Positions 1 through 64,000 of a DNA stretch of 64,000 nt are shown one piece after another. The notes beneath the pieces are model-generated. The model did not search any database. It was not told the origin of the DNA and saw only the letters and a list, made by a program, of their open reading frames with translations. How positions within the stretch are numbered: the stretch's first letter is position 1; every line of letters starts with the position of its first letter. The translations under genes and the position numbers were made by a program. The stretch is from Loxodes magnus (Eukaryota; Ciliophora; Karyorelictea; Loxodida; Loxodidae): NCBI GenBank assembly GCA_946699065.1, contig CAMPDV010002083.1, forward strand, positions 1 to 64,000. The letters run 5' to 3'.

Positions 1-106
1 TATTGCTTAAGACTCATTTTTTCATTAAAATTATGGGTATTTAATAAATATAAATTTAGAAATAGATGAATGAATATAATAGATATTGGTAAAAGTTTTG
101 CTTGTT

Positions 107-2310
107 TCAAATTATCCCTTTATAAACTTTCATAAGAAAATCCCATGAAAAGGTGTATGTTGTCTTTTAAATATCATTACCATTTTAAAGTATAGTAATT
201 GGGCTATTGTCTATTGTAATTTACTGGAAAGTTTATTAGTTCTAGACTTTCTGCTTCGACTTCCAAAACTTTCATTCTATCATGGCTAAAAGTTTTTGAA
301 GTGAATACTGTCGTTATGGGCTTCAGATAATGTGCTTTCCTCTTGGTATTACTGGACTAACTAAAGTTTTTCTCAAGTTTAAATTTAAATGTCAAAACAT
401 TCTTAGTATTCAATCGCAGCCAATGAATATATCTTTTACATCTTCTCCAAATATAATTTGGAAGAATAAAGTTTCAATGCCAAGTGGGTCTATCAAATTA
501 CACTTGATATATGGATTGATTTGCTTGTTAAATTCTTAACATTGATTGTGATTGGTACTGCACCTACTCTCTTTCCATATTTATTGTTATGTATAAACTT
601 AAGATTCAATCACTTGCTGAATTGAAAAAAATCTACTGAAGTATAAACATCATCTTCACATCATAAAACTGACTTTGCCTTTAAATACTCTAAAGTAAGG
701 TTTAATAAGAAAAAAGCATTTTAAGCACACTGAAACTCTCCATCATTATTAAAGTTTATAAAATCTTAAGGAGTTTCTGTTTTAGGATGTTTGTGTATGA
801 ACTATATTTAATATTCCTCTATTTTTAAACTCATTTATTACATCTTAAAACTTCTTATGAGTTACCGTCTTAAGATATTATTATAATAGTCTAGTTTATT
901 CCATCTGCTCTCTCCATATGCTATAAAGTATTTTTTAAAATAGCATGTTTTTTATAAGCAGGCATTACATATTGGACAGAGTTCTTTCTGTATTAAATTA
1001 AAATTGTTTTATTAATGCTTTATAATCTTATTTTACTTATTCATAAATTTCAGGATATCATTAGTTGAAAGTTATAAGAAAGACATACTCTTCCATCTCA
1101 AACCATCTAAATAAAGTTAGGACTAAACTACTTATCCATAATGATATTTACCTATTCTATATGCATCCTAAAGATAAAATTTCTACTCTTCTTTGCTAGG
1201 CAAAAATGCATTAAATTTTCCCTTTATAGTAATTTTTTTCGTGAAATTCCATTATTGAATTTAAAGAAATTGTATCCTAGTTTTAGCCTTAGTCCAATAA
1301 TTTGTATTTAGTAAAAAATAAAAATTTTTAAACTCTAAAGGATTAAGATTTCCTACTATTTCATTATTTCCTACTTCTGGATTGTATTTCTTTACTACCT
1401 AAGCTCCTATTCTAAATCTTATTCCTGTTTACATTAGTCTATAATAATCTTGATCATCTATTTGAATAAGCTCTTTATTTATTTTTATTTTACACTTTTG
1501 GTTTCTTTGTATTTCTTGCTTTATCAAAGAAAGTACTTCCTAAAGCTGTTAAAACTAGTTAGATATTATATCATTCATCTTATTTTATTTCCGCCTAAGT
1601 ATCATAATAATTACATCCTCTATCAGATCCAGTTTCAAGAGCAATAGTTCATTTTTTATTAGAATTATGAACGAGATAATAAGAAATAACCTCAGTTATA
1701 GCTAATAGTTTCACACCCTTCCATTTTATTTCCCTAGAATAGCAAATCTTTATTATTTTTCTTATTCAGTGAATGCTCTCTCACTTTTATTATTTCTAGG
1801 TTTTATTTTATTTTATAGTTCTAGGTTACTAAAATTAAAATTTTACTCAAACAGATAGATAAAGTTGAGGAAAATCTAAAGAGCGAAAAGGTCCATGTAC
1901 AATGAATTGGTAATTATGTTTTAAGGTGATTTAAAGCTAATTTTAATTACTTTTAGTTTTCTTTTAGATTTATTAATTATTAGTTTTCTTATTTTCTAAG
2001 CAATATCTTATTTATAATCCTTAGTTCTATGCTTTTTATTCTAGATTTAGTAATCTAGTGTAATATTTTTCCATTTAGCTTATTCTGATTTATCTTTCTC
2101 TTCTTATACTAGCTTTTTCCTACTTTCCTATTAAGGTTTATTCATAATAACTTGCATTTTCTCATTAAGCAAATCTTCTGATTTTTGATTTAGATTTTGG
2201 TTTTCATTGGTTACTGTAATAGTCTGGTATGAGAAGGAGAAAATATAGATATAAAAAATAATAGGAAGACTAGCAGCAGTGAAGAGTTAGAATAAGTTAT
2301 TAACCTTCAT
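107..2310 (-). pseudogene. Decayed lectin-GT13 glycosyltransferase gene (copy A)
   Basis: Old member of the lectin-GT13 family described under the copy at 61023-63437. The 5' end still gives a short tail and a hydrophobic anchor (MKVNNLFQLFTAASLPIIF, then aromatic residues). The HGPF motif that opens the lectin domain, the WHWNFILPNYIW block of the catalytic domain and the final SWDFLMKVYKG ending before TGA are all recognisable. The span is 2204 bases, not a multiple of three. The distance from the start to HGPF is also out of frame, so at least one frame change lies in the stem region. A conserved tryptophan before the FDRP motif reads TAA (Gln) instead of TGA, and the block after NYIW has drifted. 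I read it as a pseudogene; a hidden intron in the stem is less likely because the intact copies need none. It points away from copy B, head to head across about 3.9 kb. Confidence 0.8.
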
Positions 2311-5300
2311 ATTTGTTATTGAATTTTAGTATTTAAGTATATTAAATTTAAGCTAACAGTGAAAATATATTAGGGTTTATATCCATTATGCCTATTTAAT
2401 ATTCATCCGTTTTTGGTTTAATTATCTATTTTAAAGTTTTTTAGAATTAAAGTCCTAGTAATCTTTTGTCGAAAGAGTATTCATTGATAATATTAGGTTC
2501 TTGAAATATTGTTTATAATGGTTATTTGCTAAATGACTAGATAAGATGAAGATCGAAGTCTTTATTACAAAATGGTAGAATTTTAGTTAGGAAAGTATTG
2601 ATAAATGAATGCAGGTAAGGAGATAATTTATGTTTGATTATTTAGATTTAACTCTTATGAAGGATAGTATCTATAAAGGGAGAATTTAAAGGAATTAGAG
2701 CTAATTTTATAAAATAGACATGAAATGGTTTAAGACTCAGGCAAAAAAGGTTTTACTGGATAAAGATAGTGATAAATGTTTCCAATAACTACTATCAATA
2801 GATATCTTAAATAAAGTAATTACCTCAGTAATTCTAAAATGATAAAAGATGATAATTAAAAATATAAAAAAGCTTGAGCTAATAATATGGAAATATTTAT
2901 TTTTCTAAGTGCAAGTATATTTAATAATTCTAAATAGCTATTTATTTATATATATTTTGCTATAGTTTGCAAATAAATATATATTTGGAAATTTATTAGC
3001 GTTAAAAGACAACATCGAAGTAAATAGATAAAACTTATGGGTGTCATAAAATGGTAATATAATAACTTATGATCTTATTAATACATTTGTCTATATAGTT
3101 ATTTTCTTGGTATTATATTAAAAAATAGTTGATTGAAATATAGGTTTGCAATCTAAATGTAAAACTAGCAGTATAATAATAAGTTGAAGTTATATTCTTA
3201 TAGTTGTATGTTTATTTAATTTAGAAAGTTGATTTTTTAATAATGATAGATAGTTTGGTATCCCTATAGTTATTTTAGGGACTTTAGTAAAGTTTTCTTA
3301 GAATATTAGAGTATGGTAATAATATCTATCTATTTATTGTATATATTAGTATCTCTACTTAGACTATATTATATGAATTCTTTTATTACTTATATTCAAA
3401 ACCAATAGCATATACCAATAAAATTATAATTTCGCAATATATTTTCATTTGAAGTAATCAAGATGATAAATAAGCTGATAATCTAAGTTCACTTAATAAA
3501 GTAGAAGTGATTGCTAATCTTCTACATCTAAATTACTCTAAACTTAATAGATGCAAAGTAAATTATGAAGTCATCAAATAATCTTTAGCTAACTTAGCAA
3601 AATCCAATTAAAACCAAGCTTAAGAAACAATTAGTAAGTTTATTAAAGCAAATATCTTATGACGCTTAATAGTAGATAGATAGTATATATTAGATGTACC
3701 TTTATAACTTTGTACTGGTTTATATTTCTTAAATATCTAACATTTAATATAAAAAGAATTTATAGTCTTAAAATAGGAATCAATTAGTCCCTTAGATATT
3801 TTTAAGTTATAACTATTAATCATTTTAATCCTTTCAAAATTAAAGAGTGCTATATTACCAAGCTAGTTATTACACAGATTATATAGAAAATAAAATAACC
3901 TTATTCTTTATTATTTAAGTTCATTCATAAATGTACATTTAACTCTTTTAACTATATAACTTATTCTTATTATCATTCTCATGAAAGTGGGAAATTATTA
4001 GACAAACCGTGGATTAAACTCAAAGTAATAGGAATATTTTATAAATTGTTTAGTTTACTTATAGAAAGCTTTTTAATATACCATCATATAATTGCAAAAG
4101 TTTAACTTAGTTAGTAATAAATTATTTATATGCAAATTCATTTTTTAGTTGGCATATCCCTTTAAAATTGGTTGCTGCTTAATTTTATTTAAAAATAATA
4201 GCTAAAAATAAAATACTTACATTAAATAAATAATCATTAAGATATAAAGCTCATACTGTATGAATTATTTACTAGTTTATCTAAGGCTAATTTAGTTAAA
4301 GAATATGACAATTTAAGTTTTAACTTCTTTTAGTTAAACAATGAGATTAATAGTTTTGCTTAAGGTATTAAATAATTCTATTAGCTTAAATTAATAATAT
4401 ATATCTCATATTTCTAAATACCTAAATATATTTCCTTCTATATCTGCTTATGCTTACACATATCAATATTTTATATAGAGCATACAAATACTTTAAAATT
4501 ATCCTAGTTTTGCTTATCTTGATTAAATAAAATTAAGGCATAAGATGTGTATGTATAACTAGAAGTTTAGATAATATATTATAATGCTTTAGTTGAAGAC
4601 TTAATAACTTTAATAAAGATATAAGTTCTTAAATAATTAAAGAACTTGATAAAATATATTTATATGAACATAGAAGTTACTTAGATATACCATGAAATAA
4701 GTTTCTTATTCATAAAGACAATCAAAGTTGAGATTTAAAGAGAATAATTTTATTATTTATAGTTCTATTTTTATTTAGTAATTTTTCTAATTATTTTAAT
4801 ATGCTAGAATCATGCTTTATTTTTTTATTAGATAAAAACTTAGAATAAAATTATAGAGGTTTATTAATTTAATTATATCTTCTCTTTATTTTAACTATTT
4901 TAATTTTTGTTCAATGTATCCATTTTAAATTATTCATCTTAATGTTTTAGAGTCAGAATAACTTATTTTTTCTTTAATTTAGTTATAGTCTATTTTCTAA
5001 TAGCTATCTAGTAATCTATTAATATAATTAAAGTTATTTTTCTTAATTATTTTTATTAGCTCTTTGATTCTTAAAAAAGAGTTTTCAAATGTAATAGCTT
5101 GTTTTTCTATAAAAATTATTATATATCTTTAATTATCCTTTTTTTCTTAAGCAAGCTACTTCTATCATTGTAAACAAATAAACTATTAAGCATGATTTGC
5201 TTGAAAATTTGTAGATAATTATTCGTAATATAGCCAATAAAACAATTTCGCTAATAATTACAATGTTGTATTGATATATCTCCAATATTTATTTAATTTA

Positions 5301-6162
5301 TTACTCTCTTATATGCTTAACCATATAAAACACTTTATAATTTACATTTTATATTTAAATTAATAACTAAAATCATACTTAGAAACACAATTTTTATAGC
5401 TATTTTCCTAATTTTAAATTTAGCTTTAATATTTGGTATTGACAAGTATACCAAGTAAAGATTGTTTAGTCTTTGAAGATTAATTAAATAATAAATGTTT
5501 CTTTTTATATTTCTTTTTTCTTTATTTTAGCTTAATCTTTTGCCTATTAACTTCCAAAAATGTATATTTTGTTCAATTAATTGATTATAGCTTTCCTTAG
5601 TTTGAAAGTAGTCTCTTTTAAAAAAGATTTAATTTCTTGAAGTAACTAATAAATTTTAGCTTTGCAAGAATAATAAGAAATTATATAAAAATAAGTATTT
5701 TTCTTAACTTTGATCTAATGATATAATTTTAACCTTTATTTGTTTATCTATCCTTCTTAGTTAATTTTAATTAAATTTATCTACTTTAAAAAGCATATAA
5801 TTTAAACTTAGATTTTATTTAAAGCATACCTATCAAATATAACCCTATATAGGTATATAAATATTTTAAGATTATAGAAATTAGTATCTTAATATATGTT
5901 TAGCTTCTATTTTTCCAAATAAACTAGAAACTGAATAAACCTACTAAACATTTAATTACACTGAAGAAGGAAATAACCTAATATCTAAATAAGCCAGATT
6001 TGTTCTTAATATCTCTTAACTAAATAATTTATAGAAAAGCTTATTAAGAACTAAAAAGCTTAAAGGTAGTTTATCTAAGCATGGTATAATTAAATTATAT
6101 AGTAGTAATATGATTTAGTATTAAAGCTTATCTTACCTAACTTTATAAATCAACATTTATAA
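2311..6162. other. Spacer between head-to-head copies A and B; no gene recognised
   Basis: About 3.9 kb of very AT-rich DNA with dense TAA/TAG in all frames. I see no conserved motif, RNA gene or repeat shared with the rest of the window. Promoters of copies A and B must lie at its two ends, but no clear element can be named. Confidence 0.6.
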
Positions 6163-8561
6163 ATGTACATTTCTAACTACTTTTCATTCTTTATACTTGC
6201 TACTTCTCTATCTCTTCTAATTTACCTCTATATCATCACCTCTTCATATTAACATTACTAAGAAAACTTTGCAACTGAGGATTAAGATTAAGAATAAGCT
6301 TAAAAGATTGAAAAAAATAAGTTTGAAATGTAAAAGTTTGATTAGTAGAAAAATTGCAAACTTAGAACTAGAAAAAGATTTAACAATTAGGGAAAAAATA
6401 ATTAGAACCAAATTAAAATCCAGAATTAAAATAAAAAACCTGAAAAAAAGATTAACTACAAAATGAAACTTCAGAAGTGTAAAATTAATAGTCTTAATAA
6501 AGCCTTTAGCACAATTTGCCTAAGAGAAAAAATTAACTTTAAGATGTATAAGTTCATAACAATAATAAATTTAGTAAAATCTAAAAACTTAAAACTAAAG
6601 TGAACTTTCAGAGTAAAAAAGTAAACACTTTACTTATTTAAAATTTAACTTAAAATACTTGGAAAGAAAATCAAAATACTTCCGAACAAATTTAGAAACT
6701 AAATAATTAGGTAAACTTAAATCAATAAATAACTTAAGATAATAAATTTTTAATTACCTTAAAAAAAGATTATTAATTTATTATCCATGGACCATTTCGC
6801 TCTCTTGACTTTCCCGAACTACATATTTCTTTATGGGTTAAATTTAATTTTAGTTAACTGCAACTTTAAACGAAATCAAACGCTTTTTAATAATAAAAAC
6901 TAAGAAAATTCTACTTAAATATAGCCATAATAAAATTTTGCTATTCTAGGAAATAAAATGTAAGGTTGTGATGCTGTTAGTTATAACTGAGGCTATTTCT
7001 TATATCTGTGTATACTTCTAATCAAAAATGAACTATTGCACTTGAAACTGGATCTGATAGAGGATGCAATTATTATGATACTTAAGTAGAAATAAAGTAA
7101 AATGAATGATACAACATTTAATTAGTATTAACAGCTTTAGGAACTTCTTTATTTGACAAGAAAAGAAATGCTTAGAAACCGAAAGCTTAAATAAAAGTAA
7201 ATGATAAATTGATTAATATAGAAGATTAGGATTATTATAGACTGATGCAAACGGGGATAAGATTTAGAATAGGAGCTTAGGTAGTAAAGAAATATCATCC
7301 AGAAGTAGGTAATAATGAGATAGTAGGAAATCTTAATCCTTTAGAGTTTAAGAATTTCTTTTTCTCTACTTAATACAAACTATTAAACTAATTTAACTAA
7401 GATACAAATTAGCTTAATTCAATATCGGAATTTCATTAAAAGATAATCCTAAAAGGAAAATAGTATGCCTTTTTGCCTAGTAAAGAAGGGTAAAAAATTT
7501 TATTTATAAAATGCTTACAAAATAGGGAAATATCATTATGGATAGATTGTCTAGTCTAACTTTATATAGATGGTCTGAGAAAAAAGAATATGCTTACCTT
7601 ATACATTTAACTAATGATATCCCGATATTTATGAATAAGTTAAAAAAGAATATGATGCGTTTATCGAACGATTTAAGTTTAATACAGAAACACTATATCC
7701 AATAGTAATGCCTGCATTTAAAAAGCATAATATTTTTAAAGAATACTTTATCCCATATAGAAAGTGCAGATGGAATAAACTAGACTATAATAATAATATC
7801 TTAAGATGGAAACTCATCAGAGGTTTCAGCAGTAATAAATGAGTTTAAAAATAGAGGTATTTTAAATATTATTCATGTAATGCATCCTAAAACAGAAACT
7901 CCTTAAGATTTTAAGAACTGGAGAAGAGATGGAGAGCTTTAATGTGCTTCAAATGCCTTTTTTCCTTCTCAACCTTACTTTAGAGTATTTAAAAGCAAAA
8001 TCAGTAATATGATGCGAAGATGATATTTATTAAACAATTGATTTTTTTGAATTTAGTAATTGAATGAATCGTGAATTCATTCATAATGATAGATATGGAA
8101 AAAGAATTGCGGCAGTACCAATAACAAATTACGCAAAAAATCTTAGTGATTAATAATCCTTATATTAAGTATGATTAGATAATCCCGACTGACATTGAAA
8201 TTTTATTCTTCCGAATTACATTTGAAAGGAGTTAAAAAGTATATTCATAATTTGAGACTGACCTCTAAGAGCATTTTGACACTTTAATTTAAACCTGAGG
8301 AAACTTTTGTTAGTCCTGTAATTCCAAGAGGAAAGCACATAGATTTTCAAAGTAATGATAGTATTCACACGAAGTATTTTTGATGCTTAGCGAATGAAAA
8401 CTTTTAAAAGCTTAACAGAAAATTTATAACTAATTAACTTTTCAGTAAATTACAAGGATATAGAACCTCAGATTATGCTATAGTCGCATAATATCAATTA
8501 AAGAACAACTGAAACTTTTTCTTGGGATTTTCTAATGAGAGTTTATAAAGGAAAAATTTGA
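6163..8561 (+). pseudogene. Decayed lectin-GT13 glycosyltransferase gene (copy B)
   Basis: The 5' end encodes the family's signal anchor (MYISNYFSFFILATSLSLL, then IYLYIITS) followed by a K/Q/N-rich stem. The lectin opening HGPFRSLDFPELHISLW and the catalytic motifs, including the EDD metal site (EDDIYQTIDFFEF) and the terminal SWDFLMRVYKGKI-TGA, are present. It is most like copy C: both share the charged stretch after the lectin opening. The distance from ATG to HGPF is not a multiple of three. Near 6880-6900 a T run is one base longer than in copy C, which shifts the lectin domain's frame. Other parts are well preserved. At the WHW motif it uses TGA where copy 61023-63437 uses TGG, a useful proof that TGA is read as Trp. 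Probably a pseudogene, unless the indels are assembly errors in homopolymers. Confidence 0.82.
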
Positions 8562-9299
8562 GATTCTGAACACTTAAAATATATACACTAACTTAATCCA
8601 AATTTATTCATTTCTATTATAAATATACAAGAAATAAACTTATTTTTAAAACTATACCAAGCATTAAAAGTGTAAAAAGTAAAAATTAGATAAAGTAATT
8701 TTGAATAATGGCTTTTCATATATGAACTATCGTTACCACTTCTTCTTTTCAACTTCGAATGATGTCAGATATCTTACTATGATAGTTCAAAGCTATTAGC
8801 TTAAGCAATTTTCAAAACTTATATAATAGATAAAAATTTCAAGGACTTGCTTTCTCTCAATCATATTCTTTTAAAATTAAGGAATTCTTATTCTTTTACT
8901 TTTGAGGTTTTCTAAAAAACACGGGAAATAACTTTTTTCACCTAAATTATATGAGATTTATCATAAAAAAATTTGACTCTAATTGAAGAATTTTTCACTA
9001 ACTTTACCACAATTTTTTGTCTAAACATTTGACTTAATAAAAGTATATACATTTATAAACCAAAATTGATTAAATACCTTTCCCAAAATTCTTAAAGAAT
9101 GTATTTATAGAATGAAAGTTAAGTTATTTAAAATTAAAAGCAAAAAACACACTTGAAAGAGATAATTAAAGTTTAAAAGTGAATTATATAAGGAATTTCA
9201 ATTAAGATTAATATCATATTATCAAAGAATCTATTTATAATAATCATAAATTATTATGAAGGAAAAATGGAAAGCTTCTTGTAAAAAGTCTCTTCTTAA
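8562..9299. other. AT-rich spacer, no supported gene
   Basis: Between copy B and the zinc-knuckle element at 9300. A frame starting with ATG at about 8708 reads without oddities under the reassigned code, but so do other frames. No motif or second copy supports it, so it is not called. Confidence 0.4.
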
Positions 9300-9985
9300 A
9301 TGGCTGCATCTCAATCAAGTTATGATCAGTAAAAATACTTTAAGAACTCCAAGCTATGTAATTAGAAAATTTTAAAAATCCTAAGAATAGTATAAGAGCT
9401 CGAAAGGAAAATCGAATACCTGATGATTAGATAATAATAACAAGAAATTGAAATAATATAGTTAGAAAATATCAGAATAGAACAACTAGAAACAAAATTC
9501 AACCAATTCGTAGAGTTAACTGAAAATATATTCCTCTAAAAAAATATCGATGAATGATCCAATGGATGTCGAACAGCAAACTCCAACAACTTATATTCCC
9601 TATTGAAAATTATGACATGCTGATATTGCAAGAGACCTGGATATAAAGTACGAAATTGCTTCCAATTTAGACTTAAAGAAAAAAGAATTATAGAAAAATA
9701 ATGGGAAAATAATTTTTAGAATCTGATGTACTCAAGAAGGAAAAATTTACAGGAAAAAATACTTCAACTAAAACAAAGAAGCTCTACATATTTAGCGAGC
9801 AGTCAATGAGTTCAATAAGAAATGAATGGGAATTGACATATAGGAAATAATTAGTAAAAATAAATTAAAAATCTTGAAGATTTATGATAGACTTGATTCA
9901 GAAAAATTTGAAGTTTCTATTATTTAACAATAAACTATTAATTTGTGGAAAATCAAATAAAGGTGACTCCACGTTAATATTATTA
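9300..9985 (+). mobile_element. Fossil zinc-knuckle (Gag-like) element, copy Z1
   Basis: Begins with ATG-GCT at 9300. It encodes a Q/E/K-rich coiled coil (EIEIIQLENIRIEQLETKF), then a zinc-knuckle-like motif C-x2-C-x9-C (CWYCKRPGYKVRNC) near 9620-9660. After this come a basic stretch with NLQEKILQLK and a C-terminal block with the pattern CTQEGKIYRKK. The same parts recur in Z2-Z6, so this is a family. Its parts do not lie in one frame, so it looks broken (at least one break). Coiled coil plus knuckle is typical of Gag proteins and of some LINE ORF1 proteins. No reverse transcriptase, integrase or terminal repeat is visible, so the class is uncertain. It lies tail to tail with Z2. Confidence 0.5.
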
Positions 9986-9999
9986 TTATTATTGTTTCA

Positions 10000-10660
10000 C
10001 ACATCAATATATTAACCAATCTAAATTTTACTAAAATTTACTCATTTTCTTCCTTTTGCTGTGACTATTCACTCTAGTATCAGGTATTTTAAATGCTTCT
10101 TATTCTTCTTCGTCTTCTTTATCCTCATCATCTTAGTTAAAATTACTGTTCTCCAGCATGTTAATATCACAATAGAAATTTAATTTCTTTCGTTTTGCTT
10201 CTATCACTACTTATAATAATTCCATGCTTTAAAATTGCCTTCTTCTATATAATTTGCCATCAGTTTCACAATAAAACACTATTTAGAAGATTTATCTATT
10301 TTACTTTCTTTATTCTTTATTTTTCCTTAAAAAACCTGTAGTTTCTTATTATTTTACCAATTTTCTTGCAATGTCATTAAGTAACTTTCTTTTTATGCAG
10401 CAAGCTAGAATTTAAGGTTAAAATAATTGTGCCAATTAGGACAATTAAAGATTAAGGTAATTAATTTAATTTCTATTGTTACTCTAGCAAATTAACGATT
10501 AAGAAGATATTTTATTTTAAGTTCTTGAACTTAATTCATAACATTTTACCTTTATGCTGTATTTTTAGTTCTCAGATTGCAGCTTTTGAAGTTTGTTAGA
10601 GAATTTTGATAAGTTATTTCTGAGATTTAATTAATACAGCTATGCATTAACTTTCCATTT
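10000..10660 (-). mobile_element. Fossil zinc-knuckle (Gag-like) element, copy Z2
   Basis: Minus-strand relative of Z1, ending within a few tens of bases of Z1's end. The best-preserved part is the C-terminal block FYCETDGKLYRRRQF (about 10260-10310). It is followed by an acidic D/E run (about 10090-10130) and a basic K/R tail. The knuckle region near 10400 is poorly preserved. It looks broken. Nothing else identifies its class. Confidence 0.45.
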
Positions 10661-12378
10661 GCTAATATATACTAATAATATTATTTATAACTTAAGCTCC
10701 TTCAATCTAACGGAAATATTAAAAAATAAAAGAATCCTATTAAGTTAATTTTCATACTGTAGCATATATATTTTAAAGTTAAAATACACTCTAAGTTAAT
10801 ATCTAAATATCAATACTTTATATAGGAAATAAATAAAGCTTTTTAGATAATAGATATCTAATTAGATTTAAATATCTTCATATACATCTAAAATAAACAT
10901 ACTGCTGTAACTATAAATTTAAAAATAAAATAGTAACACTTTTATAGAGTACTTCTAAATATCTCATATGTAATATATATTTATATTTAATTAAACTACT
11001 ATTAATATAAATAGTATAACTTTAAAGGTATCAAAATTAAAGCTCTTATTAATTGAATGTATTCTCATATAAGAATTTTTACCTTTTGGTTTAAATAAAT
11101 CTAAATTAATATTTTCTTAGTATGCTTTAATATATGCATGGTATAAAAGTACAGATATATTCGAATATTATTTAAACAAAAATTTAACTTATAAGTGTAA
11201 ATTTATTTTAAGGCTGATAATTTCAATCTTTTTTGAGAAGTTTAATGGAAATATAAGAATTGTTCGCATGATAGATTTACTTTCTAAACTTAATGCTATA
11301 TAATGAATATTACCTACCTAAAACATATAATGCAAGGGTATTTAAAATCTACCAGTCTAAATAACTAAAACTAACTAAAAAATTTTTCTTGACAATAACT
11401 AAATTGATGTCTGACTTAAGTATTGATATAACTAGTATATTTTTTAAATATCTTAGTCTATAAAATGAGATATCCAAATTTTTCCTTTATGTAAATCCCA
11501 AAATTAATTCTTAATAATTAGCTTTCATCTACAAATTCTTTGTATCAGCATTTATAAAGAAATTATAACATTAAACATTATAATAAATTTGGGTTCTGCT
11601 TATAATTTACAATTAGGCTGAAGAAGAAATCTTATAAAAATGGCATATTTTGTTTATAGTTTAAGAGAGGGTCTTGAAAACCACTCAATCTTAAATATGT
11701 TCTCTCCTAGACTAAAGAATTGCTTAGAACTTCGTTAATCCGTTCATCCTTGTTTTTAAACCCTTGCCTATTGAGTGTAATCCAGTCTCTTGTAAAAAAC
11801 TATTTTACTACTAGTTATAACTAGAATTGTAGAACCATAATTAATATTTATAATATTGTAATGAAAAGGGTTCTAAGAATACAGTACTGATAGATATATT
11901 TTTAGTATATGATTAATTAATAATTAAAAGCTAAATCCTGAGCAGGAAGTAAGTATATAAGAATATTAGTATATTAAGATAAAATTTAAATTACAGTACT
12001 TTAGATAGCTTTCCCTTATAAAATAGGTGTATTTACTGTAAATCTTTTTGTAAACTTAGTAAATAAAGATGTAAATATTTGCCAAAATGCTAACTGGTTT
12101 CACAATCACACTGGAAGCATAACCAACAGATACTATTGTGGGTTCTAAAGAAAAAATGAAAGAAAGAATAAATTTCTGTTGATTAATAGAGATTATTTTT
12201 CTCAGCAAAGCAGCTAAACGATGAGTATACTCTGGAAAATTACAACATTAAGAAGCAACTCTATATTTAATGAGAAGAGTAAAGAGCTATTGAGTGTTAA
12301 GGATTATTTATTATATTGATTTTTATAGTTTAAAATAAAATAATTTAAAGTTCTTTTATTTAAATTATTATCTAAAAA
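10661..12378. other. AT-rich DNA, no gene recognised
   Basis: 1.7 kb of low-complexity A/T-rich sequence with frequent TAA/TAG in every frame and short ATAT runs. No conserved motif, RNA gene or repeated copy found. Confidence 0.6.
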
Positions 12379-13213
12379 ATGGCTCCTAAGAAATAGACCT
12401 CTTTCGGCTCATTTAAAAAACAAGAATTAATAATCTAACCTAACTGAATAAGAGCCGCAATAAATCTAAGAAGTATAATCGAAGGAAGCTTACATATAAT
12501 CGGTGCAGCAAAGATTATCAAATATCTAATACGAATTAAAATTACAAAGATAAAGGATAGAAAAACTAGAAGGCGAGCTAGAAAAATTGATTGAATAATT
12601 AGACTTATAATTCCCCTCTATAGAAGAATCACTAAGTAAAATCTAATCGTAAATAGTAATTAAATTGGAATAAATTGATAAATAATTTAACGAAGTTCCT
12701 CAAATATTCCAATTTCATTTTTCTATATTTGAATATCAAATAAAGTAACTTTAAGAAAAATAAGAATAATAACAAGTAATAATCTAAAAATAATTTGATT
12801 AGTAACCAAGTATCCCAATGGAAATCTAATCGAAATTCTAATAATAAGAAACAAAGTAGATTAAATTCTATAGGAGAAAAAATACGGTGCTACATATGTT
12901 TAAAGGAACCACTGCTAGAGAAATTGCTGAAAGAAACCAGAAATAGAAAGAAATAATAAGAATAAAATCTTAGAAGAACTATTTCGCTTTTGACCAACAA
13001 GGACAGGATAAATTTACAGAAAGAAATTCTACAACTCAAAAGCTAACGACTTTAATAACGGGAGAAGGAACCTGAAGGACAATTGGATTTCGGGAAGGAG
13101 ACAAGGATGGCGGACTAGTGAAGTTCTACGACATACATTAGTTTAGGAGAGAGCAGGAGAAAGAGGAAGATATCTGTAACGCTCTCCCTAAGAACTATAA
13201 ACTTTAATTTTTT
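12379..13213 (+). mobile_element. Fossil zinc-knuckle (Gag-like) element, copy Z3
   Basis: Begins ATG-GCT-CCT at 12379 (compare ATG-GCT in Z1). It has a long glutamine/glutamate-rich coiled coil (heptad-like runs such as IEKLEGELEKLIEQLDL), then a CxxC pair of the knuckle near 12890. The family blocks NLQKEILQLK and TGQIYRKKFYN follow, and the end is arginine-rich. The stretch is visibly GC-richer than its flanks. Parts fall in more than one frame, so it looks broken (about two or three breaks). Same family as Z1, class uncertain. Confidence 0.5.
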
Positions 13214-14649
13214 TTTATATATAAGGATAAAGTTTTGATAATTTAGGTTTTTATATTCTTTTTTCATTATCTTGTTAATATAACTTACAACATTTGCAGT
13301 TAAGCATTTATTCATCAATTTAGAAATTAATGAAATCTAATTTATCCATTAATTATACCACTAGATGATAATTCAGAAAATTAATAATCTATGATTTAAA
13401 AAGCAATTCATATGTAAATTAAACTAACTGTTGTTATGGTTTCCTTTATTAATTATTAGACATTTAATTATTTAATTATTTTACACTTATTAATAATATA
13501 TAAAGAAAAGCAATAGTATCTTATTATTATAAAGTAGATAAGTTCAAATTTTTGCAAAGCTAGATATAAAAACATCTTAATTTGGAAATAATTAAATATG
13601 GCAATGAAGGAGAGTAATAAAAGGAGCTAAAATCATATCTATTATTTTGAGTAATTACCTTCTTTGGATTTTTTCGTGAGGTGACGTGCATATTTAATTA
13701 TTGTGATGAGATGTAGCTATGATAAAGATAATTAAAATCTAACTTTTTACAATATATGAGTTGGAATGTAGGATCGATGACTTGGTATTGCCTACACATT
13801 AAATGGAGGAAATCAATCTTTAAACATAGTTTCTCGAGATGACCTTATGTGATGTACTTAATAGTTTCTGGAAGTTCAAAATCCTGGGCTCTTAAGAAAT
13901 CAAATTATTTAATTTTCTTCTTAGTTTAAGAATTCAAGTCTAGTCTATTGAAAAATTGAGATATTTTCGTTTTTTTCCATGTTTTAAAGAATTATACATT
14001 TAAAACATTTAGTTTTAATTTATACTTGTCTAAATTTTATTTTTTGTTTTATATAATATAATTTTTAAAAAGATATCTAGATAAATTATTTGATATAGTA
14101 ATTTCAATTGCATAATATTTTTTTGGATTTAATTATATATTATTATACATTATTTTTATTTTAATTTTTGGATTTAATTTTATTTATTTAATTTAAGATT
14201 CTTAAATTAAGATGAAAGGCTTATATTTATTTTTATATGTTCCAGATAATTTAATAAATCAAATTGTATGGTTAAAGCTGCAAATTTTTATGAGACTAAC
14301 CATCTTAAGTTTTTTAAATTAATTAATTTTTTAAAGTTTGAAGATAGCCTAGCTCTCGCCGCGCTACAATCTCTGAACGGTCTCATGATGGATATAACGG
14401 GGATACTGCTGATCAGTTTCTGCAAACAGAGACCACTGTATATTTTTTACAAGATCATCAGTTTCAAGCCCTTGCCAAAAATCGCTTAATCTCCAGATAC
14501 GTTTTCTTAAAGACCATGTATCCAACAAGAGACTCCGCAAAGGATTGGACGAATAAAAATATTCCGAAAATCTTGCTCTTGCCGTTTTTTAATAATTAAG
14601 TTTATAAATTAATAATATATATTAAATATAGAGCAAGCTTTTATATTTT
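13214..14649. other. GC-richer islands of unclear content between Z3 and Z4
   Basis: Two patches (about 13600-13900 and 14340-14600) are clearly richer in G/C than the surrounding DNA, which is a plain A/T run at 13970-14240. Both read as plausible protein in several frames once TAA/TAG/TGA are sense, so no frame can be chosen. A frame from ATG at 14237 contains DGYNGD, which recalls PP2C-type phosphatases, but no other PP2C motif follows. Possibly further remains of mobile elements. Confidence 0.3.
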
Positions 14650-15640
14650 AGATCTAGTTTATTAAAGGATAATAATAATAATATATAAATTTAAGTTTTC
14701 CATTAACAGATATTTTAACCCTGTCCGGAAGACAGTAGTTCATGCTTCCTGCTGTTAAATAAAAATTTTTGGAACCTCCAGATTTAGCAAGATTGGGAAC
14801 TCGGGTTTTCCCAGGTTTTATTTCTTCTCCTTTCATGTTCTTGTCTTATCTCAGCTTTCTTGATTTATAAATTTATTCACTCGGACGGCAATACATTCGG
14901 TTTAATCTTGATTCTTTCTTCGTTTTTCTTGAATCCAATAGTTAATTATTTTCTGCTAGAATTTCTAACATTTCTGATATAAATACCATAAACTTCCACA
15001 ACAGAAACATTTTTTCCTAATCTTTATTTATCTCTATTTTCTTTAAGGCTTTTTGATAATTTCTTCTTCAATCAACATTGGGCCACTTTTATGTCCCTTA
15101 TCTCCATCTAAAGTTGTAATTTTTACTAACTTTCTTCTATTTTCTCTATTCTATTTCTGATTTCTGTCTGTTTCTATTACTAACTTTAAGATTGGTTGAT
15201 TTGATCTTATGGAATGCTTCAGAAAGCATTTAAATCTCTTTCCTGGGACATGAGTCTTGAATCGAGTTCTTCTTGCTTGTATAAAATCCCTTCTAACTTT
15301 GTATTGTCCTTCTTTAGCCTTTTCACCTCTTTCTTAGGTTTATCACAACTTTAACTAGCTGCTAATAGCTAATCATTTTTCAGTGATTAACTCCACGACT
15401 TCTTGGTGCATTATGTTCTTAGCCTATTTCCTAGATTTCTCCTCTGATGTTTAAATCTCGACTTGGGTAAGGGTTTTTTCTGTCATTTTTTTCTGGTCTA
15501 TGGGAAGTTAGTTTTAAGTTTATTAAGAAGATTTTTTTCAGTACGACATGGATATAAGAATTAACGCTTCATGCTTCCTCTCCTCTCTTAGGAGGTGATA
15601 TCGAAGCCCTTTCTGAAGCCTTCTATCGTTTTTTTAATTA
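14650..15640 (-). mobile_element. Fossil zinc-knuckle (Gag-like) element, copy Z4
   Basis: Minus-strand, GC-richer than its surroundings. Reading 5' to 3' it has a charged coiled coil (KKEVKRLKKDNTKLEGILYK, near 15300), a second Q/E-rich coil and a knuckle-like motif with spacing C-x2-C-x9-C (CFCCGSLWYLYQKC) near 15000. The tail is about 100 residues, basic, with a NYCLPDRVKISVNGKLKF stretch. Architecture matches Z1 and Z3, and it lies tail to tail with Z3. It looks broken (at least one break). No reverse transcriptase or terminal repeats seen. Confidence 0.45.
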
Positions 15641-16179
15641 AAGGATTAGAAGAAAAATAGTATTATATTTTCTAATAAGCTCAATAAACTTAATTCTTAT
15701 CTATTTTCTTATATTTACATAGATAATTTATTTAATCTGAGGGTATTAATAAGCAATCTAAAGAAAGCTTTAAAAAATGTATCCAAACTTTTAAATCTTA
15801 AAAATACACTAATAGTACATTCTTTTATAAGGATGTAATCTGATAGAATTTTCTCATTTTCTAATTATTCCCACAAAAAGTTTAGTTTCTGCTATTAAAC
15901 ATAAGCTCTTTCTTCTTTAAATATTTTTACTTAGCTATCTCAAATAATTTTAGCTATCTATTACAAAATGGTAATCCTTCTAAACTAAATTTTAGTTTAA
16001 TCCATATATCTTTTTTAAGAGGAATATTTAATATATTTATATAAACATTAAAAAATGCTAAAAATCCAGGAATATAAACTTTAAATTCTAATCTTATAGA
16101 TCAATCTTAAGTCTCGGTTAAATAAAAAGAACCAAGAGTTAATAAAAGATAAATCTAATCCTGTTAAGACTTGGAAAAT

Positions 16180-16900
16180 ACTTAATTTCCTAACAAACTG
16201 AAAAATTTGTGGAGTCTCTTGAGCAAGAAGTTATTTAGCTTTATTGTTCAATTAAGAAAATAAATACAAAAATATATATCCTGAATACTGAAAACTAGAT
16301 CTTCAGTTTCTTTTGTAAAATAAAAAAAAGTAAGATTAAGGCTTGGCAAGTTAAGTTTAGTTTTAAATTGAAGCTTGACTTCCAAATTTACTCAAATAGA
16401 AAATCTATAGAAAATTAAAGAAGAAGTTCAATTACCAGCAAAAATAAATTATCTTCAAGCAGATAAGATGGGGATTGAATAAAAGCTTCTAATATAATAA
16501 AAACTTTAGTTTAAGCTCTTAATAAAATGTTGCTATTTATTTCAAAAGACTGGACATTTATGGAAGTAAAATCTAAAATGAAAAAGAATATTTGAGTGGC
16601 GCCGAAAATTATTTTTGCATCGAGGGGTCTATATTGTAACTGATTTTGAGGTATTTACAGAAAGAAGCCGATAATAGTTGATTCAAATACGACATTACTC
16701 GAGTAGGATCTTGGTAATTAATAGTAATAAAATAAATATATTCAAAAGGACAGCGATGACCTTGAATTTATTTAGAGAAGCTAGAGAAAAATTACAAGAA
16801 GATGAAGAAAAATTCTATGAGCGTACTGAAGAGAAAGAAAAATTATCTCAGTTTTAAATTGATTCAGATATAGACATATACAGTTGAGCAATTAATATAA
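16180..16900 (+). mobile_element. Fossil zinc-knuckle (Gag-like) element, copy Z5
   Basis: The most worn family member. A knuckle-like stretch with TGHLW lies near 16530-16560, and the family block with the pattern YC..(x4)GIYRKK near 16630-16670. An E/K-rich coil follows at about 16770-16850. It looks broken (several breaks). Its start is not clear. Confidence 0.35.
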
Positions 16901-19177
16901 AAACTTTTATTGACTTTGATTTTAGGAAAGATTTCTTCTAATTAAAGATAACCCTAGCCTTTTTAGTTAGAATATATTTATTAATAATTTAATATCTACT
17001 TTTATAAACCATCATTCTCTATATCTTTATGTTCTTAACTTAAATGATTGCTATTATGAAATAATTAGGTATCTAGGGTTATATAAATATATATTATTAA
17101 GTATTACATTTATATTTAATACTCGCTCAAATAGTATAAGCAAGATTAATTTAATGCTTTGTTTAAGATATAAAGTATATTTAGAAACCACTAATATATA
17201 AATACAACTTTAAGAACTAATTTTCATAAATCAGAATGCTTAACTTTGCTTATTTTATTTTTATACAACTTCATAATTTATTTTAGAAATAGGAATTTAA
17301 AGGGTTACATATAGGTATAAATATAATGATCAGCAATCACTTTCTATTTAACTAGATAAGCAAATGTTCTAAATATATCTAATGAGTATTTCAATTGAGC
17401 CTCAAATTTAAAATTTCGAAATTATAAAGAATAAGATAATAAATCTTGATTGCAAGTAATAAAAGGAAGGTATAGACTAAGCTTAATAGAAATACAATTA
17501 TAAAAGCCACAATATAAAGATATAATTAGCATATTATAGCTTATTAAAACTATTCTAAACCATAATAATATTTAGGATATTAAACCCCTTTTGACTATTA
17601 TATTTATTAAAGCAATCTAGAAGAGAGTAATTTTATAATAAATATAGGTCAAACACATAATGAGTTAACATATAAAAATGAAAAAGGAGCAGGACAATCT
17701 TAATTCTAATTTTGATAGAATATAAGATAGAAAATAATAAAATATGTCTGTAAATAGATATTAATATCATAATATATTTCAGTAAGCAATAATTTTAAAT
17801 CTTTTTACTAAATTATATAATACATTGAAAAATAAAAAAATAATTAATTACTTAAATTAAAAATAACAGCACTATTTAGACCTCTGTTAAACTAAAGGTT
17901 ATTATATTTCCTACAATAAAAATAATAAAATAGTAAACAGCTTCAGAAAAGTTTTTACCATATTCTCAGAGTAAGAATAAAAGCAAGTTATACTAATTGA
18001 ATATTTTATCCTTATTCTATTTATTTATGTAAGAGTTATTTAAGATATTTAAAGAAAGCTTTAGAGTATTAATTAGTTTTCATACTATTTTAGAAAATAA
18101 ATTTTATATAATAATTAAAATGAAATTGGGGGAAATTACATGCTTTTAGCATTAAGATAATTATTTTTGAATCTTATTGGTCTAGTGAGGAGATTAATTA
18201 TTAGAAGAAAATTAAAAACTAAGCTTGTAAAAATAAAGTATCTAGTTGCAAAAACTTTAAGAGAAATTTAACTATTTATGAGATTTAACTTGATGTTTAA
18301 TAACTCCACGAACAAAACAGATAAGCTTTAAGAACATAGTAAGATAAAATATCAATCTAAATAGGTTTTAATACTTTATCATATCTCATATTTTAATTAT
18401 CTAACTATTCCATCAAAAAATTGGAAACCTATTTGTTATTTTAAAGAAAGGTAAATATGTAGTTAAAATAAAAATAAATAGCTTTTAAAATAAGCTGCTA
18501 AATGTAGCATTAATTATAGCAGTAAGAACTACTAACTCCTTATCTTGCTTTTCCTATTTTAGTTATGAAATAAATTATTTAAATCAAATCTATATAATTA
18601 AAGTTCTTACATATATAATCAAACTTTAATTACACTTTCTAACGAGATATAGTAAAGACTAAATATACACTACTTAATTAGGAATGATGACATTGGATTA
18701 ATTAAAAGCTTCTAGGATGTGATATTAATAATGAAAACTCAATATAATAAAGTAATATATAGCTCTTGATTTAGATAGTCATATTAATTTGCTTAGTGGG
18801 AAATATATTTGATACCTTCATATTACAAGTAATCTATTACTATAATTTCATAAATAAAAGTATAAGTATTAATAAGGAGCATTTCAAACTGTAAAAATTA
18901 TATATTTCAAATTTTTTAAAGCTTTAAAGCAAAAAAACGTAAAAATCAATAAAAGTAGGTATGGAATACAAATATTACGATCTGTCTGACTTAAATATGT
19001 CTCAACTTTAGCAAAAAAATGAAGATAAAACAGAGAAAGTCAGATTCTAATTAATTTATATAAGATAGGAAATTTATAGTGCTATATTAAAAAGATATTA
19101 CATTAAAGGAGCTAATTATAATCATTAAAGAAGAGAGTTAATTATAATAAATTAGTTTTTAAATTAGTTTAAAAATA
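16901..19177. other. AT-rich DNA, no gene recognised
   Basis: 2.3 kb of A/T-rich sequence, dense in TAA/TAG in all frames, with no motif, RNA or repeat match that I can support. The 3' untranslated region of copy C lies at its right end. Confidence 0.55.
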
Positions 19178-21568
19178 TCAAATATTTCCTTTATAAATTT
19201 TCATCAGAAAATCCCAAGAAAAAAGTCCATGTTGGTTTTTAAATGGAACTATTAAGCCAAAGTATAACTTGAGGAGGTATATCTTTGTAATTCACTGGAA
19301 AATCTACTAGTTTTAAGTACCAATTTAGTTTTTCAATATTTTTTCATTCTTTCAGATGTAAAAATTTTGGAATGAACGCTGTCATTATGGCTTCAAGTTA
19401 TATGTTTTCCTCTTGGAATAACAGGATTCACAAAAGTTTTCCTTAAATTTATATTGAAATGTCAGAACGCTCTGAGTATTCAATCACAGCCTACGAATAC
19501 TTCTTTTAGTTCCTTTCAAATATAATTTGGAAAAATTAAATTTCAATGCCAAGTTGGTCTATCAAATCATACTTAATATAGAGATTATATGTTCGTTACA
19601 TTTTAAGCGTAATTTGTTAATGTTACTATACCTATTCTCTTTCCATACTTATCGTTATGGATAATTTCTCTATTATTCACTTACTAAATTCAAAAAAATC
19701 GACTGATAAATAAACATCATCTTCACATCATAAAACTGTCTTAGCTTTTAGATACTCAAATGTAAGATTGAAAAGAAAAAAAAGCATTTGATGCACATTG
19801 AAACTCTCCATCCCTATTCCAGTTCTTAAAATCTTAAGGAGTTTCTGTTTTAGGATGCCTTACATGAATAATATTTAAAATACCTCTATTTTTAAACTCA
19901 TTTATTACTGCTGAAACCTCTGATGAGTTTCCATCTTAAGATATTATTATTATAGTCTAGTTTATTCCATCTGCTCTCTCCATATGCTATAAAGTTTCTC
20001 TTAAAATGTTATGTCTTTTATAAGCAGGGGTTACTATAGGATAAAGTGTTTCTATACTAAGATTAAATCTTTTTATATAAGCATCATATTCTTTTTTAAC
20101 TTATTCATAAATACCAGGATATCATTAGTTAAAAGTATAAGATAAGCATACTCTTCCATCCCAAAACCATTTAAAGAAAGTTAGACTCAACAACTTATCC
20201 GTAATGATGTAATCCTATTTTATATGCCCTTGAAAGGTAAAAGTTTTACAATTTATTACTAGGTAAGAAAGAGTAATATTATCCCTTAATAAAAACTTTT
20301 TAATGAAATTCCAATATTGAATTAAGTTAAGCTGTATCTTAGTTAAATTAGTTTAATAGTTTGTATTAAGTAGAGAAAAAGAAATTCTTAAACTCTAAAG
20401 GATTAAGATTTCCTACTATTTCATTGTTTCCTACTTCTGGATGATATTTCTTTACTACCTAAGCTCCTATTCTGAATCTTATAGCTGCTTACATTAGTCT
20501 ATAATAATCCTAATCTTCTATATTAATCAATTTATCATTTATTTTTATTTAAGCTTTCGGTTTCTAAGCATTTTCTTATGCATCAAAGTAAGACGTACCT
20601 AGAGCTGTTAATACTAATTGAATATTATATCATTCATTTTACTTTATTTCTACTTAAGTATCATAATAATTACAACCTCTATCAGATCCAGTTTTCAAGT
20701 GCAATAGTTCATTTTTTATTAGAAGTATACACAAGATATAAGAAATAACCCCAGGTATAACTAACAGCATCACAACCTTACATTTTATTTCCTAGAATAG
20801 CAAAATTTTATTATGGCTATATTTAAGTAGAATCTTCTTAGTTTTTACTATTAAAAGCGTTTGATTTCGTTTAAAGTTGCAGTTAACTAAAATTAAATTT
20901 AACCCATAAAGAAATATGTAGTTCGGGAAAGTCAAAGGAGCGAAATGGTCCATGGATAATAAATTATTAATCATTTTTTAAGGTAATTAAAAATTTATTA
21001 TAATTAGCTGTTTTCTATCTTAATTTTTATTAAATATTGGGCTACTAAATTTTCTGAGTATAAGCTTTAATTTAATTCTAGATATTCTGATTTTAAATTT
21101 TAAATTATTAAGTTAAATTCTTGGTCTAAGCAGCATTCGTGGTATTTAAGCTCTTTATTTCCTAAATAATATTTTTTGATTAGGAAATTCTTTTTTCAAT
21201 TAATTTTTCCTCTTAGTACACAAGTTTCTACTAAGTAATTTAAGTTATATTTTAGGATTGTTTCCATTATGTGGTGTTATACCACTAAATGTTTCTATTT
21301 AGAATCTATTCTTAGTTACCTAGGCTCTGCTTAATAATTGCTTTCTTAACTTTTGTTTACTCTCTTAGCTTAGATTTTTATGTTATTTAGTGGAACTAAA
21401 GGTTGTTTATTATTTCTCAAGATTAGCCCCAAAGTTTGAGTAATTTAGTTGATTTTTCTAAAGAATGAATATAGTGATCTAACTCTAAGAGATGATAACG
21501 TAGAGATAAATAACTAGAGAAATGAAACTCGTAGTTATAAATAACTAGAGCAGCTTTTAAGTCTACAT
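19178..21568 (-). pseudogene. Decayed lectin-GT13 glycosyltransferase gene (copy C)
   Basis: The family architecture is complete in outline: ATG-TAG start and signal anchor (MQTQKLLQLF, then a hydrophobic run ending YLYVIIS), HGPF lectin opening, GT13 domain, and end SWDFLMKIYKGNI-TGA at 19178. Codon 2 is TAG, read as Gln. Although the total span is a multiple of three, the parts are not in one frame. The start-to-HGPF distance leaves a remainder of two. A T run in the catalytic domain (complement of the A run near 19776-19783) is one base longer than in the intact copies, and another run near 19218-19223 is one base too long. Three or more indels in homopolymers therefore disrupt it. Either a pseudogene or a gene with long-read assembly errors; the general drift from the 35-63 kb copies favours decay. 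Confidence 0.8.
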
Positions 21569-23645
21569 TTTTAATTTAGAAATACTAAATTAAATAAACT
21601 TAATAAGTTTATTAATTCCTTTAGGTATCTCATACCTATGCTTATCTAATACCTACTGATATATATCCTCACTAAGTCTTTATTTATAACCATAAAAAGT
21701 CACTTTTTTGTGAGATAAACTAGCTTAGAAGTAAGTATATAGCTAATAAGGATTTTTAGTAATATGCAATCATATTTGGAAACTATATATAAATATAATT
21801 TGATGCTTTAAGTATAATAAACTGCTTTTCGCTATACAAGCCATCAGTCAATTAAATCATAATAAATCTTCTTGATCTATAGGAAGACATTGAAATAGTA
21901 TATGATGAAAAAGGAAAAAGTCTTAGATATTTAGTGATGATAAAATATCCTCTAATCTTAAATTTAGATATTTCTTAATTAAAAGGGCTAACAATTCTTA
22001 AGTTTAAAGCATCATTATTTGAATGATCATTATTAAATTAATTTTATTTACATTAATTCTAAATTGCTTATTCTTAAGTCAATTTAAGCTTTTCTTCTAC
22101 TTTATCAAATCTAACCAAAAGTATACTAAAAGCATACTTTATATATCATAAATTTATATAAATTAAATAGATACAGCAAATTAAGAGTCAACTGTTTTAG
22201 AACCAGAATCTAGAAAAAGCTCATATAGCAAACCACAGTTTAATCTGTAACTGTTTGAACTTTTACTTTCAAGTTAATGACGGAATGCTACAAAAATAAA
22301 ATGCCTTTTAAAAGTATTAAAAGCTCTTATCAAGCTAACAAAGATATTCCTATATAAAAGTTGATATATCTAATACAGAATCTTTAATATATTTTATAAG
22401 TAAGATAAACTTTAGTTCTCTTATATATAATAGTTCATATTCTTAGATATTTTAACCTATCAAACTTTTTAATTATTAAACATATAGAATCAAATAATCA
22501 AAAAGAATATAGGAACTAGTATAGTTATATTTATCATTACTAATTTTACTATCTAAATAGGAGCACCAAAATGTTAAGTAAGTCTAAAGTGCTTGTGATA
22601 AATGGACTGATATTATATATCTTCTAAATCATAAGTAGCTAAAATTTAAGTAGGAGTATAAAGTTGCTATACCTTATTAAAGCCATTTAACTAACTTTAA
22701 CTATTTTTTACAATTATAATTTAAATTATTTTCCTTAATTAGACAAAGCATATTAATATTTGCTTTATGAGAAAGTTTCAATACAGCTATGTTTATAAAT
22801 TTCATTAGCTTTCTATCTTAATTTATTTTTAAGTTGTAGATTTATGTGGATTTAATATATATAATTTTATTAGTATAATTCTAGTAAAAATATCAGTTTT
22901 AGTAGATCAAACTCACTAGAAAATATTCAAAGATATGAAGTATATTCTCTTGAAATATTGCTTAAACCGTTATTTTAGTTAGAAGAGTCAACAATTTAAT
23001 TTTTTAGGATTAACTTACCTATTTTAAAGGCATCAAATTTGATGAACTCTTAATAATTATCTAAGAAATGCTAGTGATTTAGTTTAAAATATTTAATTAA
23101 AAAGAGATAAAATAATATAAGAAGCCCTTATAAACTGTAATATACATCTAATATTTATAGAAATTATATTATACACTTTAATACTTACTTTATATTCTAG
23201 AAAATTAAATAATTGTCTAAGTTTTTCCCTTTAAACAAAACTTAAAATTATCAATTCTAAAATACACTAATTCAATTATATTTTTACTGAGGATTTCTTC
23301 CTCTTAATTTAAGAAAACAAGCTATAATGTAGCTAGTTTAGGAATATAATACTAATAGTGTAAATAGATTATTTCAGTATGCTTCGTTATTGAATTTATG
23401 AAATTATTTAAAATAAATAATCATAATTGAAGCATTTTAAACTTAATCTTCTAGTTATAAAATAAAGCTTAAATGCTAATAGTTCAAATATTAATTAGCA
23501 TATTTAAACTAATTTTTTCTATTAATTAAACTAAAATATTTCTAAAAGATCAAATTTAAGCTTTTTCAGAAAATTTTTACTCTTTTAATTAGATAAATTC
23601 TATTTTCTTTCTATCTATTCACTTTCATTCATATTATCTAATAGA
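21569..23645. other. AT-rich DNA, no gene recognised
   Basis: 2.1 kb upstream of copy C. Very A/T-rich, no conserved motif or repeated copy visible. The promoter of copy C presumably lies at its left end but has no distinctive element. Confidence 0.55.
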
Positions 23646-24480
23646 GTGTTAATAAAAGTTAGAATTTCAGAAGGGGACTTTTTTTCGCTCCAAGAAAATA
23701 GGAATCAGAATATACTAGAAATACATGGAGTAGAAAAAGATGCAATAAATGATTTACGTCGTATTGACACATACTTCAAAAGAGAAACAAAAGAAATAAA
23801 CGAAATCCGCCTTACACTAGGAGGTTTCAGAATTCAATTATTTTGATTAAATGAGCATAGAACATCTCATCAAAGTAATATTAAATCTCTAGAAAGAGGT
23901 TAAGATGCTCTGTAAAGAGAACACGAAGCAGATAGAATAGATCTAGCAAGGACTTTAAGATACCTCAGAATGGCTAATCAGAAAAGGTAGCTTGATGACT
24001 TATTGACGTATCAGTGTGAATATTTCATCCAGAAAAACTCCTTAATATAAAATATAAAATATAAAATATTAAAGAATAAAACCAGTAAATTGAAAGCATT
24101 CAATAGAGTTAGAGGAGTATCTAAAGTAACATAACTTAATAGATCACAACTTGGACATCGAAGCATAAGAATCACACAAGGTTATAAAATATGAATGAAG
24201 AATTATAAAATAATGCAATTTTTGTAAAAGCAAATAAACACTTGCATAAGAACTGACGGAAATTCTAGAATTTCAAAAAAATTGAATCTAAGAGCAAAGA
24301 AGAGAGAACAGCTTTACTGCAACGAGAATGGAGATATTTACAAAAGGAAATTAATCTAAGATTACAAGAATTTAATAATAATTGAACCAAAGAGAAGAAG
24401 ATAGCAAGACCTTAGAAATGATGAAATCTCAAATTATCAGACTTATTTTAAGCAGCATTGATGTACTGATGTTAAATAAT
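23646..24480 (+). mobile_element. Fossil zinc-knuckle (Gag-like) element, copy Z6
   Basis: GC-richer block starting with a clean frame (VRISEGDFFSLQENRNQN, then an E/R/K-rich coil). A worn knuckle region with LGHRS lies near 24155. The family block LYCNENGDIYKRK comes at about 24315-24350, followed by QKEINLRLQEF. Same order of parts as Z1 and Z3. It looks broken (at least two breaks). It lies tail to tail with Z7. Confidence 0.45.
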
Positions 24481-24499
24481 TTCAAATAAATAAATAAAA

Positions 24500-24830
24500 T
24501 AAATAATAAATATTATAGAGTGTGAAGCACCTCAATGGCGTGCAAATCATAAATAAAGATTTTTAAGATTAAAAGAATTCTTTGCTGAAGTTTTCCACAG
24601 TGCTAACATTCCCTTGTGAGTCTTTTCTTCATTAGGGCTGTAATCGGAATGCTCCCTAAGAGACCTTATTTTTTGATATCTTTCTTCAATAACATTACTT
24701 AATGCCTCTTCCGTCTTATCTTCTCTTGGCTCCAACCAAGATTCTTGTTCGATTCTTCGCCAATGAATTACTTCCTTTAGTAGAATTTAAGTCAATTTCA
24801 ATTGGAGTATTGCTTCTCCCTATTTAAAAT
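24500..24830 (-). mobile_element. Fossil fragment Z7, related to the fragment at 59.5 kb
   Basis: Minus-strand frame rich in charged residues (EEALSNVIEERYQKIRSLRE) leading to NLKNLYLWFARHWGASHTL. The last block matches a plus-strand block at 59620-59690 with the pattern NLKxLxL...HHWGAAHTL, the W being TGA in both. The conservation in reading frame suggests both derive from the same coding element. A CxxCG pair near 24600 in another frame may be a remnant knuckle. Class uncertain. Confidence 0.35.
24527..24544 (+). repeat. 18-base motif shared with 59662-59679
   Basis: GCACCTCAATGGCGTGCA. The complement of 59662-59679 differs at one base. It lies inside the matching protein block of Z7 and Z8 and itself has partial inverted symmetry (GCAC...GTGC), so it may be either coding conservation or part of an element end. 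Confidence 0.5.
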
Positions 24831-25424
24831 ATTAGTATAATAAATAAATTTGATTATATAGCTTAAATGTAATTTTCAATTTTAATTATAATTGAAGAAA
24901 TATACTTAGTTTGAGAATTTAAAAACTATTAGGACTATTTAATGTAAGATTCTACTTAAATGAGATACCCAACCACTGAAAAATCAGAGTGCTCCTTTAT
25001 AAACCTCTTCATGAATTACAAAGTATTTTAGCAAGATATCTCATTAAAGCCATATCAAAAGAGCTATTAAACCCTCTCTGGATTTAATATAATGGCTATT
25101 TAGATTTTTTTAATTCTTTCTTAAATAGAAAGAATGATTTCCTTTATATATTTCCTCTAAAGTTAGTCAAATATCATTTATCAATATTAGCCTTTTCTAA
25201 GCTTATTTATAAAAATTACAAGTGCTGCATTAAATTCATATATACCAAGTATTATGAGTATAATCAACTACTAGGAAATACTTAATTTATTCTCTTTAAA
25301 TGGGTTTATCGTCCTTTCTTGCCTTTGGAGATAGAATTTCGAGTAATCAAAAAAATTTTAAGATTAATGAAATTTGAGATTTAAGAACTATAAATAGTTT
25401 AAGGTAAATTAAATTTAGACTTAT

Positions 25425-27432
25425 TCAATAGAACTACGATTTTAGAGGTATGTAAGAGATAAGGAAAAGAGGAAGGCACCTATTGTTTTCATAAACTATA
25501 TGCATTCCATTTCCATCTGTGCAACTATCATTTGAATCTAGATTCTTAATTGAACTACAAAAGTCCATGCTTTCTGATAATTTCTATTTACCTGTTATTA
25601 CATCCACCGGTAGCATTTATTAATCCTAGTCTTATGATAAATGGGTATAACCTTAACAAAAAGAAAAACTTTCATGAAAGTAAATTCCTTTTCCATGCAA
25701 ACCGTCTTTTGCAAACTCTAATTTAAATCCTACTTCATCTTTCATAATAAGCAAAGGATCATTACCTCGAGTACCGTGGAAAAGCAACTTTCTTTAAACA
25801 GGTTTTTCATATTTTGCTGTCAAAATATCAACGTTAGCTTTAAATCTAACATATTGATCATAATTAAGGATCCTTTAAACGTACTATATTTAAACTCTGC
25901 TTGTTTAGCTTATCATCCTTACTATTTCTTCGTAGTCACTACTATCCTCTGATAGATATATAACGTCAAAACTTTTCATGCCATTAATTTCATGAAATCC
26001 TGGTATTTAATACTCATTGGCATTCTACATACTATTGCACTAAAATATAGCACTATGGTTCTCCTAACAATATGGACATTAGTAAGCTTCACAAATCAGA
26101 CATTACTAAAATTTGATTTTTATAAGATTCTAGTATTAAGTGAAATACTTGTCTATGAAACCTTGAGGGATTTAGAGTTATCCTTCAAATTTAATCATCT
26201 ACTCTGTTAATTGATCAATGAAGAAACTTTTAAGGCCTTCGTCCTTACATCTTTTCTATATGAATGTATCAAGAAGCTGCATGAACTTTTCTTTTTTGAT
26301 TTAGTCTTAATGAACCCCTTAAAACTATAATAACTCATGAGTTTTTTCAATATCATATTGAGTTCATAACATTGCTTGGCAACTCTATAACACTCCATAT
26401 CCTTTTTATAATAGGGATTATAAAAAGACAGCTTGAATCTCTAGAATATTATAAAAGTCCTCTATTTATATCTCTCTAAAATCATTTGACATGTTAATCT
26501 TGTTCAGATTCAAGAAAAGTTCCTAGTTATTTACCAAAATGACGCAATCTTTGTTTTAGCACGCTTTACAATTTTCAATGTTAAATCTATGCAATTTTGC
26601 TAAATCAGTTTGCTCCTTTCTTAAGATCTCTTTTTAGCATATTTAATTTGGTTTGTTTTATTACCTACATTCACTACAATAATGTGCTTGACATAAATCA
26701 CAAAAGAATTAATTTTTCTTAACTTCCATTACTACAACTGATTAGCACTTTAGACATTCTATAGTTTAAGTTTATCTCTCCTCTTTAATCTACTCAGCTT
26801 TTTTTAATGAAGATAGCAACTTTTAGGACAGTAGCTACACTTTTTTTTCCTTTAAATCAATCTTACAAACTAAGCATTTAACTTACTATTATGAGACTAA
26901 AGTAGATATCACGTAAGGTTTTAAAGCTGTGAAGCATATATAATGACTGCAACCAAATGTTTAATAAATATTCTAACTATCAAGCCATAGATTGCAATGC
27001 TAGCATTACAAGGACTATTTTTTAATTTCTCAGACAACTGTATCAACAATCTGCTTGTCTATCTATTTTGTGCAAACTATGCATGTAAATTGCTTATATT
27101 GAACAAGTTTAGTCTTTTGTAAGGAATTCACTTAATAGAACTTTTCAGTAATGCAAGAATTGGAGTATAAATGGTCACAGATTAACTTGTAAAGTGCAAT
27201 TTTAGATTATTTTAAGATTTATTCTGACTTCTAGCTAAGCACAGGCTTTCACACAGCGGTCCTTCTGGTATTAGAAAGTTTTAACAGATAGTTCTAAATT
27301 AGAATAGTGTAAGTCAGAGCAAAATTTGTTTATTAGCTACTTTAGTTCAGATTCAGTCCTACTATGCTGCTTTAGTTCGATTTAAATCTAAGCTAGATTT
27401 TAGTTCAAACTCTTAATAGCAAGGTTTTGCAT
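25425..27432 (-). CDS. RING/IBR zinc-finger protein fused to a PARP-type ADP-ribosyltransferase domain
   Basis: A gene of about 669 codons ending in TGA at 25425. Residues about 1-65 form a Q/E/K-rich coil. Next come a RING-like cluster (CIVC at about 116, then CQHC and GCSHYICFTAL to about 165, then CLVC) and an IBR-like cluster (ECLKC at about 225, CDLCQAHYCSEC at about 244-256, CKACQNKDC). A CLIC...CPYC pair lies near 445-457. The C-terminal 190 residues are a PARP catalytic domain: KLLFHGTRG (about 549), HGKGIYFHESFSFCQGY (about 577-593) and MHIVYENNRCLPLFLISYI near the end. His of HGT and Tyr of GIYF are present. Where poly-ADP-ribosylating enzymes have Glu (NEYIVY) there is Met, so mono-ADP-ribosylation or loss of activity is expected (inference). 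No catalytic RING2 cysteine motif is evident. The span is one base longer than a multiple of three. The frame changes between the coil and the RING near 27175-27200 (mutation, assembly error or a tiny intron). Confidence 0.85.
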
Positions 27433-28818
27433 TATAAATCTGAAAATAAACTTAGCAATAAATTTTTATTTTAGAAATATTAGAGATTTATGGTCTATTA
27501 TTTAAAGTCAATTATAGACTTTATAAAAGATGCTAAAGAAAGATTTAAAATATTCATTATGATAAAATACAAAGTAGAGAGAAAGTTTTAGTATAAGCTA
27601 GTTTAAGATTATTTAGCTCATAAGAATATCTATTCAAATGAGAACTGAATAAAGAAGCACAAGAATGCAAGCATGAAATTTATAATAATTATAAGGCCTA
27701 AAATCCTACATTTATACCTTTCAAGAAATTGAATAATTTTTAAATTTTAAATTGCATAATAACTAATATAATTTTAAGCATAAAGAGTAAGCATATTCAT
27801 TTTTAACTAAAAAGAATAGCAAGTTAAAACTCTTTTAGCTATTTAATAATAATAATAATGACAATCAACAACTTATTTTAACTGAAATTTACAAGCAAAA
27901 GGTATATAAGTATCTAAGAAAGAATGATGAAAATATTATAATATAAAATCTTAATTTATACAACTACTTTAATTTTTACCTTTCTTTAGTTTTTACTTAA
28001 TTAATAAGAAGCAAAAGGAAAATTTAGAAATATATATTGCCTTTTAATTATTTTTTTAATGAAAATAAAGCTAGTTCGTCTTATTATTTTCATATTGAGA
28101 ATATTATCAGATATCACATTTATATAATCCTATATTTAAAGTATAAATCTAACCTTATTCTACCTAAGTGAAAATTAAATAAGGTAGGCAATATTTATAA
28201 CAGCAATGTATTTACTTCTTGTAACTATTTTATTTCTATTATGTATTTTATTAATAGTGTATTTATGTATTTTATAACTCTATGCATAAAGCATTTACTT
28301 TATATGAAATTTCTTAGTATATTGATGACTGCAATGATATTTATTTCTAATAAACTTAATTATTAAAATCAAAGGTATTTATTTTTCCTAGATTTGTTGG
28401 ATATATTCCTTTATTTTTTCTACATATTTCTTATTAGCTTTTTATCAAATCAACATCGCTTAGCTTATTTGTTTTCAATATGATATGATCAAGTAATAAT
28501 TGTTTGTATTTTTTAAGTTGAGAAGTGAACAGAAAAAAAGTAAATTTAGCTAATTTAATAATTTTATGTCTTATCCCTTGACTTTATTTATAATAATGAT
28601 CTCTTGCATTTCTCATATGATAACAGTGTGCTTGTTACTGTTATATCTACTAGTTGCTTTAATTCAAAATAGTGCCAGACTAAAAAAAAGCTACTAGTTT
28701 ATTTGCTATTCCATAAGCAAAGCATTTTAATTCCTTAAATATTTAATATCACTAATGAGATAACTAAAGCACCTAGCCTAAGCAAACAAATTTTTTATCT
28801 AAAGTTGAAATAAAAAAA
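27433..28818. other. AT-rich DNA, no gene recognised
   Basis: 1.4 kb upstream of the RING/IBR-ADP-ribosyltransferase gene. It contains short AAT runs (27846-27858) but no motif, RNA gene or shared repeat. Confidence 0.5.
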
Positions 28819-29082
28819 ATGAGTATCAAGGGAATTTTTATAGCATTGAAAAGCTTCGAATTGAAATTATATGCAGATAATAAAAAAGAGAAGAGTTCTT
28901 TTGTTTTCACAGTTGATATATCAAATGCACATGAAACCATATTTTATACATATTTCAAAATCTTTATATACTCGAATCACACAGAAGTAAAATCTATAAG
29001 CATCTAGAATCTAATTTAACTTTAATAATTATAAATTTATAGAGTAGTAGTAATGAGATGTGATATTACTAGATTCACTTGA
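28819..29082 (+). CDS. Possible small protein gene, about 87 residues, unknown
   Basis: ATG at 28819 after an A run. The first 62 codons contain no TAA, TAG or TGA, unusual in DNA this rich in A/T. They give a balanced protein starting MSIKGIFIALKSFELKLYAD, with further F/Y/I-rich strands. In the reassigned code the frame goes on through TAG and TAA codons to TGA at 29080-29082. The opening faintly recalls ribosomal protein S10 (I-x-L-K-S-F) but no other S10 feature is visible, so no function is given. It converges on the MORN gene, whose stop is about 240 bases away. Confidence 0.35.
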
Positions 29083-29321
29083 TATAGATAATTATACTTA
29101 AATAAAGAAGCTATTTAAATAAATATCTTAGTTTTTTGTTTGATTTTAGATTAAATAAAATATAAGTATAATAATTTGCATCTCCTTTATATATTATTAA
29201 TAAAATTTAGATGTAAATTTTAGACTTTATATTTGCTTTGATTTATGTTTTATGTATTATTATTTATCTATTTACTATGCATACTTATGTAGTTAATATC
29301 TAAAAATTAAATGATTTATAA

Positions 29322-32300
29322 TCATTGAAGTTTGTTTTGACTAACTAAGATATGCTCTTCTTAGAAAATAAGTTGGATATCTTTATCCTCTTTCTAATCT
29401 TTAAGCATATTTTTGTCTCCCTTTATTTCTATACTATCACCTTGCTTGATTTTTATTAGTTCCTTTTCATGTTTTTAAAGTTCTTATAGTTTTCTTTATT
29501 ATATTTCAACTAATGCTAAGTTCTAATCTTTTTCTCATTATTTAATTTCTTCTTTACATTATTCTTAAATAATTTTTATTTCTTCATAAGTTTTGCTTTT
29601 AAATCCCTACTTTTAACTTTAAACCTATTATCCTTCATTTAAATCTTCTTTTACAGTTATTGCATCTCTATTTGCTTATAATTTGCCAACTTCTCAATAT
29701 CCCTCATATACATCTCCTCTTTATGATTTGAAGATTCCTTATCCATTAATTTAATTATTACTCCATTCTCCTTTGTATATATCTCCATTACTGAAACGGT
29801 AAATTCCTTTTCCTTGCCTTTTATCATCTGATCAATAACCTTCATAATAACTTAAATCATTATAATACATTATTCCTATGCCATGCTTTTTGTCTTTAAA
29901 TCAGTTCCCTTTATAGACATTCCCATTTGAATAATAAAGTATGCCTTCCTAAAATTTTTTAATTTTTCTTCTCAATTGCCTTCATATTTATCTTTATTAG
30001 CATAGGTTTCAACTCCAAACCCCCATTTTTATCCCTTATATCAATTCCCTTAATATTAATTTCCATTAATGCTTTTTAAAATTCCTTATCCATTCTATTA
30101 GTCATTATCAAATTATCCATCATATTTATCACCATTTTTGAAGGATTAAATTCCATATCCACATTTTTTATCTTCTTTAAACTCTCCTTCATAAATATCT
30201 CCATCTACTTAAGTTAAAATTCCTTTGTACTTTTATCCATTTAATAATTTGCCTTCAAAATTTGTTCCATCTAGTTATTTTAGAATTCCTTATCCATGCT
30301 ATTTATTTCCCATCCATTTTCCTTCATAAATATCTCCATTATAATAAATTAATTTTCCTATCCCTTATCTTTTATTCTATATTCATTAACCTATATACTA
30401 ACTTCCGTCCTAATATTTCATACAACCTAATCCATGCTACTTTCCTTATATCCAGGTACCTTCATAAACATCTCCATTCAAGTAAATAAATTTCCCTTTG
30501 CCTTACATTAAGTTATTTGAAAATTCTCCTTCATATCTGCCACCTTTATTAATAATTCATATTCCAAATCCATTCTTTTAATTAGAAAGTAAAGACCCTT
30601 CATAAAAGTTTTATTATTAGCTGTAAAACATTCCTTTACCCTCTTTTTTATCTTTAAACCACTATCCAACATATCGGGCACCATTTTAATAAATATAAAT
30701 TCCTACTCCATGTCTTAGTTTATTTAAAATCTCCCCTTCATATAAATTCCCGTTTTAATATTTAATTTTTTATTTATTTAAATTTCCTTTAAATCACTCT
30801 CCATTATATTCTATTCCATTCTTAAATACATAAGTTCATTTTTCATTTATTTCTCCAGTTACTCATTCTCCTTCATATTTATCTCCATTCTAGTAAATTA
30901 AAACACCTTTACCTTATTGCATGTCATTAACCCAATTTCCTTCATACTTGTTTCCGTTTTTATACCTTAATATTCCTCATCCATGCTTTTGTTCATTTTT
31001 AAACTCTCCTTCATATTCATCTCCATTAGCATAATAATATTTTTCTATTGCTTGTAGTTTATCTTAGTTTCATTATCCTTAATACTTATTTCCATTTTTG
31101 TATTTATAGATTCCATTGCCATTCTTTTAATCCATTTGCCATTATCCTTCAAATTGGTCTCCATGATTAAAATAAAATATTCCAAATCCATTTTTTTAGT
31201 TATTTATTCATTCTCCTTTATATCGGTCTCCGTTTGCATAATTATATACTTCAATCTCTTTTAGATTATCTTAGTCTCATCTTCCTAAATATTTATCTCC
31301 GTTTTTTAACTTTAAGGTCCCACGACCATGTTTCTTATTTTGGAGTCATTCACCTTAATATTTGTCTCCATTAGCATAATAAAATACTTATATAGCTAGC
31401 AATTAATCTTCGACTCATTATCCTTAATACTTATCACCATTTTTGTACTTATAGATTCCATTGCCATTCTTTTTATCCTAAAATCAACTTCCTTCATATT
31501 CATCTCCGTTTTAATAGAATTAAATTCCTTAATCTTGCTTAAAGTCTTAGAATCATTTTCCTTAATACTTATCTCCATTCTAGTAAATTAAAACACCTTT
31601 ACCTTACTTCATATTATTCACTCAATTTCCTTCGTATTTGTTTCCGTTTTTGTACCTTAATATTCCTCATCCATGCTTTTGTTCATTTTTAAACTCTCCT
31701 TCATATTCATCTCCATTAGCATAATAATACTTTTCTATTACTGCCAGTTTATCATAAAATCATTTACCTTAATATTAATTTCCGTTTTTAAGATTGTAAA
31801 TACCAGTACCATGCTGTCTATCCTTGTATCACTCGCCTTCAAACTTATCCCCGTTATGCAAAAGCATCTGTCCTTTACCTTATTTAAGATCTTTAGCTCA
31901 TTACCCTATATACTTATCTCCGTTTAAATAAATATAAGATCCTTCTTTCTCCCTTGAGTTATTAACTCAAAATCCATAATATATTTCTCCATTCTGATAT
32001 AATTAAACACCTTTACCATTTTTCATATCTTTTTCTCATTATCCAGTAAAGGTTTCTCCATTTATTTAGCAAAATTTTCCATTTCCTTACTTTTTATTCA
32101 TGTATCATTCTCCTTCATACTTATCTCCGTTCACATAAATACAAGTTCCTTAGCCATGTTTTTAATTCTCTTTCCATTATCCCTCATAAAAGTAAAGATT
32201 CTACTTTTAATAAGATCCGTATCCTTACCTTTTGTTCATGTATCACTCCCCTTCGTACTTATTCCCATTTTGTAACTAATAAACTCCTTAACCTTGCTTT

Positions 32301-33316
32301 TAATCTTCTTTTCACTAACCTTCATATTTTGAACCATTTTAGTACAAAATTACACCATATCCGTTTCTCTTATTCTCTCTCATGTCCCCAAAGTAAATAC
32401 TATTATCACTATAGAAATGAAATATTCTCTATCCCTAGCATTTATTATTCACCTATCTGCTCTCTTTTATATATTTTGTATACCTGCATTCATAAAATAT
32501 CATGTTATCGAAGAAATACTAATTCATAGCTTCTTTCGAACTAAACAGCAAAACAATCTTTTACTCCTCTTATCTAACTTTTTCACTTTTATGTCTCTTT
32601 TCTTCCTCCATTTTATTTAAATAAAGCTGGCCATTCTTTTATACTTATATAGATCTAATAATTCCTTTTCGCGTTATTTCAATAGAAATTATTTCAGCAA
32701 TGACTATTAATCTAGAGATATTTGAACTATTAACAAGTTAATATAATAAAATTAATATAACTATATTAGGAGCTTTATTATTTGCTATATGACTCATATG
32801 GGAATAAGTTAATTTAAGTATTATATTAATGCTATTTTTAGAAGTTATATCTGATACCTGCTTTTCCTCACACTTGTTATTTTCTTTTCCAGTTTGATTT
32901 TTCCCTTCGATTAATCAATGCTATCTTTTCTTATGGATAAAGTAACTCTCTTCACTAGATAAATTTACAATAACTGCAGGCTTTTTTCTAACTTTCTTTG
33001 AGTGTAATGATGCTAATTAATTCATAATAGCCACTTCGTACTTGCTTACTTTCTTCTATTAATGGCTTTAGTTTATTAAAATATCTAGCTTTTGACTATC
33101 AAAGAAACTCCATATGAGCTTGGCTTTTTTGATTTTCAGCCAAATAATTCCAAACCCTTCGTACAATTAACACTTTAAATCTTTGCTTTAAGACTAAAAA
33201 TTCCCAATATAAGGGAAATACCCTTTATGCCAAACTCAAAATATGAAAACTAAAATGAAATTATTCTTTGCTTTTGCTTGAAAAGTGTTAGAAGATTTAA
33301 ATAGAGACTTAAACAT
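29322..33316 (-). CDS. Giant MORN-repeat protein (about 39 repeats)
   Basis: The ATG at 33316 (MFKSLFKSSNTFQAKAKNNF) opens a frame of about 1330 residues ending in TGA at 29322. Residues 1 to about 305 form a K/Q-rich region of no known family. Residues about 306-1208 are about 39 tandem MORN units of 23 residues, with the pattern Y-x-G-x-W-x-x-x-x-x-x-G-x-G-x-x-x-x-x-N-G. The conserved Trp is mostly TGA and sometimes TGG. Residues after 1210 form a Q/E/K coiled coil. MORN repeats bind phospholipids or organise membrane-linked scaffolds, and in ciliates and apicomplexans they occur in cortical and cytoskeletal proteins; the role here is inferred. A block of units recurs almost unchanged about 690 bases apart. 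Near 29950-29965 the frame slips by one base in an A/T run. The last four units and the coil continue in the new frame, so this is a recent mutation or an assembly error. Confidence 0.92.
30870..31130. repeat. MORN-gene internal duplication, unit 1
   Basis: About 260 bases nearly matching the block that begins at 31569, about 690 bases away inside the same MORN array. The match covers the same succession of units, so it arose by tandem duplication of about ten MORN units rather than single-unit slippage. Confidence 0.75.
31569..31750. repeat. MORN-gene internal duplication, unit 2
   Basis: Partner of 30870-31130. Identity is highest over the stretch from the shared CTCCATTCTAGTAAATTAAA to the T-rich segment ending near 31740. 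Confidence 0.75.
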
Positions 33317-33887
33317 AAATTTATGTACTGAGTCAAAAAACTAAGACAGCTATTTATTTAGTCTTAAGAAGATTAAGGTAGTTTATTATAAATTAGATAA
33401 GTTGGGTTAACACTGATATGTGTAACTACTTGCTTGTCTGTTTATAAATTTGAAATTTATAGATGTGAATATAAATTCATACCTAGAAGAATAAAAGGAT
33501 TATTTAGAAAAGTTTATTCTTCATTTAAGGTTAATAACAAATAGAACTTTCTCTTTAAACTATCCCTATTAAGTTATAACTCAATATAATTGACCATAAA
33601 AATGAATAATTAACTTTTATCAAATTTTCTAATTTAAATTAAATGAATACTAAATTTAGGTGAAAGCACCCTTTATTATATTTTCTTTAAGATAAGAGAA
33701 CCAGAATGTAAATAAATAGTATAAATAATTATTTCAAATAGAGAAGAAATTATGCTATGAAGAAGAGAAAACTAACTTTTCATCATAAAGTAGTATAGTA
33801 CTTATATCTTACTTTCTATTTATTTATAGTTATATAAAATAGGATTTTAATATTTATATGAATTATTTAAAATCTATATAACTAACA
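33317..33887. other. Upstream region of the MORN gene; nothing else seen
   Basis: 570 bases of A/T-rich DNA between the MORN start and the duplicated segment. No motif can be singled out as promoter. Confidence 0.5.
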
Positions 33888-34610
33888 AGCTAGTTATAAG
33901 ATACTAATCCATATTCTTTTTTACCAAAAGTAAAAGAATAAATAAGCTAAGATAAGCATTCTATACTTATAAAATTACCTTTTCTTCTTTAGGAATTGTA
34001 ATAGATCTAAAGAACTCTATCATATTACTCTGATAACTCTAATATAAAAGTTACTTTATCATACTCTTATTGATATCTTATGTATTCTTCTAGTTTAATA
34101 GGAATATAAGATATATTAGTACTCTAAGATTTACTCATTATAATTATACTCTCATACTAACTATCAAATCTTTATTATAAACTAAGTTGTTATATTCGAG
34201 AAGGTAGAAATACCTTAACAAATATCTTCATTATTACAACTTGTATTAACTAAGAAGTTATATGAGTTAGCTTTTATCATTTAAAGTATGAATATAGATT
34301 GAAAAATGTATATAATTAAATAAAGAGTATAAAGCTTTAAATATAATATAAAAAGTTATAACTAATTCAAATCTTTCCTTTGTATACTTTCATTAGAAAA
34401 TCTCACGAAAAGGTATCTGTTGTTTTCAAAATTGTACTATCGAACTAAAGCAAAATATTAGACTCTTTATTTGTATATTTACAAGATAAACTGTTAATTA
34501 TAAAATTTAGTGCTATTTTTTCTAGTTTTTATAGAGTGCAAGATTAAAACTTTCAGAGTGAACACTATCATTATGACTTCAAGTTGCATGATTTCCTAGA
34601 TTTCTAGCAT
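33888..34610. repeat. Segmental duplication, copy 1 (partner 41970-42684)
   Basis: About 720 bases closely matching 41970-42684. The first roughly 480 bases are nearly identical and correspond to DNA downstream of the glycosyltransferase gene at 42448-44922. The rest is the 3' end of that gene. Divergence rises inside the coding part (about 34430-34530), and similarity stops near 34610. Confidence 0.9.
34367..34610 (-). pseudogene. 3' fragment of a lectin-GT13 gene (fragment E)
   Basis: Carries the C-terminal end of the family (complement of a FSWDFLMKVYKGKI-TGA end, with stop at 34367-34369) and about 75 codons before it. It then loses all similarity near 34610, in the middle of the catalytic domain. 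It comes with the same downstream DNA as the intact gene at 42448-44922, so it was copied by DNA duplication, not from RNA. It sits about 720 bases downstream of copy D in the same orientation, as the remains of a tandem copy. Confidence 0.85.
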
Positions 34611-35328
34611 TTTTAATAATTGGCCCTACTACTGTTGCCTGTATTGTTTGTGCAATACTAAGTTTACATTAAAGCAATTTTAACAATTTAAAAGTTATTA
34701 ACTATAAATACTTATTATATAAAGCATCAAAGGAGCTTAATTATTTATTTTAAAGGTTTAAAGCTTCTTTATATAAATAAAATTAATGAAACAAAGCTCA
34801 AAATCCATCTACTTTTATTTTTTCTTCTAATTTTACCTGAATAATAGTTATTAATAAAAGTAAGCTTACAATTAATTAAAGGCTATTAGGTTATTATTTA
34901 AATATATTAGAGTTAGAATAGTAAATGCTTCTAATTCATTTTATAAGCCCAGCTATTTCCAAAACCTCCTATTTCTTAAGAACTTTGCTTACTAGATTAG
35001 GTACTTAGTCTATTTATTTGATATATAGCTATTTTAATTAAAGCCAAACTGATATATTAAGGATTTTAAACTACTTTAAGTTTGGGACTTTAAATTACTT
35101 AGTAGTAAAAATGGTATAAAGAGTATAATGATAAAATATATCTTTAAGAATAAGAAAGAAATAAAATAGCTATAATAGATTTAAATTTTTAGGTATTAGA
35201 TGCTTAATAAAATAGATAAACAGTCTAAATATAAGATTTTGCTATACTTTAAATAAACTTAACAAGTGATTTAGTTATATGATGCTAAAAGTTATAAAAT
35301 AATATTATAATGTTAAATAGTTAATTGC
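34611..35328. other. AT-rich spacer downstream of copy D
   Basis: About 720 bases with no recognisable gene. It differs from the DNA downstream of the other family members, so this gene copy has a private 3' flank. Confidence 0.5.
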
Positions 35329-38196
35329 TCAAATAGACCCTTTATAAACTTTCATTAGATAATCCCAAGAAAAGGTTTATTATTTTTTATAAGTAGTACT
35401 GTTGTAAAGAATTATCTAGGGCTAGATATCTTTATAGTTCACTGGAAAGTTTATTAACTTTAAGTTTTTTGTTGTTTGCTCAAGTTTTTGCATTCTCACA
35501 GAGCTAAAAACTTTAGAATGAATACTTTCATTGTGACTTCATATAATATGCTTTCCTCTTGGAATCACTGGGCTTACAAAAGTTTTTCTCAAATTCTAGT
35601 TAAAATGTCAAAATGCTCTTAGAGGTCAATCACAACCGTTGAATATGCTTTTTAGTTCCTTTCAAATGTAATTTGGAAGTATAAAATTTCAATGCCACAT
35701 AGGTTTATCGAATCACACTTGATGCAAAGTTTAAATTTTAGTCAAATTTTTAGCATAACTTGTTATTGATGCTGCAGCTATTCTCTTTCCAAATTTATTA
35801 TTATGGATAAACTCTCTATTTATTCACTTACTAAACTCGAAAAAGTCTACTGACTAATAAACATCATCTTCACATCATAAAATTGACTTAGCTTTTAAAT
35901 GTTCAAATGTAAGGTTGAATAAGAAAAAAGCATTTGAGGCACATTGAAACTCTCCATCTTTATTCTAGCTTTTAAACTCATAAGGAGTTTCAGTTTTAGG
36001 ATGTTTTACATGAATAATATTTAAAATTCCTCTATTCTTGAAATCATTTATAACGTCTACAACTTATGAAGAATTACCATCTTAAGAAATTATTATAATG
36101 GTCTAGTTTATTCCATCTGCTCTTTCTATATGTGATAAAGTTTCATTTAAAATATCATGCTTCTTATAAGCAGGCATTACTATTGGATAAAGAGTTTCTG
36201 TATTAAAATTGAATCTTTTTATATAAGCATCATATTCTTTTTTGACTTATTCATAAATATCAGGATATCATTAATTAAAAGCATAAATTGGACATACTCT
36301 TCCATCTCAAACCATTTAAAGGAAGTTAGATTTTACTATCTATCCGTAATGATATCTACCCATTTTATATACATCTTAAAGATAAAAATTCTAATCTTAT
36401 TTGATTGGAAGAAATGTATAATATATACCTTTTATACTCAATTTTTTTCTAAATTAATTTATTGAATTTAAGGAAGCAGTTTCATGATTAAATGCTAAGA
36501 TTTTATACTAAGTAGAAAAATATAAGTTCCTAAACTCTAAAGGATTAAGATTTCCTACTATTTCATTGTTTCCTACTTCTGGATGATATTTCTTTACTAC
36601 CTAAGCTCCTATTCTGAATCTTATAGCTGTTTACATTAGTCTATAATAATCCTAATCCTCTATTTTAATCAATTTATCATTTATTTTTATTTAAGCTTTT
36701 GGATGTTTAGAGTTTTCTTATACATCAAAGAAAGAAGTTCCTAAAGCTGTTAACACTAACTAGATATTGTATCATTAATTTTGTTTTATTTCAATCTAAG
36801 TATCATAATAATTGCATCCTCTATCGGATCCAGTTTCAAGTGTAATAGTTCATTTTTGATTAGAATACACAAGATATAAGAAATAACCTCAGGTATAGCT
36901 AAAGGAATCACAACCTTCCATTTTATTTCCTAGAATAGCAAAACATTATTTATATTCTTTTTCAGTAGAGTTTTCTTAGCTTTAATTGAAAGACGATGAT
37001 GTATTATTTTAAAAGTTTAAGTCACTAAATTTAAACTTAACTCATACAGAAATATAGAGTTCAGGGAAGTCAAAGGAGCGAAAAGGTCCATGGATAATAA
37101 ATTGTTAGTTTTTCTTTAAGTTTATTAAGAATTTATTTTAAGCAGCTATTCTATTTCTCTATTTTAAAAGGTGATTAAGTTTTTTATTTTTCTAATTTAA
37201 AGTTTTGCTTTAATTCTATCTAATTAAAACTTAAATTTAATTTTTCCCTTCTTATTTAACGATTTTCTAACTAATATCTTCAGTTTTATTTTACTTATTA
37301 GCTTAATATGTTTTATTTTTTTATTTATTTATTTTCATTTTTCTTTAGTTTTGGATTTCTTAGTTGGTAATTTTCCTTTAATCAATTTATGATGTATTTT
37401 TATTAAATCCAAGACTATCATTTTTCCACTGATCAGCTCATATTTTGACTTTTTCTTTTTCTTTATTATATTCTTCCTCTGTATAAGCTACTTCTAATTC
37501 ATTTTCTTTATTATCATCTTCCTTATTCTAAGCTGTTTCTTATTCTCTTTCTTTATTATCATCTTCCTTATTCTAAGCTGTTTCTTATTCTCTTTCTTTA
37601 TTATAATCTTCATTTGTCTAAGCTATTTCTATTTAATTTGTCTAAGCTATTTCTAATCCACTTTCTTTATTACCCTCTTCCTTTGTCTAAGCTGCTTCTA
37701 TTTAATTTTCTTTACTATCATCTTCATTTGTCTAAGCTGTTTCTAATCCACTTTCTTTATTATAATCTTCCTTCATCTAAGCTGTTTCTATTTAATTTTC
37801 TTTACTATCCTCTTCCTTCATCTAAGCTGTTTCTATTTAATTTTCTTTACTATCCTCTTCCTTCATCTAAGCTGTTTCTATTTAATTTTCTTTACTATCC
37901 TTTTCCTTCATCTAAGCTGTTTCTAATTTGCTATCTAAATAGTGTTATTGCTTTCCTTAATAATTATTTGATTAATTTACTTGTTCTTCATTCTATCAAG
38001 TTGGTTTAAATTATTGAGACATATTAAAAGCTGGTTACTTCTTCTCAATCTTCAATAAACTAACATTTGAGAAATATTTCTTGTAATAAACGAATTCTAT
38101 TTTAATCTGGTATTAAAGCATTAGGATATAGAAGTAGACTACAAGAGTTATAGAGGTAATAGAAATAAAGAGTCTCAAAGCTTTTGAATTCTACAT
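35329..38196 (-). CDS. Lectin-GT13 glycosyltransferase, type II membrane protein (copy D, 955 residues, long repeat stem)
   Basis: ATG-TAG start at 38196 gives MQNSKALRLFISITSI and a hydrophobic anchor up to FYILML. This start fits the other copies in position and sequence. Residues about 85-260 are eleven acidic 15-residue repeats. A K/N/Q-rich stem follows. The lectin-like domain runs from HGPF (369) to about 540, with ISVWVKF and an ETGSDRGCNYY motif. The GT13 domain (about 670-945) has the EDD metal site near 776, WHWNFILPNYIWKEL, CDWPLRAFW with the probable catalytic Asp, and the end SWDYLMKVYKGSI-TGA at 35329. The frame is unbroken over 956 codons with TAA/TAG as Gln and internal TGA as Trp. 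Expected role: transfer of GlcNAc to a glycan in the Golgi lumen, with the lectin domain guiding substrate choice (inferred from GnT-I and POMGnT1). The long acidic stem is unique to this copy. Confidence 0.93.
37446..37930 (-). repeat. Coding tandem repeat, 45-base units (15 residues) in copy D stem
   Basis: Eleven imperfect units of consensus ETAQxKEDDxKExxx, one of them shortened. The TAG in each unit is read as Gln. The best-matched neighbours (near 37780-37920) are almost identical, so the array is still expanding or being homogenised. In other frames the same repeat yields long L/F-rich open frames on the opposite strand, which are not genes. Confidence 0.9.
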
Positions 38197-39528
38197 GAAT
38201 AATAAAAAATTAGATTTATAAAGCTTATTTAAATTCTAAGAAATTACACTAGTTATTAATTAAGCCTTTCTAATATCTAGTTTATTAAATCACTAGTTTA
38301 CTACCACTTCTACCTTCTTTAGCAATTAACTTACACTTTTAAAAGTCTAATTTAAGAATCAACTAAGGCATAAGCTTAACTTAGTTTGGCTAAGAAACAA
38401 TAACTTTAATTGCTAGTAGATTTAGCTTTTAATAGGTAAAATAATCTAATTTAAAAATAAATCTGCCATTTAGTAAGATTAATCCTTAGATTGGTGAGAG
38501 TTCTAACTATAAACAATTAATTACCAACTTACAACTAATTAATACAAGTCAAGAGATAAAACGACCTATTTATACTTGCAAATTAAGTACTTCGCTAAGC
38601 TATTTCTATATAGTAAAATAGATCTCTTAGCAATCAAAAATAGACGATTGATATGAAATAATTATTAATCTAAATCCTCTAATAGCATATCATATAATCA
38701 TTCTTAAAAAGCATTATTGTAAGAATAATACTCCAATCATTATTTAAGATAAGCATATTGCTAATTATTATTATATCTTAGTTATTTTCTTTTAGATGAC
38801 ATAGATCACAATAGAGATTTACATTCCATGCTGATACTTTAGAATCAATTAATAACTGATAAATAAGTATATCGATAATATCTAAATATTTCAATATAAA
38901 TGTATTGCAGTAAAAACAACAAGATTATAATTAAGCTACATAGATATCTAAAAACAAAGCTTTATTATAAATCTTAGAGCAAGTTATCTTTCTCTCATGT
39001 CAAAGTGTTAATTTTACTACATTGCTAAGACAACTAAGAATTGATGTCAATCTAAATCTCTTTTTTAGCATAGCTTTATACAAAATGATATATCAAATTA
39101 TGGTTGAAAAGCATTTAAAAATAATAAATATAGTGTATCTTATATGCTTTCATTCATTCAAACAAGCATATTAAGATTAAAATAAGCTATATCTTAAAGT
39201 AGCAAAGTAATTTCTTAATAAATAGTTGTTACAAGCCTTATAGGAGTTCTACAGTAACTCAATTTATCTTCTAAGTAACTAAACATTAAAATGTATTGAT
39301 GATTATCGTTCAAGCTTTCTTCTTTATATATCTAAAAATTGGTTAAAGTAAAATATAAAAATAATTAGATTTAATTATTTATCATACCTGCTAGTACATA
39401 TACCAAAGGTATATAATTAAAGTTATACTAAATTATTATAATTTAATTAATATTTCTTGTTCTTTCTGTAAAAATCAGTGAAACAGAAAGTTCTATCATA
39501 AAATTTTTATAGGTTAAATACGTAATTG
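38197..39528. other. AT-rich DNA, no gene recognised
   Basis: 1.3 kb upstream of copy D and of the plus-strand membrane protein gene. No motif or repeat seen. Any promoters here would be divergent. Confidence 0.5.
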
Positions 39529-40131
39529 AAGGTATTGGATTATGAAGATTATGAGAAAATAAATTTTTTTTTGTTATAATGAAATCAGGAAACCAACTTA
39601 AAGAGCTATTGTAGTAGTTAAATATATTAATAAAATAAATCGTCTAAACAAATAGAAAATAAGGGTAAACGTTCTTCGACTATAATCAGCTACAGAGAAA
39701 TTATTTATGAGAAAGGATTAAAAGCAAATAGTTAGATACTTAAATTAAGTACCAAATTTCTTTCTGAAATATTTCAATTTGATCCAGGTAGAAAGATAGT
39801 GTAACCAAACTTAATTGTAGTAAATTATGAAAATGAGGAAAACAAGTCGGTATTAGATATTAATTCGAATGAGAAAATCAATAAAGAAAATGAAATTCTT
39901 CTTAAGATTATTAAGATTTTACTCATTTGCATCTTATTTATAAAATGTATTTTTAAATTTTTCCATCAGAGTTAAATTTAAAGTTATATATCAACCTATT
40001 TTTTGTATACACATTTAAATAGATAATTAGAAACAAAGGATACACTACTTCAAATAAGAAAATATCAAATTAAAAGGGATTTTTTAAAATTGTTATTAGA
40101 AACGTTATCTTTAATCCCTCTTAGTATATGA
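39529..40131 (+). CDS. Possible membrane protein gene, function unknown (5' end unclear)
   Basis: A frame of 200 codons, from KVLDYEDYEKINFF to TGA at 40129-40131. It is poor in TAA/TAG and has only one internal TGA, near its 5' end, against high densities in the other frames. It reads as a soluble, N/K/E-rich part (SYREIIYEKGLKANSQILKL, QFDPGRKIVQPNLIVVNY). Then comes a hydrophobic segment of about 24 residues beginning EILLKIIKILLICILFIK at 39895-39960, and a shorter one (RDFLKLLLETLSLIPLSI) just before the stop. This suggests one or two membrane spans. No in-frame ATG is seen at the 5' end, so the true start may lie in an upstream exon. If the 40129 TGA were Trp the frame would run into the U1-like gene, which argues for a stop here. 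Confidence 0.45.
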
Positions 40132-40409
40132 TAGAGAAAAGATTTGAATAATAGCAATGAACACTAGAATAAAAGTAACAAACTTAAATAGTTAATATAG
40201 TATATTACTCAATTTATATAGGACTATTTTCAATAAACGTAAATAAATAAATTTGCTATAAGAGATATTATTATGTATCTAGGCTTTTAATCTATTTAAC
40301 TTAGCTATTTCATAGATATTTTTATTAATCAAGCTTTCAATATTATCATAGCTATTTAAATCCTTATTCCTTATGCAATACTTTATTATCCTTAATATAA
40401 GCTATATAA

Positions 40410-40582
40410 AAATTGGAGATCGACTGGAAATTGACTGTTGATTTCGATAGTTGCATTCTAGCAAGCAGAGATACGCAATTAATACTGAACACCAACACTG
40501 TTTAATAGCTCTCAACTTTGAGGGCAAAACCATTTCATTCTGATCTCACCCTTTCTATGCTTTTTAGAGGAAAGGTAAGTAT
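40410..40582 (-). ncRNA. U1 spliceosomal RNA candidate
   Basis: Read on the minus strand from 40582, the RNA would begin AUACUUACCU, the exact 5'-splice-site pairing sequence of U1. A stem-loop I follows that resembles U1 (GGGUGAGAUCAGAAUG... GGUUUUGCCC), including the GAUCA-GAA loop bound by U1-70K. Further stems follow, and a possible Sm site AAUUUCCAG lies near 40428-40436, with a pyrimidine/A-rich end. The block is clearly GC-richer than its flanks. The 3' end is estimated. Just upstream (plus strand 40600-40665) lies another GC-richer stretch with a small CTTTAT/ATAAAG hairpin, possibly the snRNA promoter. Short introns are expected in ciliates, so a U1 gene is natural. Confidence 0.6.
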
Positions 40583-41969
40583 TATATAGATGATATCATA
40601 GAGAAACAAGAAATTGAACTTTATGCGGTTCGATAAAGCCGAAAGACGAATCTATCTTATCTTATCTTAATTTAATCTTAATTATAAGCTATAAGCTGGT
40701 ATTTAGTATTATATTAATAAATTATCTTTTCTTTGCTTAAGTTATCAAATTAACTTAAATTAGATTAAGAAAATGAAATCTATTAATTTTTACTCTATCT
40801 GCAAGACTAAAGCTTTATATAAGAATAATGAGTAAATCTAAATAAAAAAGTAAGCACTTATTTAATAAAGGACTTTCAGAAATATCCTAAAATATATCAT
40901 TAGAGTATGATTTTTAAATAGATTGATAGTAAATATGAGAATTGCTCTCTACTCTAGCTAGTTTACTGTAACTAAGCATATATTAATAAGATATATTACA
41001 TATTTGCCTTTAAAATAACATATTGCTTTTAGAGCATAGAGAAGAAATTATGCTAAGAAATAAAGTATTAACTAGCATATGAACATAAAGTAGTATAGTA
41101 CTCATAACTGATTATATATTAGCTTGTAGCTATATAAAAGAAGGCTTTTATATAGTTGTATTAATTATTAACAAATACTCTTTATATCTACTTTAAAAGG
41201 CTATTACTTGATGGTAGAATATTTTAAGAGTTTAAAATTATTAAAGTCTAAGAATAATAAAAGTTAAATGGAAGATGGAGGGAGAAGGTAGAGATAGATT
41301 GTTTAAAGTTTCGTTAATAAAAAATAATTATTATATTATAGATTAAAGCTAAAGCTAATTATCTTAAATCTAGTTCTTAAGTTATTCAATTATTTAAATT
41401 GAACATCTATTATTAGCTTCTTAGATAAGCTAAGAGGTTTTTAGCTTTTAATATAAAATTTAAATGTAATAAAGTCAAATAAAGGCTGTAGAACTAAATT
41501 ATTTTCTACCAAGATTTAAAGGGTACTTGTTAAAATATTACGAAGCTTTTTCCGTGAAAAGCTAGTCTTTTGATTTCTTTTTATGAGCAATGCTAAATAA
41601 ATTTTCTTATATATTTAAGATTATTAATCAAAAATGTTCTATAAAAACAAATAATTTTCTACTCTAATCAGCATCAACTAATATCTTTAGAATTAGTTTA
41701 GCTAGCTTTATGTAAATCTTTATTATTAATTTAACCTAAGACTTTATTATTTTCACGTTGCCTTAAATTTCATTCTTCATATTAAAGTGAATTTATGGCC
41801 ATAATCATAGATTAATTTCTAAGAAGATATATTCATAAGCAAATTTTTATCCAAATAGTATAAATAACTAAAGAATAGATAAGGAGAAAAGAATGAGAAA
41901 TTATTTAAACTATATGATTGAACAAAACCAATAAAATACATATTCATAAGTAAAATCACATAATTAAGA
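40583..41969. other. AT-rich DNA; possible snRNA promoter at the left end, otherwise no gene recognised
   Basis: The stretch 40600-40665 has a hairpin and unusual G/C content and is the natural place for the U1-like promoter. The remaining 1.3 kb shows no motif. Confidence 0.4.
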
Positions 41970-42684
41970 AGCTAGTTATAAGATACTAATCCATATTCTT
42001 TTTTACCAAAAGTAAAAGAACAATTAAGCTAAGATAAGCATTCTATACTTATAAAATTACCTTTTCTTCTTTAGGAATTGTAATAGATCTAAAGAACTCT
42101 ATCATATTACTCTGATAACTCTAATATAAAAGTTACTTTATCATACTCTTATTGATATCTTATGTATTCTTCTAGTTTAATAGGAATATAAGATATATTA
42201 GTACTCTAAGATTTACTCATTATAATTATACTCTCATACTAACTATCAAATCTTTATTATAAACTTAGTTGTTATATTCGAGAAGGTAGAAATACCTTAA
42301 CAAATATCTTCATTATTTTAACTTGTATTAACTAAGAAGTTATATGAGTTAGCTTTTATCATTTAAAGTATGAATATAGATTGAATATGTATATAATTAA
42401 ATAAAGAGTATAAAGCTTTAAATATAATATAAAAAGTTATAATTAATTCAAATCTTTCCTTTGTATACTTTCATTAGAAAATCCCACGAAAATGTATCTG
42501 TTGTTTTCAAAATTGTACTATCGAACTAAAGCAAAATCTCAGGTCTCTAATCTGTGTAATTCACTTGGAAATCTATTAATTATAAAGTTTTAGTAATTTT
42601 TTCTAGGTTTTTATAGAGTGCAAGATTAAAACTTTTAGAGTGAACACTATCATTATGACTTCAAGTTATATGCTTTCCTCTAGG
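41970..42684. repeat. Segmental duplication, copy 2 (partner 33888-34610)
   Basis: Includes the 3' flank and 3' end of the intact gene at 42448-44922. See the partner entry. Confidence 0.9.
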
Positions 42685-44922
42685 AATCGCAGGACTTATA
42701 AAAGTTTTCCTTAAATTTATATTGAAATGCCAAAATGCTCTGAGAATTCAATCACAAGGAACAAATACACTCTTTAGTTCCCTCCAAATATAATTTGGAA
42801 CTATAAAATTTCAGTGCCATTTTGGTCTATCAAATCATACTTAATGCAAAGATTAATTGTTTGTAACATTTCTAGCATAGCTTGTTATTGACACTGCACC
42901 AATTCTTTTCCCATACTTATCATTATGAATAAACTCTCTATTTATTCACTTACTATACTCGAAAAAATCAACGGACTAATAAACATCATCTTCACATCAT
43001 AAAACTGATTTTGCTTTTAGATGTTCGAAAGTAAGATTGAGCAAGAAAAAAGCATTTTAAGCACAGTAAAACTCTCCATCTCTATTCCAATTTACAAATT
43101 TTTTATAATAAGTTTAAATATCTAAAGGAATCTCCGTTCTAGGATGCATTACATGAATAATATTTAAAATTCCTCTATTTTTAAACTAATTTATGATATT
43201 TGAGACCTATGGTGAGTTTCCATCTTAAGAAATTATTATAATGGTCTATTTTATTCCATCTGCTCTCTCCATATGCTATAAAGTTTCTCTTAAAATCCTA
43301 TGTCTTTTATAAGCAGGTATGACTATTGGATAGAGTTCTTCCACATTAAGTTTAGATCTCTCTATAAATGCTTCATATTCTTTTTTGACTTATTCATAAA
43401 TACCAGGATATCATTAATTAAAAGTATAAGGCAAACATTCTCTTCTATCTCAAGCCATTTAAAGAAAATTAGATTAAGCAACTTATCCGTAATGATATTT
43501 TCCTATTCTATATACATCTCTAAGAAAAAATCTCTAATTTTCTTTGCTGGGTAAAAATGCGTAATATTTTCCTTTTACTGGCTATTTTTTGTAAAATTCA
43601 TGAATAGAATTTAAAGAAGCTGTTTCTTAGTTAAAACCTTAGTTTAATAGATTATACTAAGTAGAAAAAAAGAAAGTCCTAAACTCTAAAGGATTAAGAT
43701 TTCCTACTATTTCATTGTTTCCTACTTCTGGACTGTATTTCTTTACTACCTAAGCTCCTATTCTGAATCTTATAGCTGTTTACATTAGTCTATAATAATC
43801 CTAATCCTCTATTTTAATCAATTTATCATTTATTTTTATTTAAGCTTTTGGCTTTTTAGAGTTTTCTTATACATCAAAGAAAGAAGTTCCTAAAGCTGTT
43901 AACACTAACTAGATATTGTATCATTAATTTTGTTTTATTTCAATCTAAGTATCATAATAATTGCATCCTCTATCAGATCCAGTTTCAAGTGTAATAGTTC
44001 ATTTTTGATTAGAATACACAAGATATAAGAAATAACCTCAGGTATAGCTAAAGGAATCACAGCCTTCCATTTTATTTCCTAGAATAGCAAAACGTTATTA
44101 ATATTCTTTTTCAGTAGAGTTTTCTTAGCTTTAATTGAAAGACAAAGGTATATTATTTTAAAAGTTTAAGTCACTAAATTTAAACTTAACTCATACAGAA
44201 ATATAGAGTTCAGGGAAGTCAAAGGAGCGAAAAGGTCCATGGATAATGAACTACTAATCTTTTTTCAAACTTATAAGGAAATCAGTTTAAGAAGGAATTT
44301 TTTTCTTGTATATATGCTTATTATTGGACTGCTATTCTTTTTAAAGCTTAATTTTCTTCTAATTATTATTTTTAACTGCTTAAGTGTATCCTTTGATACT
44401 AATATTTGTTGACTAAAGAGAACTTTGATTATTTATTTTTTTATCTTAAGGAGTATTATTTAACCTCTGCTATTAATCACCAACTTAAATATTTAGGTAC
44501 CCTAAGCTTTTATTATACTACTTAAGATTTCCTTCTTCTTTTTTCATATTAAAATCTTAACTACTATAGCTCTACTAAGAGGCAGGTTTTTCTTTAGTTT
44601 TCTTTTTAATGAAAAATTTATTTCTCTCATACTAAAATATCTTCGTTCCGTTCTATTTTAATCCTTCTTATTCAGTGCTAACCTACTAAGCTTATACCAT
44701 TCTATCTAGATTGCTACTTGCCTAGGTTATATTTCTCTGCTGTTTTGATATATTTAAAACTTTTTGAATTTTCTCTATTTGAGGAACAGCCTTCTAGTTC
44801 TAATCGTTCTTTTCAATGAAAAGTATCTGTATTTGAAACTAAGAGACTATGATATAGAGGTAAGCCAGTATTGAAAGACAGCTTAGAGCAGCAAAGAGTT
44901 AGAGGAGCTTAGAGGTTTGCAT
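42448..44922 (-). CDS. Lectin-GT13 glycosyltransferase, type II membrane protein (copy F, 824 residues)
   Basis: Starts ATG-CAA at 44922 with MQTSKLLQLFAALSCLSILA leading to YLYIIVS, the signal anchor. Residues about 35-225 are a Q/N/K-rich stem without the acidic repeats of copy D. The lectin-like domain begins at HGPF (228) and is almost identical in DNA to that of copies D, G and 61023-63437. The GT13 domain carries the EDD site, WHW, CDWP and the end SWDFLMKVYKGKI-TGA at 42448. The span is 825 codons and both halves keep frame. It has a seven-residue insertion just before NWNRDGE (near 43096-43130) compared with the others. Same expected Golgi role. Its 3' end was the source, or a sister, of the fragment at 34367-34610. 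Confidence 0.92.
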
Positions 44923-47900
44923 TATTAAAAACTCCTTTAATTAAAAAAAGCGAAGCTAAAGTAAATAGATCTATAGATTAGTTAAGAGATAAAGACTTTT
45001 AAATACAGAAGGCTAAGCAATACTCAAGGAAGTATCTTTAGCTATATTAAAGAGATGGAAGCATTAACAAAGAATTAAAGCTTCAAAGAGAGGGGCTTTT
45101 AAAAAGCGAATATAGTTAAAGCAAGATAAAAAGATAAATTTGATTATGAAGTTTGCAGTAGCTAAGTTAAAGGTTGAGGAGTTATATATAAAAAGAGTAT
45201 CAAGTAGATAAAGCAAGTCAATCAGATATGAAAAAAGAATTTGAAATGTGATAAGTATAATGATAGCAAGAGACTAAATATAAGATTAAGTTATTAAATA
45301 TATTATATTCTCAGTTTTCCATAATCTATAAAAGAATCAGCTTAGCAATTAAATTAAACTTAAGCCAATAAATTAGTAGAAAAGCTTTAATTAAAAGAAT
45401 AAGTATATCATAAAGTCTAAGAACTAGAAGATTAAATTAGAATAATAAATTCTAAGTTGAAATGAAGAAATAGGAATAGCTAATTAAAGGGAAATCTGAT
45501 AAAATAGAAAATAGTTGTACAATAATCATCTTCATCATGCAATTTCATTTAATCTTAATGCTTTAAGTTCTATATTTACACCTTAAGGTTTATAAACATA
45601 GTAATATAATGATAAAAACTTTGAATATAATCAAGAAAGTATTCATTTTAACACTTTAATAAGGAACTTAATTTAGACAAATAACTCAAGCAAAATAAGT
45701 TTCAAATAAGTATTTTTAAATCTTCTTCATTAGAATAGAAACGAATCAGGAGGATATAAAGCTAAAGATACAAATATTAATATTAAAAATAAGGTGCTTA
45801 AAAAGAAGTTAAAACATATCTAAGTAAATAAATATAAGTCACTATTATTATTTCCTTTATACTAAAAGGGAACCATAGTGAATATGTTTATCATAAAGTT
45901 CTTAATTCAGAGCTAAGATTTAGTTATGTATCCTCATTAATATTTTTAACATAATCCTCTTGATAATGTAGTCATAAAATATTAAGCCAAACTATTTTAT
46001 AGCGTTATATAAGGATACCTTTCGGAAGGTAGGTAGAATGTAAGTGACGTAGTAAGGAAGATTGAGTATTTAGAAATTAGAAAACCAACTCTAATGCTTG
46101 ATTTAAAATACTGAAAATAGTATTTAGAATTAAATTAAAATAGTTAATGAACTGAGTAATTGGACTTTACCTATTAAATAAATGATGATACTTTAAAAAA
46201 ATTTAATTGAATAAGCAAACAAAAGTAGAATATAGTAATAAGTACAGGAGAAGAAGAGATGAACATAACTAGATATAATAGCTTCATGATTAATAAAATA
46301 TGCTATATAAAAGTAGCCTAACTAACAGATAATTAGAAAACTAGAAGAAGAGATATAAATATTAGTCAATATAAGAAAATCAAGACTGAATCGAAATTAG
46401 TTAGAATACTCCTAAATCTTAAATTTCATCTAACTATCTTTTCTACTATCCATTTACAGCTCAAAGATTATAAATATATATCTTAAAGAAAAACAGTAAT
46501 TAATACATTTCCGCATTTAGGTATTTCTTAAAACATATTTATTCTTACATACAACTATTAAGTTAAAGCTTTTGAACTTTAGAGAAAATAAAGTAAATAA
46601 GCTTTATTTATTTTTTAAAGGTTAGATTTTAGCTTAGCTTTGGTTCTTTTACTTCAATCAACTTTTTAAATCTTAAATCAAAAATAAAGTTAAGATTAAA
46701 TGAAAAGTGATATATTAGACTCTATAAAGTCAATGACTTACTTTTTTAATGATTAATATCTAAAGCATGCATTTTTAGCCTACTAAGGATGTCATTAAAA
46801 TATATTAGTAACTAAGAAGGAAATTAAAATTATAATAGATTACGAAATTACTAAAGCTTAAAATTTAGACCAGGACGAGATTATTTAAGTCATATAAAAA
46901 TAATTTTACAACAGTAAAATCAAGGGAAAGCTAATGATTAGACATAAACTTTAACCTTTTAAGGATGTGATGACAGCAAAATAAACTAATTCTTTGAGGT
47001 GATTTTCAATAAGGCAGTGAAAATCATAGAAGAAAGTAATTAAAGAAGCTAGTGTTGCTTTCTAGGAAATTACAAATAGAAAATCAGAAAATCAGAAAAA
47101 TTGATTGAGAATGAAGTTAGCTTTAATTTAGGGAACTTAGTAGTAAAATAATGAATTGCGGTAATACAAAAAGATTGTTTAAATATTACCAGCTTAAAAT
47201 TAAGAGATGCAGATTAAGCTTAAGAATAATAAGGTGGCTTTCTAAGAAATAGGAATAAATTAAATAAATTTTAAACTAAACTTCATGATAAGAATAGTTA
47301 AAGCAAACCTTATAATTTGCTACCTGATTGTTAATAAATATGTCTAACTACACAAATTAACTACAGAATTATAAGTGATAATTAACCAACTAAATCAATG
47401 GAAATATTTTGATAATCTAAGCTATGATTACAAGCAACTAAAATACTTAAAATAGAGAGGAGAAAATGCTAAAGAGCTAGATGCTTATAATAGCTAAATA
47501 AGTATGACACGAAAAGTTTATTAGATTAGCATAAAATATAATTAAAGGTGATAAGAGTATTTAAGCTTTCCTAGTTAGCTTCTACCAATTTATTTAAATT
47601 ATAATGATAAAATATAATATTTAATATATAAATAAAAAATTAGAAAATCAATAGGAGGGTATTTGCAAAAGCTATTCCAACATTTATAACTGTTAAATAA
47701 CTTCAAATAAAATAGTTACAGTGAATCAGAAAGATTCGTAAAAACTTTACTCAGAGAATAACTAAAAGAAGAAATGTAAAATGGAATAACTTTTTACTGA
47801 TAAATTAGAAGCTTTTCGATAAATAGTAATAAAATTTGAACTAAAGTAGATAAGACATTATGAAGAACATTCTAGTAATAATTTACGTAATTTAAGAGAT

Positions 47901-50900
47901 TGCAAGTTAAATATATTCTAAAAATGATTGAATTCTATTGATCTTTTAAACTACATCAATGAAATAATAAATAAGCATAAACAAGAAATTTTATCAATAA
48001 ATCAAAAGGATATTATAAGATAAATTTGCTCAAGTTTAAGTAATAATTATATGCTTGTTATGAGAGGTTAATAGAGATTTTATGTACTAAATTTATTTAA
48101 TTAAATAAGCAAAATAAATAAATTTAATAGCATTATTTGCAGCTGAATCATAAAAAACTAAAAATATAAAAATTAGTGGATATCAAATTATAGCTAGAAC
48201 TAGATAGAAAGAATTAAATAGAAATAAGAACTAAGATTTATAAAGTTAAACCAACGGGAAATAAATAAAGAACATAAAAAGAAAGCAGCAATTTCTAGCT
48301 TTAGTGTAGAGTTTAAAAAAGCATTCACAAGAATTTTTTGTTAAAGTGTTAGGAATATAATCCATATTATTTAATTACATTTCAAACTGGATTGTTTGGT
48401 TTATCTTTTAATTATATTTGATTATAATTTCTATCTTTGATTATATATTTTAAAGATATTTAATTTTAATGAAGCTATTCATTATGAGTAAATTGAAAAA
48501 CACAAATAACGCAAGGAATTGAATTACCATTTAGTATCTGGCAAGATAGATTAAAGTTGGTTACTATCGAATATGTGTAGTAAGTAGTTTGAAGTGATTT
48601 TTCATACTATATCTAAGGTATTTTAGTGATTATAATTAATTTTTGTTTTTAAGTATTATTATTTAAGTTGAGTAACGAAATTCTATTTATGAATAAAGAA
48701 AACCAAAATAAATAGAAGTATTAATATGTACAACTTATAAAGTTTAAAGATAATCACTTAAGCTTTTACCACTTAGGTAAATAAATTTTAATTTATAGCT
48801 TAATTTCCTTCCTTGGTATGATCTTATTATTTAGCCTCCTTAAAAGATTAAAATTTTTTAGTTTATAAAGGCAATTAAAGCTTAATAAATATCTCTATTT
48901 ACTGTAGCTGTTTGGTGTAATTATGATTAAATAGCTAGTATTAATTTTGATTGAGCTGATACAAGCATTAAAATAATTTTAGAATGTTTAATGTATAAGC
49001 TTGATTTAAATTAAGTCATAAGCTTTGAATATAAAGATATTTCCTTAATTGAAATATTAATTTATGGTTTCTAGTGAGTGCTATGTGAAAAGTACTAGTA
49101 AGCTTTATAACTTTTGAAAATAAAAAGTTATATAGAAAATTAAATATACTAGAAACTGACTTAATATCAGATACCATTATCATAATTGCATTTTATCTAT
49201 AGACACAATCAAATTTAAATACAAACTATTTTTAAATTAAACCTTATCAGAGTAGGAGTCTAATAACTCAATTCTTCTGCTGAAAAACCCTTGGAAGAAG
49301 GATATCATTTAAATTCCAATCTAAATGCATTGAATATATAAAAAATACAGACTTTGCCAAATGAAAGCAGAACTATAAGAACATCTCATCCTTTAATAAT
49401 GGCATGCTTAAGCTTTGTTAAAGTATTTCAAGAGCAAGCTATTATGCTATATAAGAGGTCTTTTTATCCATAATAACTAAAGCTTGCCTTAAAAGAGATG
49501 CTTGGTAGGTTTAAATCTAATTATTATTCTATTTTTTAATATTAAACAGCACTTAAAATATTTAATCTTTATCTTTCAAAAGTTTCGTTTTGTAAAACCT
49601 TTAATGAGTGAATCGACTAAATAAAGAGGTTAGTATGGTATCATCTATAAATTTTAACAAAAAGGGTATAAGATCCAGTAAAATTATACCTTAAGCAAGG
49701 CTTTCTAAAATAGCAAACTAAAGGGTAAATGTATCTTAATTATCTCTCTTTAAGAGTTGATTAAATAACTAATTTCATTAGTCTGATAAAAACTAGCACT
49801 TTACCCACCACAACCTCATAACTAACAATTGACTTGATACTAAGAAAGCAAGTTGTATACTTTAGATTATAATATAAATTCTATACAATAATAAAGCTTA
49901 TTAGATATAGCTAATTCTTTAATAAAGCTTTAGCAGTAAGGATCAAATAAATATTGCTTAAGACTCCGTCTCTTAAAATAATCCTAGAAATAGTTAGTAT
50001 AATGAATATAAAAGATCTAATAATCAGCTGATATTAGTTAACTAAGCCTATGGTACTATAATTTTAATTCTTAACTATTTTTATCTCTTAATATTGAATA
50101 CACAGCTAAAATCTAAAAAGTTGCATCTATTAAGATGATATTTAAATCACTATGACTTTATAAGATAAGCATGAATATTAAATTTTATTCTAAATATGCC
50201 CATAGATTTATCCATAAGAGATTTGTATTACTTTTAATTAACTCAGAAACATATAAAATATCTAACAGTACCATAGCCTTTTATATGTAGATCCTACTTA
50301 ATATGGTAGCTGCTATATATATAATTAATATGGATAAAATAAAGGCTGAAATAAGCAAATTCTATCTTCCCTAGACTTTAATCAACTGTTAATACCAGAA
50401 CTCTCAGCTTATCTTGATTTAGTTTTTAATAATTTCTTAACATACTTAAAAATAAATCTTTAAGTTAAGCCTCGTTATGGAATTATTTTAGGAGAGTTTT
50501 TATAAATATAGGTTTAAATTGAAAGCTAAAGAGTATAACTAAGGAGTTAAATACAGTGTATAAGAAGTTTGCTCAGTTATGAAATTAAAATAGAGCTATA
50601 AGCAAATTATATTAAATAGAATGTTAAATTAAACTTATTATCTATATTAAAGTGTAAATAGAGGTGTAGAGACAAAGTAAGAAAAAGCTTAGTTAAAAGC
50701 AGTAAAGCAATAACTTTGCCTCTTAACTGAATAATTAGACTCTTTCCATAATTATTATAATAAGAGATTAATAGTCTATTCTTACTATAATAGGTAACAG
50801 AGAATAATAAAAAGACTTGGAAAGAACTAGAAACTACCTTTATATAAGTAATTTCTATTAATAAAAGAGAGAACAAGTTAGATCATATTTAATCAGATTT

Positions 50901-51406
50901 TGCTTATAAACTACTTTTTAAACAAGATCTCCAAAATTTTATATCCACTTAAAAAGAGCTCGATGTGGAATTAAGAGATAGATTTTCAGAGAAATAATTG
51001 AATATAAATAAAAGTAGCTTAGTAAGAGTCACAGAAGAGAAAAGAAAGATATAATCAAGTAAGAAATACCACAAATTAAGAATTTATAGGCTAAATATAT
51101 TAACTATATGAAGTAACTATTTAGAATGATAAATTAATTAATTATATGATATATTCCTTACTTCTAGTCTTAATATAATCAATTATTAAACTTATTAATC
51201 AAAATCATTTAATAGGCTAAATTTAAAAAATGAAAAAGAAGGATAAAAAGAAGTTTAGAGTAACTAAAAAAAATTTAGAAATATATAAAAAAAATCATGT
51301 CGATTGTATCAGTTAAAATTTAATGATATATAAAGTAGCTAATATATATAATAACTACTTAGAGAAAAAATAAACTTTAAATTTTAATTAAAAGTATTAA
51401 AATAAT
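44923..51406. other. 6.5 kb AT-rich region, genes undecided
   Basis: No motif, RNA or repeat match identifies a gene. Two stretches read as good protein in one plus-strand frame: about 47466-48250 (K/N/I-rich, helical) and about 50625-50995 (Q/K-rich then L/I/Y-rich). Rival frames read nearly as well, since no codon is a sure stop, so they are not called as genes. A minus-strand frame at 50607-50876, open even in the standard code, is probably a shadow of the second stretch. Confidence 0.4.
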
Positions 51407-53836
51407 TCAAATTCTTCCTTTATATATTCTCATTAAAAAATCCCAAGAATAGGTCTAAGTTGTTTTTAAAATTGTACTATTGAGCTAAAGCAAAATCTCG
51501 GGTTTCTAATTTGTGTAATTCAGTTTGAAATCTATTAATTATAAATATTAGATCATTACTTCTAGTTACTTTTAACTCTCAGGGTTCAAATCTTTAGAAT
51601 GAACACCATCGATGTGACTTCAAGTTATATGCTTTCCTCTAGGAATCGCAGGACTTATAAAAGTTTTCCTTAAATTTAAATTAAAATGCCAAAATGCTCT
51701 GAGAATTCAATCGCAAGGAACAAATACACTCTTTAGTTCCTTCCAAATATAATTTGGAAGTATAAAATTTCAGTGCCAATTTGGCCTATCAAATCATACT
51801 TAATACAGAGATTAATTGTTTGTAACATTTCTAGCATAGTTTGTTATTGACACTGCACCTATTCTCTTCCCATACTTATCATTATGAATAAACTCTCTAT
51901 TCATTCACTTACTATACTCGAAAAAATCAACGGACTGATATATATCATCTTCACATCATAAAACTGATTTTGCTTTTAGATACTCAAATGTAAGATTGAG
52001 AAGAAAAAAAGCATTTGATGCACATTGAAACTCTCCATCCCTTTTCCAGTTCTTAAAATCTTAAGGAGTTTCTGTTTTAGGATGCATTACATAAATAATA
52101 TTTAAAATTCCTCTATTTTTAAATTCTTTTATGACATCTAAAACCTCTGATGAATTACCATCTTAAGATATTATTATTATAGTCTAGTTTATTCCATCTG
52201 CTCTTTCCATATGCTATAAAGTTTCTCTTAAAATGTTATGTCTTTTATAAGCAGGGGTTACTATAGGATAAAGTGTTTCTATACTAAGATTAAATCTTTT
52301 TATATAAGCATCATATTCTTTTTTTACTTATTCATAAATTTCAGGATATCATTAGTTAAAAGTATAAGGTAAGCATACTCTTCAATCTCAAACCATTTAA
52401 AGAAAGTTAGACTAAGCAACTTATCCGTAATGATATTTTCCTATTTTATATACATCTCTAAGAAAAAATCTCTAATTTTCTTTGCTGGGTAAGAAATTAT
52501 AATATTTTCCTTTTACTGGCTATTTTATTCTAAATTCCAATATAGAATTTAATTAAGCTGTTTCTTAGTTAAAACCTTAGTTTAATAGATTATACTAAGT
52601 AGAAAAATATAAACTCTTAAACTCTAAAGGATTAAGATTTCCTACTATTTCATTGTTTCCTACTTCTGGACTGTATTTCTTTATTACCTAAGCTCCTATT
52701 CTGAATCTTATAGCTGTTTACATTAGTCTATAATAATCCTAATCCTCTATTTTAATCAATTTATCATGTATTTTTATTTAAGCTTTTGGATGTTTAGAGT
52801 TTTCTTATACATCAAAGAAAGAAGTTCCTAAAGCTGTTAACACTAACTAGATATTGTATCATTAATTTTGTTTTATTTCAATCTAAGTATCATAATAATT
52901 GCATCCTCTATCAGATCCAGTTTCAAGTGTAATAGTTCATTTTTGATTAGAATACACAAGATATAAGAAATAACCTCAGGTATAGCTAAAGGAATCACAG
53001 CCTTCCATTTTATTTCCTAGAATAGCAAAACGTTATTAATATTCTTTTTCAGTAGAGTTTTCTTAGCTTTAATTGAAAGACAAAGGTATATTATTTTAAA
53101 AGTTTAAGTCACTAAATTTAAACTTAACTCATACAGAAATATAGAGTTCAGGAAAGTCAAAGGAGCGAAAAGGTCCATGGATAATGAACTACTAATCTTT
53201 TTTCAAACTTATAAGGAATTTACTTTAAGGAATAATAATTTTTTTTTACATCTACTAAACAATAGCTTTCTTAACTTTTTAAGAGTACTCTTATTGTTTA
53301 TTTTTATCAATATAATTTGTATTTAAAGTTTAGTTTACCATTGTCTAATTTTTTAAGGTAACTTGTTCTGTTTTATTAAAGTTATTGCTGTCTAGAACAC
53401 TTTAATCTGATTATAAAGTTTTCAATATATTTAAATAATTTTACTCTTGGATAGTGTTGTTTTATTAATAAATCTTAGAGTAGCTGGTTGTTTATTATGG
53501 GACTTTGATATTTTTCTTCTTTATTAAAGTTTTAATTTTATCCCATCCAATTAGCTGAGTTTCGTTTTACTAATATTCCTCTTAATTGGTCTTTTTCTAT
53601 CTAATATCTTATATTTAGCTTAACTTTTCTTCATTAAAGGCTATATCTTACTAATTTGAAATATTCAAAGCCATTTAGATTTGTTCAAAATTTGAAGGAA
53701 CAGATTGATATTTCTAGTGTTAGTTCTCAACTAATATGATAGTAATATTGTACTAAGAGGTGATGATGTAGAGGTAAAATATAATAGAAAGGCAGGAAGC
53801 AGGTATAAAGAGGTATAGTAACTTAATGGGCTACAT
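51407..53836 (-). CDS. Lectin-GT13 glycosyltransferase, type II membrane protein (copy G, 809 residues)
   Basis: ATG-TAG start at 53836: MQPIKLLYLFIPASCLSIIF then YLYIITS, the family's tail and anchor. The stem (about 40-218) is Q/N/K-rich. HGPF is at residue 220. From there to the TGA at 51407 it has 591 codons, exactly as in the copy at 61023-63437, to which it is very close in both lectin and catalytic domains. EDD, WHWNF, CDWP and SWDFLMRIYKGRI are all present. Internal TGA codons align with Trp in the sister copies. It is head to head with 61023-63437 across 7.2 kb, so the two form a large inverted repeat with a divergent spacer. Role as for copy D. Confidence 0.93.
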
Positions 53837-56800
53837 TTTTAAATTATAGTATTTAACTTTTAATAAATTCATCTTATTAAATTATATATATGTCTTCCCT
53901 TTTATCTATTTAGCTTAACTATATTCACTTTCTCTTCCAACTATCCTGCTAGGAAGTGATAAGTCAGGGATTAAAAAGCTTTTAAAAAGTAACTGGTTAG
54001 TGGAAATTGCAAAGAAGGTATCTAATTGATAGATATTTAGCACTTTTGGTAAGATATTTTAGCTCTTATCACTTAATTATTTAATTTATTTACCTATTTG
54101 GAGTTTTTCAAAAACTAGATAGGAATAGATTTATAAGAGGAACAGTTGCTAAGCAAAACTATTTTTTGGTTATTTAAGCTTACTGTAATTAAGTCTATTA
54201 TACCCTTGAATCAGGCTAAAAAGGATTAATATTCTTATTAACTTTGATGGTACTTGAAATTAAGGAAAAATAGGATAAAGATGTTAAAGACACAAATATA
54301 AAAGATTCTAAAATAAACATATATAAATTGAAAGTATATGAGAATATAAAAAGAATGCATTAGGAGCTTACAAACACATTAGAGTTACCATAAAGTAAAG
54401 ATAAAGTAGTTAAGATATAGCTTATATAATACACGCTATTTTAAGATAGAGTCTAAAAGATAAAACTCTATATATATAAATTTATAAATATCTGAATATT
54501 TAAAGGCTATCCAATTAGATAGCTCCAACTACAAGAAATATGTTCTAGCCTTTTAGTTATATTTGCTTATTTTAATAATCTACCTTATTCTAAGAAAAGC
54601 TTGTATAAATTATATTGCTTTTAAGATAATAAAGTAGAGAGTAGAAATCATAATATTATCAAGCTAAACAAAAAATTATCTTAGAATGTTTGAAGCTTCT
54701 AGAGACTTAAAAGAAATATATTGAAGAGACTATTAGTAAAATAAGTGTATTTTACATCTTTATTCTGCTTTTAGAGCACTAAGGATTATTTTATTCACTT
54801 TAAAATGTTTGCTAACTTGAGAACTAATCCATAAGTATTTTATACGATTAAATGATTTAAAGCTTATTAAGAATATAATAGCTTAAAATTACACTTTTTA
54901 GCTTTAATAAAGGAAGAAGTTATTTATATTAATGAAAGCTTATAAAGAAGCATTTGGTATTATAGCTTAGAGCTAATACATTTATAAAGCAAAGTACATT
55001 TCACTAGATATTAGTCTGAGATTTGTTGATTATAGCTAAGGAAGAACTATTCAATGAAATAACTTAAATTTTAATAAGGAATTTAATTAAATTTCATATG
55101 ACAACCTCTATATGCTTAGTATGAGAGAAATCAAATTGCTTCATACTATAATTAAGATTTAAATGATACAAACTTAGAAGGATGAATTATCTTTACAATG
55201 AAATATAAGATTGTATAACTAAGTTTACAGAAGTATCCATTTATAAGTCTGATTTTTAACTAAGTCAAAAGAGAAACTTCTATACAAATTTTAAGGATTT
55301 TAGCAATTAGGATCTTATTTTAATGAGTAGGATTTTTTATACTTACTTTAAGGGATTCTAATTTATGCGCTTAGATAAATTAAAATTATAGCAATTTGAA
55401 GATAAATAATAAAAGTAAGGTAAAGCAACTTAAATTATAGAGCTAATTCTATATAAATTATAAAAGAGTAAGCTAAAGTATAGCTGAGATTTACTTACAC
55501 TAATTAAAATAAGAAAGTGACACTAAAATTAATAGCTTACAGCTCTAAAATACATAGAATTTCTTGAAATAAGATGAAAACTCTTATTTGGTTTTAATAT
55601 CTTTGCTAAAATAATAAGTATCTTTTATAATAAGCTTATAGATTTTAATTTTTATAATATTCACTAAATTTAATTAATTTTAGGTATAAAGGAAAAGATT
55701 GGCTTAATGACTATATATTTAAGGAATTAAATTTAATAAATCAAAATAATTTTAAACTTAAAAATATTGTACTATTATAAGTTGAGTATATTACTGTTTG
55801 ATATATGTTTGATTGATATATAAAGGAATAAGTAACTTAAATATAATAGAAAATTATATCAGATATTTATTTTAATCTGTTAATTATGATAAATTGCTTT
55901 AACTTTAAGACATCAAATTGTAAATTAACTTTAAAAGTTCAGAATGTTGCTATATCTTATTTAAACTCTGCTTTGCTATCTGAATATATACTTAGATATC
56001 AATTTGATTGAGTTACTACTAAGAAGTTTTAAGAACTTATTGTCTTAATTTACTTTTTATCTTGCTGAATATGAAATGATTGCGATGAGCTATTTTATCA
56101 AGATAAATTTATGTTTTTGCTCATAAACAAGTTTATTTATTTTCAGGTGGAAGGAATTTCCCAAGTTTGATTGGTAGATTCTGATAATTTTATGTAATCC
56201 TTCGATATAATTCTACTTTGGTTTTAAAAACTAAGAAAGACGTAAATTTGAAACTTTTATAATACTCTAACCTAGTAGCGAATCTTTTTTAAGTTTTGAT
56301 TTATATATTTAAATCTATAAAATTTCATAACTGTATTATTTGCTTGAATGTAATAATTTGAATATTAATGCTTCTATATTATTTCTATCTTTTCTTCTAA
56401 TAAATAAAGATTATAAAAGTAAGACAGATAGCTATTGTTAGTTAAGAAGATCTAATTAAATATTTTATCTAAATTCTCTAAATTATACTTAAATTACTTA
56501 CTTACCTTTAGCTTTTTTTCAAACTTTATACCCAAGTTACTTATTAAACTACTTTAACTTTCTATATTACGTTTTTCATATAAATCTATCTGAGGATATG
56601 AACACATTAGCCTTACTAGCTTTCTTTATAGATTTTAATATTTTGGTTACAAAAATCAGGGTAAATAGCATGATTGAAAAAGTTGGAAACTATGAAAGAT
56701 AAGACAATAAATATGGAAAACTTGAGTTTGTACATAAGTTAAGAAGAGATAGCATTAAACTAACTAGAAATAGTAAAAATAACTAAGTGATATAGAAATA

Positions 56801-59459
56801 GACAATACTCTATTAGAATAAAATAACTTAATCTATGTAGCTTTAAAATACACTAAGTATGAATAGCTTAAGTAATAGATATTAACTAATTTTAATTTAG
56901 ATTTATTTTAAGCAATTTAACTACTTAATAAATGATTTCAGTCTAGTAAAATCAGGATAACACGTTCTTAAGGATACCATATTATTCTAGTGGTTTGTTA
57001 TATTTAGTTAGTCAAATTTAATACATTTACATCTATAGTGCTTAACTTGCTTTATATTAGATGAATTTGAATCTTTTATATTTTAAGAGGTTTTAAATAA
57101 AAGATATTTTAAATTTAAGCTAGTGAAATAAATCTTAACTGATATAATCACATCATTTTAACTATCCTAAGAGTTTAAATTATAAGAAAGATAATTTTTA
57201 AACAAGGATTAGTCAATTAAATGAAAATTCAATTCAAAAGGGGGCTAATTGGTATTAAGAATTATCATTCTTAGTATGATTATACTATGTATTGATGATT
57301 AAGTATCAAGTATCCTTTAATTTTATAACTAATTTAATATATTGCCTGATATACAAATCAAGACATCTTTATATGAATTCTATGGTTTTATTATATCTAA
57401 GCAAATAATAATATAAATAAGTGAGATTATTACCAAAAAAGTAATCATATAGTCCATAATGAAATGCATACCAAAAGCAATTATAACTTAGAAAGGAGAA
57501 ATCTATTCTCTTTAAATTATTGCTTTTTATATGTATTGTTTTGCTTCTAGAAACTCATTTATACTAAGAATAATTTTTATCTATGTAAAATACTATTTTT
57601 TGCTTCTCTCTAGAATTAAATTTAGATTGCCCCTCAGAGTAATTTAATTATACTATCCTTACTATTATTTCTTCACAATCATAAAGAGTGATATTATAAT
57701 TCAAACGATATTTCTATATATCTGTAAATCATTTTCGGTATAATTGAAGATATTAAAAGTAAAAAGCCCAAAGTAATTAATAAAGTTGGATAACTAAAAA
57801 GCTAAAATTACTGTTAGCTAACTAATTTATATCCACCCTTAAACCTAGAAAGAACTCATCTGCACTAATTAGTTTTATTAATTTTGTTCCTTTATCCACT
57901 GTGATTTACTCTTAGTATTGATTTGATATATAGTGAAAATAATTTTCTTATAGCTTTAGTTTATCATTCGTCCTTTTATTTAAAACTTGCTTTTTATTTA
58001 ATTATTAATTATAATCATAGAAAGCCTTTATCGTTAATAAAATGTATGATATATTATATCCACTAGATTGACTGACTATATATCTATATCTAAAATTTAA
58101 ATTGCTTTGCTAGATTTACAATACTAACTTTACTCTTTATATACCAATCAAATATAAATCTCTAATTGCATTTAGAAACAAATTAACTACACTTTGGTTA
58201 TGGAGCTACTCAAAATTTATACTGGGTTGGATCTTAGGTTAACTAATTGTTCACAAAAGGAGGTAAATCTGTGCTAAATAGGAGAATATACAATATAGTT
58301 ATAATATCTAAGTCAAAAAAGAAAAATTTAGCAATAAGTATTTTGAAACTAAAGAGCTAGTATTATAATATAAAATGGGATAATTAGCTTTACTTTTATG
58401 TGTTAGAGTAAATAATGCTTATATAGTTAATAAGTTATTCAGATTTATTCATCTCTAATACTTTATTTATCTGAAATTTTATAATGTAATTAACTAATTC
58501 ACTCATGAAATTTAAGCAGCAGCTTAATGGGAAAATTAGTATCTTATTAGTTTCCTTTACGTTTCATGCGTTATAAGATATATCTTAAATTATTATTAAT
58601 AAAGGCTTACTAATATACAGGTAGTTACTTTATAGATTAAATAGTAAATATTAAAGTTTATTGGTTTAATATAAGATGACATATCATATCTTCTTATACA
58701 TTTTTTAGAGTATTACTATAACTATTAGCATTGGTTTTGTCTTTTTATTCTAACATAAATATATTGCTCTGTTCTAATAAATATGAGATAAACTCCAATA
58801 CTTGGAAATACCTCATGTCACCTAGTCATAAAGTTATTTTCTTGATATTTAGCAAATGTATTAAGTAATTAAGAATAATATGTATATTCACATCCTATAT
58901 AAGCTATTTTAGAAATATAATTACTAAACTTTTATCCTTCTTTATAGCTCTTATATCCTCAATCATGCATCAGTTATAAGCCTCTTTAGATGTATTTAAA
59001 GTCAATTATATATACATTTTATTTCAAAAATCTAAAAATTACTTATAGATCTTTATAATTTTCTAAACTTTTTAAGCATTTTGCTAGAACAATTCTGGAT
59101 TATCTAATAATTATCTTAATCATATTTATGTATTTACTCTAACTTTTAGGGTTAGATATTTTTTAAAGTTTAAGCTTCTATTTATCTCTAGTACTAGAAC
59201 TTTTCATTTAAGTTTATCTATTTTATAAATTTAACATCACAGTCTTATAATAAATTCCTACCATTTTCCTTATAAGATATTCTATAATTACTTCAACTTT
59301 AAAAATTCATTGCAACAAGTTTAAACTCAATGCTTCATTTCAGTGTAACTACCAATTAACAAATTTCTATAGGTTTAATAGACAAATACCTTTTTAGTAG
59401 TTTTATATATATAATTTAAATAGGGTGGACATTGCCTCTAAAGGTTACTAACATATTTA
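53837..59459. other. 5.6 kb AT-rich spacer, no gene recognised
   Basis: Lies between the heads of copies G and 61023-63437. Uniformly A/T-rich with dense TAA/TAG in all frames; no motif, RNA gene or repeat found. Confidence 0.5.
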
Positions 59460-59700
59460 ACAAGTATCAACTGACTCAGAAAACCTTCTAAGTGAAGGAC
59501 CAGTTTTATCTCTTCATCATGGATTGAAAATTTGCCTGTAATCGCCTGTTGGCATCCTGTGCTTTGGAGAGTTGGAACCGTAACCTCGCTCATAATTAGA
59601 AGCAAGAATTCAAGGGGAATATTGGGAATTTAAAAACTTTAAAATTGACTTCTTATAGTGCTGCACACCATTGAGGTGCTGCGCACACTTTAATAAAAGT
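59460..59700 (+). mobile_element. Fossil fragment Z8, related to Z7
   Basis: Isolated GC-richer block in A/T-rich surroundings. One plus-strand frame reads FACNRLLASCALESWNRN and ends with the block shared with Z7 (HHWGAAHTL, W as TGA). Upstream frames hold W/C-rich stretches. It looks like a worn piece of the same coding element as 24500-24830. No ends or partner genes visible. Confidence 0.35.
59662..59679 (-). repeat. 18-base motif shared with 24527-24544
   Basis: On the minus strand GCACCTCAATGGTGTGCA, 17 of 18 bases as at 24527-24544. It lies in the protein block shared by Z7 and Z8. Confidence 0.5.
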
Positions 59701-61022
59701 ATTTTTTAAATGAATTTAATCTAGTATGCTCTATAACTTAAAGGATGTTATTAAGTTAATGAAGCTTAAAAATGTTAGTTTTTAAGTTCAGTATATTTAA
59801 TAATTTCTTAATAATCAGAATAATTTAGTACTCTTCTATCTACTTTTATAACTAATTTAGGAGTTTATTGCTATTTCTTAGGTTTAAAAGTTTTAGGTTT
59901 ATAGGATTTTAAATAGAAATGAACATATAACTACTCTATCTTTTAATAGTTGTACTCTTTTTTACTAAGATATAACTCTTTTAAACAAATATTAGATTTA
60001 AGTAATTTATACTTATATAGATGTATTAAATATGCTAATAAGGCTTTAGACTTTTAAATATAATATCTTATATATTATTTCTAATCTTTAGTAAGGTAAA
60101 AGCTATTGATTGACAAGCTTCCCTTTCAAATAATTATATTTTTATCCTAAAAAGCTCCAAGTTGCTTAGCTTTTGATTTATTTCTTAGATATAGTATAGA
60201 GTATGAAACTTAAGACTTAGATAATCGATTATCAAAGAATCGTACATACGAGATTAGATAAACTCTTTATTATCTACACATAAATAACCAAAATTAATTA
60301 TCACTTCAAAGACTACAAATTTGCTTAGTCTTCGATATTAAACTAACAATCTAATACCTTAAAATTTCTTGATTCATTTATGCTTAAACTAGCAAATCTA
60401 AACTATACTTAAGTTTTAATTAACTAAACTAAAATTTATTTAAAAGTATCAAAAGTCAAAATTTCCAGGGTAATTTTTTAAAAGGAGTTTAGACTCTCTA
60501 AAGATGATAAATGAAGATTTAAATTTGAACTTTAAGCTTAAAAAGATTTTTTAGTTTATAGTATAATTATATCCCATTAATATAGCAGATAAAACAGTAT
60601 AGAATAAAAAATAGAAAATGATAAATAGCATTAAGATCATTTAATGAAAGCGAGAAGAAAGAAAAGAAAATAAATTAAAATTAGATTATAAATTATACTA
60701 ATTTTTAGTTTTCTTAGGTATAACAAAGTATTTTTGCTAGCTTAGCATTTCTTTTAATTTAAGATTACTATTTTTAATTATTAGGTATATCATCGTATGG
60801 TTATATTTTAAATAAGAGTTTTCTCTTTTTCTGATATATTAAGTTAAGATATTTAAAGTCTTATATTCTAATTTTCTCTAGTTTTTCAATTATCATTGAA
60901 GCTAAAGTAAGTATTACCAAATTATTTTTAACCTAGTTGCATATTGAGCTTAGTTAGAGATTATGAATATAAGATGCTTTATTAGTTTAATTTAATTTAT
61001 TTACTTAGCATATCATTTAATA
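59701..61022. other. AT-rich DNA upstream of the glycosyltransferase gene
   Basis: 1.3 kb with no recognised gene. The promoter of the gene at 61023 should lie near its right end; no shared upstream element with the other copies could be found by eye. Confidence 0.5.
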
Positions 61023-63437
61023 ATGCAAATCTCTAAGCTTCTTTAACTCTTTATAGCTATCAGCTGTCTTTCAGTGCTTATTTACCTTTACATCATTACT
61101 TCGCAGTTTTAGATAGCTATTTTATTCATTGAAAAGGATCATTAAGACTGGTAAAAAACTTCCACTAAGATAGAAAATATAAAAATACCTTTAAATATAT
61201 CAAAGAAGCTGAGTGGAGAAAGGCAGATTGATAAAACCTCAGATAAAGAAGAAATTCCTCAATGGTAAAATACTAGTTAAGTAGATAAAAACTAGAATGC
61301 TATAAGAAACAGTAATAAGGAAGAAAATAACCACTCAGTCTAAAAAAAAAGCAGCATTGCAACTGCTAACTGAAAAAATATAAGCTAAGCGGAATAAGAA
61401 CTTTTCAGTATGAAAAATATATAAATTAAAAGTAGCAGCCTAGATTAAAGAAATATAAGCAATATAACTAAATTATAATTCAGAAATATTACTTAAGAAC
61501 AAAGAAATTCAAATAAGTCTAATATTACTAATATTACTAATATCAAAAGATAACAGTACTCTTAAAAAGTTAACCAAGCTATTGTTTAGTAGAGATTAAA
61601 GAAAATTAACCCTCCTTAAGCTAATTTCCTTATAAGTTTGAAAAAAGATTAGTAGTTCATTATCCATGGACCTTTTCGCTCCTTTGACTTTCCTGAACTC
61701 TATATTTCTGTATGAGTTAAGTTTAAATTTAGTGACTTAAACTTTTAAAATAATATACCTTTGTCTTTCAATTAAAGCTTAGAAAACTCTACTGAAAAAG
61801 AATATTAATAACGTTTTGCTATTCTAGGAAATAAAATGGAAGGCTGTAATTCCTTTAGCTATACCTGAGGTTATTTCTTATATCTTGTATATTCTAATCA
61901 AAAATGAACTATTACACTTGAAACTGGATCTGATAGAGGATGCAATTATTATGATACTTAGATTGAAATAAAACAAAATTAATGATACAATATCTAGTTA
62001 GTGTTAACAGCTTTAGGAACTTCTTTCTTTGATGTATAAGAAAACTCTAAACATCCAAAAGCTTAAATAAAAATACATGATAAATTGATTAAAATAGAGG
62101 ATTAGGATTATTATAGACTAATGTAAACAGCTATAAGATTTAGAATAGGAGCTTAGGTAGTAAAGAAATATCATCCAGAAGTAGGAAACAATGAAATAGT
62201 AGGAAATCTTAATCCTTTAGAGTTTAGGAATTTCTTTTTTTCTACTTAGTATAATCTATTAAACTAAGGTTTTAACTAAGAAACAGCTTAATTAAATTCT
62301 ATTCATGAATTTTACAAAAAATAGCCAGTAAAAGGAAAGTATTATGCATTTTTACCCAGCAAAGAAAATTAGAGATTTTTTCTTAGAGATGTATATAAAA
62401 TAGGAAAATATCATTACGGATAAGTAGTTTAGTCTAACTTTATTTAGATGGTTTGAGATGGAAGAGTATGCCTTTCTTATACTTTCAACTAATGATATCC
62501 TGAAATTTATGAATAAGTAAAATAAGATTATGAAGCATTAATAAAACAATTTTAATTTAATACAGAAGAACTCTTTCCAATAGTAATGCCTGCTTATAAA
62601 AAACATGCTATTTTAAAAAATACTTTATAGCATATGGAGAGAGCAGATGGAATAAACTAGACTATTATAATAATATCTTAAGACGGTAACTCATAAGAAG
62701 TTTAAGATGTAATAAATGAGTTTAAAAATAGAGGAATATTAAATATAGTTCATACAAAACATCCTAAAACAGAAACTCCTTAAGATTTTAAGAACTGGAA
62801 TAGGGATGGAGAGTTTCAATGTGCATCAAATGCTTTTTTTCTTCTCAATCTTACATTTGAGTATCTAAAAGCAAAATCAGTTTTATGATGTGAAGATGAT
62901 ATATATCAGTCCGTTGATTTTTTCGAGTATAGTAAGTGAATAAATAGAGAGTTTATTCATAATGATAAGTATGGGAAAAGAATAGGTGCAGTATCAATAA
63001 CTAATTTTGCAAGAAATGTTGCAAACAATTAATCTCTGTATTAAGTATGATTTGATAGACCAAATTGGCACTGAAATTTTATACTTCCAAATTATATTTG
63101 AAAGGAACTAAAGAGTGTATTTGTTGCTTGCGATTGACCACTTAGAGCATTTTGGCATTTTAATTTAAATTTAAGGAAAACTTTTATAAGTCCTGCGATT
63201 CCTAGAGGAAAGCATACGGCGTGAAATAGTAATGATAGCATTCATTCAAAATATTTCGATGCAAAACGAATGAAGATATTTGAGAGTTTAACTGGAAACT
63301 TAAAGCTTATTGACTTTTCAGTAAATTACAAAGATATAAAACCTTAGATTTTGCTATAGTATAATAGTACAATCTACAAAACAACTTATACCTTTTCATG
63401 GGATTTTCTAATGAGAATATATAAAGGAAGAATTTGA
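61023..63437 (+). CDS. Lectin-GT13 glycosyltransferase, type II membrane protein (copy H, 804 residues)
   Basis: Read codon by codon over 805 codons without a break. Residues 1-5 are cytosolic (MQISK), 6-25 the signal anchor (LLQLFIAISCLSVLIYLYII). About 30-210 is a stem rich in N, Q, K and S. HGPF at 215 opens a concanavalin A/laminin-G-like domain (ISVWVKFKF, TITLETGSDRGC, QWYNIQLVLTALG, FRIGAQ) to about 385. A linker leads to the GT13 domain: FPIVMPAYKKH (518), ISQDGN, the metal-binding EDD (624-626) followed by DFFEY, WHWNF, CDW with probable catalytic Asp 704, and the end SWDFLMRIYKGRI-TGA. GnT-I has the matching sequences EDD, DFFEYF and DDWMR. Fourteen internal TGA codons sit at Trp positions, against six TGG. 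Expected to transfer GlcNAc from UDP-GlcNAc in the Golgi lumen. Acceptor unknown; a POMGnT1-like role is possible because that enzyme also has an N-terminal lectin-like domain. Confidence 0.95.
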
Positions 63438-64000
63438 GACATCAAACATTTTAACAAAATTAATACATATTAATTAATTTTTACTAAGCATATATATTTA
63501 TTATTTGGTATGCTAGCTATTAGAGAACTAAATATTACAAATGAATAAATAAAATATTTACTTTAATGCAAATTATTTAGGTTATTTCCTCTATATAAGA
63601 ACTATAAAAAATACTTAATCACTATTATTATTCAACTATCCACCTTTACTTATTAGTCATGAGCGGAGTTTTAGGTATTACTAAAAATCCAGATATATAA
63701 TTTTGATATTTGTTAAGATTGTTAAAAGGAACATTCAACTTTTAGGTTAATAATATGTAATCTATTGCATATTTAATACAGGTATTGATTTTTTATTAGC
63801 CTTAGGCACATTGAAAAGTTTAAAATAATTATGATATTAGTTTTATAAATCTTCTTTATAGATAGTATTTATAATAATTAATAGGTATTTTAATATATAT
63901 ACTTATCTAATCTCTCAGAGTTACCTTTATATATTTACTTCATTTGATAAGTTTAAATATCTCATTGATATATTTATTTAAATGCAAGTCTCTTTCTTTA
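63438..64000. other. 3' flank of the glycosyltransferase gene, no gene seen
   Basis: 560 bases of A/T-rich DNA to the end of the window with no motif. Confidence 0.5.

Follow-up and report, generated by a model that had tools for sequence, protein, structure and literature searches.

A multi-copy family of lectin-fused, GnT-I-like glycosyltransferases in the karyorelict ciliate Loxodes magnus

GnT-I (MGAT1; rabbit structures 1fo8, 1fo9 and 1foa), a member of glycosyltransferase (GT) family GT13, acts as the gateway enzyme to complex N-glycans and tends to be encoded by one or a few genes. Its topology, an anchor plus a stem, is that of the lectin-GT proteins described here; to our knowledge, it lacks a laminin-G domain and normally exists as a single copy. 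MGAT2 (GnT-II; 5vcm) belongs to family GT16. POMGnT1 (5ggf, 5ggi) sets a precedent for joining GT13 catalysis to a stem domain that binds carbohydrate: as described in PMC9802357, its anchor, carbohydrate-binding domain and catalytic domain follow each other in this order, and the stem domain has a FAM3-like, beta-beta-alpha architecture (further background in PMC8478517). Large protist families are exemplified by the UDP-glycosyltransferases of trypanosomatids, for which repeated expansion is reported and recombination was analysed; their bearers are parasites, their main role is cell-surface decoration, and the abstract names no laminin-G fusion (PMC5853035). Among ciliates, Alg3, Alg9 and Alg12 went undetected in Tetrahymena, Paramecium and Ichthyophthirius, while Alg3 and Alg12 are present in Oxytricha (survey, Table 1 of PMC4973528).

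In the literature searched, the titles and abstract openings among the matches listed mention neither a laminin-G/GT13 fusion nor a GT13 expansion in ciliates, and the word glycosyltransferase does not occur in the main text of the Loxodes magnus genome paper (PMC11441545). In this study, we describe lectin-GT genes of L. magnus. This free-living protist seems to hold hundreds of lectin-fused GnT-I relatives, part of them apparently shuffled by gene conversion, which raises the question why a single cell has so many glycan-capping enzymes.

Genetic code and genes of the window

The window, i.e. the whole stretch of 64 kb that was analysed, was translated with the karyorelict code (table 27), in which TAA and TAG encode Gln and internal TGA encodes Trp. 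Two other codes were rejected: table 11 left the window without any open frame of 150 aa, and table 6 interrupted the genes at TGA and produced many competing frames on both strands. These competing and broken frames are resolved by table 27. Reading TGA as Trp is supported by 64 TGA versus 18 TGG codons in the four alignment columns with at least 80% Trp among 21 family members. Searches by tblastn with this code revealed seven related lectin-GT genes and one C-terminal scrap:

about 110-1930, minus strand: copy A, broken, lectin part onward (tblastn pieces in two minus frames, 34-76% identity to copy G)
about 6745-8558, plus strand: copy B, frameshifted lectin-GT gene (tblastn pieces in three plus frames with overlapping query ranges)
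about 19181-20993, minus strand: copy C, frameshifted lectin-GT gene (tblastn pieces in three minus frames)
34370-34525, minus strand: eighth copy, C-terminal scrap (tblastn match to residues 753-804 of G)
35329-38196, minus strand: copy D, whole, 955 aa (open under table 27 to a TGA stop)
42448-44922, minus strand: copy E, whole, 824 aa (open frame; Pfam MGAT2 22.8 bits, under the cut-off)
51407-53836, minus strand: copy F, whole, 809 aa (open frame; Pfam MGAT2 21.8 bits, under the cut-off)
61023-63437, plus strand: copy G, whole, 804 aa plus TGA stop (tblastn, open frame; AlphaFold2 models)

Copies D, E, F and G are whole and intronless, each with a single frame that runs from its Met codon to a TGA stop and contains 12-16 internal TGA codons, the last of which lies 70-71 codons upstream of the end. 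All four lie within 35329-63437, from the stop codon of D to that of G. The stem of D is long, with 45-nt tandem repeats at 37453-37929. Over about 1.8-2.0 kb, DNA identity among the seven copies amounts to 76-90%, which excludes chance, and the surroundings of the scrap (33868-34597) are 94.55% identical to 41951-42679. The sequence-only reading had proposed seven copies in 64 kb, four of them whole, and tblastn and the open frames of D-G bear this out. It had also ascribed a four-part architecture to all seven; this holds for D-G. Copies A, B and C are frameshifted, their tblastn matches fall into several frames with overlapping query ranges and start only at the lectin domain, so that anchor and stem are demonstrated just for D-G. 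Scans of the window with Rfam (gathering threshold) and for tRNAs gave no match.

Domain architecture and relation to GT13

The proteins D-G consist of a signal anchor, a variable stem rich in Q, N, K, E and S, a concanavalin/laminin-G-like sandwich and, last, a GT-A domain that is closest to GnT-I (GT13). In copy G (plus strand) these parts are placed as follows:

61023-61109: signal anchor, residues 1-29 (hydropathy; helix 4-28 in the model)
61110-61622: variable stem, residues 30-200 (56% Q/N/K/E/S in residues 31-190)
61623-62207: concanavalin/laminin-G-like lectin domain, residues 201-395 (modelled beta strands; LamG_3 in relatives)
62568-63227: GT-A catalytic domain, residues 516-735 (PDB profile and Foldseek, best match GnT-I)
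62892-62900: EDD motif, residues 624-626 (profile alignment to the EDD of GnT-I)
63132-63134: Asp704, candidate catalytic base (Asp in 16 of 21 members)

The anchor of G reaches a 19-residue Kyte-Doolittle maximum of 2.37 at residue 7, with no value above 1.6 past residue 60; in two relatives, L002 and L007, it is weak (1.29 and 1.37).

A profile of 21 family members retrieved rabbit GnT-I from the PDB with E 1.5e-11, followed by chondroitin synthase as the next match; MGAT2 was found far more weakly (E 0.026). Other profiles of the family retrieved GnT-I with E 1.3e-10 and 7.3e-9. An AlphaFold2 model of residues 195-804 of G (mean pLDDT 77.7, pTM 0.81) had GnT-I as its first Foldseek match (E 2.2e-13, TM 0.59 to the target), with structure 1foa best for both models of G; POMGnT1 (5ggf) and then MGAT2 came next in order of kinds. 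GnT-I thus tops all five PDB comparisons, by profile and by fold. In the model, the GT-A fold is most like that of GnT-I, and the lectin domain has a pLDDT of 73-93 in most ten-residue blocks, with low loops. The putative metal-binding EDD motif, whose surroundings resemble those in GnT-I, is kept in 19 of 21 members, with EED in one of the remaining two and QEN in the other. Position 704, where the Asp of G may correspond to catalytic Asp291 of rabbit GnT-I, holds Asp in 16 members, His in four and Asn in one; L042 lacks both EDD and this Asp.

In Pfam, GNT-I matches nine of the 21 members at E 0.01 (best E 1.8e-11) and MGAT2 matches 17, but more weakly (best E 1.1e-5), so that sequence leaves GT13, GT16 and a sister family undecided. 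Laminin_G_3 (PF13385) has matches at E 0.01 in 17 members. Of four relatives scanned whole, three exceed the GNT-I cut-off (L001, L002 and L006), and L001 and L002 exceed both cut-offs (LamG_3 39.8 and 28.2 bits, GNT-I 38.6 and 42.4 bits). Scanned whole and singly, none of D-G lies above the cut-off for GNT-I, MGAT2 or LamG: E and F show MGAT2 below it, F with three weaker matches besides, G shows SIS below it, and D has no match. An exon-sized piece of G scores 27.5 bits for MGAT2 (cut-off 27) and 12.8 for GNT-I, far under its cut-off. Judged by sequence, GT13 membership therefore appears at the level of the family, not in D-G taken singly, and the lectin domain of D-G is assigned through homology to the relatives and the model of G, which has the pentraxin 3flp among its Foldseek matches (rank 30, E 1.2e-5).

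The GT13 and lectin assignments of the sequence-only reading are thus upheld, the former for the family and the latter through the relatives. The search for a GT13 match that it had named as a check succeeds for the family profile (in the PDB) and for relatives (in Pfam) and fails for the window proteins singly and whole; the predicted fold of G has GnT-I as its best match. Two closer identifications are disfavoured: GT16 with MGAT2 as best family, since GnT-I outranks MGAT2 in the PDB profile and fold searches, and POMGnT1 proper, since the domain before the GT domain matches LamG_3 in the relatives, where no FAM3/ILEI match is listed.

Spread of the family and mosaic pattern of the window-type genes

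Six protein searches of the L. magnus genome yielded at least 402 rows, which correspond to at least 249 related loci, some of them near-identical repeats; at least 186 are matched across both domains, and all these counts are lower bounds that depend on a repeat-rich long-read assembly, part of whose size its authors attribute to misassembly of low-complexity repeats (PMC11441545). In being lectin-fused and so numerous, the family differs from GnT-I. The figure of seven copies, correct for the window, therefore understates the family. At least 179 loci lie on at least 104 contigs that lack window-type genes. The copy G query missed at least 193 loci, and 14 of 183 of these sit on contigs carrying such genes. 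The first seven GT13-scoring genes found elsewhere align over the lectin domain as well, so the fusion seems to be the standard form in this organism and not an architecture special to the cluster. Median pairwise identity among 18 sampled members is 25.5%. Scanning viral_contigs with the family alignment gave 60 pattern matches, none of which was confirmed as a relative.

Window-type genes (types D-G) occur on 22 contigs. The reading frame is intact in all 30 cut-out genes of types G, F and E, and length differences within a type are multiples of three. Most coding sequences are distinct (G 8/8, F 14/17, E 5/5). The GT core has a low dN/dS (residues 516-660: 0.16-0.37 within types, 0.14-0.23 between types).

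Divergence between the types is distributed unevenly along the gene. Stem dS between types is 0.94-1.08; for the lectin domain, dS between G, F and E (0.026-0.028) is about that within types (0.024-0.028). Fixed differences in residues 1-200, 201-515, 516-735 and 736-804 number 277, 0, 10 and 54 between G and F, 383, 5, 57 and 60 between G and E, and 347, 0, 3 and 37 between F and E. One F gene (L031) carries 41 consecutive E-type sites in codons 504-599, a run reached in none of 10,000 shuffles. Minor alleles are shared between types at 73-100% in residues 396-735, but sharing also reaches 50-100% over residues 1-200 and 25-78% over the C-tail, where few sites are polymorphic, and on its own it does not set the core apart. 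The window-type genes look mosaic, with a private stem and C-tail around an exchanged lectin and catalytic core, for which we infer ectopic gene conversion as the simplest cause.

Two explanations would attribute the multiplication to other sources. Uncollapsed haplotypes or repeat misassembly, with the mosaics as consensus errors, could account for the 100% identity over 5,418 bases between the F gene of the window (L023) and L024 on contig C3775. We consider it quite improbable that they account for most of the multiplication: contig C1170 alone carries one G gene and, in inverted order, two genes each of types F, E and D, the frames are intact and the coding sequences mostly distinct, the mean synonymous difference within F is 12% in residues 516-660 against a heterozygosity of 0.6% (PMC11441545), and the loci on other contigs are independent of the window-type multiplication. 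A mobile element with lectin-GT genes as cargo is in keeping with the 30 genes with flanks on 18 contigs that match the window at 95-100% beyond the genes in both orientations. It appears improbable in view of the four further stretches of the window given, besides pieces of the lectin-GT copies, by a codon-usage scan, which in Pfam are MORN, PARP and two blanks with no transposase or reverse transcriptase among them, the scan being insensitive enough to have missed copy A.

Proposed function and N-glycan context

The reading we favour, and hold to be reasonably probable, is that the lectin-GT proteins are Golgi enzymes of the GT13 kind that transfer GlcNAc onto mannose of N-glycans, with the lectin domain guiding acceptor choice and gene conversion creating mosaics. 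They would be type II membrane proteins, most likely located in the Golgi, whose cytosolic tail is short and whose signal anchor is followed by a flexible stem; next come a probably carbohydrate-binding domain and a GT-A domain like those of the GT13 enzymes GnT-I and POMGnT1. In a metal-dependent reaction they would likely transfer GlcNAc from a presumed UDP-GlcNAc donor to alpha-mannose, probably on trimmed N-glycans. By binding the acceptor or the product glycan, the lectin domain might set the substrate that each enzyme finishes. One subfamily, the gene types D-G, would have been multiplied over its contigs, and ectopic gene conversion would swap lectin and catalytic segments between types, giving mosaic enzymes. 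The purpose of this enzyme diversity is likewise something we infer. That ectopic conversion re-assorts lectin and catalytic parts among dozens of GT13 genes, each with a private stem, and so endows cell lineages or clones with specific mosaic enzymes and surface glycans is doubtful; if true, it would be a variation system acting on sugars, not on protein antigens.

As to chemistry, the family may have departed from that of GnT-I towards GT16 or other roles, its members adding different sugars to different acceptors. The wide MGAT2 matches, the low median identity, a candidate catalytic-base position that differs between clades and the rank of chondroitin synthase fit such a departure, which we nevertheless find unlikely given the first place of GnT-I in every PDB comparison and the conservation of EDD. 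Extension of protein O-mannose, with the lectin domain binding the GlcNAc product like the stem domain of POMGnT1, would suit the identical domain order and the second place of 5ggf among the kinds of fold match. We give this little credence: the POMGnT1 stem domain is not a laminin-G sandwich, and PMT (protein O-mannosyltransferase), required for the POMGnT1 acceptor, went unmatched in the genome, with two candidates compared to one model, whereas ALG3, GH47 and GH38 are matched.

Action on N-glycans, our preferred reading, has its context in these same matches, with ALG3 at 370.5 bits, GH47 in 19 rows and GH38 in 11 rows. They lend some help to a lineage-specific glycan, as the sequence-only reading had suggested, and together with the lectin-GT family they make complex N-glycans in ciliates directly testable.

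Copies in the window and the reading of TGA

The macronuclear assembly of Loxodes magnus is described in its publication as 706 Mbp in size and as using code 27, in which UGA is the sole stop and also encodes tryptophan, with introns that are very short, at a mode of 17 bp, and a median 3'-UTR of 41 bp (PMC11441545). We searched 705,730,643 bases on 7,843 contigs. Under table 11, no frame of at least 150 amino acids was found in the window. With TGA as Trp, copy G reads through 804 codons in a single frame, starting at 61023 and closing with a TGA stop at 63435-63437. At four nearly invariant Trp columns, 21 family members have 64 TGA versus 18 TGG codons, which supports the reassignment within the family. 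The final internal TGA lies 70-71 codons before the end in D, E, F and G. Copy G matched seven places and one scrap in the window (tblastn), which bears out the multiple copies claimed by the sequence-only reading. The match is broken over several frames in A, B and C; the other four are whole:

copy D, whole, 955 aa
copy E, whole, 824 aa
copy F, whole, 809 aa
copy G, whole, 804 aa

The proposed signal anchor and low-complexity stem were recovered in all four, with a hydrophobic N-terminus (Kyte-Doolittle maxima 2.13-2.37) followed by a stem in which Q, N, K, E and S make up 54-59% of the residues. The copy D stem consists partly of 45-nt (15-residue) tandem repeats (37453-37929, minus strand). 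A 730-bp stretch is present twice (33868-34597 and 41951-42679, 94.55% identity); the former holds a lectin-GT C-terminal scrap, the latter the end of copy E. Also in the window, on the minus strand, are genes for a MORN-repeat protein (29681-32617, PF02493, 362 bits; its DNA repeats internally with a unit of about 345 bp) and for a PARP catalytic domain (25182-26366, PF00644, 41.1 bits).

Domain identity, predicted fold and possible acceptor

Pfam is nearly blind to the whole window copies; domain identification rests on relatives. Whole copy D gave zero matches, E and F gave MGAT2 at 22.8 and 21.8 bits (cut-off 27), F with three further, weaker matches, and G gave one SIS match under cut-off. 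A piece of copy G (62496-62885) reached 27.5 bits for MGAT2, barely above cut-off, and 12.8 for GNT-I, far under it. A GNT-I profile search of the genome found seven loci, all resembling D-G across lectin and GT domains (blastp, best E each 2e-69 to 2e-35). Four were scanned whole: L001 and L002 exceeded both the LamG_3 and GNT-I cut-offs, L006 that of GNT-I only (LamG_3 21.1 bits versus cut-off 27.6) and L007 that of LamG_3 only. The proposed Pfam check of both domains held for L001 and L002, but not for D-G, which have no match above cut-off when scanned whole. At E 0.01, LamG_3 was found in 17/21, MGAT2 in 17/21 and GNT-I in 9/21 members of the family alignment, in agreement with the suggested lectin domain. 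At family level, the GT13 assignment was upheld by profiles of 7, 11 and 21 members, which reached rabbit GnT-I in the PDB (E 1.3e-10, 7.3e-9 and 1.5e-11); the 11-member alignment passes through the EDD motif. A GT13-like family is well supported.

The proposed GT-A fold was supported, in that GnT-I was the top match of both copy G models. Whole copy G with 11 input sequences gave a model poor outside the GT domain (mean pLDDT 55.7), with GnT-I, POMGnT1 and MGAT2 as first matches. Residues 195-804 with 21 sequences gave a good model (mean pLDDT 77.7, pTM 0.81), with GnT-I 1foa on top (E 2.2e-13, TM to target 0.59) and POMGnT1 and MGAT2 next to it among the best matches. Its match to pentraxin 3flp (rank 30, E 1.2e-5, TM to target 0.44) is taken to be a concanavalin/laminin-G-like sandwich. 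Asp704 is a candidate catalytic base. In L042 (contig C21, 1225991-1227997) QEN replaces EDD and Asn stands at the Asp704 position; this protein is perhaps catalytically inactive. L002, L007, L054 and L055, a clade of the family tree, have His there and perhaps use a different mechanism or acceptor.

We infer function, acceptor and lectin ligand. An ALG3 match (370.5 bits, contig C16, 1470164-1471162) is present; a published survey records no ALG3 for Tetrahymena and Paramecium (PMC4973528). The GH47 (19 rows, 12 spanning nearly the whole model) and GH38 (11 rows) mannosidase families also look expanded. Two candidates for PMT (PF02366) in the genome gave no match, with control genomes positive in 7/14. 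As family searches were not exhaustive (GNT-I yielded seven loci only), this negative is weak and the positives count. Together they favour N-glycans as acceptor.

Family size and multiplied window-type genes

The enzyme kind is known, but the fused form and the number are unusual.

Rows per protein query against the genome (in brackets, candidates scored out of all first-look candidates)
G: 56 (56 of 1060)
L006: 74 (62 of 761)
L001: 63 (63 of 658)
L002: 63 (62 of 604)
L004: 65 (65 of 668)
L055: 81 (77 of 613)

The 402 rows merged into at least 249 loci, a lower bound because of the limited number of candidates scored. Both domains are matched in 186 of them, the GT domain alone in 62 and the lectin domain alone in one. 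GT-only rows are frequently short matches; with query L006, three copies in the window itself (D, F and G) are listed in this way. Distinct genes are fewer than loci, since some loci repeat one another almost exactly (with query L006, four on C309, C330 and C597 have an equal score). Among G and 17 sampled relatives, the median pairwise identity is 25.5% and the highest 75.7%; D-G form one clade with full support and a long branch (21 members).

Query G accounts for 56 of the loci, on 22 contigs, 19 of them with at least two. The other 193 at least are spread over 113 contigs: 14 share a contig with window-type genes, none matched across both domains, and 179 lie on 104 contigs without such genes (130 matched across both domains), including all ten contributed by L055. 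A 501-base lectin DNA query gave 40 loci (best 40 of 247 candidates, 98-100% identity each), six absent from G's 56.

We cut out 30 loci on 18 contigs, with up to 1.5 kb of flank: 8 of type G and 17 of type F, each count including the copy in the window, and 5 of type E. Type D on other contigs was left out. The 30 loci are 95-100% identical to the window, flanks included. For G loci the comparison stops where the window ends; L015, L018, L022, L026, L028 and L035 match across part of their length. All 30 genes have one open frame, and lengths within each type differ by multiples of three. The order on contig C1170 is F, E, D, then D, E, F, G, with oppositely oriented F-E-D sets.

Mosaic pattern and selection

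Stem dS is 0.94-1.08 between G, F and E types and 0.000-0.013 within them; the C-tail has 0.48-1.44 between types. Within types, dS climbs to 0.08-0.13 in residues 396-660. The lectin domain is as divergent within types (0.024-0.028) as between them (0.026-0.028). Purifying selection would not account for this low dS, though it could explain identity at the protein level. In residues 396-735, 73-100% of polymorphic sites have a minor allele that also occurs in another type; such sharing alone proves little, because residues 1-200 show it too (5/10, 22/27 and 1/1 sites). Fixed differences are the clearer measure.

Fixed differences in residues 1-200, 201-515, 516-735 and 736-804
G-F: 277, 0, 10, 54
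G-E: 383, 5, 57, 60
F-E: 347, 0, 3, 37

The F gene L031 is E-type at 41/41 sites in codons 504-599 and carries a 21-nt insertion of the E type; its sites are F-type to codon 198 and again from codon 673. Codons 198-504 hold no informative site, and the tract could begin anywhere in that interval. Among 10,000 shuffles, no such run occurred. The mosaics could also come from mixed consensus sequences, the assembly being rich in repeats; the family is apparently evolving in part by gene conversion. The single D gene compared (lectin dS 0.126-0.131 to other types) takes part less in this pattern.

For residues 516-660, dN/dS, a simple sum over non-independent pairs as are all these values, is 0.25, 0.16 and 0.37 within G, F and E and 0.14-0.23 between types. 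Stem values are 0.59 within G, 0.81 within F and 0.62-0.93 between types. The catalytic core is under constraint, the stem scarcely so.
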